In this document: one piece after another, positions 1-64,000 of the stretch
Layout: every line of letters begins with the position of its first letter
Numbering within the stretch: position 1 is the first letter of the stretch
Origin: Nocardioides coralli
GTDB lineage: Bacteria > Actinomycetota > Actinomycetes > Propionibacteriales > Nocardioidaceae
Reading direction: 5' to 3'
Length of the DNA: 64,000 nucleotides
Assembly (NCBI RefSeq): GCF_019880385.1
Contig: NZ_CP082273.1
Location: forward strand, 1,054,001-1,118,000
Translations under genes and position numbers: made by a program
Notes under the pieces: model-generated
What the model saw: only the letters and a program-made list of their open reading frames with translations
Database searches by the model: none
Told to the model about the DNA's origin: nothing

Positions 1-1217
1 CAGGTGTGGGGCTGCTCGGCGTAGGGCCGGATGTGGTCGTGGTCGCAGCCGTGGGCCTCGGGGTGGAGGCGGCGGGCGGGTCGGGTGCAGTGGGGGAAGA
101 CGCAGGTGAGGTCGCGCAGGGCCACGTGCTCGGTGATGCGGTGGGGGATCTCGTACTGGTCGACGTGGACGTGCTGGTTGAGGTCGATGACGGGCTGGAC
201 CACCAGGTGGGTGTCGGGGTGGCCGCACCAGTCGCGGATCTGGGTGGCGGTGACCGGCTTGCGGGTGGTCTCGCAGCGACCGATCCCGTCGCCGGTGCTG
301 GTGAGGGCGTCGGTGCTGAGGTGGAGGTAGAGCACCGTCTTGCGGACCGGTGTGCGGGTGGGGGCCGGGGGTTTCGTGGCTCGCTGCGCTCGCACCTCAA
401 CCTCCGACCTCGAGCCCCCAGCCTCCGGCGGGGTGAGGTCGAGGGTGAGCTGGCGGCGGGCGAGCTCGCCGACCGCGAGGGCGCGGCGCTGGTCCAGGGT
501 CGCCTCGGAGCCGAGGTCGGCCAGCTGGGTGGCCAGCCCACGCACGGCGTCGTCGAGGTCGATCGCGTCGGCCAGGTCGAGCTCGCCGGTGACGTAGGCG
601 GTGCCGTCGAAGGAGACGTGGTTGCGGTCGACGGTGAAGTGCCGCCGGTCGAGGCCGTCGCGGCGGCGTTGTTCGGCCTGGTCGGGCATGAACCGGCCGA
701 TCGCCTCCTCCACGAGCCGGTCCAGGGCCGTGGGGCGGATCTTGTGGGCCACCGGGGCGACGTGTTGGTCGACGAACGTGGCGGCTTCGGGGGTGAGGTC
801 GGCGCCGATGGTGGCGTCGGCGACCCGGCGGGCCTTCCAGGCCGGCAGGTCCCCGGCCACCACCCGTGCCCACAGGCGGGGGAGTCGGTAGCGGAGCTCG
901 ACGGCCTGGCCGAGGTAGTGCTTGCCGGCCTCGGTGGAGAGGCCGAGGGCGGCGGCGTACTCGGCGACGCTGAACTCTGCCACCAGGGGGGCGCCGGGGC
1001 CGGCGATCGGGATCACGCCTTCCAGGCCGGAGCGGAAGGTGTAGGTCTCGGCGTCCTGCACGCTCTCGGCGGGGTGGATGATCGCCCACTGCACCGCGAG
1101 CTGGAGCTTGCGGGCCTCGGCGCGGTCCGCGGCCGCGGTCTCGGCCCGCGCCGCCGCCAGCACCCCCGCAGCGTCATCCGGCAGGGTGCCGGGCTGCTCG
1201 GAGGTGGTGATCGCCAT
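1..1217 (-). CDS. DUF222/HNH endonuclease family protein (C-terminus beyond window)
   Basis: About 405 codons are visible from ATG at 1217; no stop is reached before the left edge, so the gene is partial. An N-terminal helical DUF222 region (typical line: YRLPRLWARVVAGDLPAWKA) leads to an HNH nuclease start, CVFPHC...HGCDHDHI, near residue 380. Such genes are numerous in Nocardioidaceae and resemble free-standing homing or mobile nucleases; cellular role unknown. Oddity: residues about 269-285 are encoded by a copy of a palindromic intergenic repeat (364-410) that stays in frame and adds the peptide SRSEVEVRAQRATKPP between the DUF222 part and the HNH part. A paralogue lies at 46105-47511. 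Confidence 0.85.
   Translation of the reverse strand, partial: MAITTSEQPGTLPDDAAGVLAAARAETAAADRAEARKLQLAVQWAIIHPAESVQDAETYTFRSGLEGVIPIAGPGAPLVAEFSVAEYAAALGLSTEAGKHYLGQAVELRYRLPRLWARVVAGDLPAWKARRVADATIGADLTPEAATFVDQHVAPVAHKIRPTALDRLVEEAIGRFMPDQAEQRRRDGLDRRHFTVDRNHVSFDGTAYVTGELDLADAIDLDDAVRGLATQLADLGSEATLDQRRALAVGELARRQLTLDLTPPEAGGSRSEVEVRAQRATKPPAPTRTPVRKTVLYLHLSTDALTSTGDGIGRCETTRKPVTATQIRDWCGHPDTHLVVQPVIDLNQHVHVDQYEIPHRITEHVALRDLTCVFPHCTRPARRLHPEAHGCDHDHIRPYAEQPHT
364..410. repeat. REP-like repeat copy A, inside a coding sequence
   Basis: A roughly 46-bp element, almost the same as 1411-1457 (about 43 matching positions plus a one-base indel). It lies within the DUF222/HNH gene and is translated without a stop or frame change. 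Confidence 0.75.
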
Positions 1218-1287
1218 GACCCCTACTCAAGCACTCACCACTGACACCAACCCCCGTGGTTGAGCGGTTCTCCACACCCCGGACCAG

Positions 1288-1368
1288 GGTCTCGACAGGC
1301 TCGACCTCCGTGGGGTCGAGACGGTGTGAACGCCACGGAACTACACGCTGGTCGAGCCTGTCGAGACC
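1288..1368. repeat. 19-bp perfect inverted repeat pair
   Basis: GGTCTCGACAGGCTCGACC at 1288-1306 and its exact reverse complement at 1350-1368, separated by 43 bp. Each arm is itself partly palindromic. From memory, this motif recurs between genes in Nocardioides-like genomes. Confidence 0.8.
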
Positions 1369-1410
1369 ACCTCGACCGACGTGGCGTGGGGTCGAGGTGG
1401 CGTCGTACGC

Positions 1411-1457
1411 GCCGGGGGTTTCGAGGCTCGCTGGCGCTCGCACCTCAACCACCGGCC
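1411..1457. repeat. REP-like repeat copy B, intergenic
   Basis: Contains TTTCGAGGCTCGCTGGCGCT followed by CGCACCTCAACCACCGG; partner of the coding copy at 364-410. Confidence 0.75.
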
Positions 1458-1606
1458 GCGTCCCACTTGTGCCTCGACCGGCGCGGCGCGCGACAACACG
1501 TGCCAGCGCCCACGGCGTTCCTTCGGCACTTGTCGCCGTCGAGGGTGTCCAATGGGCCGCACTACCTTGTGGTGCCTCGGGCCCACACGAAGTGCCAGGA
1601 GGGGTC

Positions 1607-3031
1607 ATGTCAATGTTCAAGTGGGACGTCGTCGATCCGGCGCCCGGTGAGTCCGTAGCACCGCACCAGCGGCTGCCGTGGGGCAAGACGGTGGGCCTGG
1701 GCGCGCAGCACGTCGTGGCCATGTTCGGCGCCACCTTCGTGTTCCCGATCGTCATGGGGCTCGACCCCAACCTCGCCATCATGTTCTCGGGCATCTGCAC
1801 GATCCTGTTCCTGCTGATCTGCAGCAACAAGGTGCCGAGCTACCTCGGCACCAGTGCCTCGTTCGTCGCCAGCGTGGCGGCGATCCGGGGGCTCGGCGGC
1901 GACTCCGCCGACGTCACCGGCGCGATCCTGCTGGGTGGCCTGGTGCTGGCCCTCGTCGGCGTCCTGGTCCACTTCTCCGGCGCTGGCATGATTCACCGGA
2001 TCCTGCCCCCGGCGGTGACCGGTGCGGTCGTCATGCTGATCGGCTTCAACCTGGCCCCCGTCGTGGCGCAGATCTACTGGCCGCAGGACCAGTGGATCGC
2101 CCTGATCACGGCCACGTTCATGGTCGTCGCCGCGGTCATGCTCCCCGGCTTCTGGTCCCGCATCGCGGTGTTCCTCGCCCTCATCTTCGGCTACCTGCTG
2201 TCCTGGGTCGCCGACGGGCTCCTCGGCCCCATCACCTCCGTCCTGCCGACCAGCAACGGCGAGGCCGTCGAGCACGACCGCGTCAGCTGGGCCGGTGTCC
2301 AGGCCGCAGACTGGATCGGGCTCCCGAGCGGCACCCTCGCCGACGGCGTGTCCGCCGTCCACGGGCCCTCCTTCTCGCTGACCTTCTTCCTGCTCGTGCT
2401 CCCGGGCGTGATCGCGCTCGTGGCCGAGAACACCGGTCACGTCAAGGCGGTCGCGGAGATGACCGGCGAGGACCTCGACCCCTACATGGGGCGGGCCATC
2501 GGTGCCGACGGCCTGGCGACCGCGCTCGCCTCGTCGTTCGGCGGCTCGCCGACCACGACGTACGCCGAGAACATCGGCGTCATGGGCGCGACGCGCGTCT
2601 ACTCCACCGCCGCCTACTACGTCGCCGCGGCCGTGGCGATCCTGCTGGGCCTGTGCCCCAAGTTCGGTGCCATCGTCAACGCGACGCCGGGCGGGGTGCT
2701 CGGCGGGATCACGCTGGTGCTCTACGGCATGATCGGACTCGTGGGCGCCAAGATCTGGGTCGAGAACAGGGTCGACTTCGGCAACCCCGTCAACATGGTC
2801 GGCCTGGCCGCCGGCATCATCGCGGGCGTCGGCAACGTGAGCCTGCAGATCACCGACGACTTCGAGCTGACCGGCATCGCCCTCGGCACGATCCTCGTCA
2901 TCGTCTACTTCCACCTGGTCAAGGGCCGCACCGGTACGGGCGTCGGCGCAGTGACGCGCAACCTGAGCCACCCCGACTACGACGAGGGTGTCGACGACGT
3001 GGCCTCGAAGGGGGACCCCGACACCCGATGA
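1607..3031 (+). CDS. NCS2 uracil/xanthine permease
   Basis: Membrane symporter importing a nucleobase (uracil or xanthine). ATG at 1607 is chosen because AGGAGGGG (1597-1604) precedes it; 474 aa. The start QHVVAMFGATFVFPIVMGL and the family signature SPTTTYAENIGVMG (about residue 315) are typical of NCS2, and about a dozen hydrophobic segments follow. Its stop overlaps the start of the Mo-hydroxylase FAD subunit (ATGA at 3028), so it heads that operon and probably supplies its substrate. Substrate identity (uracil versus xanthine) cannot be read by eye. Confidence 0.92.
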   Translation: MSMFKWDVVDPAPGESVAPHQRLPWGKTVGLGAQHVVAMFGATFVFPIVMGLDPNLAIMFSGICTILFLLICSNKVPSYLGTSASFVASVAAIRGLGGDSADVTGAILLGGLVLALVGVLVHFSGAGMIHRILPPAVTGAVVMLIGFNLAPVVAQIYWPQDQWIALITATFMVVAAVMLPGFWSRIAVFLALIFGYLLSWVADGLLGPITSVLPTSNGEAVEHDRVSWAGVQAADWIGLPSGTLADGVSAVHGPSFSLTFFLLVLPGVIALVAENTGHVKAVAEMTGEDLDPYMGRAIGADGLATALASSFGGSPTTTYAENIGVMGATRVYSTAAYYVAAAVAILLGLCPKFGAIVNATPGGVLGGITLVLYGMIGLVGAKIWVENRVDFGNPVNMVGLAAGIIAGVGNVSLQITDDFELTGIALGTILVIVYFHLVKGRTGTGVGAVTRNLSHPDYDEGVDDVASKGDPDTR

Positions 3032-3864
3032 AGCCAGCACCGTTCCGCTACCGCCGTCCGGGGAGCCTCGAGGAGGCGCTCGAGGCCCTGGCGGCGGAGC
3101 CGGGAGCCAAGGTGCTGGCCGGGGGCCAGAGCCTGGTCCCCCTGCTCAACATGCGGTTGGCGGCGCCACCGGCGCTGGTGGACATCAACGGGCTCCCCGA
3201 CCTCGACCACGTCACGGTCTCCGACGACGGGGTCAGGGTCGGGGCGCTCGCCCGCCACGCCGACGTCCTCGCGCACGAGGGCGCCCGCGAGGCGCAGCCG
3301 CTGCTGGCCCGGGCGCTCTCCCACGTGGCGCACGCGACCATCCGCAACCGCGGCACCACGGTGGGCTCGATCGTGCACGCCGACGCCGCGGCCGAGATGC
3401 CGACGGTGCTGGCGGTCCTCGACGGTTCCGTCACGGTCGCGTCCGTGCGGGGCACACGCACCATCCCGGCCGCCGAGCTGTTCGCGGGACCCCTCGAGTC
3501 GACCCTGGCGGCCGACGAGGTCGCCACCGAGGCGTTCTTCCCGGCCCGTCGACCGGGGGAGGGTTCGGGCTTCGCCGAGATCGCCCGGCGTCACGGTGAC
3601 TACGCCCTGGTCGGCGTCGCCGGCGTCGTACGTCGGGAGGGTGACCGGCTCGCCGAGGCGCGGCTGGGCTACCTCTCGGTCGACGACGTGCCCACCGTGG
3701 TCGACGTGACGGGTCTCGAGCCGGACGCCGCGGCCGACCGGGCGCTCGAGGTGCTCGAGCCCGAGGCCGACATCCATGCCACCGCCGCCTACCGCGCCCA
3801 GCTGGTGCGGGTCCTGACCCGGCGGGTGCTGGCGGCCGCCACCGACGACGCGGGACAGCCATGA
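3028..3864 (+). CDS. Molybdenum hydroxylase FAD-binding subunit (CoxM/XdhB type)
   Basis: 278 aa. Medium subunit of a xanthine-dehydrogenase-family hydroxylase, carrying FAD that passes electrons from the iron-sulfur centres to the acceptor. FAD-contact motifs are visible: AGGQSLVPLLNMR (about 30-42) and TIRNRGTTVGSIVHADAAAE (about 109-128), followed by a CO-dehydrogenase flavoprotein C-terminal domain. It overlaps the permease stop and the 2Fe-2S subunit start by 4 nt each. Subunit order here is FAD, Fe-S, Mo. Confidence 0.93.
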   Translation: MKPAPFRYRRPGSLEEALEALAAEPGAKVLAGGQSLVPLLNMRLAAPPALVDINGLPDLDHVTVSDDGVRVGALARHADVLAHEGAREAQPLLARALSHVAHATIRNRGTTVGSIVHADAAAEMPTVLAVLDGSVTVASVRGTRTIPAAELFAGPLESTLAADEVATEAFFPARRPGEGSGFAEIARRHGDYALVGVAGVVRREGDRLAEARLGYLSVDDVPTVVDVTGLEPDAAADRALEVLEPEADIHATAAYRAQLVRVLTRRVLAAATDDAGQP

Positions 3865-4355
3865 CCGAAGAGCTCCACGACCTCCGACTGATCGTCAACG
3901 GCGCCACCCACGCGGTGCGCGTGCCGGCCCGTCGGCTGCTCTCCGACGCGCTGCGTCACGACTGCGGCCTCACCGGCACCCACGTCGGGTGCGAGCACGG
4001 CGTGTGCGGTGCCTGCACCGTGCTGCTCGACGGCCGGGCGGTCCGCTCGTGCCTGGTGTTCGCCGTCTCCGCGGAGGGCGCCGACATCACCACGGTCGAG
4101 GGCCTGACCCGTGACGACGGCACGCTCGGTCCGGTCCAGCAGGCCTTCGCCGACTGCCACGGGCTGCAGTGCGGTTTCTGCACGCCCGGGTTCCTCACCA
4201 CCATCACTGCCGGTCTGCGTGACAACCCCGATCCCTCCGAGGAGGAGGCCCGCGACATGATCGCCGGCAACCTGTGCCGCTGCACCGGTTACCAGAACAT
4301 CGTGGCGGCCGTCCGCCGCGCCGCCGAGCTGGCCGCCGACGAGGAGCCCGCGTGA
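3861..4355 (+). CDS. Molybdenum hydroxylase 2Fe-2S subunit (CoxS/XdhC-like small subunit)
   Basis: 164 aa electron-transfer subunit with two [2Fe-2S] clusters. The plant-ferredoxin-type N-terminal cluster motif is GCEHGVCGACTVLLDG (about residues 43-58); the C-terminal helical cluster shows CGFCTPG and CRCTGY (about 101-140). Length is normal for the family. It is coupled to both neighbours by ATGA/GTGA overlaps. Confidence 0.95.
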   Translation: MTEELHDLRLIVNGATHAVRVPARRLLSDALRHDCGLTGTHVGCEHGVCGACTVLLDGRAVRSCLVFAVSAEGADITTVEGLTRDDGTLGPVQQAFADCHGLQCGFCTPGFLTTITAGLRDNPDPSEEEARDMIAGNLCRCTGYQNIVAAVRRAAELAADEEPA

Positions 4356-6745
4356 CCACCAAGCTCTTCGGCAGCAAGGTCCCCCGGGTCGAGGACCAGC
4401 GGCTGCTGCGTGGCCAGGGCCGCTACGCCGACGACGTCCTGGTCGGCCAGCGGGTGCTCCACGCCGCGGTGCTGCGCTCCCCGCACGCCCACGCCCGCAT
4501 CCTCGACATCGACGTCGGCGACGTGCTCGAGGTCGACGGCGTGCACGCCGTGTGGACCCACGAGGACCTGCAGGGCGCGATGGCCGAGCCGCTCCCGCTC
4601 CTGATCCCCCACCCGACGCTCACCCACGGCCGCACCCAGTACGCCCTGGCCCGCGACGAGGTCAACTACGTCGGCGAGGCCGTCGCGTTCGTCGTGGCCG
4701 AGGACCGCTACGTCGCCGAGGACGCGGTGACCCGGATCCGGGTCGACTACGAGGTCCTCGAGCCCGTCGTCGGCGTGGAGGCCGCCCGCGCGGCGCAGAA
4801 GGCGGTCCACGACGACGTCCCCGACAACGTCGCGGCCCGGATGGAGCAGGAGAACGGCGACGCGCGCGCCGCGATCGCGGACGCACCCCACACGCTCTCG
4901 CTCGACCTCACCATCGAGCGCTCGGCCTGCCAGCCCCTGGAGGGGCGCGGCGTCGTCGCCCGCTGGGACCCCGACCTGGGCCGGATGACGGTGTGGTCCT
5001 CGACGCAGACCTCCACCGGCGTACGCGGTTGCGTGGCCGCCAAGCTGGGCCTCGACCTGGGCCAGGTCGACGTCATCACGCCCGACGTCGGCGGCGGCTT
5101 CGGGGTCAAGATCAACCACCCGTGGCCGGAGGAGCTGCTGGTGCCCCTCGCTGCGCGGACCCTCGGCGTCCCGGTGCGCTTCACCGAGGACCGGCGCGAG
5201 CACTTCATCTCCTCCGCGCACGAGCGGGGCCAGGTCCACCACGTCGAGGTGGGCTTCGACGACGAGGGGCGGATCCTCGGCCTCGACGTGGAGTTCTGGC
5301 ACGACCACGGCGCCTACATCCCCTACGGCCTGATCGTCCCGATCATCACCTCGACCCAGCTGCTGGGCCCCTACAAGCCGCAGAGCTACCGGGTGCGGTT
5401 CGAGAGCCTCTACACCAACACCGTGATGGTGACGCCCTACCGCGGGGCGGGCCGGCCGCAGGGCTGCTTCGTCATGGAGCGGACGATGGACGCGATCGCC
5501 GCCGCCCTGGGGCGCGACCGCACCGAGGTCCGTGCCGCCAACTTCATCCAGCCCGACGAGTTCCCCTTCGACCAGGGCCTGGTCTTCCAGGACGGGCGCG
5601 AGCTCGAGTACGACTCCGGCGACTACCCCGCCCTGCTCGACCGGCTCAAGGACCTCGTCGGGTGGGAGGAGTTCCCGGCCTTCCGCGAGGAGATGGCGGC
5701 GCAGGGACGGCGCGTCGGCATCGGCCTCGCCTGCTACGTGGAGGGGACCGGTGTCGGCCCCTACGAGGGTGCCCACGTCCACATCGAGACCTCCGGGAAG
5801 GTGAAGGTCGCCACCGGCCTGACCAGCCAGGGCCAGGGCCACCAGACGGCGTTCGCGCAGATCGTGGCCGACGAGCTGGGCGTGCCGTTCGAGCAGGTCG
5901 AGGTCACCACCGGCGACACGCGCCGGATGCCGTACGCCGTGGGGACCTTCGCCTCGCGCGCGGCGGTGATGAGCGGCTCGGCGATCCACCTGGCCGCCCA
6001 GCGCGCCAAGGAGAAGGCGCTCCGCATCGCGGCGGACGCGCTCGAGGCCGACGAGGCCGACCTCGAGCTGGTCGACGGCACGGTCCGGGTCCGCGGCACC
6101 GAGACCGGCATCGACCTCGGCACGGTGGCGGTGCTGTCCAACCCGTTGCGCTACGCCTTCGACGAGGCCTCCAAGGCCGCGACCCAGTTCTCCGTCGGTG
6201 ATCCCGGCAAGCCGCCTGTCGCGGAGGACGACGAGCCGGGCCTGGAGGGCAAGGACTTCTACTCCCCGGAGCGGTCGACCTATGCGAGCGGGATGCACGC
6301 GGTGATCGTGGAGACCGACCCCGAGACCGCGGAGATCAGGATCCTCAAGTACGCCGTGGTCCACGACTGCGGCCACCTCATCAACCCGATGATCGTCGAG
6401 GGCCAGATCCACGGGGGGGTGGCGCAGGGGGTCGGCGGTGCGCTCTACGAGCGGATGGCCTACGACGAGTCGGGCCAGCTGCTCAACGCCTCCTTCATGG
6501 ACTTCCTCATGCCCTACGTCACCGAGGTGCCGGCCGGCATCGACATCGACCACCTCGAGACGCCCTCCCCGCTCAACCCGCTCGGCATCAAGGGCGCCGG
6601 CGAGGCCGGGGTGATCCCGTCCGCGGCGGTCTTCGCGGCGGCGATCGAGGACGCCGAGGGGATCCCGATCACCGCGATGCCGATCTCGCCCTCGGAGCTC
6701 TTCGACCTACGGACCCAGCGACAGACGCAGCAGGAGACGACATGA
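4352..6745 (+). CDS. Molybdenum hydroxylase large (molybdopterin-binding) subunit
   Basis: 797 aa catalytic subunit. GTG at 4352 overlaps the small-subunit stop. Mo-cofactor motifs include GGGFGVK (about 246-252), TPYRGAGRP (about 363-371), GQGHQTAF and the C-terminal KGAGEAG carrying the catalytic Glu (about residue 750). The active-site loop is of the PYRGAGR kind, not the AYXCSFR loop of true form I CO dehydrogenase, so oxidation of an organic substrate, probably an N-heterocycle, is expected. With a nucleobase permease upstream and a barbiturase-family gene in the island, uracil/thymine dehydrogenase is an attractive but unproven assignment; xanthine dehydrogenase is the alternative. Confidence 0.92.
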
Positions 6746-7368
6746 AGTTCGCCGGAGAGAACACCCTGCACGCCCCGGTCGAGCAGGCCTGGGACGCCCT
6801 GCTCGACCCGGCGGTGCTGGTGCGCACCATCCCGGGCTGCGAGCGGCTCGAGGCGCTCCCGTCCGAGGCGGGGGAGAACGCCTACGCCATGACCGTCACC
6901 GCGGGCGTCGCCGCCATCCGCGGGACCTACTCGGGGACCTGCGTGCTCTCAGACCTGCAGCCCCACGAGTCGCTCGTGATGAAGCTCGACGGGGCCGGCG
7001 CCCCCGGCACGATCGGGGCCACGGTGCAGGTCAGGTTCCAGCCTTCGGGGGAGTCCACCACGGTGGCGTGGGACGCCGACGCGACCGTCGGCGGGATGAT
7101 CGGTGGCGTCGGGCAGCGGATGCTCAGCTCGGTGTCGAAGCGGATGGCGGGCGAGTTCTTCGGCAACGTCGACGACGTCGTCACCGGCGCCGCGGGCCCT
7201 GGCGCACCCGAGGCCGCGGCGGCCTCCGCCACCACCGAGTCCGCGCCCGGGGTCTTCACCGCCCCGGCCCGTCCGGCGGCGGTGTCCTCGCAGCGCGACT
7301 TCCTCGCCGGGGTCGCCGTCGGCGCCGGCCTGGTGGCCCTCGGGGTGCTGCTCGGACGACGCCGGTGA
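6742..7368 (+). CDS. CoxG-like SRPBCC protein with C-terminal membrane anchor
   Basis: 208 aa. Residues about 1-145 form a CoxG/SRPBCC fold ([20 protein letters not shown], ...PGCERLE); a low-complexity Ala/Pro linker leads to one C-terminal membrane segment (FLAGVAVGAGLVALGVLL) and a basic tail. CoxG homologues accompany Mo-hydroxylases; in CO-oxidising and H2-oxidising systems they are linked to membrane attachment or quinone coupling. It overlaps the large subunit (ATGA) and the amidase (GTGA). Confidence 0.85.
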   Translation: MKFAGENTLHAPVEQAWDALLDPAVLVRTIPGCERLEALPSEAGENAYAMTVTAGVAAIRGTYSGTCVLSDLQPHESLVMKLDGAGAPGTIGATVQVRFQPSGESTTVAWDADATVGGMIGGVGQRMLSSVSKRMAGEFFGNVDDVVTGAAGPGAPEAAAASATTESAPGVFTAPARPAAVSSQRDFLAGVAVGAGLVALGVLLGRRR

Positions 7369-8756
7369 CCCTCACCGTCGACTCGCCGGCGCGCGAGCAG
7401 GCCGACGCCGTACGTCGCCGTGAGATCTCGGCGCGGGAGCTCCTCGAGCTCCACCTGGCCCGCATCGCCGAGCGCAACCCGCAGCTCAACGCGATCGTCT
7501 CCCTCGACGAGGAGCGGGCCCGCGAGGGCGCGACCGCCGCCGACGACCACCTCGCCCGCGGCCACCAGGTCGGCCCGCTCCACGGGCTGCCGATGGCCAT
7601 CAAGGACACCCACGCGGTGGCCGGGTGGCGCACGACGTACGGCTCACCGCTCTTCGCCGACCACGTCCCGGACCGCGACGACCTGGTGGTGGAACGGATC
7701 CGGCGGGCCGGGGCGGTGCTGGTCGGGAGGACCAACGTGCCGGAGTTCGCCGCCGGCAGCCACACGTTCAACCGCGTCTTCGGGACCACCCGCAACCCGG
7801 TCGACCCGGAGCGGTCCGCCGGCGGGTCCAGCGGGGGAGCGGCCGCCGCGCTCGCCAGCGGCATGGTCCCCCTCGCCGACGGCTCCGACATGGGCGGCAG
7901 CCTGCGCAACCCGGCCTCGTTCTGCGGGGTGGTGGGGCTGCGGCCGAGCCTGGGCCGGGTGCCGACGTGGCCTGCTGCCAACCAGTGGGAGACGACCTCG
8001 GTCAGCGGGCCGATGGGGCGCACCGTCGCCGACGTGGCGCTGCTGCTGTCGGTGATGGCGGGCCCCGACCCGCGGGTGCCGTTGGCGCTCTCGCAGCCCG
8101 GCCACGTCTTCGCCCCGCCCGTCGCCGGGACCCTGGCCGGTCTCCGGGTCGGGTGGTCGGTGGACCTCGGCGGCCTGCTCGCCGTCGACGAGCGCGTCGC
8201 CAGCGTCCTGGCGTCGGTCGGGCACCTCCTCGTGGGTGCCGGGGCCCGCGTCTTCGAGGACCACCCCGACCTCTCGCTGGCCGACGACGCCTTCCGCACG
8301 CTGCGGGCCTGGCACTTCCAGGCCAGCTACGGCGAGCTGCTGCATCGTCATCCCGACGACATCAAGCCGTCCCTGGCCGACAACATCCGGGCGGGTGAAC
8401 GCCTCACCGGTGCCGACGTCGCACGCGCCTTCGCCGCCCGCACCACGCTGGGCGAGGTCATGCGGGAGTTCTTCACCCGCTACGACGTGCTCGTGCTCCC
8501 GACCTCGCAGGTGCCGCCGTTCCCGGTCGAGCAGGAGTACCCCACCGAGATCAACGGCCGCCCCATGGAGTCCTACCTCGACTGGATGCGGTCGGCGTAC
8601 GTCGTCACCGTGACCGGGTGCCCAGCCGTGTCGGTCCCGGCCGGCACCACCCCCGAGGGGCTACCGGTGGGCGTGCAGCTGGTCGCGCCGCACGGTCAGG
8701 ACCGGCGGCTGCTCGAGGTCGCCGCGGCCTTCGAGCTGGCCCGCACCGGCGGCTGA
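7365..8756 (+). CDS. Amidase-signature family hydrolase
   Basis: 463 aa, GTG at 7365 overlapping the CoxG-like stop. The Ser-cisSer-Lys triad is visible: Lys in MAIKDTHAVAG (about residue 75), cis-Ser in SAGGSSGGAAAALASG and nucleophile Ser in DMGGSLRNPASF. It cleaves a linear amide or ureide C-N bond. As last gene of the Mo-hydroxylase operon it may act on the ring-opened product, for example ureidomalonate (ureidomalonase role) or a carboxybiuret-type compound; this is inferred from context only. Its 3' end overlaps the convergent gene at 8696-9370 by 61 bp. Confidence 0.88.
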   Translation: MTLTVDSPAREQADAVRRREISARELLELHLARIAERNPQLNAIVSLDEERAREGATAADDHLARGHQVGPLHGLPMAIKDTHAVAGWRTTYGSPLFADHVPDRDDLVVERIRRAGAVLVGRTNVPEFAAGSHTFNRVFGTTRNPVDPERSAGGSSGGAAAALASGMVPLADGSDMGGSLRNPASFCGVVGLRPSLGRVPTWPAANQWETTSVSGPMGRTVADVALLLSVMAGPDPRVPLALSQPGHVFAPPVAGTLAGLRVGWSVDLGGLLAVDERVASVLASVGHLLVGAGARVFEDHPDLSLADDAFRTLRAWHFQASYGELLHRHPDDIKPSLADNIRAGERLTGADVARAFAARTTLGEVMREFFTRYDVLVLPTSQVPPFPVEQEYPTEINGRPMESYLDWMRSAYVVTVTGCPAVSVPAGTTPEGLPVGVQLVAPHGQDRRLLEVAAAFELARTGG

Positions 8757-9370
8757 CCCCCCAGCGCCTCGAGGCCTCGACCCAGCAGCACCAGCCCGAC
8801 CCCAGCGACGGCGACGCCGGCCGCCTCGCCGAGCTTCAGGCTGAACTCGGTGACCAGGAAGACCGCGATCCCCGCCACCCAGCAGGCGACGGGCAGCCAC
8901 CCGGTGGCGCCCGCCCGGCGCAGCCCGATCCCGAGCAGCACCGGTCCGACCAGCAGGCAGGGCAAGGTGAGCAGCAGCACGACGAAGGCGGGGCCGCCGG
9001 CGTCGTCGAGGACCCGGACGGCGACCTCGCGCGGCACCTCGGGCGCGGTCAGTCGCAGGAAGAGCAGGTTGAACGCGCCGCGACCCGCGACGAGCCAGAC
9101 GCCACCGAGGGCGACGAGCGCAGTGCCGACGCGCAACAGCCGGCCGCCCTGCCCGGACGCCTCGACGCGACGCGCGCCGGACAGCGCCGCGAGGACCAGC
9201 AGCATGCCTGCCGCGAGCAGCAGGGCGGTCGCCGCGCCCTCCGCGGTCGGCGATGCCGCCACCGCGTCGTACCGGGCACCGGTCGTCGTGCCCATGTCGG
9301 GCAGGGCCGCCTGCCCAGCGGTCCAGCAGCCAGCAGCTGCCGCGAACAGGGCCGTGGTCGTTCCGCGCAT
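8696..9370 (-). CDS. Hypothetical multi-pass membrane protein
   Basis: 224 aa from ATG at 9370, preceded by GGGAGGGG. Five or six hydrophobic stretches are visible, for example ALFAAAAGCWTAGQAAL, TALLLAAGMLLVLAALS and FVVLLLTLPCLLVGPVLLGI. I do not recognise a family. It is convergent with and overlaps the amidase, and divergent from the histidine kinase. Confidence 0.65.
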   Translation of the reverse strand: MRGTTTALFAAAAGCWTAGQAALPDMGTTTGARYDAVAASPTAEGAATALLLAAGMLLVLAALSGARRVEASGQGGRLLRVGTALVALGGVWLVAGRGAFNLLFLRLTAPEVPREVAVRVLDDAGGPAFVVLLLTLPCLLVGPVLLGIGLRRAGATGWLPVACWVAGIAVFLVTEFSLKLGEAAGVAVAGVGLVLLGRGLEALGGQPPVRASSKAAATSSSRRS

Positions 9371-9509
9371 GCGTTCCCCTCCCGCGTGGGCGGCACCGGT
9401 ACCGCCCCGTGTCAGCGTGACGGTAGACCGCGGACACGGGCGACGACGGCAGTTCGCGCGGGTTCTCGTGTCCTCGGGGCGAATCCCCTCCGGAACCGGC
9501 TCGCTGCCG

Positions 9510-9515
9510 TAGCGT
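9510..9515 (+). promoter_or_regulatory. Leaderless-type -10 box (TAGCGT) of the histidine kinase
   Basis: TAGCGT ends 7 nt before ATG at 9523. The upstream in-frame GTG (9514) lies inside this box, which argues for the ATG as the true start. Confidence 0.5.
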
Positions 9516-9522
9516 GACACCC

Positions 9523-11613
9523 ATGGGTGCCCCCCTGCCCCAGCGGACCCAACGCGTCGTCTTCGCGGTCGCCGTCCCCGCGGCCCTGACGGTCGTCGGG
9601 ATCGCAGCCGCGCTCCTGGATCCCTCGGTGCCCCAGGCGACCCGGCAGTCCAGCAGCGGCATCCTGCTGCTCCTCGCGGGGGTGGCCGGGGGCGCGTGCA
9701 GCTACTACCGGGCCCGCCAGACCAGCGGCCGCCGCCGGCGGTCCTGGTTGCTCTTCGTCGCGGCCAGCGGGCTCGCCATCGCCTCCAACCTCTACGGCGT
9801 GCTCCTCGGCACCGACACCTCCATCGAGCCCAGCTCGGTCAGCGACTTCGGGATCGTGGGGGCCCTGCTGCTGGTGATCATCGGCCTGATCGGCTTCCCG
9901 GGCGTACGCCACAGCGGCTCCAGCCAGGTGATGGCGGTGCTCGACGGACTGGTTGCCGGCGGCGGGGTGCTGACCATCGTCGCGGTGCTCATCTACCCGA
10001 ACCTGCTCGAGAGCGGCACCGCGGGCGCGGCCGCGTTCGCCGCCTCCCTGCTGATCCCGGTGCTGGACGTCGTGCTCATCACGGTGGCGCTGACCCTGCT
10101 CATCCGCGCCCACGGCCCGGACCGCCCCACGCTGGTGCTGATCGCCTCGGGCTTCCTCATGTACGGCAGCGCCGACCTCGCCTACGCCGTCCTGGTCTCC
10201 GAGGGCAGCTTCGACTTCGGGACCCGGCTGGACCTCGGCTGGATCGCCGGCTACCTCGTCGTCTCCCTGGCGGCGCTGCTGCCCAGCCGCGAGGCCGCGC
10301 CGGTGGACTCGCATCCCTCCAACACCCGCGGGTCCGTCCTCGTCTTCGGCGTCCTCCTGGTGGCGGGCGTGGTGCAGGTCCGCTTCGGCGAGCAGCTGCG
10401 CGGCAGCAACCTGGCGATCGTCTGGCTGCTGCTGGTGCTGCTCGCCGGCGTCCGGCAGGCGATCCTGTCGGTGGTCAACGACTCCCTGCGCCGAGGGCTG
10501 CAGCGGCGTGTGGACGAGCAGACCGCGGACCTGGCCCGGCTCGCCGCACAGAACGAGCTGCTGCTCACCTCGGTCGGCGACGGGATCTACGGCGTGGACC
10601 GCTCCGGCCGGATCAGCTTCGTCAACCCGTCCGCTGCCGAGGCGCTGGGCTTCCGGACCGACGAGCTGCTCGGGCGCGAGGCGCACGGACTCTTCCACAG
10701 CGACCACGACGTGGAGGAGTGCTACGTGCACCTGGCGGTCCATGCCGCAACGGCGGGCAGCGACATCGAGGACGAGTACCGGCGGGTCGGGGAGCGGGCG
10801 TTCCCCGTGGAGGTGACCGCGAGCCCGCTGGTGCACCGCGAGGGCGAGGACCCCGTGGGAGCCGTGGTCGTGTTCCGCGACGTCACCCAGCGCCGTGAGG
10901 TCGAGCGGATGAAGAACGAGTTCCTCTCCGTGGTCAGCCACGAGCTGCGGACGCCGCTCACCTCCATCCGGGGTTCGCTGGGGCTGCTGGCCGGGGGTGC
11001 GGTCGGCGAGCTCGACCCGCGCGCCGCGGCCATGGTGAGCGTGGCGTCCGAGAGCAGCGAGCGGCTCACCCGGCTGATCAACGACCTGCTCGACATGGAA
11101 CGGATCACAGCCGGCGGCCGGGCGCTGCGGCTGACCGCCGTGGACGCGGGCGATCTGGTCCGCTCCGCCGTGGCCCAGATGGAGGGCGCGGCCGTCCCGC
11201 GCGACGTCGTCGTCAGTGCCGGCCCGAGCGAGGGTCGGGTGCTGTGCGACGAGGACCAGGTGCTGCAGACGCTGGCCAACCTGCTCGGCAACGCCATCAA
11301 GTTCTCGGAGGCAGGCGGCGAGGTGGTGGTCAGCGCCGCCGTCGAGGGCGAGCACGTGCTGTTCCGGGTGCGCGACCAGGGGCGGGGGATCCCCGGCGAC
11401 AAGCTCGGCCTGATCTTCGAGCCGTTCGCCCAGGTCGACTCCTCCGACGCCCGGGAGAAGGGCGGCACCGGGCTCGGCCTGGCCATCTGCCGGGCCATCG
11501 TCGACCACCACGGTGGCCGGATCTGGGCCGAGAGCCGACCCGGCCAGGGGACGACGATGCTCTTCACCCTCCCGGCCGCGACCGGCGACCGGGTGCCCGA
11601 GGTGCTGGCGTGA
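9523..11613 (+). CDS. Membrane-bound PAS sensor histidine kinase
   Basis: 696 aa. About ten transmembrane segments fill residues 1-320, then a short coiled stretch, a PAS domain (about 345-455, NELLLTSVGDGIYGVDRSGR), HisKA with the phospho-acceptor His in FLSVVSHELRTPLTSIRGS (about 467-485) and HATPase_c with N-box NLLGNAIKFSE and GTGLGLAICRAIVDHHGG. No extracellular sensory domain is evident, so the signal may be membrane or cytoplasmic. The stop overlaps the response-regulator start (GTGA), forming a two-gene system. Confidence 0.92.
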   Translation: MGAPLPQRTQRVVFAVAVPAALTVVGIAAALLDPSVPQATRQSSSGILLLLAGVAGGACSYYRARQTSGRRRRSWLLFVAASGLAIASNLYGVLLGTDTSIEPSSVSDFGIVGALLLVIIGLIGFPGVRHSGSSQVMAVLDGLVAGGGVLTIVAVLIYPNLLESGTAGAAAFAASLLIPVLDVVLITVALTLLIRAHGPDRPTLVLIASGFLMYGSADLAYAVLVSEGSFDFGTRLDLGWIAGYLVVSLAALLPSREAAPVDSHPSNTRGSVLVFGVLLVAGVVQVRFGEQLRGSNLAIVWLLLVLLAGVRQAILSVVNDSLRRGLQRRVDEQTADLARLAAQNELLLTSVGDGIYGVDRSGRISFVNPSAAEALGFRTDELLGREAHGLFHSDHDVEECYVHLAVHAATAGSDIEDEYRRVGERAFPVEVTASPLVHREGEDPVGAVVVFRDVTQRREVERMKNEFLSVVSHELRTPLTSIRGSLGLLAGGAVGELDPRAAAMVSVASESSERLTRLINDLLDMERITAGGRALRLTAVDAGDLVRSAVAQMEGAAVPRDVVVSAGPSEGRVLCDEDQVLQTLANLLGNAIKFSEAGGEVVVSAAVEGEHVLFRVRDQGRGIPGDKLGLIFEPFAQVDSSDAREKGGTGLGLAICRAIVDHHGGRIWAESRPGQGTTMLFTLPAATGDRVPEVLA

Positions 11614-11990
11614 GCAGTCGCCGGGTCATGGTCGTCGACGACGACGAGTCGATCCGGATGGTGGCCTCCGTGGCGCTGGAGTCGATCGGCGGCTGGCAGG
11701 TGCTCTCCGCCGACTCCGGACAGGCCTGCCTGGCGATGGCTCCCGGCCCGGGCATCGACGCGATCCTGCTGGACGTGATGATGCCGGGCCTCGACGGGCT
11801 GACCACGTTCCGGCTCCTGCAGGCCGACCCGGCCACGCGCGACATCCCGGTCGTGCTCGTGACGGCCAAGCTCGCCTACGGCGAGCACCCCGACTGGGAG
11901 GGCCTGGCCGTGGCGGGAGTGATCGCCAAGCCCTTCGACCCCATGACCCTGGCCCGGGAGGTGGGCGACCTGCTCGGGTGGAACGACTGA
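11610..11990 (+). CDS. Single-domain response regulator (CheY-like)
   Basis: 126 aa receiver domain only. Acidic pocket VVDDDES, phospho-acceptor Asp in AILLDVMMPG, Thr in VVLVTAK and Lys in IAKPF are all present. With no output domain it must act by protein contact or in a phosphorelay. GTG at 11610 overlaps the kinase stop, so the two are a cognate pair. Confidence 0.92.
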   Translation: MSSRRVMVVDDDESIRMVASVALESIGGWQVLSADSGQACLAMAPGPGIDAILLDVMMPGLDGLTTFRLLQADPATRDIPVVLVTAKLAYGEHPDWEGLAVAGVIAKPFDPMTLAREVGDLLGWND

Positions 11991-11995
11991 CCGGC

Positions 11996-12390
11996 ATCCA
12001 CAGCGGGCTGTGGACAAGATGTGGACGCCGGGGCCGTTGCTGGGGACGAGCCGCTCCATGCTGGGGACGACGCGCCGGAACCCGGAGTACGTGAAGAAAA
12101 GGTCGCCGAACCCCTTGTGGCAGCGGGGTTCCGCAACGTAGAACTTCACCCACGCCGACCCGAGAGGGGTGGCGGGACGAGCTCGGAGACGAGGGTCCGT
12201 CCGGCGGCAGCTGCTTCGGCGGCAGGCCGCCGCGGCCGCCAGGTGATGTGGTGGCCGGGACCGGGACCTCCGAGCACGTCGACCGGGAGCATCACCAGTA
12301 CCGGTCGCAGCGCGCGGAGGAGTCGGGCTCAGCCCGCCGTCCTCCCGCGATCCGGAGGGCCCTCGTGACTCATACTCACGAGGGCCCTTC
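11996..12390. repeat. Tandem element unit 1 (~395 bp)
   Basis: Conserved blocks shared with unit 2, in the same order: ATCCACAG (11996), GGGGACGAC (12063), GCCGGAACCCGGAGTACGTG (12073-12092), CCCCTTGTGGCA (12111), the CTCGGAGACGAGGGTCC block (12182), CACCAGTACCGGTC (12292) and a terminal hairpin. The conserved order over about 395 bp, with point differences and small indels, shows an old duplication. A perfect DnaA-box-like TGTGGACAA lies at 12009-12017. Confidence 0.75.
12356..12388. terminator. Hairpin ending unit 1 (13-bp stem, CTCATAC loop)
   Basis: AGGGCCCTCGTGA (12356-12368) pairs with 12376-12388 around the heptaloop CTCATAC. Possible bidirectional terminator or the end of a structured RNA. 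Confidence 0.65.
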
Positions 12391-12481
12391 GCCGTTCCCG
12401 GAGCCAGGCGACCCGGTGCCGTCGTCCGGTCGGGGAAATCGTCCCACGAGCCCCGCCGGGGCTGTCCAGTCCAGCGTGCCA

Positions 12482-12875
12482 TCGATCCACAGGGCGTCGG
12501 CAGCGCTGTGGAGGGAGCCGGCCATCTTGTGGGGAACCCCGGTGCCGCCTGGGGACGACACGCCGGAACCCGGAGTACGTGAAGAAATCTCCGCGAGACC
12601 CCTTGTGGCACGGGGGTTGCAGGGCATAGAACTTCTCCCACGCCGACCTGCGAGGGAAGGCGGGATGGCTCGGAGACGAGGGTCCATCGGGCGGCAGCCG
12701 GTACGCCGGCGGGCCGCCGCGGCCGCCAGGTGACGGGGCGACCGGGACCCGCGTCGAGGAGTGCATCGACCGGGAGCGTCACCAGTACCGGTCAGCGGTG
12801 CCGCCGCAAGCCTTCGGGCCGAGGCCGACACCGTCGGAAGGGCCCTTGTAGCTCATACCTATGAGGGCCCTTCTC
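12482..12875. repeat. Tandem element unit 2 (~394 bp)
   Basis: Second copy of the element, offset from unit 1 by 483-488 bp. It shares the CGGAACCCGGAGTACGTG core (12563), CCCCTTGTGGCA (12599), CCCACGCCGACC, the CTCGGAGACGAGGGTCC block (12668), CACCAGTACCGGTC (12780) and the same-loop hairpin. Confidence 0.75.
12837..12873. terminator. Hairpin ending unit 2 (15-bp stem, CTCATAC loop)
   Basis: 12837-12851 pairs with 12859-12873, the same heptaloop CTCATAC as unit 1. The stem differs from unit 1 by changes that keep pairing, including two G-U pairs, so RNA structure seems to be conserved. A pyrimidine-rich TTCTCCTATTT follows on the + strand. Confidence 0.65.
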
Positions 12876-12992
12876 CTATTTCCGCGGACCCCCTGTCGCG
12901 GAAACCCGGTGGTCGGCGGGGTCCCGCGCGCCCGAGGTCCCCAGCGTGCCGGACTCCGTCGACCTCCTCCGCCGGGGTGCCATGATGAGCCG

Positions 12993-13667
12993 GTGACGGC
13001 GACGTACCGCGTGCTCCACTCGATCGTGCCGCCGGTGCTCCGGGCGGTGTGGCGACCGACCGTGACGGGCCTCGACCTCGTCCCCCGGACCGGACCGGTG
13101 ATCCTCGCCAGCAACCACCTGAGCTTCGTGGACAGCGTCGTCATCCCGTGCGTCGTCCCGCGCAAGGTCGTCTTCCTCGCCAAGTCCGACTACTTCACCG
13201 GCACCGGCGTCCGCGGCACCGTCCGGCGGCTGTGGTTCGAGGGGATCGGGATGCTGCCGGTCGACCGTGACGACAGCCGCGCCGCCCTCGCGAGCCTCGA
13301 CACCGCCCTGGAGGTGCTCGGCCGGGGTGAGGCCTTCGGCATCTACCCCGAGGGCACCCGGTCGCGCGACGGGCGCCTCTACCGCGGCCGCACCGGCGTG
13401 GCGCACCTGGCGCTCACCGCGGGCTGCCCGGTCGTGCCGGTGGGCCTGCAGGGGACCCAGGACATCCAACCCGTCGGGTCGAGCCGCCCCCGGCTGGCCG
13501 ACGTCACGGTGCGGTTCGGGGAGCCGCTGGACTTCACCGGCCGGTTCGACGGGGTGCCCTCGGGTCGCGCCCGTCGGGAGGCGACCGACGAGATCATGGC
13601 TGCCATCGCGCGGCTGTCCGGCCAGGAGCAGGCCGGGACCTACAACGAGCGCTCGCTCGGGGTCTGA
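12993..13667 (+). CDS. PlsC-type 1-acyl-glycerol-3-phosphate acyltransferase
   Basis: 224 aa. Membrane-associated acyltransferase of phospholipid synthesis. The HX4D motif NHLSFVD (about residues 36-42) and the phosphate-binding block YPEGTRSRDGRLYRGRTG (about 116-133) are clear. GTG at 12993 is the first in-frame start after the tandem element. The 3' end overlaps the convergent 2H-phosphoesterase by 28 bp. Confidence 0.9.
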   Translation: MTATYRVLHSIVPPVLRAVWRPTVTGLDLVPRTGPVILASNHLSFVDSVVIPCVVPRKVVFLAKSDYFTGTGVRGTVRRLWFEGIGMLPVDRDDSRAALASLDTALEVLGRGEAFGIYPEGTRSRDGRLYRGRTGVAHLALTAGCPVVPVGLQGTQDIQPVGSSRPRLADVTVRFGEPLDFTGRFDGVPSGRARREATDEIMAAIARLSGQEQAGTYNERSLGV

Positions 13668-14188
13668 CCCTCCACCGCGTGGACGTCCCACGCCTCCCCG
13701 GCCTCGTCGTCCCAGCGGCGCAGCCGCAGGGCCGTGGCGGTGAAGGGAGGTGCCGCGCCGGCGAGCGCGAGCGCCCGCGGGAGGTCGTCGTCCGTGACCC
13801 CCCGGGCCAGGGTCAGGTGGGGAACCCACTGACCGGGCAGGGTCAGCGGTGACCCACCGGGCCCGAGCACGGCGTGCACGTGCTCGTGGAGCTCGAGCAG
13901 CGGGCGGTCGACGACCACGTGGCGGGCCACCACCCACCGCTGACGGGCGCGGAAGAGCACGAGCGAGCCGATGCGGACCTCCAGCGGGAGCCGGGCGGCG
14001 ACCACGGCCAGGCCCGCCTCCGCCGCGGCGGGCACCGCGTCGCGGCTGTCCAGCGTGAGGTGGGGCCGGTTGCTGGGCGCCGTGTGCCGCGCCAGGCTCG
14101 GCAGCCCGGCGTCGCGCAGCTCCTCCCACGCGGCCCGGACCCGGGCCTCGCTCGGGCGGTCGAAGGTCACGTCCAGCGCCTGCACCAT
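13640..14188 (-). CDS. 2'-5' RNA ligase / 2H phosphoesterase family protein
   Basis: 182 aa from ATG at 14188; an in-frame GTG at 14194 would add two residues. The two catalytic HxTx motifs are RPHLTL (about 43-48) and VPHLTLA (about 129-135), the hallmark of LigT/2H enzymes acting on cyclic phosphodiesters. Substrate unknown. Confidence 0.82.
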   Translation of the reverse strand: MVQALDVTFDRPSEARVRAAWEELRDAGLPSLARHTAPSNRPHLTLDSRDAVPAAAEAGLAVVAARLPLEVRIGSLVLFRARQRWVVARHVVVDRPLLELHEHVHAVLGPGGSPLTLPGQWVPHLTLARGVTDDDLPRALALAGAAPPFTATALRLRRWDDEAGEAWDVHAVEGQTPSERSL

Positions 14189-14304
14189 GCCCACATCCCA
14201 GCACGCCGGCTGCGGCGGGGCTGGCAGGTGCTGACAAGCGGATGGGGGTCCGTCGGCAGGATGTGCCGTCGCAGACCGGCGCGCCGAACGGTTGAATCGT
14301 CGGC

Positions 14305-16401
14305 ATGGCGCAGCGGATCCGGATCGGCATCGACACCGGAGGCACCTTCACCGACGTGGTCGCGGTCGACGAGACCACGGGTGAGGTGGTCACCACGAAG
14401 ACACCCTCCACCCCGGCCAACCCCGCTGACGGCTTCCTGGCGGGCATCGAGAAGGTGCTCGACCTCCTCGCTGCCGGCGGCGGGTCGATCAGCGCGGTCT
14501 GCCACGGCACCACGGTCGCCACCAACCAGCTGCTGGAGGGCAAGGTCGACCGGCTCGGTTACGTCACGACCACGGGCTACGAGGCGATGCTGGAGATCGC
14601 GCGGCAGTCGGTGCCCGACGGCTACGGCAACTCCTACTTCTGGGTGAAGCCGGACCGCATCGTCCCTCGCGACCTGGTGCGCGGCGTCGAGGGCCGCCTC
14701 GACTTCACCGGCGAGGAGGTGCGGCCCTTCGACGAGGACGGTGCGCGCGAGGTGGCCCGCTGGTTCCGCGACCGCGGCATCACCACCCTCGGTGTCTGCT
14801 TCCTGCACGCCTACGCCAACCCCGACCACGAGCTGCGGATGCGGGAGGTCATCGCCGAGGAGCACCCCGAGGCTGTGGTCTCCATCAGCAGCGAGGTGCT
14901 GCGCGAGTACCGCGAGTACGAACGGGCGATGACCACGCTGGTGGACGCCGCGGTGAAGCCGCGGCTCGCGGCGTACGTCACCAACATCACCGAACGGCTC
15001 GCCGCCGAGCACCAGCAGGACGGGCAGCGGCCGATCCCGTTCTACGTCATGAAGTCCAACGGCGGCGTGCTCAGCGCGGAGGAGGTGGTCCACCAGCCCA
15101 TCACCACCGTGCTCTCCGGCCCGGCGGCCGGCGCGCTGGGCGCCGCGCTGATCGCGAAGGTCGCGGGCTTCGACAAGGTGCTCACCAGCGACGGTGGCGG
15201 AACCTCCACCGACGTCTCAATCGTCATCGACGGCGAGCCCACCCTGACCACGGAGGGCAGCGTCGGGGTCTACCCGTCGAAGATCCCCATGATCGACGTC
15301 GTCACCGTCGGGGCGGGCGGCGGGTCGATCGCCCACCTCTCGCCGGAGGGCACCCTGAAGGTCGGACCCCAGTCGGCGGGCGCCGACCCCGGGCCGCTCT
15401 GCTACGCGAAGGGCGGCACCGACGTGACGATCACGGACGCCCACGTGGTCCTGGGGAGGATCCCGCCCCACCTGCTCGGGGGTGAGATCCCGCTCGACAC
15501 CGAGGCCGCGCGCCGGGGGGTCGAGGAGCTGGCCGACCGGCTCGGGCTGAGCCCGGAGGCGGCCGCGGTGGGCGTGCTGGAGATCTCGGCCTGGAACCAG
15601 GCCAACGCCCTGCGCCAGGTGACGGTCAAGCGGGGGCTCGACGTCCGCGACTTCGCGCTCGCCACCTTCGGCGGGTCCGGATCGCTGCTGCTGTGCCGGC
15701 TCATGGACATCCTCGGCATCCCCACCGTGCTGGTACCGCCGGACCCGGGCAACGTGTCGGCGTTCGGCCTGCTCACCGTCGACGTCAAGAACGACTACGT
15801 CCAGACCCATGTCAGCCTCGCCGAGACGCTCGAGGTCGCCGAGGTCGCGCGGGTCTACGCCGACCTGGAGTCGCGGGCCGCCGCCGCGCTGCGGACCGAG
15901 GGGTTCCCCGAGGAGGAGCACCGCTTCGACCGGACCGCCGACCTGCGCTACTTCGGGCAGGCCTTCGAGGTCCGGGTGCCGGTGCCGACCGGCGAGTTCG
16001 ACGACCGCACCGCCGCCGCCGTGGTGGAGGCCTTCCACGCCGAGCACCGCGGCCTCTACGGCTACGACTTCGCCCACGACGACAGCCAGCACGTCGAGTG
16101 GGTCAACCTGCGGGTCTCGGGCATCGGCCCCATCCAGCGACCCGAGATCCGGAAGGCGGAGGCGTCGCCGCCCGCCGAGGTGCGCGGCGAGCGGCGCCGC
16201 GCGGTCTGCTTCGAGGCCGCCGACGGGTACGTCGACACCCCGGTCGTCTGGCGCCCCGACCTGGCCGCAGGGACGACGCTGACCGGCCCGGTCATCATCG
16301 AGGAGTACGGCTCCACGGTCCCGGTCCACCCCGGGTTCGCGGTCCGGGTCGACGACTACCGCAACCTCATCGTCACCCGCGAGGAGAGGAACGAGCCGTG
16401 A
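14305..16401 (+). CDS. hyuA: Hydantoinase/oxoprolinase subunit A (HyuA)
   Basis: 698 aa ASKHA-fold ATPase subunit of an ATP-dependent cyclic amidase (N-methylhydantoinase, 5-oxoprolinase or acetophenone-carboxylase superfamily). The N-terminal phosphate loop IGIDTGGTFTDVVAVDETTG and the second nucleotide motif SDGGGTSTDVSIV (about 293-305) are intact. It overlaps hyuB by 4 nt. In this island it could open a hydantoin-like or dihydropyrimidine-like ring, or activate a lactam. Substrate cannot be read from sequence. Confidence 0.92.
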   Translation: MAQRIRIGIDTGGTFTDVVAVDETTGEVVTTKTPSTPANPADGFLAGIEKVLDLLAAGGGSISAVCHGTTVATNQLLEGKVDRLGYVTTTGYEAMLEIARQSVPDGYGNSYFWVKPDRIVPRDLVRGVEGRLDFTGEEVRPFDEDGAREVARWFRDRGITTLGVCFLHAYANPDHELRMREVIAEEHPEAVVSISSEVLREYREYERAMTTLVDAAVKPRLAAYVTNITERLAAEHQQDGQRPIPFYVMKSNGGVLSAEEVVHQPITTVLSGPAAGALGAALIAKVAGFDKVLTSDGGGTSTDVSIVIDGEPTLTTEGSVGVYPSKIPMIDVVTVGAGGGSIAHLSPEGTLKVGPQSAGADPGPLCYAKGGTDVTITDAHVVLGRIPPHLLGGEIPLDTEAARRGVEELADRLGLSPEAAAVGVLEISAWNQANALRQVTVKRGLDVRDFALATFGGSGSLLLCRLMDILGIPTVLVPPDPGNVSAFGLLTVDVKNDYVQTHVSLAETLEVAEVARVYADLESRAAAALRTEGFPEEEHRFDRTADLRYFGQAFEVRVPVPTGEFDDRTAAAVVEAFHAEHRGLYGYDFAHDDSQHVEWVNLRVSGIGPIQRPEIRKAEASPPAEVRGERRRAVCFEAADGYVDTPVVWRPDLAAGTTLTGPVIIEEYGSTVPVHPGFAVRVDDYRNLIVTREERNEP

Positions 16402-18332
16402 GCAACCGATCCCGCAGGGTCCCGACCCAGTTCCCCTACGGCCACCTCACCGACGACGCCGGTGCCGGCGCCGACCCGGTCCTGACCGAGATCGTGCAGG
16501 GCACGCTGGCCAGCGTCGAGATGGAGGTCGAGACCGCCATCGCCCGCACCTCGCGCAGCCCGATGATCCGGGACGCCCACGACTTCCGCGCGGGTATCCA
16601 CGACCGCCTCCTGCGCAAGCTCACCGGCCGCTCGTACTCCGCCCTCGTCCACCCGGTGGCGCGCGACTTCCCGATCGCGGAGATGCGGGAGGGTGACGTC
16701 TTCTTCCACAACGACGTCTACCGCTCCGAGGGCGGCATCGGCCACCTGCCGGACCTGTGCGTCACGGTGCCGGTGTTCGCCGGCCCCGCGGGGGAGCGGG
16801 CGGTCGTCGCCTTCGTCCAGGCCTTCGGCCACCACGACGACATCGGCGGCGCGGTGCCCGGCTCGATGCCGAGCCAGGCCACCAGCGTCTTCGAGGAGGG
16901 CCTGATGGTCCCCCCCATCCGGTTGTGGGACCAGGGCCGCCCCAACCGGAGCGCGCTGGCGATCATGACCCGCAACTCCCGGATGCCGGAGTCGCTGGCC
17001 GCCGACCTCGACGCCGAGTGCTCGGCCTGCCTCATGGGCGCCCGGCGGCTGGGGGAGATGTTCGACCGGTACGGCGTGGCGGCGGTCGAGTCGTGCTTCG
17101 ACGCCATCCTGTCGCGCACCACCGAGACCTACCGGCGGGAGATCCTGGCCAAGATCCCTGTCGGCACCTGGACGTGGGAGGACTACGCCGAGCACGACGG
17201 CGTGGACGAGCCGCGGCTGCACGCGCAGCGGATCACCCTGACCCGCACCGCCCCCGACGACCCCGACGGCGAACGGCTGGTGCTCGACTTCGACGGCACC
17301 GGCCCGCAGGCGAAAGGACCGATCAACCACTGCGGCGACTACAGCGACGGGGTCTTCCTCAAGAAGTGGCTGGCACCCATCCTGCGCAACCTCGCCGACA
17401 CCCCGGAGCGGATGGCCGAGCTCGACGTCAACGAGGGGGTCGTGCCCCTCATCGAGATGCGGTTCCCCGAGCCGGGCACCCTGCTCACGCCCGTCTTCCC
17501 GGCGCCGACCAACGCCCGGACCTTCGTGATCCTGCGGCTGCTCGGTGTGCTGGCCGGGGTCGTGGCGAAGGCGGTCGACGGGCGGATGCCGGCCGACCAG
17601 GAGACCATCCGCTACACCGGCGTCTACGGCGAGGACCGCGAGGGCCGCCCCTACCTGATGCGCGAGGTGCTCGGGGGCGGCTCCGGTGGCCGCTACTACG
17701 CCGACGGCGAGGACACCATCCACGTCGTGCCCGACTCCCGGAACCTCCCCAGCGAGTTCACCGAGTCCCGCTTCCCCTTCCTCGTCGAGTCGCTGTCGCT
17801 CGCGGTCGACTCGGGCGGCGCCGGGGAGTTCCGCGGCGGTCTCGGCTACGAGAAGCACATCCGGATGCTCAAGGACGCCCACTTCATGTCGATCGCCGAC
17901 CGCTCGATCCTCGCGTGCTGGGGGGTGAGGGGTGGCCGCGCCGGCGCACCGTTCCAGGTCACCGTCGACCCCGGCGGACCCCACGAGCGCGACGTGGACG
18001 CCCTGGCCGACGCCGAGCCGGTGAAGGCCGGTGAGGTGATCCGGATCCGCACCACCGGCGGCGGCGGCTGGGGCGACCCGCTGCGCCGTGAACCGGAGCT
18101 GGTGGTGCGCGACGTCGTGTGGCGCAAGGTCTCGCCGGAGGCGGCGCTGCGCGACTACGGCGTGGTGCTCACCGGATCGGTCGAGGGTGACGACCTGGCG
18201 CACGACGCCACCGCCACCGAGGCGGAGCGGGCCGGCCGTACCGTCGAGGCCGACGCGCCCTTCTTCGACCGGGGCCCGGGCTACGCCCGGCTGGCCGACG
18301 GGGCGGCGTACGCCGACGTGGACCGGGTCTGA
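16398..18332 (+). CDS. hyuB: Hydantoinase subunit B (HyuB)
   Basis: 644 aa partner of HyuA, GTG at 16398 inside the hyuA stop. Typical HyuB lines are present: DPVLTEIVQGTLASVEMEVE at the start, RDFPIAEMREGDVFFHNDVY, GHHDDIGGAVPGSMP (His and Asp residues likely bind metal) and a C-terminal TTGGGGWGDPLRREPE. Length is somewhat over the usual 520-600 aa because of an extra C-terminal tail. The deaminase start follows 1 bp after the stop. Confidence 0.92.
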   Translation: MSNRSRRVPTQFPYGHLTDDAGAGADPVLTEIVQGTLASVEMEVETAIARTSRSPMIRDAHDFRAGIHDRLLRKLTGRSYSALVHPVARDFPIAEMREGDVFFHNDVYRSEGGIGHLPDLCVTVPVFAGPAGERAVVAFVQAFGHHDDIGGAVPGSMPSQATSVFEEGLMVPPIRLWDQGRPNRSALAIMTRNSRMPESLAADLDAECSACLMGARRLGEMFDRYGVAAVESCFDAILSRTTETYRREILAKIPVGTWTWEDYAEHDGVDEPRLHAQRITLTRTAPDDPDGERLVLDFDGTGPQAKGPINHCGDYSDGVFLKKWLAPILRNLADTPERMAELDVNEGVVPLIEMRFPEPGTLLTPVFPAPTNARTFVILRLLGVLAGVVAKAVDGRMPADQETIRYTGVYGEDREGRPYLMREVLGGGSGGRYYADGEDTIHVVPDSRNLPSEFTESRFPFLVESLSLAVDSGGAGEFRGGLGYEKHIRMLKDAHFMSIADRSILACWGVRGGRAGAPFQVTVDPGGPHERDVDALADAEPVKAGEVIRIRTTGGGGWGDPLRREPELVVRDVVWRKVSPEAALRDYGVVLTGSVEGDDLAHDATATEAERAGRTVEADAPFFDRGPGYARLADGAAYADVDRV

Positions 18333-18333
18333 C

Positions 18334-18819
18334 GTGGCGCTCGACGACACCGACCTCGCGCACCTGCGCCGGTGCGTCGCGCTGGCCCGTGAGGCCCTCG
18401 ACGACGGCGACGAGCCCTTCGGGTCGGTCCTGGTCGACGCCGCCGGCGAGGTCCGGTTCGAGGACCGCAACCGGGTCAAGGGCGGCGACCACACCCGCCA
18501 CCCCGAGCTCGCGATCGCCCGGTGGTCCGCCGCCCACCTCGCTCCCGCCGAGCGCGCGGCGGCGACCGTCTACACCTCGGGCGAGCACTGCCCGATGTGC
18601 GCGGCGGCCCACGGCTGGGTGGGCCTCGGTCGCGTCGTCTATGCCGTGTCGGCCGCACGGCTCAGCGCCTGGCGCGAGGAGTGGGGGCTGCCACCCGGGG
18701 CGGTCCGGCCGCTGCCGATCGGCGAGGTGGCGCCCGGTGTGCCCGTCGACGGACCCGCGGCCGAGCTGGAGGCCGAGATGCGGGAGCTCCACCACCGCAG
18801 CGTGGCGACCGGGCCGTGA
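18334..18819 (+). CDS. Nucleoside/nucleobase deaminase (CDA superfamily)
   Basis: 161 aa zinc deaminase. Zinc ligands and catalytic Glu appear as HPE in HTRHPELAIARW (about residue 52) and CPMC in GEHCPMCAAAHGW (about 86-89). The HPE form, in place of HAE, occurs in guanine-deaminase-like members. It may deaminate cytosine, guanine or a related ring before oxidation. It starts right after hyuB and overlaps the NmrA-like gene (GTGA). Confidence 0.85.
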   Translation: MALDDTDLAHLRRCVALAREALDDGDEPFGSVLVDAAGEVRFEDRNRVKGGDHTRHPELAIARWSAAHLAPAERAAATVYTSGEHCPMCAAAHGWVGLGRVVYAVSAARLSAWREEWGLPPGAVRPLPIGEVAPGVPVDGPAAELEAEMRELHHRSVATGP

Positions 18820-19613
18820 CCACCACGGTCGCCGTGGTCGGGGGCTCCGGCAAGACCGGCCGGGTGGTCCGTGCGGCGCTCACGCACCGCGGGGCCGCGT
18901 CGTTCCCCACCGGCCGCGACGACTGGGACGCCCTCGCCCGCGCGCTGGCACCGGCCGACCGGCTCTACCTGGTGGCGCCCAACCTGCACCCCGACGAGCC
19001 GGCGTACGTCGCCGCGGTGCTCGAGGCGGCGCACGCGGCCGGGATCGAGCGGGTGGTCTACCACTCGGTCGCCGCTCCGCACGCACCCGCGATGCCCCAC
19101 CACCTCGCCAAGGCCGAGGCGGAGGACCTGGTCCGCCGGTCGGGGCTGGGCTGGACGGTGCTGCAGCCGGGTGCCTACGTGCAGAACCTGCCGCTGGACG
19201 GCAGCCCGGTCCGCGTCCCCTACCGGGCCGACGTGCCGTTCGGCTTCGCACACCTCCCCGACGTCGGGGAGGCCGCCGCTGCGGTCCTGCTGGGGGAGGG
19301 GCACGAGGGCGCGACCTACGAGCTCGCCTCCTTCCGGGCCAGCGTGGCGGAGGTCGCGGGGGTGGTGGGCGCCCCGGTCGAGGTGCTGACCCCCGAGGCG
19401 TGGGCCGCCGGCGAGGGAGCCGGGCTGGACGCACGTCGTCGCACGTGGCTGCTCGCGATGTTCGCCTACTACGACCAGCACGGCCTGCCGGTCGGGACCG
19501 GGCCGATTTCGCTGCTGCTGGGCGGGCCGCCGACCCCGCTGCGGGCAGCGTGCTCCTTGAAGGGCGACCCGGCGCGACGCACGATGGACAGAGGCCCGGA
19601 ACCGACGAGGTGA
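18816..19613 (+). CDS. NmrA-like NAD(P)-binding protein
   Basis: 265 aa atypical short-chain reductase. N-terminal VAVVGGSGKTGRVV is an NAD(P)-binding Rossmann loop; YHSVAAPHAP and GWTVLQPGAYVQNL match the NmrA/SDR-a5 pattern. Activity unknown. It sits between the deaminase (4-nt overlap) and the hemerythrin-like gene. Confidence 0.8.
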   Translation: MTTTVAVVGGSGKTGRVVRAALTHRGAASFPTGRDDWDALARALAPADRLYLVAPNLHPDEPAYVAAVLEAAHAAGIERVVYHSVAAPHAPAMPHHLAKAEAEDLVRRSGLGWTVLQPGAYVQNLPLDGSPVRVPYRADVPFGFAHLPDVGEAAAAVLLGEGHEGATYELASFRASVAEVAGVVGAPVEVLTPEAWAAGEGAGLDARRRTWLLAMFAYYDQHGLPVGTGPISLLLGGPPTPLRAACSLKGDPARRTMDRGPEPTR

Positions 19614-19618
19614 GGCCC

Positions 19619-20293
19619 ATGCCCACGGCCGACCCGCTGCAGCGCAGCATCCAGCACACCCACGACGATCTCGCGGGCCGCCTCGAGCGGGCGAGCGCCG
19701 GTGTCGCCACGCTCGAGGAGCCGCGCAAGGACTACGAGGAGATCGACACCTTCCTCGCGACCGCGAGCCGCCACCTCGGCGCCGTCGACGCGGTCCTGCT
19801 CCCCCTGGCCCACCAGGAGCTGGAGGACGCCCACCGGGCCACCCACGACTACCTGGACGCCGCCCGCCACCTCGAGGTGGTGCTGGCCCACGTGAAGGCC
19901 CGTGCCTATGGATCGGTCTACGAGACCGGGTTCCGCTGGGACGAGGTGTGGGGCGACGTCCGGGCAGCGCTGGCCGATCACCGGGAGCAGGAGCTCGAGC
20001 TCGCGCGGCGGCTGGGCCTGGTCCTCGACCACGCCGAGCTCGACGCCGTGGCCGCGCAGCTGCACCACGCCGAGCCGTCGGCGCCGACGCGGCCGCATCC
20101 GTACGTCCCGCACACCGGGTTCCCGGGGCTGGTCGCGCGCAAGGTGATGCACGCTGCCGACCTGTTCTGGGACGCGGTGGAGGGCCGCATGGTGCCCACG
20201 CCCGCTCGCCCGCGGCGACGCGACCCCGGTCTGGTGGCCCAGTACTTCCTGGCGGACCCCCGCTTCGACCCGGAGGAGCAGCCCAAGGGCTGA
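19619..20293 (+). CDS. Hemerythrin-like HHE-domain protein
   Basis: 224 aa, ATG at 19619 after GAGGTGAGG. It is alpha-helical with spaced His/Glu: QHTHDDLAGRLE, SRHLGAVDAVLLPLAHQELE, THDYLDAARHLE and DHREQELELARRLG, suggesting a di-iron HHE four-helix bundle. The C-terminus is a basic unstructured tail. Role unknown; O2, NO or redox sensing is possible. A weaker family match than its neighbours. Confidence 0.65.
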   Translation: MPTADPLQRSIQHTHDDLAGRLERASAGVATLEEPRKDYEEIDTFLATASRHLGAVDAVLLPLAHQELEDAHRATHDYLDAARHLEVVLAHVKARAYGSVYETGFRWDEVWGDVRAALADHREQELELARRLGLVLDHAELDAVAAQLHHAEPSAPTRPHPYVPHTGFPGLVARKVMHAADLFWDAVEGRMVPTPARPRRRDPGLVAQYFLADPRFDPEEQPKG

Positions 20294-20376
20294 GCACGAC
20301 GGCCTTGGCAACACCTGCCAGCGGACGTCGGTGCGCTTGGAAGGAGTTGCTGTCGTCGCCCGGGGGCGGCACTCAC

Positions 20377-20382
20377 TAGGTT
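20377..20382 (+). promoter_or_regulatory. Leaderless-type -10 box (TAGGTT) of carbamate kinase
   Basis: TAGGTT ends 6 nt before ATG 20389, so transcription probably starts at the start codon. It marks a separate promoter for the kinase and ring-opening hydrolase pair. Confidence 0.5.
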
Positions 20383-20388
20383 CGAGCC

Positions 20389-21321
20389 ATGAGGGTGCTG
20401 CTGGCACTGGGCGGCAACGCCATGGCCAACGACGAGGGTCGCGTCCGCGTCGAGGACCAGCAGGCCGCCGCGGCGGTCGCGATGCGGGCCGTCGCCGAGC
20501 TGATCGCCGCCGGCGCTGACGTGGTGCTGACCCACGGCAACGGCCCGCAGGTGGGCAACCTGCTGGTCAAGAACGAGATCGCCGCGGCCGTGGTGCCACC
20601 CGTCCCGCTCGACTGGTGCGGGGTGCAGACCCAGGCCACCCTCGGGTTCACCCTGATGAACGCGCTCGACAACGAGCTCTCCGGCCGGGGCATCGAGCGC
20701 CCGACGGCCACCGTGGTGACCCGGACCCGGGTCGCGGCCGACGACGCCGGGCTGAGCGCCCCCACCAAGCCGATCGGTCGCTACCTCCCCGAGGACGAGG
20801 CCCGGCCCCTGATGGAGCACGGGCAGGTCTGGGAGGACCGCGGCGAGCGCGGCTGGCGCCGGGTGGTCGCCTCCCCGGAGCCCCTGGAGATCCTCGACGC
20901 CGGCGCCATCCGCTGCCTCGTCGACGCGCGGTACGTCGTGGTCGCCGCCGGCGGTGGCGGCGTCCCCGTCGTGCGCGAGGACGGTGGGCTGCGGGGTGTC
21001 GAGGCGGTCATCGACAAGGACCTCGCCGCCGCCCTGCTCGCGGCGACCGTGGACGCCGAGGTGCTCGTCATCGCCACCGACGTGCCGCACGCCGTGCTCC
21101 GCTTCGGTCAGCCCGACGCCGAGGAGCTCGGCCGGGTGAGTGTGTCGGCGATGCGCGACCACCTGCGGGAGGGTCACTTCGGCAGCGGCTCGATGGGCCC
21201 CAAGGTGGAGGCCGCCTGCCGCTTCGTGGAGCAGGGCGGGCGCCACGCCGCCATCACCCGTCTCGACCGGATCCTCGACGCGGTCGAGGGCCGCGCCGGG
21301 ACCCTCGTCGTCCCCGACTGA
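20389..21321 (+). CDS. arcC: Carbamate kinase
   Basis: 310 aa, full length. Amino-acid-kinase fold that makes ATP from carbamoyl phosphate, or the reverse. Visible motifs are [27 protein letters not shown] (about 45-62), [11 protein letters not shown] and a C-terminal [15 protein letters not shown]. No carbamoyltransferase is seen in the window, so its carbamoyl phosphate source is unclear. It is followed after 25 bp by the barbiturase-family gene. Confidence 0.93.
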
Positions 21322-21346
21322 ACGCCCAACCGAGAGGAAAGCACCC

Positions 21347-22453
21347 ATGCCCAGCGCCATCGAAGTCCGCAAGGTCCCCATCCACTCGGTCGCGGACGCC
21401 TCCGAGCTGACGCGGCTCATCGAGGACGGGGTGATGGCCGCGGACCGCGTCATCGCGATCATCGGCAAGACCGAGGGGAACGGTGGGGTCAACGACTACA
21501 CCCGGATCATCGCCGACCGCGCGTTCCGCGAGGCCCTCGTCGAGCAGGGCGCCGACCCCGAGGCGGTCGCGGAGATCCCGATCGTGTGGTCGGGCGGCAC
21601 CGACGGCGTGATCAGCCCCCACGCGACGATCTTCGCGACGACCGACGTGGCCGACGACGACCCCTCCAAGCAGGAGATGCGGCTGACGGCGGGCTTCGCC
21701 ATGAGCGAGCAGCTGCTGCCCGAGGACATCGGCCGGACCGCGATGGTGAGCAAGGTCGCCGACGCGGTCAGGGTGGCGATGGAGCGGGCCGGGATCGACG
21801 ACCCGGCCGACGTCCACTACGTCCAGACCAAGACCCCGCTGCTGACCATCCACACCATCCGCGACGCCAAGAGCCGCGGCAAGACGGTCTGGACCGAGCA
21901 CACGCACGAGTCGATGGACCTCTCCAACGGCTGCACGGCGCTCGGCATCGCCGTCGCCCTCGGCGAGATCGACATGCCCCGCGACGAGGACGTCATGCAC
22001 GACCGGTCGCTCTACTCCGCGGTGGCGTCGTGCTCCTCGGGCGTCGAGCTCGACCGCGCGCAGGTGGTCGTGGTCGGCAACGCCACCGGCGTGGGCGGTC
22101 GCTACCGGATCGGGCACGCGGTGATGGAGGACGCGCTGGACCAGGACGGCATCTGGGCCGCGATCCGCGACGCGGGCCTCGAGCTGCCCGAGCGGCCCCA
22201 CACCTCCGACCTCGACGGCCGGCTGGTCAACGTGTTCCTGAAGTGCGAGGCCTCCCAGGACGGGGAGGTGCGCGGACGTCGCAACGCGATGCTCGACGAC
22301 TCCGACGTCCACTGGCACCGCCAGATCAAGGCGTGCGTCGGCGGGGTCACCGCGGCGGTCACGGGTGACCCGGCGGTGTTCGTGTCGGTGTCGGCGGCCC
22401 ACCAGGGGCCCGAGGGTGGCGGCCCGGTGGCTGCCATCGTCGACGTGGGCTGA
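21347..22453 (+). CDS. Ring-opening amidohydrolase (barbiturase / cyanuric acid hydrolase family)
   Basis: 368 aa, ATG at 21347 after GAGAGGAAAG. The family has three repeated domains, each giving Lys and Ser active-site residues: [13 protein letters not shown] with [24 protein letters not shown] with [12 protein letters not shown]; and [18 protein letters not shown] with [15 protein letters not shown]. Known members open barbiturate (to ureidomalonate) or cyanuric acid (to carboxybiuret). With a Mo-hydroxylase, nucleobase permease and amidase in the same island, barbiturase is the favoured guess. This is a narrow enzyme family with few characterised members. Confidence 0.9.
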
Positions 22454-22463
22454 GCGCCGGGGC

Positions 22464-23003
22464 TCAGGCGACCTCGCGCCCGGCGAAGGCCGCCAGCCGT
22501 TCGTAGGGGTCGGCGTCGGCGGGAGCCTGCTGCTCGGCGGCGAAGGCCTGGCCCCGGTTGTCCGGTGTCAGGACCCGCGACATGTAGGCGTAGCCCCGCT
22601 CTGCCACCTCGGGATCGAGCCGGTCGGTCCGGCGACCGAGGGCCTTGGCGAGGTCGTAGCCGTGGAGCGCGAACTCGGCGGTCTGCCAGTCCACCGCCTC
22701 GGGCGAGGCGTCCTCGCCCTCTTGGTGCCAGTGGTGGATGAGGTCGTCGGCCGACTCCCGGAAGGTCTCCGCCCAGCCGTGCTCGGGCGGGGCCGGGTTG
22801 GTCGAGAAGTCGGGCTCACCGCCCTCGGCCATCTCGAGGAAGCGGCGCGGACCGGCCAGCACGTGGGCCACCAGCTGGCCCACCGCCCAGCCCGAGCAGG
22901 GGGTCGGTCGCCCGAGCTGGTCCTCGTGGACCGCGGCGATGAGGTCGCCCATCTGGTCGAGGGCACGGTTGAGCATGATCACGGAGTCGGTGGCCTCGGA
23001 CAT
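22464..23003 (-). CDS. TIGR03086-like DinB/mycothiol-dependent isomerase-fold protein
   Basis: 179 aa, ATG at 23003 with GGGAGA upstream. N-terminal four-helix domain with PTPCSGWAVGQLVAHVLAGP (metal His near residue 47) and a later HGYDLAKALGR, as in maleylpyruvate-isomerase-N/TIGR03086 proteins. A metal-dependent thiol (mycothiol) transfer role is typical of the fold, but the substrate is unknown. Convergent with the ring-opening hydrolase, 10-bp gap. Confidence 0.78.
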   Translation of the reverse strand: MSEATDSVIMLNRALDQMGDLIAAVHEDQLGRPTPCSGWAVGQLVAHVLAGPRRFLEMAEGGEPDFSTNPAPPEHGWAETFRESADDLIHHWHQEGEDASPEAVDWQTAEFALHGYDLAKALGRRTDRLDPEVAERGYAYMSRVLTPDNRGQAFAAEQQAPADADPYERLAAFAGREVA

Positions 23004-23112
23004 CTCTCGTCTCCCTTCGCGGTCCCTGCGCTGTCACTTGCCGGCCAACGTACCCGCGCCGCATGTCGCCCACCACCCGGCCGGTGTCGGTGCCCCATGA
23101 TGGGGTGAGGCC

Positions 23113-26100
23113 ATGACGACGTACCGCCTGGTCGCCGACCGCGCGACCGCGACGACGCCGGTGCTCGACGAGCACCAGCAGGCCGTCGTCGACCACGCCG
23201 GCGGGCCGCTCCTCGTCCTCGCCGGGCCCGGCACCGGCAAGACCACCACGCTCGTCGAGGCCATCGCGCGCCGCATCGAGGACGGCGCCGACCCCGCGTC
23301 GGTGCTGGCCCTCACCTTCTCCCGCAAGGCCGCCGAGCAGCTGCGCGACCGCGTGATCGCGCGCGTCGGTCGCACCGTCTCCTCCACGCTGGGAGCGACG
23401 TTCCACTCCTTCGCCTACGGCCTGATCCGCCAGTGGTCGCCGCCGGAGCTCTACGACGGGCCGCTGCGGCTGCTGTCGGCCCCCGAGCAGGACGTCGTGC
23501 TCCAGCAGATCCTCACGCGGGAGGCGGAGTCGATCGTCTGGCCCGAGTCGATCCGTGGCGCGATCGGGACCCGCGGCTTCGCCGGCGAGGTGGCGCAGGT
23601 GCTCGCGCGAGCCCAGGAGAAGGGGCTCGGCTCCGAGGCGTTGCGGCGGCTCGGTGAGGAGGAGCAGGTCCCGGAGTTCGTCGCGGCGGCGGCCTTCATG
23701 GAGCAGTACGACGCGGTGGCGGCCAGCCAGAACCACCTCGACTACCCCAGCCTCATCGCCACCGCGGTGCGCATGCTCCAGGACCCCGAGCAGCCGGTCC
23801 GCGACGCGCTGCGGGCCCAGCTGCGCCACGTGTTCGTCGACGAGTACCAGGACACCGACCCCGCCCAGGTGGCGCTGCTGCGCGCCCTGGCGGGCGACGG
23901 TCGCGACCTCACCGTCGTGGGCGACCCCCACCAGGCCATCTACGCCTTCCGCGGCGCCGAGGTCCGCGGGATCCTCGAGTTCCCCGACCGGTTCCGGACC
24001 GTGGCCGGCGAGCCGGCGCCCACCGTGGTGCTCGGCACGACCCGCCGGTTCGGGCCGCGCATCCTGCGGGCCGCCCGGGGCGTGTCGGCACGGTTGCCGC
24101 TCCCGGGCGCGGTGCCCGCCAGCGCCCTCAACCGTTTCCTCGAGCCGGTCTCGGAGGTGTCCGAACCCGGCGAGGTCGACCTGCTGACCTTCGACACCGA
24201 CCGCGCGGAGGCCGAGCACCTCGCCGACCTGCTGCGCCGCGCCCACCTCGAGGACGGCGTGCCGTGGTCCGACATGGCCGTGCTGGTGCGCTCCGGGCGT
24301 GCGACCATCCCCGGCCTGCGGCGGGCCCTGGTCGCCGCCGGCGTGCCGGTCGACGTCGCCGCCGACGACACGCCGCTCGTGCGCGAACCGGCGGTGCAAC
24401 CACTGCTCGCGGCGCTCGCGCTGGTCGTCGACGCCGAGGTGGCGGACCCGGCGGACCCCTCCTTCGTCGGGCCGCAGCGGGTCTCCGAGCTGCTCGCCAC
24501 CCCGCTGGCGGGCATGGACGCCACCGACGTCCGGTCGGTGGCCCGACGGCTGCGGGCGCGCGACCGTGAGCGGGCCACCGCGGAGGGCCGGCCTCCTCGG
24601 AGGTCGCCCGACCTGCTCCGCGACGCGGTGCTCGACCCCCGGGTGCTGGCCGCGGTCACCGACCCGACGCCGGGGGAGCGCAAGGCGCTGGCGATCGCCG
24701 AGCTGCTCGCCGGGGCCCGCGAGCTCCGTGCCGCGGGAGCCACGGTCGAGGAGCTGCTGTGGCACCTGTGGGCCGGCACCACGTGGCCCCAGCGGCTGCG
24801 CGACACGACCGAGAGGGGTGGGCTGGCCGCCCGGCTCGCCCACCGCGACCTCGATGCCGTCGTGGCCCTCTTCGACGCGGCCGTCCGGGCCGAGGAGCAG
24901 CGGGAGCACACCTCGGCCGGAGCGTTCCTGGACACCCTGCGCGCCCAGCAGATCCCGGGCGACACCCTCGCCGAGACCGGTGTGCGGGACCACGCGGTGC
25001 GGCTGCTGACCGCACACCGGGCCAAGGGCCTCGAGTGGCCCCTCGTGGTCGTGGCCCACGTCCAGGAGGACGCCTGGCCAGACCTGCGCCGACGCGCGAC
25101 CCTGCTGCGCGCCGACCGGATCGGTGTCTCGGGGCTGGTGCCTCCCACCACCGCCCGCGAGCTCCTGGCCGACGAGCGACGCCTGTTCTACGTCGCCGTC
25201 ACCCGCGCCACCCGCCGCCTCGTGGTGACGGCGGTGCGCTCGACCGACGACGAGGGCGAGCAGCCCTCGCGCTTCCTCGAGGAGCTCTTCCCCGACGAGC
25301 CCGGGCGCCGGATCAGCCACGTGCCGGGACGACCTCGGCGGCCGCTCTCGCTGCCCGGCCTGGTCGCCGAGCTGCGACGTACGGTCGCCGACCCCGACCA
25401 GCCCGAACCGCTGCGTCGGGCGGCCGCACTCCGGCTGGCGCGGCTCACCGCTGCCCACCGCGCAGGCGAGGTGCGCGTGCCGTGGGCCGACCCGGCCTCC
25501 TGGTGGGGCACCCGCGCCTGGAGCGTCGGCGACGAGCCGTTGCGACCCCTCGACCAGCCGGTGGTGATCTCGGCCAGCACCCTGACCAGCGTCGACCAGT
25601 GCCCGGCCAAGTGGTTCCTGGAGCGCGAGGGCGGGGGCGAGCGGCCCGCTGGTCAGGCGCAGGGCTTCGGCAACGTCGTGCACGCGCTGGCCGACCGCAT
25701 CGGTCGCGGCGAGGTCGAGCTCGCCGGCCGTACCTCCGAGTCGGTCGTCGAGGAGCTGATGGCCCAGGTCGACACGGTGTGGTCCCAGATCCCGTTCCGC
25801 ACGCCGTGGTCGGCGGAGTCGGAGCGGAGCAAGGTCCGCGAGGCGCTGGTGGGGTTCCTGTCCCGACACCGCAGCGCCGAGGCGCGCGAGCTGGTCGGCA
25901 CCGAGCAGCCGCTCCGGGCAGAGGTCGAGCTCGCCGACGGCCAGCGGGTGCTCCTCCACGGCTACGCCGACCGGATCGAGCTCGACACCGAGGGCCGGGT
26001 GGTGGTCGTGGACCTCAAGACCGGCAAGACCGCGCCGACCAAGGAGGAGCTGCGCGTCCACCCCCAGCTCGGCCTCTACCAGCTCGCGGTCGAGCACGGC

Positions 26101-26361
26101 GCGGTGCCCGGCCACGACGTGCCGGGTGGTGCCGAGCTGTGGCACCTGCGGCAGCAGCTCGCGACCTCGGGGATGCGCGTGCAGCAGCAGGCGCCCCAGG
26201 TGCCCGACGAGGACGGGGTGCGCCCCATCGAGCGGCAGCTGAGCGAGGCCGTCGGCCGGCTGCGCGACGAGGAGTTCCCCGCCCGCCCGGGCCCCCAGTG
26301 CAGCTACTGCGCGTTCGAGCGGTTCTGCCCTGCCCAGACCTCCGGCACGGTGCTGTCGTGA
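23113..26361 (+). CDS. AdnA-like ATP-dependent helicase-nuclease
   Basis: 1082 aa. UvrD/Rep-type superfamily 1 motor with Walker A GPGTGKTTTLVEAIARRI (about 36-53), motif II FVDEYQDTDPAQ and motif VI YVAVTRATRRL. The C-terminal RecB-family nuclease has YADRIE, VVVDLKTGK and QLGLYQLA plus an Fe-S cysteine set (CPAKWF early, CSYCAFERFC at the end). With the next gene it forms the actinobacterial AdnAB-type machine that resects DNA double-strand breaks. Motor motifs look intact here. Overlaps the next gene by 4 nt. Confidence 0.88.
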   Translation: MTTYRLVADRATATTPVLDEHQQAVVDHAGGPLLVLAGPGTGKTTTLVEAIARRIEDGADPASVLALTFSRKAAEQLRDRVIARVGRTVSSTLGATFHSFAYGLIRQWSPPELYDGPLRLLSAPEQDVVLQQILTREAESIVWPESIRGAIGTRGFAGEVAQVLARAQEKGLGSEALRRLGEEEQVPEFVAAAAFMEQYDAVAASQNHLDYPSLIATAVRMLQDPEQPVRDALRAQLRHVFVDEYQDTDPAQVALLRALAGDGRDLTVVGDPHQAIYAFRGAEVRGILEFPDRFRTVAGEPAPTVVLGTTRRFGPRILRAARGVSARLPLPGAVPASALNRFLEPVSEVSEPGEVDLLTFDTDRAEAEHLADLLRRAHLEDGVPWSDMAVLVRSGRATIPGLRRALVAAGVPVDVAADDTPLVREPAVQPLLAALALVVDAEVADPADPSFVGPQRVSELLATPLAGMDATDVRSVARRLRARDRERATAEGRPPRRSPDLLRDAVLDPRVLAAVTDPTPGERKALAIAELLAGARELRAAGATVEELLWHLWAGTTWPQRLRDTTERGGLAARLAHRDLDAVVALFDAAVRAEEQREHTSAGAFLDTLRAQQIPGDTLAETGVRDHAVRLLTAHRAKGLEWPLVVVAHVQEDAWPDLRRRATLLRADRIGVSGLVPPTTARELLADERRLFYVAVTRATRRLVVTAVRSTDDEGEQPSRFLEELFPDEPGRRISHVPGRPRRPLSLPGLVAELRRTVADPDQPEPLRRAAALRLARLTAAHRAGEVRVPWADPASWWGTRAWSVGDEPLRPLDQPVVISASTLTSVDQCPAKWFLEREGGGERPAGQAQGFGNVVHALADRIGRGEVELAGRTSESVVEELMAQVDTVWSQIPFRTPWSAESERSKVREALVGFLSRHRSAEARELVGTEQPLRAEVELADGQRVLLHGYADRIELDTEGRVVVVDLKTGKTAPTKEELRVHPQLGLYQLAVEHGAVPGHDVPGGAELWHLRQQLATSGMRVQQQAPQVPDEDGVRPIERQLSEAVGRLRDEEFPARPGPQCSYCAFERFCPAQTSGTVLS

Positions 26362-29300
26362 CCACGCGCGAGATCCGGACGCCGGCCGAGCTCCAGGAGG
26401 TCATGGGCACCCCCTACCAGGTCAGTGACCAGCAGTGGGCGGCCATCAGCGCGCCGCTCGAGCCGGGGGTGGTCATCGCGGGCGCGGGGTCCGGCAAGAC
26501 CTCGCTGATGGCAGCGCGTGTCGTCCACCTCGTGGTCACCGGTCAGGTCCGGCCCGACCAGGTGCTCGGTCTGACCTTCACCACCAAGGCCGCCGCCGAG
26601 CTGCGCACCCGCATCCGGGAGGCCCTCGACGACGCCGGCTTCGGCCGGGGTTCGGTGGGCGACGGCGAGGAGGAGGTCCTCGAACCGGTGGTGGCGACCT
26701 ACAACGCCTACGCCGCCTCGCTGCTCACCGAGCACGGTCTCCGGATCGGTCACGAGCCCGAGACCCGGGTGATCGCCGACGCGGCCCGCTACCAGCTCGC
26801 CGCCCGGGTGATCGAGCAGCACACCGGCGAGGTCCGCGAGCTCTCCGACAGCCCGCCCCACGTCATCGACTACCTGCTCAAGCTCGACGGCGCCCTGGCG
26901 GAGCACCTGCGCGAGCCGGCGGAGCTGCGCGACTTCGACGCCCAGGCCCTGCCGCGCTTCGAGGCGGAGCTGTCCGGCGCCCTGCTCCGCGACGTCCGCT
27001 CGGCGTTCACGCGGCGCGGCGAGGCGCTGGGGCTGGTCGAGGACTACCGCCGGCTCAAGCAGCGGCTCGGGCTCATGGACTTCTCCGACCAGATCTCCCT
27101 GGCCGCCCGGCTGGCCGAGGCCCACCCCGGCGTCGGCGTCCTGGAGCGCGACATCCACCGCGTGGTGCTGCTCGACGAGTACCAGGACACCTCGGTCGCG
27201 CAGGCGCTGATGCTCAGCCGGCTCTTCAGCGGCCCCGACCCCGACGCGGGTCTCGGCCACGCGGTCACCGCCGTCGGCGACCCCAACCAGGCGATCTACG
27301 GCTGGCGTGGGGCCTCGGTCTCCAACATCCTGCGCTTCGCGGAGGACTTCCCGCCTGCCCCGGGCAGCGCGGTCACGGTCCACCCGCTGACGGTCAACCG
27401 TCGTAGCGACGCCCGGATCCTCGAGGTCGCCAACCGGCTGGCGGCGCCGCTCCACGAACAGTTCGAGCAGGTGCGGCCGCTCGAGCCCGGCGGCGCCGAG
27501 GCCGGCGTGGTGCAGACCGTCGTCCACGAGTCCTACGCCGAGGAGCTCGCGTGGCTCACCGACCAGGTCCGGCTCGCCCATGGCGAGGGCCGGGCCGGGT
27601 CGTGGCGCGAGATCGGGGTGCTCGTGCGCGACAACGCCCATGCCGCCGACGTCTTCGACGCGCTCACCGCCGCCGACGTACCCGTCGAGATCGTGGGCCT
27701 CAAGGGTCTGCTCCGGCTCCCGGAGGTCGCCGAGGTGCTCGCCACCCTGACGCTGGTCCACGACCTCACCGCCAACAGCGAGCTGCTCGCCCTCCTGACC
27801 GGGCCACGCTGGGCCATCGGTCCGCGCGACCTGGCCCTGCTGGGCCGTCGGGCGCGCGAGCTGGCCGATGCGCGGCAGGGCAGGGCCACCGGTGGCACGC
27901 TCGCCGAGGAGCTCGCCCACGCGGTGACCGGTGCCGAGCCCACCGAGGTCACCGCGCTGTCAGACGCGCTCGCCGACCCGGGCGACCTCCCCTACTCGAC
28001 CGTGGCCCGCGAGCGGTTCGCGCTGCTCGCGGCCGAGCTCCGCCACCTGCGTGGACACGCGGCGGAGCCGCTGCTGGAGCTGGTGCGTCGCATCATCGAT
28101 GTCTGCGGCATCGACGTGGAGCTGGCGGCCTCGGTGAGCGAGGCCGCCCGCGCCCGGCGCGAGAACCTCGACCTCTTCGTCAAAGCCGTGGCGGAGTTCC
28201 AGGCCATCGACGGAGCGGTGACGTTGCCGGCCCTGCTGGCTTGGCTCGATGCCGAGCTCGACGGCGAGGGCCTCGACGTGGCGACCCCGTCGGCGGCCGA
28301 CTCCGTCAAGCTGCTGACGGTCCACCGCGCCAAGGGTCTGGAGTGGGACGTGGTGTTCCTCGCCGGGGTCTGCGAGGAGAAGTTCCCCCACACCACGAGC
28401 CGGGGGCTCTGGCCGACCCGGGTCGAGCTGCTGCCCACGCCGCTGCGGGGCGATCGGCGCGACCTGCCCGCCCTGGGCGGGCACGACAAGGACGCGATCG
28501 CCGCCTACAAGGCGGACTGCAAGGCCCACGAGTTCACCGAGGAGCTGCGGCTCGGCTACGTCGCCTTCACCCGGGCCCGCCACGAGCTCCACGTGTCCTC
28601 CTACCTGTGGACGGACACCCGCAAGACACCCCTGGGCCCTTCGCCCTTCCAGCAGGTGGTGCGCGACCAGCTCGCCGCCTGGGGCGAGAAGCCCGTCGCC
28701 TGGCTCGACAAGCCGCCCCCGGGCACGCCCAACCCGCTCCACGCCACGGTCCGGGAGGTGCCGTGGCCGGTGACCGACCACACGGCGGAGGCGCTGCGTC
28801 GGCTCTCGGCGAGCGAGCTGGTCGCCGACGCGCTGGCGGGCCGGCTCGAGGATCCCGAGCTCGACCTGGCGGAGGCCTCGCGGGTGGGGGAGTGGGACGA
28901 GGAGCTCGAGCGGCTGCTGGCCGAGGCCCGCGCCGAGGGGGGCGACACCGTCGACGTGCCGCTCCCGGCGAGCCTCTCGGCCACCGCGCTGGCACGGTTG
29001 CGCGACGACCCCGACGGGTTCGCGCGCGACCTGCGCCGTCCGATGCCGCGGCCGCCCGCGCCGGCAGCCCGGTTCGGCACCCGCTTCCACGCCTGGGTCG
29101 AGGCCCGGTTCGGGCAGCAGGACCTCATCGACCCCGACGAGCTCCCCGGCCGCGCCGACGTCGGGATCGACGGCCCCGACGACCTCGCCGAGGTGGTCGA
29201 GGCCTTCGAGAAGGGGCCCTTCGCCGACCGCCCACCCCACCGCGTCGAGGCGGCCTTCGCCCTCGTGCTGGGTGGACAGGTGGTGCGCGGGCGGATCGAC

Positions 29301-29555
29301 GCGGTCTACGCCGAGCAGGTGGACGGGCAGCCCGGCTACCTCGTGGTCGACTGGAAGACGAGTCGGCAGCAGTCCGCCGACCCGTTGCAGCTGGCGATCT
29401 ACCGCCTCGCCTGGGCCGAGCTCACCGGGACGCCCCTGGATCGGGTGCGCGCCGGGTTCTTCTACGTCCGCCACGGCGCGCTGGTCGAGCCGCCCGACCT
29501 GCCGGGACGTGAGGAGCTGGAGCGGCTGGTCAGCCCGCCTGCGCCGCCGCGGTGA
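26358..29555 (+). CDS. AdnB-like ATP-dependent helicase-nuclease
   Basis: 1065 aa, GTG at 26358 in the previous stop. SF1 helicase with GAGSGKTSLMAARVV (about 41-55), LLDEYQDTSVAQ, GDPNQAIYGWRGAS and YVAFTRARHEL. C-terminal PD-(D/E)XK nuclease shows GRIDAVY, VVDWKTSRQQ and QLAIYRLAW. Partner of the upstream gene in DNA-end resection. Its last 26 bp overlap the convergent purine nucleoside phosphorylase gene. Confidence 0.88.
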   Translation: MTTREIRTPAELQEVMGTPYQVSDQQWAAISAPLEPGVVIAGAGSGKTSLMAARVVHLVVTGQVRPDQVLGLTFTTKAAAELRTRIREALDDAGFGRGSVGDGEEEVLEPVVATYNAYAASLLTEHGLRIGHEPETRVIADAARYQLAARVIEQHTGEVRELSDSPPHVIDYLLKLDGALAEHLREPAELRDFDAQALPRFEAELSGALLRDVRSAFTRRGEALGLVEDYRRLKQRLGLMDFSDQISLAARLAEAHPGVGVLERDIHRVVLLDEYQDTSVAQALMLSRLFSGPDPDAGLGHAVTAVGDPNQAIYGWRGASVSNILRFAEDFPPAPGSAVTVHPLTVNRRSDARILEVANRLAAPLHEQFEQVRPLEPGGAEAGVVQTVVHESYAEELAWLTDQVRLAHGEGRAGSWREIGVLVRDNAHAADVFDALTAADVPVEIVGLKGLLRLPEVAEVLATLTLVHDLTANSELLALLTGPRWAIGPRDLALLGRRARELADARQGRATGGTLAEELAHAVTGAEPTEVTALSDALADPGDLPYSTVARERFALLAAELRHLRGHAAEPLLELVRRIIDVCGIDVELAASVSEAARARRENLDLFVKAVAEFQAIDGAVTLPALLAWLDAELDGEGLDVATPSAADSVKLLTVHRAKGLEWDVVFLAGVCEEKFPHTTSRGLWPTRVELLPTPLRGDRRDLPALGGHDKDAIAAYKADCKAHEFTEELRLGYVAFTRARHELHVSSYLWTDTRKTPLGPSPFQQVVRDQLAAWGEKPVAWLDKPPPGTPNPLHATVREVPWPVTDHTAEALRRLSASELVADALAGRLEDPELDLAEASRVGEWDEELERLLAEARAEGGDTVDVPLPASLSATALARLRDDPDGFARDLRRPMPRPPAPAARFGTRFHAWVEARFGQQDLIDPDELPGRADVGIDGPDDLAEVVEAFEKGPFADRPPHRVEAAFALVLGGQVVRGRIDAVYAEQVDGQPGYLVVDWKTSRQQSADPLQLAIYRLAWAELTGTPLDRVRAGFFYVRHGALVEPPDLPGREELERLVSPPAPPR

Positions 29556-30228
29556 GGGCGACCTCGACCATCCGGCTGAAGGTCTGCTCCCGCTCCTGGG
29601 CGCTGGTCTCCTCGCCGGTGACGATGTGGTCGGACACGGTGCAGATCGCCAGTGCCCGCCGGTCGTACTTCGCGGCGAGCGTGTAGAGCGCGCTCGCCTC
29701 CATCTCGACCGCGAGCACGCCGTAGTCGACCATCCGTGAGACCAGCTCCGGGCGAGCAGCGTAGAAGGAGTCGCTGGAGAAGATCAGGCCGACGTGTGCC
29801 TCGGGAGCGGCGGCCGCGGCCTCGCGGAGCAGCGCGAAGTCGGCGACGGGGGCGTAGTCGAGGCCCTCGAACGCGATCCGGTTCATCGCGGAGTCGGTGC
29901 AGGCGCCGGAGGCGATCACCAGGTCGCGGATCGCGAGCTTCTGCGTGAGCGCGCCACAGGAGCCCACCCGGATGATCGACTGCACGTCGTACTCCCGGAA
30001 CAGCTCGTTGGCGTAGATGGCCAGGGACGGCTGGCCCATGCCGGAGCCCTGGACCGACACCGGACGGCCCTGCCAGGTCCCGGTGTAGCCGTACATGCCG
30101 CGCACCTCGCTGTAGCACTGTGCCCCGTCGAGGAACGTCTCGGCGATCCACCGGGCGCGCATCGGGTCGCCGGGCATCAGGACGGTGGGGGCGATCTCGC
30201 CGGGCTCGGCTGCGATGTGCGTGCTCAC
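29530..30228 (-). CDS. deoD: DeoD-type purine-nucleoside phosphorylase
   Basis: 232 aa. Phosphorolysis of purine (deoxy)nucleosides in salvage. Phosphate loop VLMPGDPMRARWIAE (about 17-31), VGSCGAL, the nucleoside-binding MEASALYTLA and the catalytic Asp in CTVSDHIVTGEE mark the hexameric DeoD type. GTG at 30228 is chosen: TACGTT lies 7 nt upstream (30241-30236 on the minus strand), as in a leaderless promoter. It could link nucleoside salvage to the nucleobase island, but sits inside the core block. Confidence 0.9.
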   Translation of the reverse strand: MSTHIAAEPGEIAPTVLMPGDPMRARWIAETFLDGAQCYSEVRGMYGYTGTWQGRPVSVQGSGMGQPSLAIYANELFREYDVQSIIRVGSCGALTQKLAIRDLVIASGACTDSAMNRIAFEGLDYAPVADFALLREAAAAAPEAHVGLIFSSDSFYAARPELVSRMVDYGVLAVEMEASALYTLAAKYDRRALAICTVSDHIVTGEETSAQEREQTFSRMVEVALTAAAQAG

Positions 30229-30271
30229 GGGGGTGAACGTACCGCCGGGTCCGCGGACTAGCCTCATCGTC

Positions 30272-31192
30272 GTGACCCAGCCCGACCAACGGCGGATCCT
30301 GCCCCACGTGGCGCTCTCGCGGCACGCCCACAACCGGCTGGGCAACCAGCGGACCGACCGGGCCTGGCTCGACGAGCGCTGGGCCGACCCCGCCTCCCGG
30401 GTTCTGGTCGTCTCCGGCACGCGGGTCCGGCCCGTCGACGGCGACGTGCCGTTCGTCCCGACGTCCGAGGCGCCGGCCGACGGCGTCCGGGTGCTGCTCG
30501 GCTCCGAGGCAGGGGTCACCTACTTCGCGACGCTCGTGGCACCCGAGGCGGCGCCCGGTGCCCGCGAGGACTGGCTGCCGCTGCGGGCACTGCTGCCGAT
30601 GCTGCCCGACCGGACCGACCTGGCGCCGCTGCTCTTCCACGCCGTCGGGCTGGCCGAGTGGCACCACTCCACGCGGTTCTGCCCGCGCTGCGGCGCGGGG
30701 CTGGAGCCGCGCGCCGCCGGGCACGAGCTGCGGTGCACGGGGTGCGACCGGCCGCAGTTCCCCCGCACGGACCCCGCGGTGATCATGGCGGTCGTGCACG
30801 ACGACGCCTCGATCCTGCTGGGCCGGCAGCCCAGCTGGCCGGAGGGACGCTGGTCCACGTTGGCGGGCTTCTGCGAGCCGGGCGAGACCCTCGAGGACGC
30901 CGTACGCCGGGAGGTGATGGAGGAGGTCGGGATCCCCGTCGGGGAGGTCACCTGGTTCGGCAACCAGCCGTGGCCGCTGCCGGCGAGCCTGATGCTCGGC
31001 TTCGTCGCCCGTGCCGAGTCCAAGCAGATCGACGTCGACGGTGCCGAGATCGAGTCGGCGCGCTGGTTCACGCGCGAGCAGTTCCGGGACGAGGCCGAAC
31101 GGGGCCTGATCCATGTCCCGCGCGGGGTGTCGATCTCCTCCTCGCTCGTGGCCCACTGGTTCGGCGGACCGCTGCCCGGCGAGGGCTGGTGA
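30272..31192 (+). CDS. nudC: NAD(+) diphosphatase NudC
   Basis: 306 aa. Hydrolyses NAD(H) and removes NAD caps from RNA. Zinc ribbon CPRCG...CTGCD (about 131-150), Nudix box GFCEPGETLEDAVRREVMEE then VGI, and the NudC-specific NQPWPLPAS are all present. GTG at 30272 follows TAGCCT (30259-30264) by 7 nt. Convergent with the mycoredoxin gene, 3-bp gap. Confidence 0.94.
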   Translation: MTQPDQRRILPHVALSRHAHNRLGNQRTDRAWLDERWADPASRVLVVSGTRVRPVDGDVPFVPTSEAPADGVRVLLGSEAGVTYFATLVAPEAAPGAREDWLPLRALLPMLPDRTDLAPLLFHAVGLAEWHHSTRFCPRCGAGLEPRAAGHELRCTGCDRPQFPRTDPAVIMAVVHDDASILLGRQPSWPEGRWSTLAGFCEPGETLEDAVRREVMEEVGIPVGEVTWFGNQPWPLPASLMLGFVARAESKQIDVDGAEIESARWFTREQFRDEAERGLIHVPRGVSISSSLVAHWFGGPLPGEGW

Positions 31193-31195
31193 GCC

Positions 31196-31441
31196 TCAGG
31201 AGGCCAGGGCCGCCAGCTTGTCCTTGACCTGGGCCAGCGACGGGTTGGTCTGGGTGGACCCGTCCGCGAACAGCAGCGTCGGCACGGTCTGATTGCCACC
31301 GTTGGCCTGCTCGACGGTGAGGGCGGCGTCCGGCTCGCGCTCGATGTCGACGATCTCAAACGGAATGCCCTCGCGATCCAGCTGGCCCTTCAGGCGGTGG
31401 CAGTAGCCGCACCAGGGGGTCGTGAACATGGTGAAGGTCAT
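31196..31441 (-). CDS. mrx1: Mycoredoxin / glutaredoxin-like protein
   Basis: 81 aa thioredoxin-fold protein with the CGYC active site (Cys11, Cys14) and the cis-Pro in TVPTLLF. Mycoredoxin-1 reduces S-mycothiolated proteins in actinobacteria. The place between nudC and uvrD2 matches that in mycobacteria. Confidence 0.9.
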   Translation of the reverse strand: MTFTMFTTPWCGYCHRLKGQLDREGIPFEIVDIEREPDAALTVEQANGGNQTVPTLLFADGSTQTNPSLAQVKDKLAALAS

Positions 31442-31520
31442 GGGGGGTGTGTCTCCGGTCGCGTCTAGGGTTGGGGCCTTGCCTTAGTCAACCCCATCCG
31501 TCCCGGAGTTGTTCCCGCCG

Positions 31521-33545
31521 ATGCCCCACGCCGACGCCCTGCTGGAGGCGCTCGACCCCGAGCAGCGCCGGGTCGCCGAGACCCTGCGTGGACCGGTGCG
31601 GGTGCTGGCCGGTGCCGGCACCGGCAAGACGCGGGCGATCACCCACCGGATCGCCTACGGGGTCGCGACCGGTGTCTACGAGCCGACCGAGGTGCTGGCG
31701 GTCACCTTCACCACCCGGGCCGCGGGGGAGATGCGGACGCGGCTGCGGGCGCTCGGCGCGAGCGGCGTCCAGGCCCGCACCTTCCACTCCGCGGCGCTGC
31801 GCCAGCTGCGCTACTTCTGGCCGCTGGTGCACGGCACCGAGCTCCCCACGCTGACCGAGTCCAAGCTCGCCCTGCTCGCCTCAGCGGCCCGCCGGTGCCG
31901 GGTCGACGCCGACCAGGCGCTGCTGCGCGACATCGCCTCCGAGGTCGAGTGGGCCAAGGTGAGCAACGTCCACCCCGACGACTACCCCCGGATCGCCTCC
32001 GCGCGTGGCCGCTCGGTCAGCGGGCAGTCCGCGGAGGCCGTCGGCCAGGTCTTCTCGGCCTACGAGGACGGCAAGCGCAGCCAGGGCCGCATGGACATGG
32101 AGGACGTGCTGCTCTTCACCGCCGGGATGCTCGCCGACGACGAGCGCGTCGCCGCCCACGTCCGCCGCCAGTACAAACGCTTCGTCGTCGACGAGTTCCA
32201 GGACGTCTCGCCGTTGCAGTCGGCGCTGCTCGACCTGTGGCTGGGGGGGCGCGACGAGCTCTGCGTGGTCGGCGACCCGTCCCAGACGATCTACTCCTTC
32301 GCCGGTGCCCGCGCCGACTTCCTCCGTGACTTCCCCGCCAAGTACCCCGCCACCACCTCCATCGAGCTGGTCCGCAACTACCGCTCGACGCCCGAGGTGG
32401 TCGCCGCCGCCAACACGCTGCTCGACGGCACGGCGAGCAAGGGCGTGGAGCTCGTGGCGCAGCAGCCGGCCGGCCCGGCCGTGGAGCTCTCCGGTCACCC
32501 CGACGAGGTGGCCGAGGCGGAGGCGGTGGCCGAGCGGGTCCGTCGGCTGGCCGACGCCGGGACGCCCTACGGCGAGATCGCCGTCCTCTTCCGGATCAAC
32601 GCCCAGTCGGAGAACCACGAGGAGGCGCTGGCGGCCAAGGCCGTCCCCTACGTCGTCCGGGGCGCGGCCCGGTTCTTCGACCGACCCGAGGTGAAGCAGG
32701 CCGTGACCCTGCTCCGCGGGACCGCGCGCTCCGGCGCCCAGCCCGGCGACCTGGTCGAGACGGTCCGGGCCACCCTGGCCGGCCTCGGCTGGACCGCCGA
32801 GGCCCCCGGCTCCCGCGGCCAGGTGCGCGACCGCTGGGAGTCGTGGCAGGCGCTGGTCGACCAGGCCGTCGAGTTCGCCCGCTCGGGCGGCGACCTGGGC
32901 GGGTTCGTCGACGAGCTCGACCGTCGGGCCGCCGAGCAGCACGCCCCGGTGGCCGACGGGGTCACCCTGACCACCCTGCACGCCGCCAAGGGGCTGGAGT
33001 GGGACGCGGTGCTGCTGACGGGGATCCAGGACGGCACCCTGCCCATCACCTATGCCGAGAGCCCCGCCGAGCTCGAGGAGGAGCGTCGGCTCCTCTACGT
33101 CGGCATGACGCGGGCGCGGCGGCACCTCGGGGTCTCCTGGAGCCGGGCGCGCAACCCCGGCGGCCGCCAGTCCCGCCAGCCCTCGCCGTTCCTGCGCCCG
33201 CTCCTCCCCGAGGAGCAGCAACCGCGGCCCCCGGCCTCGCGCCGCCGGGCCGTCCACTGCCGTGAGTGCGGCTCACCGCTGGCCACGGCAGCGCAGAAGA
33301 AGCTCGGCCGGTGCGCCGACTGCCCGGCCTCCTACGACGAGGAGCTCTACGAGCGACTGCGCTCCTGGCGGCGCGAGCGGGCGACCGACGACGGCGTGCC
33401 GGCGTTCGTGGTCTTCACCGACGCCACGCTGCAGCTGATCGCCGAGCACCGACCCGCCGACGAGCAGGCGCTGCTCCGCATCAGCGGGGTGGGTCGCTCC
33501 AAGCTCGACCGCTACGGAGAGGACCTGCTCGGCCTGCTCGGTTGA
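31521..33545 (+). CDS. uvrD2: UvrD2-type DNA helicase with tetra-Cys motif and HRDC domain
   Basis: 674 aa from ATG 31521, which has GGAG 12 nt upstream; an in-frame TTG at 31509 is less likely. Superfamily 1 motor: GAGTGKTRAITHRIA (about 29-43), VVDEFQDVSPLQ, GDPSQTIYSFAGA, YVGMTRARRHL. The C-terminus has CRECG...CADC (zinc site) followed by an HRDC domain ending SGVGRSKLDRYGEDLLGLL. This layout is diagnostic of actinobacterial UvrD2. Confidence 0.93.
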   Translation: MPHADALLEALDPEQRRVAETLRGPVRVLAGAGTGKTRAITHRIAYGVATGVYEPTEVLAVTFTTRAAGEMRTRLRALGASGVQARTFHSAALRQLRYFWPLVHGTELPTLTESKLALLASAARRCRVDADQALLRDIASEVEWAKVSNVHPDDYPRIASARGRSVSGQSAEAVGQVFSAYEDGKRSQGRMDMEDVLLFTAGMLADDERVAAHVRRQYKRFVVDEFQDVSPLQSALLDLWLGGRDELCVVGDPSQTIYSFAGARADFLRDFPAKYPATTSIELVRNYRSTPEVVAAANTLLDGTASKGVELVAQQPAGPAVELSGHPDEVAEAEAVAERVRRLADAGTPYGEIAVLFRINAQSENHEEALAAKAVPYVVRGAARFFDRPEVKQAVTLLRGTARSGAQPGDLVETVRATLAGLGWTAEAPGSRGQVRDRWESWQALVDQAVEFARSGGDLGGFVDELDRRAAEQHAPVADGVTLTTLHAAKGLEWDAVLLTGIQDGTLPITYAESPAELEEERRLLYVGMTRARRHLGVSWSRARNPGGRQSRQPSPFLRPLLPEEQQPRPPASRRRAVHCRECGSPLATAAQKKLGRCADCPASYDEELYERLRSWRRERATDDGVPAFVVFTDATLQLIAEHRPADEQALLRISGVGRSKLDRYGEDLLGLLG

Positions 33546-33549
33546 GCGG

Positions 33550-33590
33550 TCCCCGGGCGCCGGGGAACGGGGCCGATCGCGCCGCGATCG
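33550..33590 (+). terminator. Possible uvrD2 terminator hairpins
   Basis: TCCCCGG/CCGGGGA (33550-33566) with a 3-nt loop, then a second palindrome CGATCGCG/CGCGATCG (about 33574-33590). No U-tract; weak support. Confidence 0.35.
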
Positions 33591-33611
33591 AGGGTGGTCT
33601 AGAGGTCTCGT

Positions 33612-33661
33612 GAAATGAGCCAATAAATAGATTGCCCATGACAAGACCGACCCGCTACCGT
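33612..33661 (+). promoter_or_regulatory. Predicted whiB7 promoter with upstream AT-rich box
   Basis: -35 TTGCCC (33632-33637), an 18-bp spacer and -10 TACCGT (33656-33661). An AT-rich tract containing CAATAAATAGA (33621-33631) touches the -35 side, the place where WhiB7 with SigA contacts its own promoter in mycobacteria. It is a striking low-GC patch in this genome. Confidence 0.65.
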
Positions 33662-33738
33662 TCTCGGGAACGCACACGACACGCGCATCCAGGTCTTGGC
33701 ACGACCCGCGCACGACTCACCGTGAGGAGGTGGCATCA

Positions 33739-33960
33739 GTGATCAGCATCAAGCTCCCGACGACGACCCAGATCCCGTCCGGCTTCGTCCTGCCTGCGTC
33801 CGGCGCCACCTTCGGCATGGGCGCGAGCATGCTCGCCGCCACGGAGTGGGGCGTCGACGGCGTCACGTTCGGCGACATCGTTCGCGATCGCCACGTGGCC
33901 GGCGCGACCCTCGCGCAGGACGCCGTCCCGGGTACCACTGCCTGGAGTCCACCGATCTGA
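33739..33960 (+). CDS. whiB7 leader upstream reading frame (73 aa)
   Basis: GTG at 33739 lies 8 nt after GAGGAGG (33724-33730); an in-frame GTG at 33730 is inside the Shine-Dalgarno sequence. 73 aa, no recognised domain; hydrophobic/Gly-rich middle (PSGFVLPASGATFGMGASML). It lies in the transcribed leader of whiB7 and ends 28 nt before an intrinsic terminator, so translation of this frame probably senses ribosome stalling and controls read-through. It could also be a genuine small protein. Confidence 0.65.
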   Translation: MISIKLPTTTQIPSGFVLPASGATFGMGASMLAATEWGVDGVTFGDIVRDRHVAGATLAQDAVPGTTAWSPPI

Positions 33961-33987
33961 TGACCTGACCTCAGCATCGGCGCCTCC

Positions 33988-34029
33988 AGGCCGCGGAACC
34001 CGAACCCGGGATCCGCGGCCTTTCTGTTT
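33988..34029 (+). terminator. Attenuator (intrinsic terminator) before whiB7
   Basis: Perfect GGCCGCGGA (33989-33997) / TCCGCGGCC (34012-34020) stem, inner CCC/GGG pairing (33999-34001 with 34008-34010), then TTTCTGTTT (34021-34029). The loop segment ACCCGGGA (34004-34011) is exactly complementary to TCCCGGGT (33926-33933) inside the upstream frame, a possible alternative pairing. Confidence 0.8.
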
Positions 34030-34070
34030 CCGCAGCACCCAGCGATCAGAGTCAGGAGGAGGTGACCAGA

Positions 34071-34388
34071 TTGACCATCAGCGTTCTCGACCGCACTGAT
34101 GGGACGACCGATGCCACGCTCGGCGGCCTGCACGACGCCGCCGCGCAGGTGGACCAGGAGCGGCTGCCGTGCCGGGTGAACAACCCGGAGCTGTGGTTCG
34201 CGGAGTCTCCCGCGGACGTGGAGTTCGCCAAGCTCCTGTGCACGGACTGCCCCGTGCGCGACCTCTGCCTCTCCGGCGCGTTGCAGCGCCAGGAGCCGTG
34301 GGGGGTGTGGGGCGGCGAGCTCTTCGCCCAGGGCGTGGTGATCCCGCGGAAGCGGCCTCGAGGCCGTCCGCGCAAGAACGCCGCGTGA
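34071..34388 (+). CDS. whiB7: WhiB7 transcriptional regulator (antibiotic-response)
   Basis: 105 aa from TTG 34071, 8 nt after AGGAGGAGG (34054-34062); GTG 34062 overlaps that Shine-Dalgarno and is less likely. [4Fe-4S] ligands Cys34, Cys57, Cys60, Cys66; the G(V/I)WGG turn is GVWGG (78-82), and the AT-hook RGRPRK (97-102) is diagnostic of WhiB7 rather than other Wbl proteins. WhiB7 binds SigA and activates intrinsic-resistance genes after ribosome inhibition or stress. Upstream leader and attenuator match that role. Located next to uvrD2 as in mycobacteria. Confidence 0.93.
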   Translation: MTISVLDRTDGTTDATLGGLHDAAAQVDQERLPCRVNNPELWFAESPADVEFAKLLCTDCPVRDLCLSGALQRQEPWGVWGGELFAQGVVIPRKRPRGRPRKNAA

Positions 34389-34426
34389 CCACCGTCCCTC
34401 CACCAGAGAGCAGCAACCAAGACCAC

Positions 34427-34621
34427 ATGACCAACACGACGATCCGGAGCAACGAGATGGAACTCATGCACGAAGACCTCGCGCGGGCACAGATGTCCGC
34501 GCGCCTGGGAGAGGCGCAGCAGCAGCGGCGTGGCCACCAGCTGGCCCGGGCCCGCCGCATCAGCCGCAAGGCCGAGCAGGCCGCGCAGCAGGCACGCCTC
34601 GCCCTCGCCCGAGCGCTCTGA
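34427..34621 (+). CDS. Small basic helical protein downstream of whiB7
   Basis: 64 aa from ATG 34427; alternatives are GTG 34385, overlapping the whiB7 stop (78 aa), and ATG 34457. Predicted almost entirely helical, Arg/Gln/Ala-rich (ARLGEAQQQRRGHQLARARR), coiled-coil-like. No family recognised. Probably co-transcribed with whiB7, since the terminator comes only after it. Confidence 0.6.
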   Translation: MTNTTIRSNEMELMHEDLARAQMSARLGEAQQQRRGHQLARARRISRKAEQAAQQARLALARAL

Positions 34622-34672
34622 GGCAGGCGGCCCTTCCGGGCCCTCCACCCCTGATCGCTGGGTGCGAAGAGA

Positions 34673-34712
34673 CAGGAGCCGGGTACGACGACCACGTCGT
34701 ACCCGGCTCCTG
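34673..34712. terminator. Perfect 18-bp hairpin, ACCA loop
   Basis: 34673-34690 pairs with 34695-34712 without mismatch around ACCA. Ends the whiB7 transcription unit; no strong U-tract, as is common in high-GC actinobacteria. Confidence 0.8.
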
Positions 34713-34728
34713 CTGTGTCCCGGCGGAG

Positions 34729-34734
34729 TAGGGT
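34729..34734 (+). promoter_or_regulatory. Leaderless-type -10 box (TAGGGT)
   Basis: Six nt before GTG 34741 of the small zinc-ribbon gene. Supports that short gene being real and separately transcribed. Confidence 0.5.
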
Positions 34735-34740
34735 CGAGAC

Positions 34741-34902
34741 GTGACCACCTGTGACTTCTGCGGGCGTCAGGAACCGGACGAGGCGAAGACCCTGACGTGG
34801 ACGGTGGCGGTCGAGAACGGTCGGCGCCGCACCTTCTGCGAGGAATGCTCCCGGGCCAACCTCCGGGCCATGGAGAGCAAGCTCGACAGCGAGTGGTGGT
34901 AG
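34741..34902 (+). CDS. Small zinc-ribbon protein (53 aa)
   Basis: GTG 34741 to TAG 34902. Two CxxC knuckles, Cys4/Cys7 (CDFC) and Cys33/Cys36 (CEEC), should bind one zinc. The rest is TLTWTVAVENGRRRTF and a short C-terminal helix. Role unknown. Ends 3 bp before the convergent ThiF-like gene. Confidence 0.75.
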   Translation: MTTCDFCGRQEPDEAKTLTWTVAVENGRRRTFCEECSRANLRAMESKLDSEWW

Positions 34903-34905
34903 TCC

Positions 34906-35703
34906 TCAGCCCGCCAGCCGGTCACCCCAGGCGCAGCCGCAGCGGGGATGGCGCCGCCAGCTGCGGATGACCGCGCCGTCCCGCAGCAGCTCCACCGTCG
35001 TCGACCAGGTCGCCGGCCGGTCGCCCTCCACCAGGCTCACGAGGTCGCGGACCGCCCAGGCGAGCGCCAGCTGCAGGTCCGCCGTGGGCACCCGGTCCTC
35101 CGCGTCGGGTGTGCGGTGCTGCTCGACGACCAGCGGGTGGCGCGGGTCGACGTCCGCGAGGTGCTCGTCGACGCAACGCAGGCACGCGGTCAGTCCCGGG
35201 ACGACGCACGGGCCCAGCCGCAGCCGACCGGCCACGGCGGTGAGCAGCAGGTGGGGGACGTCCGCGCGCACCGACTCCGCGAGGCGTTCGCGGTCCGGCT
35301 CGGCACCCCACGAGACGACCAGCAGCACGGTCCCCAGTCGCCCCGGCCCCGCCTCCGGCAACCCGGCCGCGGCCAGCAGGCGGCCGAGGACCGGTCGCAC
35401 CGGGGCCGGGCAGTCGAGCCGGACCTGGGCTGCGGCCCGGGCGCGCTCGCGGACGGTGTCCTCGTCGGGGCTGGTCAGCAGACCGGCCTCCGAGAGCTCG
35501 GCACACAGGCTGCGGTCACGCGGCGGGAGGCCGCCGGGGTCGACACCGTGTCGCAGCAGGGCCAGCAGCCGGCGTACGTCGGGGGTGTCGGCGAGCAGCA
35601 ACCTCTGGTCGTGGTGGGCGCCGACCTGCAGGGAGCCGGGCCCCCGGGCGGCGACGCGGATCCCGGGACGGAGGCGGACACGGGGGAGGAGTGGTGCCGG
35701 CAT
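34906..35703 (-). CDS. ThiF-like / cyclodehydratase-domain protein (Rv3196-like)
   Basis: 265 aa, ATG at 35703. Resembles the E1-like 'bacteriocin biosynthesis cyclodehydratase' family found near whiB7 in other actinobacteria: N-terminal winged-helix-like part (TPDVRRLLALLRHG), a central Rossmann-like stretch (GTVLLVVSWGAEPDRERL) and zinc cysteines in LTACLRCVDEHLADVDP and HPRCGCAW. No precursor peptide or partner enzyme is visible, so a housekeeping role seems likelier than RiPP synthesis. Confidence 0.72.
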   Translation of the reverse strand: MPAPLLPRVRLRPGIRVAARGPGSLQVGAHHDQRLLLADTPDVRRLLALLRHGVDPGGLPPRDRSLCAELSEAGLLTSPDEDTVRERARAAAQVRLDCPAPVRPVLGRLLAAAGLPEAGPGRLGTVLLVVSWGAEPDRERLAESVRADVPHLLLTAVAGRLRLGPCVVPGLTACLRCVDEHLADVDPRHPLVVEQHRTPDAEDRVPTADLQLALAWAVRDLVSLVEGDRPATWSTTVELLRDGAVIRSWRRHPRCGCAWGDRLAG

Positions 35704-35764
35704 CGCGTCACCCTGCCACGGCGGGACGGCGCCTCGGGCGGCTCGTCCACAGCCCACGACGACA

Positions 35765-35805
35765 GCGGCGGCACCCGCCCGGACTCACCGGGCGGGTGCC
35801 GCCGC
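35765..35805 (-). terminator. Perfect 18-bp hairpin after the DUF5679 gene
   Basis: 35765-35782 pairs with 35788-35805 around ACTCA. Positioned just downstream of the minus-strand DUF5679 gene and upstream of the ThiF-like gene, so the two are separate units. Confidence 0.78.
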
Positions 35806-35827
35806 AACGTTGTGGGTCGGCCGGCTC

Positions 35828-35986
35828 TCAGGCCTTGCCGAGGATGCGGTTGAGGTTGGTGCCGCAGACGGGGCACACGGCCTTGGCCATGCGGGTGCCC
35901 TTGTCGTTGACCTTGACCTCACCCTCCGCCTCGCGCTTCTCCTTGCACTTGACGCAGTAGAACTCGCCGCTCCAGGTCTCCGCCAT
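35828..35986 (-). CDS. DUF5679 zinc-ribbon protein (52 aa)
   Basis: ATG at 35986 with AAGGAGG upstream. MAETWSGEFYCVKCKEKREA then VCPVCGTNLNRILGKA: Cys11/14 and Cys38/41 form a zinc ribbon. Conserved small actinobacterial protein of unknown role, possibly nucleic-acid binding. Confidence 0.88.
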   Translation of the reverse strand: MAETWSGEFYCVKCKEKREAEGEVKVNDKGTRMAKAVCPVCGTNLNRILGKA

Positions 35987-36200
35987 GACGGCCTCCTTGC
36001 TGTTTCGTTGTTCGGTCGTCGCGGCGGGATCGGGTGGGGAAGCCCGCCGGAGGTTCCGTGGCCGAGGCCCCAGAACCGGTCTCGACCCTACGACACGCAG
36101 CGCTGAGCGTGGGTGAGGCTCGCCCTGAGCGTGATTTCGCGCTCACAGGGGGTGGGAGCCGTCGCCGGGCTGTCGGGGGCCGGTCACTACCCTGCGAGCC

Positions 36201-36995
36201 ATGCCTGACTACCCGCACCTCCGCGTCGAGCGCCCCTCTGACGGCGTCGTCCTGCTGACCCTCGACAACCCCGACCAGCGCAACGCGATGTCGGACCAGA
36301 TGACTGAGTCCTGGGTGGCTGCGATCGACGAGCTCTCCGAGGACCGGACCGTGCGGGCGGTCGTGGTCACCGGGGCCGGCAGTGCCTTCTGCTCCGGGGG
36401 CGACACCTCGTGGATCGCCAGCGAGCCCGATGCCGGCGTCGACCGGCTGCGCGACCGGATGCTGCCGTTCTACCGGGCCTGGCTCTCGGTCCGGCGGCTC
36501 GAGGTGCCCACCATCGCCGCGGTCAACGGCGCGGCGATCGGCGCCGGTCTCTGCCTCGCGTTGGCCTGCGACCTGCGCTACGCGGCCTCGGGCGCCCGCC
36601 TCGGGGCACCCTTCGTCCGGCTCGGCATGCATCCCGGGATGGCCGGCACCTACCTGCTGCCGGAGGCGGTCGGCAGCGCCCACGCCCGTGACCTGCTGCT
36701 GACCGGCCGCGTGGTGGAGGCTGACGAGGCGTACCGGATGGGTCTGGTCTCGCGGGTCCTGGAGCCGACGACGTTCCTCGACGACGTGCTCGCGACCGCG
36801 CGCGAGGTGGCCGCGACCGCGCCGGTCGCGAGCCGGCTCACGACGCTCGCGCTGCGCGACGGCGGCCACGCCGACCTGGAGACCTGCCTGCAGTGGGAGG
36901 CGCTGGCGCAGCCGGTGACGCTCGCGACCGAGGACCTCCAGGAGGGGATCGCCGCGGCCCGCGAGAAGCGGCCGCCGCGGTTCACGGGCCGGTGA
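36201..36995 (+). CDS. Enoyl-CoA hydratase/isomerase (crotonase) family protein
   Basis: 264 aa, ATG 36201 after TACCCT (36188-36193), a leaderless pattern. CoA-binding and oxyanion-hole regions are present: SAFCSGGDTSWI (about 61-72) and NGAAIGAGLCLALACDLRYA (about 110-129). By eye, the first catalytic Glu of true hydratases is replaced (PFVRLGMHPGMAG) and the second aligns with Asp (ARDLLLTG), so a hydratase reaction is doubtful; isomerase, hydrolase or lyase chemistry is possible. Confidence 0.85.
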   Translation: MPDYPHLRVERPSDGVVLLTLDNPDQRNAMSDQMTESWVAAIDELSEDRTVRAVVVTGAGSAFCSGGDTSWIASEPDAGVDRLRDRMLPFYRAWLSVRRLEVPTIAAVNGAAIGAGLCLALACDLRYAASGARLGAPFVRLGMHPGMAGTYLLPEAVGSAHARDLLLTGRVVEADEAYRMGLVSRVLEPTTFLDDVLATAREVAATAPVASRLTTLALRDGGHADLETCLQWEALAQPVTLATEDLQEGIAAAREKRPPRFTGR

Positions 36996-37361
36996 GGTGG
37001 GATGCGGCCACGCGACCGGGCACGGCAGGAATGAGAACGGGCATGAGAAGAGGCCCCTGGCCCGCCTCCACGACCCTTGCCTTCCCCTTGCGAAGGTCGC
37101 CTCGACGGGCCCGGGGCCTCATCTGTCGCCCACGCTAGGAGCCCGGGTCCCGCGGGGTCAACGGTGGGTCCGGGATCCCGGGCGAAACCCTGTGGACAGC
37201 CTGTGGACGAACCTGTGGGTAGGGCACGCAAGGCGGTGGAGGGACTCGGGACCGGGGTGTGGAGGACGCCGGTCGCGGCGCGCGGACCGCCCCGCTGACC
37301 AGCCACCATGGACGTGCACAGGGTGTGGACAGAAAGTTCTCGGACAGGAAGCGTGGCGCGG
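36996..37361. other. Structured intergenic region
   Basis: No gene. Contains a long imperfect hairpin (37050-37121) and a cluster of DnaA-box-like TGTGGAC motifs at 37191, 37202, 37214, 37259 and 37324. The PHP gene start is at its right end with AGGAAG (37346-37351). Confidence 0.55.
37050..37125. terminator. Long stem-loop, possible terminator or small structured RNA
   Basis: GAGGCCCCTGGCCCG (about 37055-37069) pairs with CGGGCCCGGGGCCTC (about 37110-37124) with one mismatch, and a nested CGACC/GGTCG hairpin sits in the loop. Downstream of the crotonase gene. Confidence 0.5.
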
Positions 37362-38408
37362 GTGAGCGAGACCTACGACGACGGGCCGGTGGCCGCACTG
37401 CGGCGGATCGCGTTCCTCATGGAGCGGGGCCGGGAGGAGAGCCGGCGCATCGAGGCCTTCCGGACCGCGGCCCGCACGATCCTGCCGCTGTCGCCGGGGG
37501 AGGTCGCCGAACGGGCCGCGGCCGGGACCCTCACCGAGCTCCCCGGCATCGGGCCGAGCACCGGCGCCGTGATCGCGGACGCGGTCCGGGGGGTGGTCCC
37601 CGATCGGCTCGCCCGCCTCGAGGGTGAGCACCAGGGCCCGCTGGCCGCGGGTGGTCGCGAGCTGCGGGCCGCCCTCCGGGGCGACCTGCACTCGCACTCC
37701 GACTGGTCCGACGGCGGGTCGCCGATCGAGGAGATGGTGTTCAGTGCCATCGAGGTCGGCCACGACTACCTCGTGCTCACCGACCACTCACCCCGGCTCA
37801 CGGTCGCCCGCGGGCTCAGCGCGGAGCGGCTGGCCCGGCAGCTCGAGGTCGTGAACGCCATCAACGACCACCTCGACGGCTCCTTCACCCTGCTCAAGGG
37901 GATCGAGGTCGACATCCTCGACGACGGCTCGCTCGACCAGAGCGAGGAGATGCTCGCGCAGCTCCAGGTGCGCGTGGCCAGCGTCCACTCCAAGCTGCGG
38001 ATGGAGAAGGACCAGATGACCCGGCGCATGGTCACCGCGGTCGGCAACCCCTTCGTCAACGTGCTCGGCCACTGCACGGGTCGCCTCGTCACCGGCAACC
38101 GGGGTACCCGTCCCGGCAGCGACTTCGACGCCCGGGCCGTCTTCGAGGCGTGCGCCGAGCACGACACGGCGGTGGAGATCAACTCGCGGCCCGAGCGCCG
38201 CGACCCGCCGACCCGGCTGATCGAGCTCGCCCGCGACATCGGCTGCCTGTTCTCGATCGACAGCGACGCCCACGCGCCGGGGCAGCTCGACATGCTCGAC
38301 TACGGCTGCGAGCGGGCCGAGGCGGCGGGGATCGACCCGGACCGGATCGTCAACACGTGGCCACGGGAGCGACTGCTGTCATGGGCCGGCGCTAGGTTGC
38401 CCTCATGA
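37362..38408 (+). CDS. PHP-domain phosphoesterase with N-terminal helix-hairpin-helix (PolX-like)
   Basis: 348 aa from GTG 37362, 10 nt after AGGAAG; GTG 37353 is in frame but too near the Shine-Dalgarno. N-terminal part resembles the DNA polymerase beta/X 8-kDa HhH region (LTELPGIGPSTGAVIADAV). PHP metal motifs are DLHSHSDWSDG, VLTDHS, ASVHSK, LGHCTGR and SIDSDAHAPGQL. No polymerase palm is present, so it is the PHP half of PolX-type architecture. Probable DNA-repair phosphatase or exonuclease. Overlaps the next gene by 4 nt. Confidence 0.82.
   Translation: MSETYDDGPVAALRRIAFLMERGREESRRIEAFRTAARTILPLSPGEVAERAAAGTLTELPGIGPSTGAVIADAVRGVVPDRLARLEGEHQGPLAAGGRELRAALRGDLHSHSDWSDGGSPIEEMVFSAIEVGHDYLVLTDHSPRLTVARGLSAERLARQLEVVNAINDHLDGSFTLLKGIEVDILDDGSLDQSEEMLAQLQVRVASVHSKLRMEKDQMTRRMVTAVGNPFVNVLGHCTGRLVTGNRGTRPGSDFDARAVFEACAEHDTAVEINSRPERRDPPTRLIELARDIGCLFSIDSDAHAPGQLDMLDYGCERAEAAGIDPDRIVNTWPRERLLSWAGARLPS
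38393..38398 (+). promoter_or_regulatory. Leaderless-type -10 box (TAGGTT) inside the PHP gene end
   Basis: Six nt before ATG 38405. Suggests an internal promoter for the metallopeptidase even though the genes overlap. Confidence 0.45.
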
Positions 38409-38932
38409 CGGTGCGGCCCGAGGTCGAGGTACGCCGGTCCAAGCGCCGGCGACGTACGGTCTCCGCCTATCGCGACGGGGACCGCATCGTGGTGATGGTG
38501 CCGGCCACGCTCACCCGGGCCGAGGAGGCCGAGTGGGTGGAGTCGATGATCGAGCGGCTCGAGCGCGCCGAGCGCCGCACCCGCCCGAGCGACCAGGAGC
38601 TCCTGGCCCGTGCCAACCGGCTCTCCTCCCGCTACCTCGGCGCCATGGCGGCGCCGGAGTCGGTCCGGTGGGTGACCAACCAGGGCTCGCGTTGGGGCTC
38701 CTGCACCCCGGGTGACCGCACGATCCGGCTGTCGTCGCGGCTGCAGGGGATGCCCGAGTGGGTCATCGACTACGTGCTGGTCCACGAGCTCGCCCACCTG
38801 CTCGAGCCCGGCCACGACGCGGCCTTCTGGGCGTGGGTGGACCGCTACCCCCACGCCGAGAAGGCGAAGGGCTACCTGCTGGGCTGGTCGGCGGCGGCCA
38901 AGGTCGATCCCCCGCCCGACGACGTCGACTGA
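38405..38932 (+). CDS. YgjP/SprT-like zinc metallopeptidase
   Basis: 175 aa. The zinc motif HELAHLLEPGHDAAFWAWV (about 128-146), with NQGSRWGSCTPGDRTIRL upstream, is typical of the YgjP (DUF45) family. Function in bacteria is poorly known. The 3' end overlaps the convergent NUDIX gene by 61 bp. Confidence 0.85.
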   Translation: MTVRPEVEVRRSKRRRRTVSAYRDGDRIVVMVPATLTRAEEAEWVESMIERLERAERRTRPSDQELLARANRLSSRYLGAMAAPESVRWVTNQGSRWGSCTPGDRTIRLSSRLQGMPEWVIDYVLVHELAHLLEPGHDAAFWAWVDRYPHAEKAKGYLLGWSAAAKVDPPPDDVD

Positions 38933-39468
38933 GCACGCGCCACCCCGAGGGCCACCAGCTCGACGAGGTCCGGCTGCGCGTCGGGCAACGCGTCGACGGG
39001 CCACCAGCGCACGTCCAGCGACTCGTCGCTGACGACGGGGAGGAGGGCGTCGTCGACGACGGCGACGAACCGGACGTCGAGGTGGTGGACGTTGCCGCGC
39101 TCGTCGCAGAACGGCACCGCGTGCTCGCTCAGCTGCACCGGCACCGGGTCCACGTCGAGGCCCACCACGCCGGACTCCTCGACGGCCTCGCGGGTCGCGG
39201 CCCCCGCCAGCGTCCGGTCACCCGACTCGCAGTGGCCCCCGAGCTGGAACCACCGGCCCGCCTTGGCGTGCAGGGTCAGCAGCACCCGGCTGCCGTCGGC
39301 GGCGAGCACCAGCGTGCTGGCCGTGAGGTGGTCCGGGTAGCACGCGCGCTCCATGCCGTCGGAGTGGGCACGCAGGTGCTCGACGTACCGGTCGCGCAGC
39401 TCCGCCTGTGCAGGCGTGGGTGGGTGCCACGCCGACAGGGTCGTCAGCGCGTCGGCGTGGAGGCTCAC
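38872..39468 (-). CDS. NUDIX hydrolase
   Basis: 198 aa, GTG 39468 overlapping the stop of the upstream protease (GTGA). Nudix box GGHCESGDRTLAGAATREAV then EESGV: the first acidic position is Asp and the spacing is one residue longer than MutT, a variant common among actinobacterial Nudix proteins. Nucleotide pyrophosphatase of unknown substrate. Confidence 0.85.
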   Translation of the reverse strand: MSLHADALTTLSAWHPPTPAQAELRDRYVEHLRAHSDGMERACYPDHLTASTLVLAADGSRVLLTLHAKAGRWFQLGGHCESGDRTLAGAATREAVEESGVVGLDVDPVPVQLSEHAVPFCDERGNVHHLDVRFVAVVDDALLPVVSDESLDVRWWPVDALPDAQPDLVELVALGVARAQSTSSGGGSTLAAADQPSR

Positions 39469-40772
39469 TCGCGGGGGCGGTCGTCCCCGGGCCCGCCGTC
39501 GAGGAGGTCACGCAGACCGGCCTCGAAGTCCTCGTCGCTGAGCTGGTCGGGGGAGTCGGCACCCTCCCGGAAGCCGAGCGGGTCGTCGAGGTCGGCCGCG
39601 GTCGGCAGGAGGTGGGGGCTCATCCAGACGCCGTCACGCGCCTCGGTGCCCTGCCGGGTGCGCAGCGAGCCCCACAGCACCGAGGCGTCGCGCAGCCGGC
39701 GCGGCCGCAGCTCCAGCCCCACCAGGGAGGCGAAGGTCTGCTCGGCCGGTCCGCCGGAGGCCCGGCGCCGCCGGACCGCCTCCTGCAGCGCGCCCGCGCT
39801 CGGCATCCGCTCGGCGGTCGCCTGGCCGACGACCTCGTCGACCCAGCCCTCCACCAGCGCCAGCGTGACCTCGAGCCGCTGCAGGGCCGCGTCCTGCTCG
39901 GGGCTCTGGGAGAGGTCGAAGAGGCCACCCTCGGTCAGCTGCTGCAGCGACTCGAGGTTGGAGAGGTCCATGCCGCGCAGCTGCTCCTCCATGCGGGACT
40001 GGAGGTTGGCGGTGTTGACCTCGAGACCGTGGGCGTAGTCGGTGACGGCGCCGATCAGGTGGTCGCGCAGCCACGGGACGTGCGCGAACAGCCGCTGGTG
40101 GGCCGCTTCGCGCAGCGCGAGGTAGAGCAGCACGTCGTCCTCGGACGCCTCCAGGCCCGCGGCGAACTCGGCGATGTTGGCCGGCACCAGCGCGGCCTTG
40201 CCGTGGGCGCCGAGGGGCAGGCCGATGTCGGAGGCCGTGAGGACCTCCCCGGCCAGGCCGCCGAGCCCGGACCCGATCTGCTGGGCCAGCATCGCTCCGA
40301 CGGCACGCTGCAGCATGCCGAGGAGCTGGCCCCCCATCGCCTGTGCCTGCTCGGGCATGGCGGACCCGAGGGCGTTGACCGACGACGCGGCGATCGGCTC
40401 GACGAGCCCCTTCCACACCTCGGTCGTCCCGACGATCCACTCGGCGCGGCTCCACGCGGCGGTGGCGGTGACGCCGGAGGGGAAGTCGGTGGTCTCGTCG
40501 AGCCAGTGGTCGGCGAGCCGGACGGCGTCGGCGACGCGGTCCTGCTGGCGTTGGGTGGTCGAGGGGTCCTGGCCCTGGGCGACCTGCTTGCGCGCGATGT
40601 CGAGCGCGAGGTCCCAGTTCAGGGGGCCGTCGTAGGGCTGCATCATGGCCTGGATCTGGCTGAACAGCGCTCCGAGGTCGGGGATGCCACCACCACCCAT
40701 GGCGCCGCTGAAGAACTGCTCGAAGGGGGTGCCCTTGAACGGGTTCTGGCCCTCGTCGGCGTCGTCGCTCAT
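39465..40772 (-). CDS. DUF2342 zinc-dependent metalloprotease-like protein (Rv3195-like)
   Basis: 435 aa from ATG 40772, which has TAGGCT 7 nt upstream on the minus strand. Gly-rich start NPFKGTPFEQFFSGAMGGGG, long helical body and the active-site-like YLALREAAHQRLFAHVPWL (about 222-240), where the HExxH of classical proteases is replaced by RExxH-like REAAH. Conserved actinobacterial family of unknown substrate, adjacent to the PDZ protease as in mycobacteria. Confidence 0.82.
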   Translation of the reverse strand: MSDDADEGQNPFKGTPFEQFFSGAMGGGGIPDLGALFSQIQAMMQPYDGPLNWDLALDIARKQVAQGQDPSTTQRQQDRVADAVRLADHWLDETTDFPSGVTATAAWSRAEWIVGTTEVWKGLVEPIAASSVNALGSAMPEQAQAMGGQLLGMLQRAVGAMLAQQIGSGLGGLAGEVLTASDIGLPLGAHGKAALVPANIAEFAAGLEASEDDVLLYLALREAAHQRLFAHVPWLRDHLIGAVTDYAHGLEVNTANLQSRMEEQLRGMDLSNLESLQQLTEGGLFDLSQSPEQDAALQRLEVTLALVEGWVDEVVGQATAERMPSAGALQEAVRRRRASGGPAEQTFASLVGLELRPRRLRDASVLWGSLRTRQGTEARDGVWMSPHLLPTAADLDDPLGFREGADSPDQLSDEDFEAGLRDLLDGGPGDDRPRE

Positions 40773-40810
40773 GGCGTCGAGCCTACGCCGGAAGTGGTTA
40801 GAGTCGGGAC

Positions 40811-41251
40811 GTGCCCGATCACGTGCTGCCGCCCGCCGTCCGCCTCGTGGACCTGCGGGAGACACCGCTCGACGTGGCCGAGGTGGTGGCCGCGCTCGAG
40901 GGTGACGCCGCCGGCGGGCTGACGCTCTTCGTGGGCCGGGTGCGTGACCACGACGGGGGGAGGTCGGTGGCCGGTCTGGACTACTCCGCGCACCCGAGCG
41001 CCCTCGAGCGGCTGCGCGAGGTGTGTGCGCGGGTGGCCCGCGAGCACCAGGTGCACGGGGTCGCCGCGGTGCACCGCGTCGGCACGCTGGCGATCGGCGA
41101 CATCGCCGTGGTGGTCGCCACGACCGCCGCCCACCGGGGCGAGGCCTTCGACGCCTCGCGGGCGCTCATCGACACCCTGAAGGCCGAGGTGCCCATCTGG
41201 AAGCACCAGCGGTTCGGGGACGGCACCGAGGAGTGGGTCGGCGCGCCGTGA
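40811..41251 (+). CDS. moaE: Molybdopterin synthase catalytic subunit MoaE
   Basis: 146 aa. Transfers sulfur from MoaD thiocarboxylate to make molybdopterin. FVGRVRDHDGGRSVAGLDYS and the C-terminal VPIWKHQRFGDGTEEWVG (catalytic Lys) are conserved. GTG 40811 follows TAGAGT (40799-40804) by 6 nt. No moaD is adjacent. It can serve the Mo-hydroxylase at 3-7 kb. Confidence 0.92.
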   Translation: MPDHVLPPAVRLVDLRETPLDVAEVVAALEGDAAGGLTLFVGRVRDHDGGRSVAGLDYSAHPSALERLREVCARVAREHQVHGVAAVHRVGTLAIGDIAVVVATTAAHRGEAFDASRALIDTLKAEVPIWKHQRFGDGTEEWVGAP

Positions 41252-41285
41252 GGGTGCCGCCCGGCCCGGGACCTACCCTCGTGAC

Positions 41286-41546
41286 GTGGAGATCCTGCTC
41301 TGGCTGGTGCCCGCCGGCGTCGTCACCACCCTCGCCATGGCCTGGGTGTCGTGGTTCGGGCGCGAGGGCCGCGGCGAGGTGGATCGCGAGGTCGCCGTAC
41401 GCCGTCTCGCGGCCGCGATGCAGCGCGAGCACCCCGCTGCCGGGACCACCCGGCCGCTGGCGGCGCGCGAGCGCAGCACCGGCATCGCGGTCCGCCCCTC
41501 GCGCACGGCACCGTCCCCCGCCGAGGACCCGCGGCGTACCGCCTGA
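41286..41546 (+). CDS. Small single-pass membrane protein
   Basis: 86 aa. One N-terminal transmembrane segment (ILLWLVPAGVVTTLAMAWVSW) then a basic, Pro/Arg-rich cytoplasmic tail. GTG 41286 lies 6 nt after TACCCT (41274-41279). Family not recognised; co-oriented with the PDZ protease. Confidence 0.65.
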   Translation: MEILLWLVPAGVVTTLAMAWVSWFGREGRGEVDREVAVRRLAAAMQREHPAAGTTRPLAARERSTGIAVRPSRTAPSPAEDPRRTA

Positions 41547-41594
41547 GCGCACCACGCCGCCGATCTGCTTCGCCCGGGTGAGAGGCTTGGCCGC

Positions 41595-42665
41595 ATGACG
41601 CAGCGCACCCTCGCCGGCCTGTTGGCCGTGCCGTTGCTGGTGGCGCTGTGGCTGCTGGCACTCCGTGAGCCGCTGCCCTACGTGACCTACTCGCCGGGCC
41701 TCACGGTCGACGTGCTGGGCACCGTCGAGGACGACAGCAGCGATCCGATCCTGGAGATCGAGGGTGCCGAGACCTACCGCGACGAGGGTGAGCTGCGGCT
41801 GACCACCGTGCTCGTGACACCGCCGCAGTCCGAGGTCAATCTCTTCCAGCTCCTCGGGGCCTGGATCGACCCGGACTCCGCCATCTACCCCTACGACGCG
41901 ATCTACACCCCCGAGGACACCGACGAGACCAAGGACGCCGAGGGCGCCTTCCAGATGGCCTCCTCCCAGGACAGCGCCATCGCCGCGGCGCTCCGCGAGC
42001 TCGACTACGACTTCGAGGAGGCGCCGGTCATCTACGAGGTGGTCGAGGACAGCCCGGCCGACGGTGTCTTCGAGGTGGGTGACCGCATCCTGACCATCGA
42101 CGACGAACGGGTGTCCTCGCCCGAGGAGGTCGCCGCGGCCGTCGAGCCCTTCGACGAGGGCGAACCGATCCGGTTCCGGGTGGCGCGCGACGGGGAGCGG
42201 CTCGACCTCTCCGCCAGCCGGGAGGAGATCGACGGGCAGCCCCGCGTCGGCATCATCTCGCGCAGCAGCTTCGAGTTCCCGATCGACGTCTCCCTCGACG
42301 TCGATCCCAACATCGGGGGGCCCAGCGCGGGTCTGGTGTTCTCCCTGGCCATCTACGAGGCCCTCACCGAGGGCTCCCTCACCGACGGCGAGAACATCGC
42401 CGGCACCGGGACCATCACGCCGGAGGGCGAGGTGGGGCCCATCGGAGGGATCGACCAGAAGATCGCGGGGGCCCGGCAGGACGACGCCGAGCTCTTCCTC
42501 GTGCCCGCCGACAACTGCAACGACGCGGCTGAGTCGCCCCACGGCGACATGCGGCTGGTGCGCGTGGAGACCATCGGGGACGCCGTGGCGGCGCTGGAGG
42601 CCTGGACGGCTGACCGCGACGCCGACCTGCCGTCCTGCACCGACACAGGGGTTGCCAGTGAATGA
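41595..42665 (+). CDS. PDZ-domain Lon-like serine protease (YlbL type)
   Basis: 356 aa. N-terminal membrane anchor (LAGLLAVPLLVALWLLAL), central PDZ (about 135-215: IYEVVEDSPADGVFEVGDRI) and C-terminal S16 Lon-like domain with nucleophile Ser in GGPSAGLVFSLAIYE and general-base Lys in GGIDQKIAGA. Secreted-side, membrane-anchored protease. Overlaps the next gene by 8 nt. Confidence 0.92.
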   Translation: MTQRTLAGLLAVPLLVALWLLALREPLPYVTYSPGLTVDVLGTVEDDSSDPILEIEGAETYRDEGELRLTTVLVTPPQSEVNLFQLLGAWIDPDSAIYPYDAIYTPEDTDETKDAEGAFQMASSQDSAIAAALRELDYDFEEAPVIYEVVEDSPADGVFEVGDRILTIDDERVSSPEEVAAAVEPFDEGEPIRFRVARDGERLDLSASREEIDGQPRVGIISRSSFEFPIDVSLDVDPNIGGPSAGLVFSLAIYEALTEGSLTDGENIAGTGTITPEGEVGPIGGIDQKIAGARQDDAELFLVPADNCNDAAESPHGDMRLVRVETIGDAVAALEAWTADRDADLPSCTDTGVASE

Positions 42666-43218
42666 CCTGACCGACGTCGACCCGGCGCTCGCGGCCGCCG
42701 TCCTCGAGATCGAGGGCCACGTCGCCGACTCCGGCTGGGACCAGCCGGCGCGGCTCTACGCCCTGGTCGACACCACGCGGCTGCTCGACCGCGAACCGAC
42801 TCTCGCCGCCAGCACCGGGCTGGGTGACCAGCCGGTCGCAGGCTCCCTGACCCCGGTCGAGCAGGACCAGCTGCCACCCGACCGGCCGCTGGAGTCCGTG
42901 CTCGAGCAGATCAGCTGGCCCGACGGGGTCAGCGGGTGCGCGGCGGTCGTGGAGCGACTGGTGCTGCCGCCCGACGTCGACGACATCCCCGCCGACCGCG
43001 CCGAGGCGGAGCAGTTCGCGCGCGAGCACCCCGACCGGCAAGAGGTGCGGATCATCGCCGGTGCGACCCGGGCCGGTGCGACGTACTGCGCCCTGCGACT
43101 GAGGGCGCACGACGACGCGCAGTCGGTGGTCACCGGCACCGACCTGGTGCCGGGACTGCTCGAGCTGCTGACCACGACCCTGGAGAACGACGACGTGCAG
43201 ATGGAGGACGAGCGGTGA
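42658..43218 (+). CDS. PPA1309-family hypothetical protein
   Basis: 186 aa from GTG 42658, with AGGGG 7 nt upstream; TTG 42652 is an alternative. Conserved actinobacterial protein normally found between the PDZ protease and UPF0182 genes: LEQISWPDGVSGCAAVVERL and ATRAGATYCALRLR. Function unknown. Overlaps UPF0182 by 4 nt. Confidence 0.8.
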   Translation: MNDLTDVDPALAAAVLEIEGHVADSGWDQPARLYALVDTTRLLDREPTLAASTGLGDQPVAGSLTPVEQDQLPPDRPLESVLEQISWPDGVSGCAAVVERLVLPPDVDDIPADRAEAEQFAREHPDRQEVRIIAGATRAGATYCALRLRAHDDAQSVVTGTDLVPGLLELLTTTLENDDVQMEDER

Positions 43219-46160
43219 GCGACCTGTTCGACGAAGGGAGCCCGCAGCGGCCGACACGGCCACCGACGCAGGAGCCGCCGCGGCGGTCACGCGCGCTCGT
43301 CATCACGGCGGTCGTGCTGGTCCTCGGCTTCTTCGCCCTGACCACGTTCGCCACCTTCTGGACCGACCGGTCCTGGTTCGCCTCCATCGGCTTCAGCAGC
43401 GTGTTCAGCACCCTGCTCTGGACCCGCATCGGTCTGTTCCTCGTCTTCGGGGCCGTGATGGCGGCGTTCGTGGGCGCCAACATGTACCTCGCCTACCGGT
43501 TCCGACCGATGTTCCGGATGCCCTCGCCCGAGCAGACCGGGCTGGACCGCTACCGCGAGGTCGTCACCCCGATCCGGACCTGGCTGGTCGTCGGGGTCTC
43601 GCTGCTGATGGGTCTCTTCGCCGGCACCTCGGCGTCGGGGCAGTGGCGCGAGTACATGCTGTGGCGCAACAGCGTCGACGTCGGCGACGTGGACCCCTAC
43701 TTCGAGCGCGACAAGGGCTTCTACCTCTTCGACCTGCCCTGGCTGCACTACCTCACCGACTCGGTGATGGCCTTCGCGATCGTGGCGCTGCTCGTGGCCG
43801 GGCTCGTGCACTACCTCTACGGCGGCATCCAGCTGCAGACCAAGACCGACCGGCTCTCGGGGGCCGCGCAGGTGCAGCTCTCCGCGCTGCTCGGGGTGTT
43901 CGTGCTCGCGAAGGGTGCCGACTACTGGCTCGACCGGTTCGACCTGGTGACCAACCAGGGGTCGCTCATCACCGGCATGACCTACACGGGCGAGAACGCC
44001 GTGCTGCCGGCCAAGAGCATCCTCATGGGGATCGCCGTGATCTGCGCGGTGCTGTTCTTCCTCAACACCTGGCGCCGGACCTGGCTGCTGCCGTCGGTGG
44101 GCCTGGCCCTGCTGGCCCTCAGCGCAGTGCTGATCGGGATGATCTGGCCGGCCGTCGTGCAGCAGTTCCGGGTCAAGCCGACCGAGGCGGACCGGGAGGC
44201 GCCGTACCTCGAGGTCAACATCGACGCGACGAGGGAGGCCTATGCCCTCGAGGGCATCGAGGTCGCGCCCTACACGGGGCAGACCGCGGAGCGGCGGCTG
44301 GCGATGCTGGCGGGGGAGACGGCCTCGGTGCCGCTGGTCGACCCGCAGGTCGTCAACCGCACCTTCGAGCAGGTGCAGCAGGTGCGTGCCTACTACTCGG
44401 TCGCCGACGTGCTCGACGTCGACCACTACGAGATCGACGGCACCGACCGGGCCCTGGTGCTCGGGGTGCGGGAGCTCGACCAGACCGGCATCTCGGAGGC
44501 CGACCAGAACTGGAACAACCTGCACACGGTCTACACCCACGGCAACGGGGTGATCGCCGCGTTCGCGAACCAGCGCGGCGAGGACGACGCGAGCGACAGC
44601 GCCGAGATCCCGTGGGCCGAGGGCCAGCAGCCGGGCCAGGACGCGTTGACCAACCTGTTCCCCGACGGCTACGAGGACCGGGTCTACTTCGGCGAGCTGA
44701 GCCCCACCTACTCGGTCGTCGGCAAGCCGAGCGACGACGCCCCCTCCGTGGAGCTCGACCTCGGCAAGTCGGCGAGCGACGACGAGAGCCGCACCACGAC
44801 CTACGACGGGGCGGGCGGCGTGCCGGTGGGCAACCTCTTCGCCAAGCTGATGTACGCCGTGCGGTTCGGTGAGCCCAACTTCCTGCTGTCGGGGCGCGTC
44901 CACGAGAACAGCAAGGTGCTCTACAACCGCACCCCGCGTGAGCGGGTGGAGCGGGTGGCGCCGTGGTTGACGGTCGACGCCGACCCCTACCCGGCCGTGG
45001 TCGAGGGGCGGATCGTGTGGATCCTCGACGGCTACACGACGACCGACCGCTACCCCAACGCGGAGCGCGAGTCCTTCGACACGATGATCGACGACTCCCT
45101 CACGCAGGACGCCACCTTCGGGACGCTGCCGACCGACGAGGTCAACTACATCCGCAACGCCGTGAAGGCGACCGTCGACGCCTACGACGGCACGGTCAAC
45201 CTCTACGCCTGGGACGAGGACGACCCGATCCTGCAGGCGTGGCGGGGCGCGTTCCCCGACGTGGTGCAGGACCGCTCGGAGATCCCCGAGGCGATCGTCC
45301 CGCACCTGCGCTACCCCGAGGACATGTTCAAGGCGCAGCGCTACCAGTTCGCGCGCTACCACGTGACCGAGGCGGGCGACTTCTACCAGGGCAACGACCG
45401 GTGGGAGGTCCCGGAGGACCCGTACGCCTCGGGCAGCTACCAGCCGCCGTACCGGCTGTTCATCGACGACCCGACCTCGGAGGAGGAAGAGGTCTGGTCG
45501 CTGACGTCGGTGTTCGTGCCGCGCAACAAGAACAACCTCGCGTCGTTCGTGTCGGTGAACTCCGACGCGACCAGCCCGGACTACGGGCGGATCAGCGTGC
45601 TGCAGCTGCCCAACGAGCAGACGCCGGGCCCAGGCCTGATCGCCAACGAGATGGCCAACAGCGACGACGTGCGGCGGGAGCTGCAGGCGTTCAACCTCGG
45701 TGAGATCGACCCGACGTTCGGCAACCTGCTGACGCTTCCGGTGGGTGACGGGCTGATGTACGTGCAGCCGGTGTACGCCGTCCGCGAGCTGTCGGAGGCG
45801 AGCTACCCGATCCTGCAGTTCGTGATCGTCTCCTACGGCAACCGGGTCGGCATCGGTACCTCGCTGGTGCAGGCCCTGGCCGACGCGCTCGGCGTCGACC
45901 CGGACCAGGTGGACGAGCCGGCACCGCCGGACCCGGAGGAGCCTGCGGGCGAGGAACCGACGGAGCCGCCGACCCAAGGCTCGGTGGAGGAGCAGATCGC
46001 CTCGCTGCTGCGTCAGGCGCAGGCGGCCTTCGACGCGGCCGACGAGGCCTACGGCGAGGGCGACCTCGTCAGGGCAGCCGAGCAGACGGAGCGGGCGCAG
46101 AACCTCATCGAGCGGGCGGTCCGGCTCGCGGACGGGCAGCAGTCGGGCGACCAGGGCTAG
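43215..46160 (+). CDS. UPF0182 family large membrane protein
   Basis: 981 aa. About seven N-terminal transmembrane segments (to residue ~320), then a large extracytoplasmic region and a Pro/Glu-rich acidic linker with a C-terminal coiled coil (EQIASLLRQAQAAFDAADEA) near 925-975. Conserved in actinobacteria and some cyanobacteria; function not established. The last 56 bp overlap the convergent HNH gene. Confidence 0.92.
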   Translation: MSDLFDEGSPQRPTRPPTQEPPRRSRALVITAVVLVLGFFALTTFATFWTDRSWFASIGFSSVFSTLLWTRIGLFLVFGAVMAAFVGANMYLAYRFRPMFRMPSPEQTGLDRYREVVTPIRTWLVVGVSLLMGLFAGTSASGQWREYMLWRNSVDVGDVDPYFERDKGFYLFDLPWLHYLTDSVMAFAIVALLVAGLVHYLYGGIQLQTKTDRLSGAAQVQLSALLGVFVLAKGADYWLDRFDLVTNQGSLITGMTYTGENAVLPAKSILMGIAVICAVLFFLNTWRRTWLLPSVGLALLALSAVLIGMIWPAVVQQFRVKPTEADREAPYLEVNIDATREAYALEGIEVAPYTGQTAERRLAMLAGETASVPLVDPQVVNRTFEQVQQVRAYYSVADVLDVDHYEIDGTDRALVLGVRELDQTGISEADQNWNNLHTVYTHGNGVIAAFANQRGEDDASDSAEIPWAEGQQPGQDALTNLFPDGYEDRVYFGELSPTYSVVGKPSDDAPSVELDLGKSASDDESRTTTYDGAGGVPVGNLFAKLMYAVRFGEPNFLLSGRVHENSKVLYNRTPRERVERVAPWLTVDADPYPAVVEGRIVWILDGYTTTDRYPNAERESFDTMIDDSLTQDATFGTLPTDEVNYIRNAVKATVDAYDGTVNLYAWDEDDPILQAWRGAFPDVVQDRSEIPEAIVPHLRYPEDMFKAQRYQFARYHVTEAGDFYQGNDRWEVPEDPYASGSYQPPYRLFIDDPTSEEEEVWSLTSVFVPRNKNNLASFVSVNSDATSPDYGRISVLQLPNEQTPGPGLIANEMANSDDVRRELQAFNLGEIDPTFGNLLTLPVGDGLMYVQPVYAVRELSEASYPILQFVIVSYGNRVGIGTSLVQALADALGVDPDQVDEPAPPDPEEPAGEEPTEPPTQGSVEEQIASLLRQAQAAFDAADEAYGEGDLVRAAEQTERAQNLIERAVRLADGQQSGDQG

Positions 46161-47511
46161 CCACGAGGCACGACGCCCCGGGTCGGCCGGCTGGCGGCTG
46201 ATCCGGGGTGACGTCGTGGGAGCCGTGGCGGTCGCGCAGGAGCTGCAGGCCGTGGGGCGTGCGCCACAGCCAGGTTCCGGGCTCGATCAGCGTGTAGCGG
46301 TAGCCCCGGTGCGTCTTGAGCCGATGGTGCCGCCGGCACAGCGGCGCGAGGTTGTAGTCGCACGATGCGCCGTCGTCACCCCACGCCACCCGGTGGTCGA
46401 CGTCGCAGCGGCGGGCGGGCAGGGCGCACCAGGGGAACACGCAGGTCGGGTGGGCCAGCTCGACGCGCTCGCGCATCCGGCCCTCGATCTCGTAGGCGCC
46501 GACCTGGACGTGCTCCTCGAGGTCGTGGACTGGCGTCACCGTGAGGTGGGTGTCGCGGCGACCACACCAGTCACGCACCGCCTGGCCGAGCAACGGCCGG
46601 TCGAGTCGGCCGTCGCGACCGAGCAGGCCGTGGCGCGCCATGGCGTCGAGCGTGAGGTGGAGGACCAGCTGCGTACGACGCCTCGGTGAGGGCGCGGGGC
46701 CTGCTTCGAGCAGCGCGAGCGCCGAGGCCGGGTCCGCCAGGACGCCGAGAGCACGTGAGCGGCGTACGTCGAGGGTGTCGGCAGGAAGGTCGGCGGCGGC
46801 GTCCTGCTGGGCGAGCGCCTTCGCCACCGCGGAGACGGCCTCGTCGAAAGCGGCGAGATCGGCCCACTCGGCCCGGGCGGTCAGGTCGGCGACGCCGGTG
46901 TGGTTGATGGAGAGCTCGTCGATCTTCACGAAGCGGGCGTCCAGCTGGGCGAGGCGCTCGAGCTCGACCTCCTCGGGGTGGAGGCGGAGCATCGCCTCTT
47001 CGACCAGACGGTCGAGGGTGGTGATCCCGACCGTGTCGACAACGCGGGCGACGTGCGCGTCGACGTCGGCGCAGACGTCGTCGGGGCGCCCGACGACGGC
47101 GTCGGCGACACGTCGGGCGCGGAAGGACTCGACAGAGCCGTCGAGCACGCGGCCCCAGAGGCGCGGCAGCCGGTGGCGCAGCGTCAGCGCCTGGCGGATC
47201 AGGCGGTCTGCTGCCGGGGTGGAACGGCCCAGCGCGGTCGCCAGCCCGGCTGCGGCGTCCCAGGCGACGGTCGGGATGCCGCGCCAGTCGTCGAAATCGA
47301 CGACCTCCTCGCCCAGCCCGCCGATGGTCATCGGGTCGACGGCCCCGGTCGCGACGGAGGTGGCGGCGTCGGCGGCGGAGAGGTCGGGGTGGGCGTCCGC
47401 CCAGGCGGCCGCCAGCTGCAGCAGCTCGAGGTCGGCCGCGCGGCGCACGGCGTCCACCTCGCGCACCCGCGCCACCAGCGTGGTGGGAGTGGTGTCGACG
47501 CCGGCTTCCAT
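46105..47511 (-). CDS. DUF222/HNH endonuclease family protein
   Basis: 468 aa from ATG 47511 with GGTGGGGGAC upstream. N-terminal DUF222 helical region (LRHRLPRLWGRVLDGSVESF, TLDRLVEEAMLRLHPEEVEL) and a full C-terminal HNH: CVFPWCALPARRCDVDHRVA ... NLAPLCRRHHRLKTH, with zinc Cys and catalytic His. Complete paralogue of the truncated gene at 1-1217, but without the repeat-coded segment. It lies between UPF0182 and tRNA-fMet, a spot that fits a mobile-nuclease insertion. Confidence 0.88.
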   Translation of the reverse strand: MEAGVDTTPTTLVARVREVDAVRRAADLELLQLAAAWADAHPDLSAADAATSVATGAVDPMTIGGLGEEVVDFDDWRGIPTVAWDAAAGLATALGRSTPAADRLIRQALTLRHRLPRLWGRVLDGSVESFRARRVADAVVGRPDDVCADVDAHVARVVDTVGITTLDRLVEEAMLRLHPEEVELERLAQLDARFVKIDELSINHTGVADLTARAEWADLAAFDEAVSAVAKALAQQDAAADLPADTLDVRRSRALGVLADPASALALLEAGPAPSPRRRTQLVLHLTLDAMARHGLLGRDGRLDRPLLGQAVRDWCGRRDTHLTVTPVHDLEEHVQVGAYEIEGRMRERVELAHPTCVFPWCALPARRCDVDHRVAWGDDGASCDYNLAPLCRRHHRLKTHRGYRYTLIEPGTWLWRTPHGLQLLRDRHGSHDVTPDQPPAGRPGASCLVASPGRPTAARPRAGPPAR

Positions 47512-47596
47512 GTCCCCACCCAAGCAGCAGGGTCTGACAACCAGACCCCCTCGATTTGGCCCCTCCACACCCATCCCGTAAGGTTCTGGTCACCGA

Positions 47597-47673
47597 CGCG
47601 GGGTGGAGCAGTTCGGTAGCTCGCTGGGCTCATAACCCAGAGGTCGCAGGTTCAAATCCTGCCCCCGCTACCA
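47597..47673 (+). tRNA. Initiator tRNA-Met (CAU)
   Basis: 77 nt with encoded CCA. Acceptor CGCGGGG/CCCCGCU leaves position 1-72 unpaired (C1 opposite U72), an initiator hallmark. Anticodon stem CTGGG/CCCAG gives the three consecutive G-C pairs needed for P-site entry, with loop CTCATAA. T-arm GCAGG-TTCAAAT-CCTGC. Confidence 0.95.
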
Positions 47674-47676
47674 GAT

Positions 47677-47712
47677 GACGAAGGCCCGGACCACCAGGTC
47701 CGGGCCTTCGTC
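47677..47712 (+). terminator. Perfect 16-bp hairpin, ACCA loop, after tRNA-fMet
   Basis: 47677-47692 pairs with 47697-47712 around ACCA, starting 4 nt after the tRNA. The same tetraloop occurs at 34691-34694. Confidence 0.85.
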
Positions 47713-47772
47713 GTCGTCCGGGACGCAGCATCGTGAACGGGCCGCCGCGGCGTCGCCAGGACACCGACTCCG

Positions 47773-47778
47773 TAGGCT
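47773..47778 (+). promoter_or_regulatory. Leaderless-type -10 box (TAGGCT)
   Basis: Seven nt before ATG 47786 of the DUF2177 gene; fixes that start. Confidence 0.5.
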
Positions 47779-47785
47779 CGTCGAC

Positions 47786-48229
47786 ATGGGCTTCCAGCTG
47801 CGCCGCGCGCTCCTGTCGTACGCCGTCGCCGCGGTCGTCTTCCTCGTCGTCGACCTGGTGTGGCTGACGGTCGTGGCGACCGACCTCTACGTCGACCAGC
47901 TGGGGCCGCTGCAGGCCGAGTCGGTGCGCGTCGGGGCGGCGGTGCTCTTCTACGCGCTGTTTGTCGCAGGGCTGGTCTATTTCGTGGTGCTGCCCGCGCT
48001 CGCGCGGGACAGCGTGCGGTGGGCGGTGTCGGCGGGTGCGTTCTTCGGCCTGGTCACCTACGCCACGTGGGACCTCACCAGCCTGGCCGTGATCGAGGGC
48101 TTCCCGGCCGCGCTGGTGCCGATCGACCTGGCCTGGGGTGCGGTGCTGTCGGCCACCGTCTGCGGCGCGACGACCCTCGTGATGCGCCGTCTCGGTCACG
48201 CCTCGACGGACGCCGTTACCGGTCGGTGA
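47786..48229 (+). CDS. DUF2177 family membrane protein
   Basis: 147 aa, four transmembrane segments: SYAVAAVVFLVVDLVWLTVV, AAVLFYALFVAGLVYFVVL, GAFFGLVTYATWDLTSLAV and LAWGAVLSATVCGATTLV. The TYATWDLTSLA line is typical of DUF2177. Function unknown. Overlaps the convergent epimerase gene by 14 bp. Confidence 0.85.
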   Translation: MGFQLRRALLSYAVAAVVFLVVDLVWLTVVATDLYVDQLGPLQAESVRVGAAVLFYALFVAGLVYFVVLPALARDSVRWAVSAGAFFGLVTYATWDLTSLAVIEGFPAALVPIDLAWGAVLSATVCGATTLVMRRLGHASTDAVTGR

Positions 48230-49046
48230 GCGACGCGGCGTACCCCTCGCGGTAGGTCGGGTACGCCGGTACCCACCCGGTCGCGCGCAGCCGGGCGTTC
48301 GAGATCTGCTTGCCGTATGCCCGGGTCCGGTCGCCCGAAGGTGGTGCGGACACCCCCAGCACCTCGGCGAGATGCGCAGCGACGTCGCCCATCAGCGCCG
48401 GCTCGTCGTCGGTGGCCAGATAGACGGGCTCCGGCGACTCGGATCGGGTGAGCAGGTGCACCACGGCCGCCGCGGCGTCGTCGCGGTGGATCCGGTTGGT
48501 CCAGCGGTGAGGGTCGCCGACGTCGCCCGCGCGCACCCGCTCGACCAGCCGTTGCCGGTCGCCGCCGTACAGACCCGAGCACCGCACCACCGTGCCGGCG
48601 GGGACCCGTGAGGCGAAGAGCTCCTCGGCCTCCAGGAGCACCCGGGCCGGACCGTCCGCGGGGGAGGGCGGAAGGATCTCGTCGACGAGCGTGCCGTCCG
48701 GGACGTCGCCGTGCACGCCCGTGGAGGAGACCAGGACGGCGCGCTCCAGCTCCTGGTCGAGCGCGTCGAGCGCGTCGAGGGCGCGCCGCATGCCCTCGAC
48801 GTACGTCGCCCGGTAGGCCCGCTCGCTACGCGGACGGGCGGTCAGCGCGACGACCAGGAAGCGCAGGTCGAGCGCCGGGAGCTGCGGCACCTCGCGGGTG
48901 AGATCGACCGACAGGCCGCGCAGGGGGTCGGGCACGAGCTCCGCGCGGCGACGCAGCGCGAGCACGTGGTGCCCGCGCTCGACCAGCCGCAGCCCGATCC
49001 TCGAGCCGAGGTCGCCACAGCCGACGAGCAGCACGTCAGGATCCAC
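48216..49046 (-). CDS. NAD-dependent epimerase/dehydratase-like SDR (YeeZ type)
   Basis: 276 aa, GTG 49046 with TAGGCT 6 nt upstream on the minus strand. NAD-binding loop LLVGCGDLGSRIGLRL, VLVSSTGVHGDVPDG, and RCSGLYGGDRQRLVERVRAG match extended SDRs of the YeeZ kind. Substrate unknown. Confidence 0.8.
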   Translation of the reverse strand: MDPDVLLVGCGDLGSRIGLRLVERGHHVLALRRRAELVPDPLRGLSVDLTREVPQLPALDLRFLVVALTARPRSERAYRATYVEGMRRALDALDALDQELERAVLVSSTGVHGDVPDGTLVDEILPPSPADGPARVLLEAEELFASRVPAGTVVRCSGLYGGDRQRLVERVRAGDVGDPHRWTNRIHRDDAAAAVVHLLTRSESPEPVYLATDDEPALMGDVAAHLAEVLGVSAPPSGDRTRAYGKQISNARLRATGWVPAYPTYREGYAASLTDR

Positions 49047-49176
49047 GCTCGCAGCCTAGGCACGGTGCCGAGTGACGGTGAGCTCTGCACCGCGGACTAG
49101 GATCCTCGACCCGCCTCGTCCCCGAGGCCCCGAACACCCGGATCCCCGACCCGCCGCCCGCCCCAGGAGCACCGAC

Positions 49177-49905
49177 ATGAGCCGACCGCTGCGCGCCCTG
49201 CTGGTCCCGAGCCACGAGCTGGGCGAGGACCGCCTGCGTGAGATCTGGCGGCTGCGGCTGGAGATGCTGACCCTCACCCGATCCGAGGAGCAGGACTGGC
49301 AGGAGTTCCGGTCGGCGGTGGTGGGCCCGGATCGCTTCGTCTTCGTCTTCGTCGACCCCGACAACGTCGCCCAGGGCTTCTTCAGCATCGCGATGCTGCC
49401 CGTGGAGGTCGGGCGCCGGCGGCTGCTGCTGATGTTCTCCAAGTACTTCTACTTCCGCCGCGCCTACCGCGGCCACCCCAAGACGATCCTGGCGCCGTGG
49501 CGGCTGCTCCCCATCGCGTTCCGCAGGTTCGGGCCGCGGAGCCTGCACTTCGTCACCACGGCGTACCCCCAGAGCTATGTCTCACTGACCCGTACGTCGG
49601 GGCGCACCTGGTCGCTGAGGGACCCCGACGCGCCGGGCTGGGCGCGGGAGGCACTCGTGGCGTTCGCGGAGACCTTCTACCCGACCACGTTCGACCGGGT
49701 GGAAGGGGTCGTGCGGGGCGGGAACGTCGCCGACAGCGAGGCGCTCGCCGGGTCGGCCGAGGCGCGTCGGCTCCTCGACCACTACGAGGAGCTGAACCCC
49801 CACTGGCGGGGCGGGGTGACCCTGCCGATCCTGTTCTCCGTGGACGCCCGGCTCGTGGTGACCAGCGCGCGGCGCTCGGTCCGGCGGTGGGTGCGCCGAG
49901 GATGA
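49177..49905 (+). CDS. Hypothetical protein (possible GNAT-like fold)
   Basis: 242 aa, ATG 49177 after CAGGAG (49165-49170). IWRLRLEMLTLTRSEEQDW and FVFVFVDPDNVAQGFFSIAM look like the first strands of an acetyltransferase, but no acetyl-CoA loop is obvious. I cannot name a family. Confidence 0.65.
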   Translation: MSRPLRALLVPSHELGEDRLREIWRLRLEMLTLTRSEEQDWQEFRSAVVGPDRFVFVFVDPDNVAQGFFSIAMLPVEVGRRRLLLMFSKYFYFRRAYRGHPKTILAPWRLLPIAFRRFGPRSLHFVTTAYPQSYVSLTRTSGRTWSLRDPDAPGWAREALVAFAETFYPTTFDRVEGVVRGGNVADSEALAGSAEARRLLDHYEELNPHWRGGVTLPILFSVDARLVVTSARRSVRRWVRRG

Positions 49906-49946
49906 TGCGGTCCCGGTCGTCCTCGGTCGCGTCGGTGGCTCAACAA

Positions 49947-49961
49947 CGAGAACGGTTCTCA
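49947..49961. promoter_or_regulatory. Fur/Zur-type palindrome upstream of the HU gene
   Basis: Core GAGAAC-G-GTTCTC (49948-49960) matches the actinobacterial Zur pattern TGANAACNNTTNTCA at every fixed position except the first base. It overlaps the expected -35 of a -10-like TAGTCT (49970-49975), a position suited to repression. A Zur gene lies 1.5 kb downstream. Confidence 0.65.
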
Positions 49962-50026
49962 CTATGGCATAGTCTGCCCGTCGGGTCACGACAGGACCCG
50001 GTACCTCGAGAGCTAGGAGCAACCGC

Positions 50027-50305
50027 ATGAACCGCAAGGACCTCGTCGAGAACGTCGCCCGCCAGGCCGAGCTGACCGCGACCCAGGCGGAGGCGGCCGT
50101 GGGCGCCGTCATCGACGGCGTCGTCGGTGCTGTGGCGGCGGGGGACAAGGTGTCCCTGTCCGGCTTCGGCACCTTCGAGCCGCGCCACCGTGCTGCCCGC
50201 TCGGGGCGCAACCCGCAGACGGGCGAGGCGCTCGAGATCGCCGCGACCGTGGCGCCCGCGTTCAAGCCGGCGTCGGCCTTCAAGCAGGCGGTGGCCGAGG
50301 GCTGA
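50027..50305 (+). CDS. HU-family DNA-binding protein
   Basis: 92 aa, ATG 50027 with TAGGAG upstream. Classic HU: MNRKDLVENVARQAELT, GFGTFEPRHRAARSGRNPQT (DNA-binding arm) and FKPASAFKQAV. It lacks the long Lys/Ala tail of the main actinobacterial HU (HupB), so it is probably a second, conditional HU. The Zur-like box in its promoter is unusual. Confidence 0.93.
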   Translation: MNRKDLVENVARQAELTATQAEAAVGAVIDGVVGAVAAGDKVSLSGFGTFEPRHRAARSGRNPQTGEALEIAATVAPAFKPASAFKQAVAEG

Positions 50306-50332
50306 TCTGCCCCGGCCTGCCACGATGAGGTG

Positions 50333-51439
50333 GTGACGACGACCCGGCTTCTCCTCGTGGGTGCCGGGCACGCCCACCTCGAGGTGGTACGCCGGGCGGG
50401 CGAGCTGATCGCCGCCGGCTACGAGGTCACGCTGCTGGCGCCGGACACGTTCCACTACAGCGGCCTGGCCTCGGCCACGGCGGCCGGCGCGGTGCCCGCC
50501 CGGCAGGCCAGCATCGACGTCGCCGGGCTGGCCCGCGCGCACGGCGTACGCCACCACCACGGGTTGCTGACCGCCCTCGACCCGCACCTCCGCACCGCCA
50601 CCACCGACGACGGGGTCACCCTCGGCCACGACGTCGTGTCCCTCAACGTCGGCAGCGTGGTCGGCGAGGAAGGGCTGGAGGTCGACGACTCGGTGGTGCG
50701 GGTCAAGCCGCTGGCCGGCCTGGGTCGACTCGCCGCGCGACTGGCGGGCGCGCCAGTCGACGGACTGCGGGTCACCGTCGTCGGGGGCGGGTCGACCGGC
50801 CTCGAGCTGGCCGCCCACCTCGCCTCGCGCCCCGAGGTCGGCACGCTGGTCCTCCTCGAGGGAGCCCGCATCGGGTCCGACCTGCCGCGCGGGGCCCGCC
50901 GCCACGTGCTGTCCCTGCTGAGGCGGCGGGGGGTGCAGGTGCGGGAGCGGACCCCGGTCCGTTCGATCGGCCGTGACCGGAGCACCCTCGCCGACGGCTC
51001 GACGGTCCCCCACGACGTGGCGCTGCTGGCCACGGGCCTGGTCGCCCCTCCCTGGCTGGGCCGGCTCGGGCTCGGCGACCACCGGGGAGTCCCGGTGGGC
51101 CCGACGCTGCGGCACCCGGAGCACGACCACGTCCACGCCGTCGGCGACTGCGCCCACTTCCTGCCGGGACCCCTGCCCAAGATCGGCGTCCACGGCGTGC
51201 GCCAGGCGCCGGTGCTGGTCGACAGCCTGCTCAGCCGGGCCCGCGGCGGACCGGCACCGGTCTACCGTCCGCAGCGGCGGGCGCTCGCGGTGCTGGACCT
51301 CGGCGACGGCCACGGCCTGGCCGTGCGGGGCCGGCTCTGGTGGGCCGGCGGGTCGGCGCTGCGGCTCAAACGCCGGATCGACCGGCGCTGGATGGCCCGC
51401 TACGCCGTGCCCGAGCGCTCCCGGTCGGCCGGGGTCTGA
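50333..51439 (+). CDS. FAD/NAD(P)-dependent oxidoreductase (NDH-2/SelD-N-like)
   Basis: 368 aa, GTG 50333 (GTG 50330 also in frame) after GATGAGG. FAD loop LLLVGAGHAHLEVVRRA, second dinucleotide loop VTVVGGGSTGLELAAHLASR (about 145-164) and GDCAHF (FAD ribityl motif). Resembles the pyridine-nucleotide oxidoreductase found alone or fused to selenide-water dikinase, and type II NADH dehydrogenases. Follows HU by 27 bp, likely one operon under the Zur-like box. Confidence 0.85.
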   Translation: MTTTRLLLVGAGHAHLEVVRRAGELIAAGYEVTLLAPDTFHYSGLASATAAGAVPARQASIDVAGLARAHGVRHHHGLLTALDPHLRTATTDDGVTLGHDVVSLNVGSVVGEEGLEVDDSVVRVKPLAGLGRLAARLAGAPVDGLRVTVVGGGSTGLELAAHLASRPEVGTLVLLEGARIGSDLPRGARRHVLSLLRRRGVQVRERTPVRSIGRDRSTLADGSTVPHDVALLATGLVAPPWLGRLGLGDHRGVPVGPTLRHPEHDHVHAVGDCAHFLPGPLPKIGVHGVRQAPVLVDSLLSRARGGPAPVYRPQRRALAVLDLGDGHGLAVRGRLWWAGGSALRLKRRIDRRWMARYAVPERSRSAGV

Positions 51440-51445
51440 GCGTGG

Positions 51446-51886
51446 TCAGGTGCGGTCGACGGCCTGCTGGCAGTCGGTGCAGGTGCCGAAGAGCTCCACG
51501 GTGTGGCTGACCTCGGTGTAGCCGTGCTCGGCGGCCATCTGGTCGGCCCACCGCTCCACGGCGGGCCCGCGGATCTCCACGGCACGGCCGCAGCTGCGGC
51601 ACACGAGGTGGTGGTGGTGGGCCTCGCCGCACTCGCGGTAGAGCGACTCCCCGGTGTCGGTGCGGAGCACGTCCGCGCGCCCGGCGTCGGCCAGCGTCTG
51701 GAGGGCGCGGTAGACCGTCGCGAGCCCCACGGAGGCGCCACGTCCCCGCAGCGCGGCGTGGATCTCCTGGGCGCTGCGGAAGTCGTCGGCACCACCCAGC
51801 TCCTGGAGGACCGCCTGGAACTGCCGGGTCGACCGTTCGCGCGGGGCGGGCCGACCCGGGCGCTGCCCGTTGGTGCCAGCGGCCAC
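51446..51886 (-). CDS. zur: Zinc uptake regulator Zur (Fur family)
   Basis: 146 aa, GTG 51886 after GAGGAGG. Winged-helix recognition part VGLATVYRALQTLADAGRAD, regulatory/structural zinc ligands in YRECGEAHHHHLVCRSCGRA, and C-terminal CTDCQQ. The HHHHLVC and ELFGTCTDC lines are closer to actinobacterial Zur (FurB) than to iron Fur. It probably controls the adjacent ABC importer operon and the HU operon. Confidence 0.9.
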   Translation of the reverse strand: MAAGTNGQRPGRPAPRERSTRQFQAVLQELGGADDFRSAQEIHAALRGRGASVGLATVYRALQTLADAGRADVLRTDTGESLYRECGEAHHHHLVCRSCGRAVEIRGPAVERWADQMAAEHGYTEVSHTVELFGTCTDCQQAVDRT

Positions 51887-51912
51887 GACACCTCCTCGTC
51901 CGGGGCCCCAGC

Positions 51913-53358
51913 CTAGCCAGCGCGGGGTGGCTCCAGCCGGAGGTCGCGGTCGGCGACCGCCGTGGCCAGCTGCTGGTCGTGGGTGACCAGCAGCACCGCG
52001 CACCCGCTGGCGTCGACCTCGCTCATCAGCAGGTCCATCGTGTCGGCCTGGGTGGCGAGGTCGAGCCGTGAGGTCGCCTCGTCGGCCATGACCAGTGCCG
52101 GCTGCGGGAGCATGGCGCGGACGACCGCGATCCGTTGCAGCTCACCGCCGGACACCTGCCCCGGGCGCCGCCCCAGGATCGTGGGGGGCAGGTCGACGCG
52201 CTCCAACAGGTCGGCCGTACGCCGGCCGTCGACCCGGTGGCGGCGCACCACGTCCTGCAGCGCGACCCGGAGCGGAACGCGAGGCGGGAAGGAGAGCCCC
52301 GGGTCCTGGTAGAGCTTCTGGAGCCGGCCGCTCGCCGTGGCCGGGCTGTGGCGCACGGTGCCGCTGTCGACCCGGGTGAGCCGCAGCAACGCGTTGCCGA
52401 GCGTGGTCTTGCCGACCCCGCTCGGCCCCGTGAGCGCGAGGCGTTCGCCCGGCCGCAGCTCGACCGAGAGGTCCTCGAACAGCCGGACGGCGCCGTAGGC
52501 CTTGCTGATCCGGTCGGCGAGCACGACCGGCTCGCCCGTCGGTGCGACCTGGCGGCCGGGTCGGAGCCAGGGGAAGGCCCAGCGGGCGGGCTCGGTGCCC
52601 AGCAGTCGACGGGTGTAGGGGTCGGCCGGCGAGCTGAGCACCTGCTCGGTGGGGCCGGTCTCGACGATCGTGGCCCGACGCATCACCGCGACCTGGCCGC
52701 CCAGCCGCCGAGCCAGCCGCAGGTCGTGGGTGATCGTCAGCAGCAGGCCCCCCGCGGCGACGTGGGCGAGGAGCAGGTCGGCGAGCTGGTCGAGCGAGTC
52801 CGGGTCGAGGCCCTTCGAGGGCTCGTCGACGACGAGGACCTCCGCGCCCCCGATGGTGGCGGCGGCGAATGCGACGCGCTGGGCCATGCCCCCCGAGAGC
52901 GTGTGGGGGTACGACGCGCCGACCTCGCCCAGGCCCAGCTGGCCGAGCCTCCGGTCGGCGAGCTCGAGGGCGGCCGCGCTGCGGGGCCGCCACCCGGCGG
53001 CGCCCTCGGCGACCTGACCACGGACCCGCATGGTCGGGTCGAGCGCCTGTGAGGGCTCCTGGGGCAACAGGGCCAGCCGCCGCCCCCACAGGTGCCGGCG
53101 GCCGTCGCGGTCAGCGAGGTCGAAGGTGGCGTCGCCGATGGTGACCGAGCCCTCCGCCGCGAGCTCGGGCGGCAGGGTCCCCAGCAGCGCGTGGGCGAGC
53201 ACGGACTTGCCCGAGCCGCTCTCGCCGATGACGGTCAGCGGCTCCCCGGGGGCGATCCGCAGGTCGGTGGCGTCGGCGAGGACGGTGTCGCCGTGCCGCA
53301 CGACGGCCCGCGGGACGACCAGCCGGGAGTCGTGGCGGGCGAGGACGGCGTGGTTCAT
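51913..53358 (-). CDS. Opp/Nik-type ABC transporter, fused double ATP-binding protein
   Basis: 481 aa holding both ABC domains usually encoded by two genes (DppD/DppF or NikD/NikE). Domain 1: GESGSGKSVLAHALLG, LSGGMAQRVAF, LVVDEPSKGLD. Domain 2: GPSGVGKTTLGNALLRL, VSGGELQRIAVVRAM, ADEATSRLD. ATG 53358 overlaps the permease stop by 4 nt. Powers the importer described upstream. Confidence 0.92.
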   Translation of the reverse strand: MNHAVLARHDSRLVVPRAVVRHGDTVLADATDLRIAPGEPLTVIGESGSGKSVLAHALLGTLPPELAAEGSVTIGDATFDLADRDGRRHLWGRRLALLPQEPSQALDPTMRVRGQVAEGAAGWRPRSAAALELADRRLGQLGLGEVGASYPHTLSGGMAQRVAFAAATIGGAEVLVVDEPSKGLDPDSLDQLADLLLAHVAAGGLLLTITHDLRLARRLGGQVAVMRRATIVETGPTEQVLSSPADPYTRRLLGTEPARWAFPWLRPGRQVAPTGEPVVLADRISKAYGAVRLFEDLSVELRPGERLALTGPSGVGKTTLGNALLRLTRVDSGTVRHSPATASGRLQKLYQDPGLSFPPRVPLRVALQDVVRRHRVDGRRTADLLERVDLPPTILGRRPGQVSGGELQRIAVVRAMLPQPALVMADEATSRLDLATQADTMDLLMSEVDASGCAVLLVTHDQQLATAVADRDLRLEPPRAG

Positions 53359-54194
53359 CGGGCTCCTTCGGTCGAGCGCAGGCCCAGGAAGCAGAGCGTG
53401 AGCAGGAAGAGCACCCCGATCGGGGCGAGCGTCAGCCAGGGTGCGACGTCGTAGAACGGGAACGACTCGGTGATCATCAGGCCGAGCTCCGCCCGCGGGG
53501 GCCGCAGGCCGACCTTGACGAAGCCGAGAGTCGACATCGCGAGCACCGAGGTGACCATCCCGAGCGAGGCGAGCGTGGTCAGCAGCGGACGCAGGTCGGG
53601 CCACAGGTGGCGGCGTACGACGTGGGGGGCGCCGAGCCGCAGCAGGCCTGCCGCCTCCACGGCGGGGGAGCCGAGCACCAGCCCGCTGCGGGCCCTGACC
53701 ACCCGGAAGTACTCCACCCACTGGGCGAGCGCGAGCCCCAGGTAGAGCGGCCACAGGCTGCCTCCCGTCGCCAGCGCGGCGACCAGCAGGACCACGAGCA
53801 GCCCCGGGATCGCCACGAGGGTCTCCGAGAGGGCCCGCAGCACGCCGTCGACCCAGCCGCCGAACCACGCCGACGCGATCCCGGTGACCGTGCCCAGGAC
53901 CAGCGCCGTGGCCACGCAGCCCGCGGCCAGCAGCAGCGAGAGCCGGGTCGCGTGGGCCAGGCGGGCGAGCACGCTCCTCCCGTAGTCGTCGCGCCCCAGC
54001 GGCTCGTCGAGGCTGGGTGGTTCGAGGTAGCGAGCCAGGTCCTGTGCTGTGGGGTCCGGGAGGACGAGCGGCCCGACCAGGGCGAGCGCGGCCAGGCCCA
54101 CCAGGCCGGCCGCCGCCACCCGGCGGACCGCGGGCCGTCGTCGTGCAGGCGCCGCGGGGGTGGCTGTCGCCTCGAGCAGCGGGGTGGCGGTCAT
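53355..54194 (-). CDS. Opp/Nik-type ABC transporter permease (DppC/NikC-like)
   Basis: 279 aa. Six transmembrane segments and the EAA-like loop AVEAAGLLRLGAPHVVRRHL. N-terminal GRDDYGRSVLARLAHATRLS is the standard DppC line. Overlaps both neighbours by 4 nt. Confidence 0.92.
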   Translation of the reverse strand: MTATPLLEATATPAAPARRRPAVRRVAAAGLVGLAALALVGPLVLPDPTAQDLARYLEPPSLDEPLGRDDYGRSVLARLAHATRLSLLLAAGCVATALVLGTVTGIASAWFGGWVDGVLRALSETLVAIPGLLVVLLVAALATGGSLWPLYLGLALAQWVEYFRVVRARSGLVLGSPAVEAAGLLRLGAPHVVRRHLWPDLRPLLTTLASLGMVTSVLAMSTLGFVKVGLRPPRAELGLMITESFPFYDVAPWLTLAPIGVLFLLTLCFLGLRSTEGAR

Positions 54195-55159
54195 GCGCGT
54201 GCCTCCAGTCGGCGCGGCCGCGGGTCGAGCCAGAGCACGAGCAGGTCGACCACGGTGTTGACGGTGACGATGAGGAGGGCCAGGACCAGGGCGCTGGCCT
54301 GCAGGACCGGGACGTCACGCCAGAAGACGGCGTGCACGAGCGCGTGGCCCAGTCCCTGCCAGGCGAAGAGGCTCTCCACGACCACCACGCCCTCCACGAG
54401 GATGACGGCCTGGATGCCGAGGTAGGGGACCAGCACCACGGCGGCGTTGCGGACGACGTGGCGCAGCAGCACCCAGCGGTCGGCCATCCCCTTCGTCTGC
54501 GCGAACCTCACGAAGTCCGCCGCGCGCACCTCCACGACGGCGTCGCGGGTCACCCGCGCCACCAGCCCGGACAGGCCGATGCCCAGGGTCAGGGCGGGCA
54601 GCACCAGGCTCGCGGCGTCGCCGTGCCCGACCGCCGGCAGCAGACCCAGCTGCGCGCTCAGGACCACCACCAGCAGCAGGCCGAGGAGGAAGGGGGGCGC
54701 GGCGCGCACGGCGGCCACCCAGGCGGTCGCCAGCCGGTCCAGGGTGCCACCGGGCCGGCGCGCGGCCAGGACGCCGATCGTCCCGCCCAGCAGGGTCGCC
54801 ACCACCAGCGCGGCGGCGGTGAGCTGCAGGGTGCCGAGCAGGAAGTAGCCCACCTCCTCGACCACGGGGCGCGAGGTGACCAGCGAGCGCCCGAGGTCGA
54901 GCTGCGCGAGGTCGCCGAGCCAGGCCAGGAGCTGGCGCCAGGCCGGCTGGTCCAGGCCCAGCTCCGCGCGGACGTCGGCAGCCGTCTCCTGGTCGACGAG
55001 GTCGTAGCCGTACCGGCCGGCGGCGATCCGGAAGGCCGCGTCTCCGGGCAGGTTCCTCACCACCAGGAAGCAGAGCACCGACACGAGCACCGCGACGCCG
55101 AGGCCCTGGGCGGCGCGGTGCACCAGGATCCGCCCGAGGGCGGTGGCGCGGCTGCTCAC
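54191..55159 (-). CDS. Opp/Nik-type ABC transporter permease (DppB/NikB-like)
   Basis: 322 aa. N-terminal transmembrane segment then periplasmic insert (AELGLDQPAWRQLLAWLGDL), the six-helix permease core and EAA loop DFVRFAQTKGMADRWVLLRH. Standard DppB/NikB layout. Overlaps the binding-protein gene and the DppC-like gene by 4 nt. Confidence 0.92.
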   Translation of the reverse strand: MSSRATALGRILVHRAAQGLGVAVLVSVLCFLVVRNLPGDAAFRIAAGRYGYDLVDQETAADVRAELGLDQPAWRQLLAWLGDLAQLDLGRSLVTSRPVVEEVGYFLLGTLQLTAAALVVATLLGGTIGVLAARRPGGTLDRLATAWVAAVRAAPPFLLGLLLVVVLSAQLGLLPAVGHGDAASLVLPALTLGIGLSGLVARVTRDAVVEVRAADFVRFAQTKGMADRWVLLRHVVRNAAVVLVPYLGIQAVILVEGVVVVESLFAWQGLGHALVHAVFWRDVPVLQASALVLALLIVTVNTVVDLLVLWLDPRPRRLEARA

Positions 55160-56709
55160 GAGGACCAGGTGAGGTCGGTGAGCCGCCAGCTGGTCTCCAG
55201 CGGGTCCATCCGGAAGCCCTCGACCCGGTCGCTGACCGCGGCGTTCATCCGGTACCAGGACACGGGGATCAGCGGCAGCTCCTCCTGGGCGGTGTCCACG
55301 ATCGTCTCGCGGTGCCGGGTGGCCTCGGCGCCCGTCGCCCCGGCCAGCAGGCCCTCCACCGCGCGGTCGACGGCAGGGTCGCTCCAGCTCATGACACCCC
55401 AGTCGGAGCCCTCGGGGGCGAAGACGTCGGCGACGTCGATGAGCGGGTCGGAGACCAGGGCGAAGTGCTTGGCGATGAGGGCGAGCTCGAGGCTGCCGTC
55501 CGCCTGCCCGGACGGGATCTCGCTGGAGTTGCTCACGGTGACCGACAGCTCCACGCCGACCTCGCGCAGCGCGGCCTGGATCGCGGTGGCGAGGGCCGGC
55601 AGCTCGGCGCGGTCGGGATAGGTGAGCAGGGTCAGCCGCAGCGGCTCGCCGTCCCGGACGCGGATGCCGTCGGCGCCCTCGGTCCAGCCGGCCTCCTCGA
55701 GGAGGCTCTCGGCCTGCTCCACGTCGTGGGTCAGCTCCTCGGTGCCGTCGGACTGCCAGCCGGCCAGCGAGGGTGGCAGCAGGCGGGTGGCGGCCAGCTC
55801 CTCCTCGCGGAGCACCGCCTCGGCCATCGCCTCCCGGTCCAGCGCCATGCTGAGCGCCCGGCGGACCCGGACGTCGCGGAGCACCGGGTGGCCCGCGTTG
55901 ACCTTGAGCAGGATGGTGCGCGGCTGCAGGCTCGAGGCCATCTGCACGTCGTCGGAGGCCGACACCCGCTCCCGACCGGCGGGCTCGAGCCCGAACACGA
56001 CGTCGGCCTGGTCGCTGACCGCCATGAGGGCCCGCGACTCCGGACGTCCCACGGCCTGGAAGGTCACGTCCTCGACCGCGGGCGCCTCGCCGCGCCAGTT
56101 GTCGAAGCGGGTGGTCTGGATCGAGGCCGGCAGCTCGGCCGAGGTCACCCGGTAGGGCCCGGTGCCGATGACCTCGGTGACGTGTCCGTCCGCGCCGTAC
56201 GACGCCGGCGCCAGGATGGCGGTGCTGTAGTGCGTCAGCACGGCTGGCAGCGTGAGGTAGGGCCGTGACAGCTCCACGACGACCGACGCTCCCGCGGTGC
56301 GGATCTGCCGGATCGGGGCCGCTGCGAGCGGGCTTGCCGCCTCCTGCGCGGCCTTCTCGAGGGCCGCGACGACGGCGCCAGGGGTGACGGGGGTGCCGTC
56401 GTGGAACGTCGCGTCACGGGGGAGTGTGAACGTCCAGGCCCGGTCGCCGCGCGAGGACGACCAGGTGGTGGCGAGCCCGGCCGTCAGCTCGCCCTCCAGG
56501 TCGCTGGTCACGAGGGTCTCGCTGACCTGCAGGCGGGTGAACACCTCGCCGTCCAGCGCCGGGTCGAGGCTGTGCACCTCGAAGGGGCCGACGATCCGGA
56601 GCGGCTCGGCGGAGCCCGCGCGGTCGGCGCCGGCCGAACAGGCGCTGGCGCCGAGCACGACGCTCGCCAGCAGTGGGAGCAGGAGTCGGGTGCGGGTGGA
56701 CGATCGCAT
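55156..56709 (-). CDS. ABC transporter substrate-binding lipoprotein (family 5)
   Basis: 517 aa. Lipobox LGASAC with lipidated Cys24, then a peptide/nickel-binding SBP_bac_5 fold: VHSLDPALDGEVFTRLQVSE, AWTFTLPRDATFHDGTPVTP, GTGPYRV. Ligand may be a peptide, opine or metal-chelate. A Zur-type box 43 bp upstream (56752-56766) suggests a zinc-chelate (zincophore-like) ligand; no metallophore biosynthesis gene is visible here. First gene of a four-gene overlapping operon. Confidence 0.9.
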   Translation of the reverse strand: MRSSTRTRLLLPLLASVVLGASACSAGADRAGSAEPLRIVGPFEVHSLDPALDGEVFTRLQVSETLVTSDLEGELTAGLATTWSSSRGDRAWTFTLPRDATFHDGTPVTPGAVVAALEKAAQEAASPLAAAPIRQIRTAGASVVVELSRPYLTLPAVLTHYSTAILAPASYGADGHVTEVIGTGPYRVTSAELPASIQTTRFDNWRGEAPAVEDVTFQAVGRPESRALMAVSDQADVVFGLEPAGRERVSASDDVQMASSLQPRTILLKVNAGHPVLRDVRVRRALSMALDREAMAEAVLREEELAATRLLPPSLAGWQSDGTEELTHDVEQAESLLEEAGWTEGADGIRVRDGEPLRLTLLTYPDRAELPALATAIQAALREVGVELSVTVSNSSEIPSGQADGSLELALIAKHFALVSDPLIDVADVFAPEGSDWGVMSWSDPAVDRAVEGLLAGATGAEATRHRETIVDTAQEELPLIPVSWYRMNAAVSDRVEGFRMDPLETSWRLTDLTWSS

Positions 56710-56751
56710 CGAGGAGGAGCCTTTCGGGGCAGGAAGCGCTGGTGGTTCTAA

Positions 56752-56766
56752 CGATAACCATTCTCA
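56752..56766. promoter_or_regulatory. Fur/Zur-type palindrome upstream of the ABC importer operon
   Basis: CGATAACCATTCTCA fits TGANAACNNTTNTCA except for the first base. Lies in an AT-rich patch 43 bp before the binding-protein start and 103 bp before the divergent YibE/F start. Confidence 0.65.
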
Positions 56767-56868
56767 ATCTCGAGCGGGGGTCCGGGGTCCCGGGGACCGC
56801 GCCGCTAGCATCGACCGACGCCATCACCCGAGGCCGTCCCGGTCCACGACCCCGTGAGGAAGCAGCGC

Positions 56869-58023
56869 ATGGGAGCGCACCACCCGCGCCACGTCGCGAC
56901 GTCCGACCGGGGTCCGCTGCGCCGCGTCGCCGTGCTGCTCATCGCCCCCGTCGCCGTGTTGACGCTGGTCGCGATGGTCTGGTTGTGGCCGGATCGGGAC
57001 GTGAGCCAACCTGTGCCGGCCGACGCGCCGACCGAGCTGGACGGGGAGGTCGTGGCCCTCGAGCGTGAGCCCTGCCCGGAGGAGCTGGACGACGAGGTGA
57101 ACGGGTGCGGCACCACCCGGGTCCGGATCGCCGAAGGCGCGGACCAGGGCGAGGACGTCACGGCGCCGCTGCCCAACGGGCCGGGCGCCCCGCTGATCGC
57201 CGAGGGTGACGCCGTGCAGGTGGTCCGCTCCACGGGTCCGGACGGGCCCGTCTACGCCGTCGTCGACCACCAGCGCAGCACCGGCCTGCTGGTCGTGGGG
57301 GCTGCCTTCGCACTCGCGGTCATCGCCTTCGGTCGCTGGCGGGGGGTCAGCGCGTTGGCCGGGCTCGCGGTCACCTTCGGTGTGCTGGTGCTCTTCGTGG
57401 TCCCGGCGATCCTCGCGGGCGAGCCGCCGGTGCTGGTGGCGCTCGTCGGGTCGGCGGCGATCATGCTGACCGTCCTCTACCTGACCCACGGCTTCACCAT
57501 GTCCACGACGGTCGCCCTGATGGGGACGCTCATCAGCCTGGGTCTGACCGGGCTGCTGTCCGCCGTCGCGGTGGCCGGGCTGCACCTGACGGGGTTCACC
57601 GACGACCTGGCCACCTCGGTCGGCACCAGCTACAGCGTCAACATGCAGGGGCTGCTGCTGGCCGGCATCGTGATCGGCTCCCTGGGCGTGCTGGACGACG
57701 TCGCCATCACCCAGGCGGCCACGGTGCACGAGGTGGCGCGGGCCAACCCGGCGTACGGCCTGGGGCAGCTCTACCGCGCCGGCACGCGCGTTGGCCGATC
57801 ACACATCGCCTCGGTCATCAACACCATCGTCCTGGCGTACGCCGGAGCCTCGCTGCCGTTGCTCATCCTGGTCGTCGCGAGCGAGGCCCCGCTCGCGGGC
57901 GTGGTCACCAGCCAGGTGATCACCCAGGAGATCGTGCGCAGCGCCGTCGCCACCCTCGGCCTGATCGCCGCGGTCCCCGTCACCACCGGCCTGGCCGCGC
58001 TCGCCGCCCGACGGGCGACCTGA
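56869..58023 (+). CDS. YibE/F family membrane protein
   Basis: 384 aa from ATG 56869 with GAGGAAG upstream; GTG 56854 is in frame but precedes that site. One N-terminal helix, an extracytoplasmic beta-rich part (40-135) and about seven C-terminal helices; LGVLDDVAITQAATVHEVA and RVGRSHIASVINTIVLAY are YibE/F signatures. Function unsettled. Could share the Zur-type box through a divergent promoter. Confidence 0.88.
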   Translation: MGAHHPRHVATSDRGPLRRVAVLLIAPVAVLTLVAMVWLWPDRDVSQPVPADAPTELDGEVVALEREPCPEELDDEVNGCGTTRVRIAEGADQGEDVTAPLPNGPGAPLIAEGDAVQVVRSTGPDGPVYAVVDHQRSTGLLVVGAAFALAVIAFGRWRGVSALAGLAVTFGVLVLFVVPAILAGEPPVLVALVGSAAIMLTVLYLTHGFTMSTTVALMGTLISLGLTGLLSAVAVAGLHLTGFTDDLATSVGTSYSVNMQGLLLAGIVIGSLGVLDDVAITQAATVHEVARANPAYGLGQLYRAGTRVGRSHIASVINTIVLAYAGASLPLLILVVASEAPLAGVVTSQVITQEIVRSAVATLGLIAAVPVTTGLAALAARRAT

Positions 58024-58024
58024 G

Positions 58025-58360
58025 TCACTTCTTGGCGCGGCGAGCGACCTCGAGGGCGGTACCGGCCCAGTCGACGAGCACCGGCGGGTCCTCCCGGACG
58101 TGGGGCGGCACCGTCCAGTAGGGCATCCGGCCGTGGGCCGCGGACCCCGCCGCCTCGTAGGCGCCTCGCGTCTCGTCGTCCACGCGCAGGTAGCAGTCGC
58201 CGCGGGTGTCGACGAGGGCGAACATCACCCCGTCGCAGAACACCCCCTGGCCACCGAACATGCGCTTCGACGTGACCGGACCCAGCTCCTGCAGGTCCGC
58301 GACGAGTGCCTCGGCGGCATCGTCGGCCGCGGCGTTGGCCCTGGCTCCCTTGTCGCCCAT
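58025..58360 (-). CDS. TfoX N-terminal domain protein
   Basis: 111 aa. VTSKRMFGGQGVFCDGVMFA (about 29-48) and VDDETRGAYEAAGSAAHGRM fit the TfoX/Sxy N-terminal fold. The C-terminal TfoX domain is absent, as is usual in actinobacteria. Role unknown. Stop lies 1 bp from the convergent YibE/F stop. Confidence 0.87.
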   Translation of the reverse strand: MGDKGARANAAADDAAEALVADLQELGPVTSKRMFGGQGVFCDGVMFALVDTRGDCYLRVDDETRGAYEAAGSAAHGRMPYWTVPPHVREDPPVLVDWAGTALEVARRAKK

Positions 58361-58391
58361 CGTGTGCTCCTCTCCCGGGACCAGCTGGGGG

Positions 58392-59747
58392 TCAGCCCAG
58401 GTCCCGCAGCGCGTCCTCGATGCCCCGGTGGAACGTCGGGTACGCGTAGATCATGCTCCGGAGCGCCGCCGTCGGCACCTGGGCGGAGACCGCCACGGCC
58501 AGGGCGCCCAGCACCTCGCCGCCGGCGGGCGACATCGCGGTGGCGCCGACCAGGACACCCCGCTCGGTGTCCTCGACCAGCTTGATGAGCCCCTCGTTGC
58601 CGGCCTTGTGGATCCATCCTCGGGCGGTGCTCGGCACCTGCGCGCTGCCGGTGCGGACGGTGATCCCCGCGTCGCGAGCCTGCTGCTCGGTCATCCCGAC
58701 GGCACCGACCTCGGGGTCGGTGAACGTGACCCGGGGGAGCCCGCGGTAGTCGGCCTCGGGGTGGTCGCGGCCCAGCAGGTCGGCGATGACGATCTCCGCC
58801 TGGTACATCGCGACGTGGGTGAAGGCGCCCTCGCCGGTGACGTCACCGACGCCCCAGACGCCGTCCGTGACGCGGCAACGGCCGTCGACGGGCAGGGAGC
58901 CCGCCTGGTCGTCGAGGCCGAGTGCGGCAACGCCGAGGCCGGCGAGGTCGACGCGGCGACCGGTGGCCACCAGCAGCCGCTCGGCGGTGACGGTCCCGTC
59001 CGCGGTCGTGAGGACCACCTGGTCGCCGTCACGGCCGGCGCGCTGCACCTCTGCCCCGGTCAGCACGCGGATGCCCTCCTCGGCGAACACCTCCGCCAGC
59101 GCCTCCCCGACCTCGGGCTCGTCGCCGGCCACCAGGTGGGGTGCCATCTCCACGACCGTGACCGCCACACCGAACCGGGCGAAGACCTGCGCCAGCTCGC
59201 AGCCGATCGCGCCGCCACCGAGGACCACCAGCGACTCCGGCAGCTCCTTGGCCTCGATCGCCTCGTGGTTGGTCCAGTAGGGCACGTCCTCGAGTCCCTC
59301 GATGGGTGGTACGGCGGGCTGGGTGCCGGTCGCCAGCACGACGCCACGTCCGGCGGAGTAGGTCACCCCGTCCACCTCCACGCGGCCCTGACCGACGACC
59401 CTGCCGGTACCGCGGACGAAGGTGCCGCCCTTGTCCTCGAAGCGCTGGACCGCGACGGAGTCGTCCCAGCGGTCGGTGGCCTCCTCGCGGATGCGGGTGG
59501 CGACCGTCGTCCAGTCCGGCCGCACGGCACCGGTGTCACCGCCCAGCCCGGGCACGCGGCGTGCCTCGGCGAGTGCGTCGGCCGCCCGGATCATCATCTT
59601 CGAGGGCACGCAGCCCCAGTAGGGACACTCGCCGCCGACCAGCCCGTGGTCCACGCCGAGCACGCTCAACCCCGCGTCGGCGAGGCTGCCGGCGACATGC
59701 TCCCCACCAGGACCCAGGCCGATCACGATCACGTCGAAAGAGCTCAC
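58392..59747 (-). CDS. Class I flavoprotein disulfide reductase (CXXXXC)
   Basis: 451 aa, GTG 59747 with GAGAGGTGGG upstream. FAD loop VIGLGPGGEHVAGSL, redox pair CPYWGC in GGECPYWGCVPSKMM (about 40-54), NAD loop VVLGGGAIGCELAQVFARFG and dimer-interface YPTFHRGIEDALRDL. Lipoamide dehydrogenase/mercuric reductase-like, but no 2-oxoacid dehydrogenase genes or HMA domain. The dimer-interface His is kept as HRGIE. Divergent from the radical SAM operon. Confidence 0.9.
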   Translation of the reverse strand: MSSFDVIVIGLGPGGEHVAGSLADAGLSVLGVDHGLVGGECPYWGCVPSKMMIRAADALAEARRVPGLGGDTGAVRPDWTTVATRIREEATDRWDDSVAVQRFEDKGGTFVRGTGRVVGQGRVEVDGVTYSAGRGVVLATGTQPAVPPIEGLEDVPYWTNHEAIEAKELPESLVVLGGGAIGCELAQVFARFGVAVTVVEMAPHLVAGDEPEVGEALAEVFAEEGIRVLTGAEVQRAGRDGDQVVLTTADGTVTAERLLVATGRRVDLAGLGVAALGLDDQAGSLPVDGRCRVTDGVWGVGDVTGEGAFTHVAMYQAEIVIADLLGRDHPEADYRGLPRVTFTDPEVGAVGMTEQQARDAGITVRTGSAQVPSTARGWIHKAGNEGLIKLVEDTERGVLVGATAMSPAGGEVLGALAVAVSAQVPTAALRSMIYAYPTFHRGIEDALRDLG

Positions 59748-59837
59748 TGGTCCCACCTCTCACTCGTCGGCACATCGTCCCCCCGGTCGCGTGACGCACC
59801 CGGGTGTCCTCGGGCAACCCGGCCGGGCGGGCGCGCC

Positions 59838-59875
59838 ATTCCCCGCGCGGAATCCCCGCCGCGTGCCACCGTGTT
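59838..59875. promoter_or_regulatory. Possible bidirectional ECF-type promoter
   Basis: + strand: GGAATC (59849-59854), 15 bp, CGTGTT (59870-59875). - strand: GGAAT (59842-59838), 17 bp, GGTT. GGAAY/CGTT-like pairs suit an ECF sigma factor, and one is encoded two genes downstream. Would allow co-control of both divergent units. Confidence 0.35.
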
Positions 59876-59914
59876 CCCACACAGCCCTCGCCCTCGACCC
59901 CGGGAGGCCCCGCC

Positions 59915-61315
59915 GTGCGCCCGTTCGACCGGATGTCCGCGTGGTGGGTCAGGACGGCGCCGGTCGACCCGGCGATGGCTGCGGCGTTGCGGCGTCGCTG
60001 GCGGGAGCTGCCCGACGTCGTTCGCACCGAGAACCAGCTCGTGGGGCGGCACGCCGTCGGCTGCGAGGGGACGCACGGTGTCTTCCCACGCTGCAACCTC
60101 ACGTGCAAGCCGTGCTACCACTCGGCGGACGCCAACAAGGTGCGGGTCGACGGCCCCCACACCGTCGACCAGGTCGAGGCACAGATGGCCTGGCTGCAGG
60201 CCCACCGGGCACCGCACGGCCATGCGCAGCTGATCGGTGGCGAGGTCACGCTGCTCGACCCCGACGACCACGCGGCGGCCCTGCTGGCCATGCGCGCCCA
60301 CGGCCGCGAGCCCATGAGCATGACCCACGGCGACGTGGACGCCGACTACCTGCGCCGGCTCGTCCTCGACGACGAGGGCGAGGTGCGCCTGCCCCGCGTG
60401 TCCTTCGCCGCCCACATGGACTCGCTGATGCGCGGCCGCCGAGGCATACCGCGGCCTCGCGACGAGCGGGCGCTCGAGCCCTACCGGCGCCGGTTCCTCG
60501 AGCTGGTGAGAGGGCTGCGCCGCGACCACGGTGTGCGCTCCTACGTGGCACACAACATGACGGTCACGCCCGCCAACGTCGGCCAGGTCGCCGAGGTGGT
60601 GCGGACCACGGTGCCGATGGGCTACGACATGCTGTCCTTCCAGCCGGCGGCGTACGTCGGCGACGAACGGCGGTGGGTGGAGGACTTCCGGTCGATCGAC
60701 CCCGACGCGGTGTGGGCGGAGATCGAGCGAGGAGCCGGCGGGCCGCTGCCCTGGCGGGCGCTGCAGATGGGGGACCCGCGCTGCAACCGCTCCGCGTGGG
60801 GCTGGTTGGTCGCCGACCGTTTCGTGCCGCTGCTCGACGAGGACGATCCCCGCGACCTCGCCTTCCGCGACCAGGTGCTGCGCCGGGCGGGCGGGGTGCG
60901 GGTGTCCGGCACCCCGCCCCTGGTGCTGCTGGTCCGTCTCGCCCGGGTGGCCGTCGGCAACCTCGGCGCGCTCCCCGCCGCCGTCGGCTGGGTGCGCCGC
61001 TCGGTCCGCCGCTCCGGCGGCGCACTCCACCTGCTGCGGCACGCGCGTAGCGTCCGACCCATGACCTTCGTCATGCACATGTTCATGGACGCCGCCCAGG
61101 TCCGGCCCGCCTGGGAGCTGATGGAGCGCAACGAGGTGGCGACCGATCCCGAGGTGCGGGCGACGCAGGAACGACTGCGGTCCTGCGTCTATGCGATGGC
61201 GCACCCGGAGCAGGGACGCGTCGTCCCGGCCTGCGTGCAGCACTCCGTGCTCGACCCGGCGGAGAACCGCGGCCTGCGTCGGCTGCTGCCACTGGTGGAG
61301 GTGCGGAGCGGGTGA
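59915..61315 (+). CDS. Radical SAM protein of unknown substrate
   Basis: 466 aa, GTG 59915 eight nt after GGGAGG (59901-59906). The [4Fe-4S]/SAM motif CNLTCKPC (Cys60, Cys64, Cys67), then LIGGEVTLLDPDDHAAAL as the GGE-type SAM-amino contact. The C-terminal third (YVAHNMTVTPANVGQVAEVV, MHMFMDAAQVRPAWELMERN, later Cys in RSCVYAMAHPEQGRVVPACV) is not a SPASM domain I recognise. Overlaps the sigma-factor gene by 4 nt, so the enzyme is translationally tied to its regulators. Confidence 0.88.
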   Translation: MRPFDRMSAWWVRTAPVDPAMAAALRRRWRELPDVVRTENQLVGRHAVGCEGTHGVFPRCNLTCKPCYHSADANKVRVDGPHTVDQVEAQMAWLQAHRAPHGHAQLIGGEVTLLDPDDHAAALLAMRAHGREPMSMTHGDVDADYLRRLVLDDEGEVRLPRVSFAAHMDSLMRGRRGIPRPRDERALEPYRRRFLELVRGLRRDHGVRSYVAHNMTVTPANVGQVAEVVRTTVPMGYDMLSFQPAAYVGDERRWVEDFRSIDPDAVWAEIERGAGGPLPWRALQMGDPRCNRSAWGWLVADRFVPLLDEDDPRDLAFRDQVLRRAGGVRVSGTPPLVLLVRLARVAVGNLGALPAAVGWVRRSVRRSGGALHLLRHARSVRPMTFVMHMFMDAAQVRPAWELMERNEVATDPEVRATQERLRSCVYAMAHPEQGRVVPACVQHSVLDPAENRGLRRLLPLVEVRSG

Positions 61316-61962
61316 CGGCGCCGACGAGGCCGGACCCGGACCGGGCCGGGAACACCGCGGGCAGGGCGGCGGGTTCACCCGGCGTGCAGCCAGCCCAGCC
61401 ACCGACGAGCGGGGAGTCGACCGCGCCCGACGGGGCGACCGCGGCCTTCGCGCGCTACGTCGAGCCCGAGATCCAGGTGCTGCTGCGCGTGGCCCGCACC
61501 CTGACGGGCAGCACGGCCAACGCCGAGGACCTCGTGCAGGAGACCCTGATCCGGGCGTTCCGTGCCGTCGACCGCTTCGACGGACGCCACCCACGGTCGT
61601 GGTTGCTGACGATCCTGCGCCGGACGCACCTCAACCTGCTGCGCCGCAAACGGCCCGACCTCGTCGAGGACTGGGCGAGCCTCGGTGACCCCCGTCCCGC
61701 GTTCGGCGCGCACCGGCCGCCCGGTCCCGAGGAGCAGGTCCTCGACGCGATCATGGACGAACACCTCGTCGACGCGCTGCGGGACCTCGACCCACGGTTC
61801 CGGACCGTGCTGCTGCTCGTCGACGTCGACGAGCTCTCCTACGCCGAGACCGCCGAGGCCCTCGACATCCCCATCGGCACCGTCATGTCCCGGCTGAGCC
61901 GGGCCCGCTCCAAGGTCCGCGACCACATCCGCGAGGCCACGACCCCCAGGAGGACCCCGTGA
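61312..61962 (+). CDS. ECF-type RNA polymerase sigma factor
   Basis: 216 aa. Disordered N-terminal ~45 residues, sigma2 (NAEDLVQETLIRAFRAVDRF, SWLLTILRRTHLNLLRRKRP) and sigma4 (LLLVDVDELSYAETAEALDI, GTVMSRLSRARSKVRDHI). GTG 61312 sits in the radical SAM stop; overlaps the anti-sigma gene by 4 nt. Confidence 0.92.
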   Translation: MTAPTRPDPDRAGNTAGRAAGSPGVQPAQPPTSGESTAPDGATAAFARYVEPEIQVLLRVARTLTGSTANAEDLVQETLIRAFRAVDRFDGRHPRSWLLTILRRTHLNLLRRKRPDLVEDWASLGDPRPAFGAHRPPGPEEQVLDAIMDEHLVDALRDLDPRFRTVLLLVDVDELSYAETAEALDIPIGTVMSRLSRARSKVRDHIREATTPRRTP

Positions 61963-62237
61963 TCGGCACCGTGCGCCGCATGATCACCTGCCACTGGTCC
62001 GCCCGACGCATCGGCCGCTACCTCGACGCCGATCCGGCCGCGCCGCTGACGCCCGCCGAGGTGCGGCGGCTCGAGGAGCACCTCGCGGTGTGCGAGAAGT
62101 GCTCCCGGGTCACCGTGGAGCACAAGGCGCTGCGGCGGGCACTGCACCGCTGGTCGCAGCAGCACCTGCCCGACGAGCAGTCGGTGGCCCGCATGCACGC
62201 GGTCCTGGATCGGCTGACCCGGGACGGGACCCGGTGA
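61959..62237 (+). CDS. Zinc-binding anti-sigma factor (ZAS/zf-HC2)
   Basis: 92 aa, soluble. His41-x3-Cys45-x2-Cys48 in EEHLAVCEKC is the ZAS zinc motif, often redox-sensitive (RsrA type). No transmembrane segment, so sensing is cytoplasmic. Overlaps sigma and flavoprotein genes. Confidence 0.88.
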   Translation: MIGTVRRMITCHWSARRIGRYLDADPAAPLTPAEVRRLEEHLAVCEKCSRVTVEHKALRRALHRWSQQHLPDEQSVARMHAVLDRLTRDGTR

Positions 62238-63715
62238 GGCCGGCCCACGGAGCGCCCTGGGACCTCCTGGTCGTCGGCGGTGGCACTGCCGGGATCGTCG
62301 GCGCCAAGACCGCCGCCGGCTTCGGCGCGCGGGTTCTCCTCGTGGAGCGCGAGCGCACCGGCGGCGACTGCCTGTGGACCGGGTGCGTGCCCTCGAAGGC
62401 GCTGCTCGCGGCAGCAGGAGTGGCGGCGACGGTGCGGGACGGCGCGCGGTACGGCGTGCACGCCGGCCGGCCGCGGGTCGACTTCGCGGCCGTCATGGAG
62501 CACGTCCGCGGCGCCATCCGCACCATCGCCCCCGTCGACTCGCCTGAGGCGCTCGAGGAGGCCGGCGTGACCGTGTGGACCGGCGACCTGACCTTCACGG
62601 GGAGCCAGACCGCCCGCGTGGGGGACCGTGAGATCCGGTTCGACCAGGCGCTCGTCTGCACCGGCTCTGCCCCACAGCTGCCGCCGGTGCCGGGCCTGGA
62701 GTCCTGCGACCCGCTCACCAGCGACACCGTCTGGGACCTCGAGCAGCTCCCGGGGCGACTTGCGGTGCTCGGTGGGGGCGCCATCGGCTGCGAGCTCGGA
62801 CAGGCCTTCGCGCGACTGGGCGCCGAGGTGGTCGTGGTCGAGGCCGCCGACCGCCTCGTGCCCACGGAGGACCCGGCCGCCTCGGGGGTGGTCGAGGCGG
62901 CGCTGGGGCGTGACGGCGTGCGGGTGCTCACCGGCAGCAAGGTCGAGGAGGTGAAGGCCGAGCGCGCGGGCGCGGGCCACCTGCTCCTCGAGGGCGGCGA
63001 CAGCGTGTCCTTCGACCGGCTGCTGGTCGCCACCGGCAGGACGCCACGCACCGACGACCTCGGGCTGGCGGTCGCGGGCGTGCGGGCCGACGAGCGCGGT
63101 CACGTCGAGGTCGACGACCACCTGCGCACCTCCCACCCGCGGATCTGGGCCGCCGGTGACGTCACGGGGCACCCGCAGTTCACCCACCTCGCCGGGGTGC
63201 ACGGCAGCCTGGCCGCCTCCAACGCCGTGCTGGGACTGCGGCGCAGCATCGACCTCGCCACCAACCCGCGGGTCACCTACACCCAACCCGAGGTGGCCGC
63301 GGTGGGCGTCGCCACCGAGCGGGCGGAGCGTGCCGATGACCTGTCGGTGGTCACCTGGGAGCACGCCGAGGTTGACCGTGCGGTGGCCGAGGGCGAGACC
63401 GGTGGCTTCACGCGGATGGTCCTGGACCGGCGAGGACGGATCCTCGGTGCCACCGTGGTCGGCCCGAGGGCGGGGGAGACGGTGGGGGAGCTGACCCTCG
63501 CCGTACGCCACGGGATGCGCACGCGCGACCTGGCCGGGACGACCCACCCCTACCCGACGTGGAACGACGGTCTGTGGCGGGCGGCGGTCGCCGACGTGCG
63601 CTCGCGTCTGCGGCAGGGCGCGCCGGAGCGCGTCACCCGCGCCCTGGTCGCGGCCCGCCGCCGGTGGGTCGGCTCCCGGGCCGCGGCCGCGGCCGGTCAG
63701 GACAGCGCGCGGTAG
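62234..63715 (+). CDS. Class I flavoprotein disulfide reductase, second copy (mercuric-reductase-like)
   Basis: 493 aa, GTG 62234 in the anti-sigma stop. FAD loop LLVVGGGTAGIVGAKTAAGF, redox pair CLWTGC in GGDCLWTGCVPSKALL (about 45-60), VLGGGAIGCELGQAFARLG and GDVTGHPQFTHLA. The usual C-terminal His-x4-Glu pair is changed (HPYPTWNDGLWRAAV), so ordinary dithiol chemistry is uncertain. Ends the radical SAM-sigma-anti-sigma operon; its 3' end overlaps the convergent gene by 19 bp. Confidence 0.9.
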   Translation: MRPAHGAPWDLLVVGGGTAGIVGAKTAAGFGARVLLVERERTGGDCLWTGCVPSKALLAAAGVAATVRDGARYGVHAGRPRVDFAAVMEHVRGAIRTIAPVDSPEALEEAGVTVWTGDLTFTGSQTARVGDREIRFDQALVCTGSAPQLPPVPGLESCDPLTSDTVWDLEQLPGRLAVLGGGAIGCELGQAFARLGAEVVVVEAADRLVPTEDPAASGVVEAALGRDGVRVLTGSKVEEVKAERAGAGHLLLEGGDSVSFDRLLVATGRTPRTDDLGLAVAGVRADERGHVEVDDHLRTSHPRIWAAGDVTGHPQFTHLAGVHGSLAASNAVLGLRRSIDLATNPRVTYTQPEVAAVGVATERAERADDLSVVTWEHAEVDRAVAEGETGGFTRMVLDRRGRILGATVVGPRAGETVGELTLAVRHGMRTRDLAGTTHPYPTWNDGLWRAAVADVRSRLRQGAPERVTRALVAARRRWVGSRAAAAAGQDSAR

Positions 63716-64000
63716 CCCGCCCACGTCCGCTGGGCCGCGCTGGCCAGCACGACGGCGGCCCAGCCGACGGCGAGCTGCCAGGCCCAGAAGGGCAGGAGCA
63801 GCCACAACGCGTGCACGGCGATGGTCTCCGTGCCCTCGGCGAGGCCGCCCAGGAAGGACAGCGAGCGGCCGTCGTCGAGGGTGCGGCCGGTCCGCTCGGC
63901 GATCGAGGAGAACGCGAGGAAGGCCGTGCCGTTGACGTAGTAGGCGAGCAGGACGAGCAGGAACGGCCACCAGGGCGCGTCGTAGGCCGCCGTCACGCCG
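63697..64000 (-). CDS. CDP-alcohol phosphatidyltransferase family protein (C-terminal fragment)
   Basis: About 101 codons visible; the reading frame continues past the right edge, so the N-terminal catalytic CDP-alcohol motif is outside. Three membrane segments are seen (FLLVLLAYYVNGTAFLAFSS, ETIAVHALWLLLPFWAWQLA, and a weaker last one), with DDGRSLSFLGGLAEGTE between. The family call is based on this region alone. Confidence 0.6.
   Translation of the reverse strand, partial: GVTAAYDAPWWPFLLVLLAYYVNGTAFLAFSSIAERTGRTLDDGRSLSFLGGLAEGTETIAVHALWLLLPFWAWQLAVGWAAVVLASAAQRTWAGYRALS

Follow-up and report, generated by a model that had tools for sequence, protein, structure and literature searches.

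A barbiturase-linked gene set of Nocardioides coralli as a candidate route for oxidative uracil breakdown with ATP recovery

Background

The oxidative pyrimidine pathway of Rhodococcus erythropolis consists of uracil/thymine dehydrogenase, barbiturase and ureidomalonase. To our knowledge, no gene has been assigned to the first enzyme activity of this route, and searches of the open-licence PMC literature showed no paper that names one. Soong et al. reportedly described ureidomalonase in R. erythropolis in 2001, and we know of no ureidomalonase sequence for comparison. A 64,000-nucleotide stretch of Nocardioides coralli DNA (NZ_CP082273.1, positions 1,054,001 to 1,118,000; hereafter the window) carries a permease, a three-subunit Mo-hydroxylase and an amidase in one group of genes, and a carbamate kinase and a putative ring-opening hydrolase in another. 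Do the two groups serve one pathway, and which one? We consider it probable that they form one gene set for the oxidative breakdown of uracil, and probably of thymine, to malonate, with ATP recovered through AllFGH and carbamate kinase.

Results and discussion

Gene content and borders of the locus

A first-pass annotation had listed a permease, Mo-hydroxylase, CoxG-like protein, amidase, HyuAB, deaminase, kinase and hydrolase; annotation of the window recovered each of them, at or near the positions it had been assigned:

1607..3031, +, NCS2 nucleobase permease (PF00860, 5.3e-68; closest models RutG, uracil/thymine)
3028..3864, +, Mo-hydroxylase FAD (medium) subunit (PF00941, PF03450; adjoins MoS/MoL in relatives)
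3861..4355, +, Mo-hydroxylase 2Fe-2S (small) subunit (PF01799, PF00111)
4352..6745, +, Mo-hydroxylase large subunit, candidate uracil/thymine dehydrogenase (NF040766, 1516 bits, cut-off 950)
6742..7368, +, CoxG-like protein (PF06240, 9.6e-20; hydrophobic C-terminal end)
7365..8756, +, amidase-signature hydrolase (PF01425; NF005686, 496 bits > cut-off 465)
9514-13667, histidine kinase, response regulator and PlsC-type acyltransferase, between both halves
14305..16401, +, HyuA, ATP-dependent hydantoinase/oxoprolinase family (PF05378, PF01968, PF19278)
16398..18332, +, HyuB, partner of HyuA (PF02538)
18334..18819, +, cytidine/deoxycytidylate-deaminase family deaminase (PF00383, 2.4e-9)
18816..19613, +, NmrA-like NAD(P)-binding protein (PF05368, 41 bits > cut-off 27)
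20389..21321, +, carbamate kinase (NF009007, 316 bits > cut-off 266)
21347..22453, +, barbiturase (AtzD/barbiturase family; PF09663, TIGR02714; 678 bits to 5hwe)

The overlapping stops and starts of the NCS2-Mo-CoxG-amidase operon are genuine. The borders drawn at first were too narrow: the genes for AllFGH and for a PucR-type regulator are found 1.0-5.9 kb to the left of window base 1, outside the window. AllG (PF06545), AllH (PF11392) and an AllF-like protein with a Ligase_CoA domain (PF00549) are contiguous there, giving all three subunits, and together with PucR they adjoin the NCS2-Mo operon. AllF/AllG and PucR are likewise placed in many relatives, where the NCS2 permease separates PucR/AllFGH from the Mo genes. 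Sequence identified AllH in three cases, the window's genome, L084 and L116; at the other loci, AllF and AllG alone were seen. This AllFGH (oxamic transcarbamylase) operon explains the presence of a carbamate kinase in the set, and it fits the earlier guess of a different, ATP-recovering pathway.

The two halves are parts of a single pathway, interrupted here by the genes of a two-component system and by an acyltransferase gene. That they are unrelated neighbours is ruled out by their co-occurrence (below) and by Pseudonocardia acidicola (L084/L055), in which the cluster is contiguous. The intervening genes were dropped as pathway members on their neighbourhood match counts: at E 1e-10, the histidine kinase and response regulator were matched in 0/80 neighbourhoods and the acyltransferase in 4/80, and the histidine kinase query gave only 28-36% matches at further loci.

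Identity of the ring-opening hydrolase

Judged by its sequence, the hydrolase at 21347-22453 is a barbiturase and not a cyanuric acid hydrolase. It scored 678 bits to the R. erythropolis barbiturase 5hwe vs 322 bits to the best cyanuric acid hydrolase, and is about 85% identical to the protein of the R. erythropolis locus, which equals 5hwe in 368/369 residues (one residue different). The cyanuric acid hydrolase motif SGGxExQGPxGGGP (PMC9118981) is absent; the window protein has [12 protein letters not shown], and its C-terminal motif reads SAAHQGP vs SGGxExQGP in cyanuric acid hydrolases. On scores and motif we rejected the cyanuric acid hydrolase reading, in support of the first-pass annotation, which had placed the enzyme at the opening of the barbiturate ring. 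The NCBIfam cyanuric acid hydrolase equivalog NF052395 is nevertheless passed by the window protein (478 bits > 360); in this case, the model cannot tell one activity from the other.

Among 296 genomes drawn from the class, PF09663 was found in 67, of which 63 have a barbiturase-type (BAR-type) gene. The four set aside (G108, G039, G101, G130) are low-scoring, their five genes sharing 36-41% identity with that of the window; "cyanuric-acid-type" is our own label for them, the published motif being readable in one of the five genes. All four lack the Mo-enzyme and AllG. The cyanuric acid hydrolase Arg (Azorhizobium Arg188) is replaced by Asn in 99 of 105 BAR-type sequences, the position being counted from the Lys dyad residue and the other six unreadable by pattern. 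The same Asn is found in 5hwe, in disagreement with PMC4051656, which gives Gln at this barbiturase position.

Co-occurrence of the gene set

Four window genes (barbiturase, Mo large subunit, HyuA and carbamate kinase) were profiled over the 296 genomes together with AllG from outside the window, which alone represented AllFGH. The Mo large subunit occurred in 62/63 BAR-type vs 1/233 other genomes, AllG in 61/63 vs 11/233, HyuA in 59/63 vs 2/233, and the carbamate kinase orthologue in 57/63 vs 1/233. Kinase orthologues were cut at ≥56% identity (next group ≤48%), with 62-66% fragments in G028, G031 and G059 counted. G031 was retained as BAR-type despite a fragmentary PF09663 match (28.8 bits, 75 bases), and the barbiturase match of G217 is in two pieces. 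Over all 67 PF09663 genomes, the overlap was 62/67 for Mo and 61/67 for AllG. Fisher tests gave 7e-62 (Mo) and 4e-49 (AllG), uncorrected for relatedness of the genomes. Because the five profiled genes co-occur almost one to one over the 296 genomes, the association is not chance, and the profile supports two points of the earlier reading, that the two halves go together and that the Mo-hydroxylase is the partner of the barbiturase.

In the window's genus, barbiturase was present in 10 of 15 drawn genomes, all ten with the other four genes; under the thresholds applied, the remaining five gave no match for the Mo large subunit, AllG or HyuA, and three of these five have a 44-46% carbamate kinase. 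Outside the class, carbamate kinase, AllF and AllG lay ≤20 kb from barbiturase in 6/8 genomes, and the Mo subunits, CoxG and amidase were near it in 5/8. In genome G394, the barbiturase is accompanied by no more than an NCS2 match of 27% within the 31 kb that were read.

The Mo-hydroxylase, CoxG and permease

The large subunit is a full-length match to NF040766 (aerobic CODH group 5), well over cut-off. Its active-site loop is PYRGAGR (residues 362-368), and the form I CO dehydrogenase motif, (A/S)YRCS(F/L)R (PMC13240472), is absent. Against the NCBIfam xanthine dehydrogenase (XDH) equivalog it scored 422 bits (cut-off 780), and the remaining listed XDH models were also under cut-off. We rejected the CO dehydrogenase reading on this motif and the xanthine dehydrogenase reading on these scores. 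We regard as very improbable the combined reading of the Mo-enzyme as one of these two and of the hydrolase as a cyanuric acid hydrolase: the 1516-bit NF040766 match, the CoxG gene and the passed NF052395 model speak for it, whereas the YRGAGR loop, the XDH scores, the 678 vs 322 bits and SAAHQGP motif of the hydrolase, and the lack of Mo-enzyme and AllG in the four low-scoring PF09663 genomes speak against it.

Since the large subunit tracks barbiturase across the sample, this "CODH group 5" enzyme is, on context and co-occurrence, the best candidate for the uracil/thymine dehydrogenase. It shares its family with the form II/group 5 "CO dehydrogenases" of NF040766, and its surroundings suggest uracil/thymine hydroxylation instead. 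The CoxG-like protein is likely the membrane/quinone link of the hydroxylase. For the NCS2 permease, the best NCBIfam model was RutG, at 353 bits far under the cut-off of 759.

AllFGH and carbamate kinase

In Escherichia coli, AllFGH converts oxalurate to carbamoyl phosphate, with the carbamate kinase gene allK in the same operon, according to the available part of PMC11326118. The window set shares AllF, AllG, AllH and carbamate kinase with this oxamate branch of allantoin degradation, and differs in its link to barbiturase and in an AllG only 48% identical to that of E. coli. In nitrifiers, AllFGHK stands beside biuret/triuret genes and is proposed for oxalurate in the available part of PMC12625717; both cases thus combine AllFGH and carbamate kinase within a gene set of ureide type. 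The text of that paper nowhere uses the word stem barbitur-, whereas the set described here is linked to barbiturase.

In an unrooted tree of 24 of the 25 collected AllG sequences (L139, short, was dropped; three rows outside the BAR-linked group are long-branched), the BAR-linked AllG form a single clade, separated from E. coli AllG by a branch with support 95/92. With AllG on a separate branch, AllFGH may act on oxalurate/oxamate or on another compound; ureidomalonate, the substrate that we propose, is oxalurate plus one CH2.

The kinase scored 340 bits to TIGR00746, under its cut-off of 358 though NF009007 was passed, and 269 bits to the PDB carbamate kinase 1e19. Eleven genomes carry AllG but no barbiturase, and in at least three of them it stands beside a 40-43% carbamate kinase (G011, G124, G296). 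Four BAR-type genomes have AllG and lack a kinase orthologue: G208 and G217, which have urea carboxylase, and G139 and G249, which have urease.

Proposed pathway and alternatives

Uracil or thymine would enter through the NCS2 permease, and the Mo-hydroxylase would add water-derived oxygen to give barbiturate (or 5-methylbarbiturate), its electrons passing by way of CoxG to the membrane quinone pool. Barbiturase would open the ring to ureidomalonate, which AllFGH would split by phosphorolysis into malonamate and carbamoyl phosphate; carbamate kinase could then turn the latter into ATP, CO2 and ammonia, and the amidase would release malonate and ammonia from malonamate. Barbiturase identity, gene set, co-occurrence and gene order are observed by sequence; every substrate we infer, most of all those of AllFGH and the Mo-hydroxylase. 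With somewhat less assurance, we favour the wider view that an AllFGH-type ureidomalonate transcarbamylase and kinase, downstream of a Mo-hydroxylase misnamed CO dehydrogenase that delivers uracil electrons to quinone by way of CoxG, replace ureidomalonase and urea as the main oxidative pyrimidine route in many Actinomycetota, with R. erythropolis as the exception. The scheme offers a specific three-gene candidate for the first oxidative uracil enzyme, a transcarbamylase whose substrate is likely to be new and, in general, candidate genes for steps to which apparently no gene had been assigned. It suggests that an NCBIfam "CO dehydrogenase" family is a nucleobase hydroxylase, which, if true, would affect CO-oxidation surveys that count CoxL without a motif check, and it predicts an ATP gain from pyrimidines in aerobic soil actinobacteria.

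R. erythropolis offers the nearest comparison. It is reported to use pyrimidines (available part of PMC3961730), and ureidomalonase is attributed to Soong et al. 2001 in the available parts of PMC3758960 and PMC7662398. Strain NBRC 15567 shares NCS2, three Mo subunits, CoxG, HyuAB and PucR around barbiturase, but it differs from the window's genome in lacking AllG, in having no carbamate kinase match ≤10 kb from barbiturase, and in carrying another amidase (41%) directly after barbiturase. In this strain and in Rhodococcus sp. P-2, AllG was not found and urease is present. The urea route fits R. erythropolis, in which AllG is absent.

Might the textbook route then hold for the window as well, with the amidase acting as ureidomalonase to yield malonate and urea, and AllFGH and the kinase being neighbours that serve purine oxalurate? 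The amidase family of the window enzyme, the Rhodococcus arrangement, urease in 20/63 BAR-type genomes (17/57 with barbiturase and kinase) and the oxalurate module proposed for nitrifiers point that way. Yet AllG tracks barbiturase even into the other-class genomes and lies on a separate branch, the kinase starts ≤1.5 kb from the barbiturase match in 54/57 genomes, and neither urease nor a full urea carboxylase was found in the window's genome, so that we judge this route unlikely. A different entry ring, an aminopyrimidine or xenobiotic N-heterocycle that is processed by HyuAB and the deaminase and converges on barbiturate, is conceivable though we doubt it. HyuAB has no place in the uracil scheme, the deaminase resembles 5xkq-type enzymes, the nearest solved relatives of the Mo subunit act on N-heteroaromatics such as quinoline, and the Mo-enzyme and HyuAB occur together in G274, a genome with no barbiturase; against this, RutG is the best model for the permease, if far under cut-off, the deaminase family is in few neighbourhoods, and the pyrimidine-using R. 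erythropolis shares the Mo, CoxG, HyuAB and barbiturase genes.

The amidase and urea

We propose that the amidase is a malonamate amidase, with ureidomalonase as the rival function. The window amidase (496 bits) and, more strongly, that of R. erythropolis (713 bits) pass the amidase model PRK07486; therefore, the window enzyme could be a ureidomalonase. Malonamidase E2 shares the amidase-signature family, but the likeness is distant (97 bits to 1obk), and GatA, aryl acylamidase and biuret hydrolase match better. In other genomes, the slot can be filled by a CN_hydrolase, a member of the superfamily of omega-amidase. Over the 43 CoxG-HyuA loci counted, some from one genome, none of the three hydrolase queries gave a match in the CoxG-HyuA interval of G169 and G159, despite the presence of AllG and the kinase.

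In the window's genome, urease was not found and there was no match above the curated urea carboxylase cut-off, hence no full-length urea carboxylase; many biotin-dependent carboxylases match in this search of 15 genomes, and only hits over that cut-off were counted. With AllFGH and the kinase present, and urease and a full urea carboxylase absent, carbamoyl phosphate and malonamate are therefore favoured, and the earlier suggestion of malonate and urea as the products of the amidase was not supported here. Urease occurred in 17/57 BAR-type genomes with the kinase orthologue vs 3/6 without, numbers too small for a conclusion. A further eight urease matches were weak (E 2e-5 to 9e-4), the majority exceeding the low Pfam cut-off, and were left out of the count; one is in BAR-type G162 and would raise the total to 21/63.

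HyuAB, the deaminase and the NmrA-like protein

HyuAB belongs to the gene set, without a step in the proposed scheme. It scored 510 bits to the curated caprolactamase model, below the cut-off of 1000, and its best solved relative is the N-methylhydantoinase 7hk5 (463 bits). The deaminase (229 bits to PDB 5xkq) is an optional member that may feed in amino-pyrimidines; a literature search on it found no paper. Its ORF family was found in 18/80 neighbourhoods besides the window, by an ORF clustering of the loci that was blurred because GC-rich DNA yields spurious ORFs on the antisense strand, and that served only for this count and for the choice of genes to annotate. The NmrA-like protein was matched in 52/80 neighbourhoods.

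Gene content and conservation of the cluster

The genes around the window's ring-opening hydrolase make up a conserved pathway that we judge from sequence to be real, most of it lying within the window, and it would be a variant of the known oxidative pyrimidine route. To our knowledge, uracil dehydrogenase is an orphan enzyme with no gene assigned. Among the open-licence papers searched, judged by titles, the openings of abstracts and selected passages, none joins barbiturase with AllFGH and none names a uracil dehydrogenase gene.

The genome (G000) is a single contig of 3.53 Mb in which the window occupies G000:C1:1054001-1118000; the G+C content of the window is 73%. Coding open frames were told apart by frame-specific G+C. 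The genes named by the first-pass annotation, which had described a candidate oxidative pyrimidine degradation island in two halves, are all present. AllG, AllF, AllH and a PucR-type regulator lie immediately to the left of the window. From the NCS2 permease through the amidase, every gene overlaps its successor.

Genes of the cluster (window positions, or positions on contig G000:C1 where marked)
G000:C1 1048115-1049509, minus strand, AllG
G000:C1 1049506-1050879, minus strand, AllF
G000:C1 1050876-1051694, minus strand, AllH
G000:C1 1051716-1052975, plus strand, PucR-type regulator
1607-3031, left half, NCS2 permease
3028-3864, left half, Mo-hydroxylase subunit
3861-4355, left half, Mo-hydroxylase subunit
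4352-6745, left half, Mo-hydroxylase subunit
6742-7368, left half, CoxG
7365-8756, left half, amidase
14305-16401, right half, HyuA
16398-18332, right half, HyuB
18334-18819, right half, deaminase
18816-19613, right half, NmrA-family protein
19619-20293, right half, coding frame that matches no Pfam family and separates the NmrA-family gene from carbamate kinase
20389-21321, right half, carbamate kinase
21347-22453, right half, barbiturase family

The two halves of the cluster belong to a single pathway. Window genes recur in 80 named neighbourhoods, which extend at most 10 kb to the left and right of the barbiturase and are often truncated: matches were found for carbamate kinase in 76, HyuB in 60, the NmrA-like gene in 52, HyuA in 47, the amidase in 29, and the large Mo-hydroxylase subunit (MoL) and CoxG in 24 each. 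On one contig of Pseudonocardia acidicola (L084/L055), PucR, NCS2, the medium, small and large Mo-hydroxylase subunits, CoxG, amidase, HyuA, HyuB, NmrA-like, carbamate kinase and barbiturase follow one another in that order, with AllG-AllF-AllH divergent from this series. The two halves do co-occur in other genomes. The genes that separate them here, for a histidine kinase of PAS type and a response regulator (9514-11990), were matched in none of the 80 neighbourhoods and so look like an insertion.

Co-occurrence was profiled across a draw of 296 whole genomes of the class. PF09663 was present in 67 of them, and removal of four with low scores left 63 barbiturase-type genomes spanning 14 families. 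MoL was found in 62 of these 63 and in 1 of the other 233, AllG in 61 and 11, HyuA in 59 and 2, and an orthologue of the window's carbamate kinase in 57 and 1, as raw genome counts that take no account of relatedness. The Mo gene lay more than 40 kb from the barbiturase or on a different contig in 25 of 62 genomes, which argues that their link is not merely one of map position, although many assemblies are fragmented. Of the 15 sampled genomes that belong to the same genus as the window, 10 had the barbiturase, all ten with MoL, AllG, HyuA and the kinase; the five without it gave no MoL, AllG or HyuA match at the thresholds used. A phylum sample of 178 genomes held 12 with PF09663, of which eight belong to other classes. 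Six of these eight have carbamate kinase, AllF and AllG on the barbiturase's strand and no more than 20 kb from it; the Mo subunits, CoxG and amidase were also nearby in five, with HyuA in four of those five in the stretch read. The contig ends at AllG in genome G404 and is only 3 kb long in G384, and the 31 kb read in G394 showed just a 27% NCS2 match.

Predicted barbiturase and Mo-hydroxylase

The enzyme at 21347-22453 can be called a barbiturase with high confidence from its sequence relationships. Against all solved structures it scored 678 bits with the R. erythropolis barbiturase (5hwe) and 322 bits with the best cyanuric acid hydrolase, in agreement with the first-pass reading. Its closest relative in a scan of named genomes, from which G000 was possibly excluded, was the barbiturase of Nocardioides sediminis (90%). 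The protein of R. erythropolis NBRC 15567 (L066) differs from 5hwe at 1 of 369 residues, so its neighbourhood is that of the characterized barbiturase's species. The 12-residue C-terminal motif of the window enzyme differs from the cyanuric acid hydrolase motif reported in PMC9118981. Because the window barbiturase passes the cut-off of the NCBIfam cyanuric acid hydrolase model, that model does not separate the two activities. Arg188 of the Azorhizobium enzyme is reported in PMC4051656 to be lost in barbiturases, with Gln in its place; by counting, the site is Asn in the solved R. erythropolis enzyme and in 99 of 105 barbiturase-type sequences, the other six being unreadable by the pattern used.

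There is good reason to see the Mo-enzyme as the feeder of the barbiturase. Xanthine dehydrogenase models scored far below their cut-offs, and the best solved relatives were 6-hydroxypseudooxynicotine dehydrogenase and quinoline 2-oxidoreductase. Given the co-occurrence profile, the simplest reading is that it would hydroxylate uracil and thymine, yielding what the barbiturase acts on. MoL scored 1516 bits (cut-off 950) against the NCBIfam model for group 5 aerobic CO dehydrogenase, NF040766. The motif of form I CO dehydrogenases is absent from it, and it carries the loop YRGAGR of form II, enzymes whose activity PMC13240472 calls unresolved. In the same paper CoxG is said to bind menaquinone and to hand electrons from CO dehydrogenase on to the quinone pool. 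As the window CoxG has a hydrophobic stretch at its C-terminal end, it may by analogy transfer the electrons of the Mo-hydroxylase in the same way. NF040766 itself seems to include nucleobase hydroxylases that are linked to barbiturase and have no form I motif, and its 'CO dehydrogenase' name may mislead annotation.

Predicted fate of ureidomalonate

Chemically, ureidomalonate (N-carbamoyl-malonamate) is longer by one CH2 than oxalurate (N-carbamoyl-oxamate). E. coli AllFGH converts oxalurate and phosphate to oxamate and carbamoyl phosphate, with the carbamate kinase gene allK in its operon (PMC11326118). The AllFGH genes adjoining the window would explain the carbamate kinase of the cluster: AllFGH is predicted to phosphorolyse ureidomalonate and hand carbamoyl phosphate to the kinase, a branch in which we have fair to good confidence. 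The AllG tree, built from 24 sequences, places the 18 barbiturase-linked ones on one side of a branch (support 95/92); the other side holds E. coli AllG and five more, of which three are long-branched. Of 60 genomes, 44 had AllG no more than 15 kb from the Mo gene, and seven had it about 92 kb or more away on the same contig. Eleven genomes had AllG without barbiturase, in at least three of them beside a more distantly related carbamate kinase, an arrangement that looks like an ordinary oxalurate module; AllFGH with carbamate kinase in nitrifiers is likewise read in that way in PMC12625717.

Unlike the window's genome, R. erythropolis and Rhodococcus sp. P-2 are without AllG; no carbamate kinase was matched in the 10 kb to either side of their barbiturase, which is followed by an amidase 41% identical to that of the window. 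Work by Soong et al. from 2001 and 2002 is said to have described ureidomalonase and urea formation in R. erythropolis. We read the AllFGH-type and Rhodococcus-type loci as two probable solutions for ureidomalonate. No urease, and no match above the urea carboxylase cut-off, was found in the window's genome. Urease occurs in 20 of the 63 barbiturase-type genomes of the class and in 17 of the 57 with the kinase orthologue, so its presence does not exclude the AllFGH route. Among 15 genomes examined closely, urease was present in all four without AllG (G001, G304, G214 and G274), two of which are of one genus and one of which (G274) has no barbiturase, and in 3 of 11 with AllG. Mixed states exist, as four barbiturase-type genomes have AllG without the kinase orthologue, two with urease and two with urea carboxylase.

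The slot between CoxG and HyuA was compared across 43 loci, some of which share a genome. It was filled by the amidase at 27 loci, by a CN_hydrolase at 10 and by two amidase matches at 2; at 4 the query hydrolases gave no match. That two unrelated hydrolases can occupy one slot would fit malonamate or another simple amide as the substrate, and would fit an acyl-urea too. R. erythropolis and others carry, close to the barbiturase, a family III CoA-transferase and a carboxyltransferase resembling AccA/AccD, which could activate malonate; neither was matched at E 1e-8 within the 64 kb window.

HyuAB and other associated genes

HyuA is linked about as tightly as the rest of the set, and HyuAB is found in R. 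erythropolis too; confidence in any role for it in the pathway is low. Genome G214, rated 100% complete, pairs barbiturase with the Mo-enzyme and lacks HyuA, AllG and the kinase orthologue. G274 (100% complete; locus G274:C35, L115) has the Mo-hydroxylase, CoxG, HyuAB and PucR without the barbiturase family or AllG, and this locus may reveal the HyuAB substrate. One speculative role for HyuAB is the opening of a ring not accepted by barbiturase, with 5-methylbarbiturate from thymine as a candidate. The deaminase resembles 5xkq-type enzymes, its family occurs in 18 of the 80 fetched neighbourhoods, and it may feed in aminopyrimidines.

In the R. erythropolis barbiturase cluster, a class III aminotransferase (L066:12768-13991) with no obvious step lies between the amidase and a second NCS2 gene. 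A 472-residue coding frame on the minus strand (window 1-1217, extending to the left) matches no Pfam family at 1e-5; locus L116 has a 33% relative between PucR and NCS2. A PlsC-type acyltransferase within the cluster (12861-13667) recurs in 4 of 80 neighbourhoods and, beside AllG, in one further locus, again L116.
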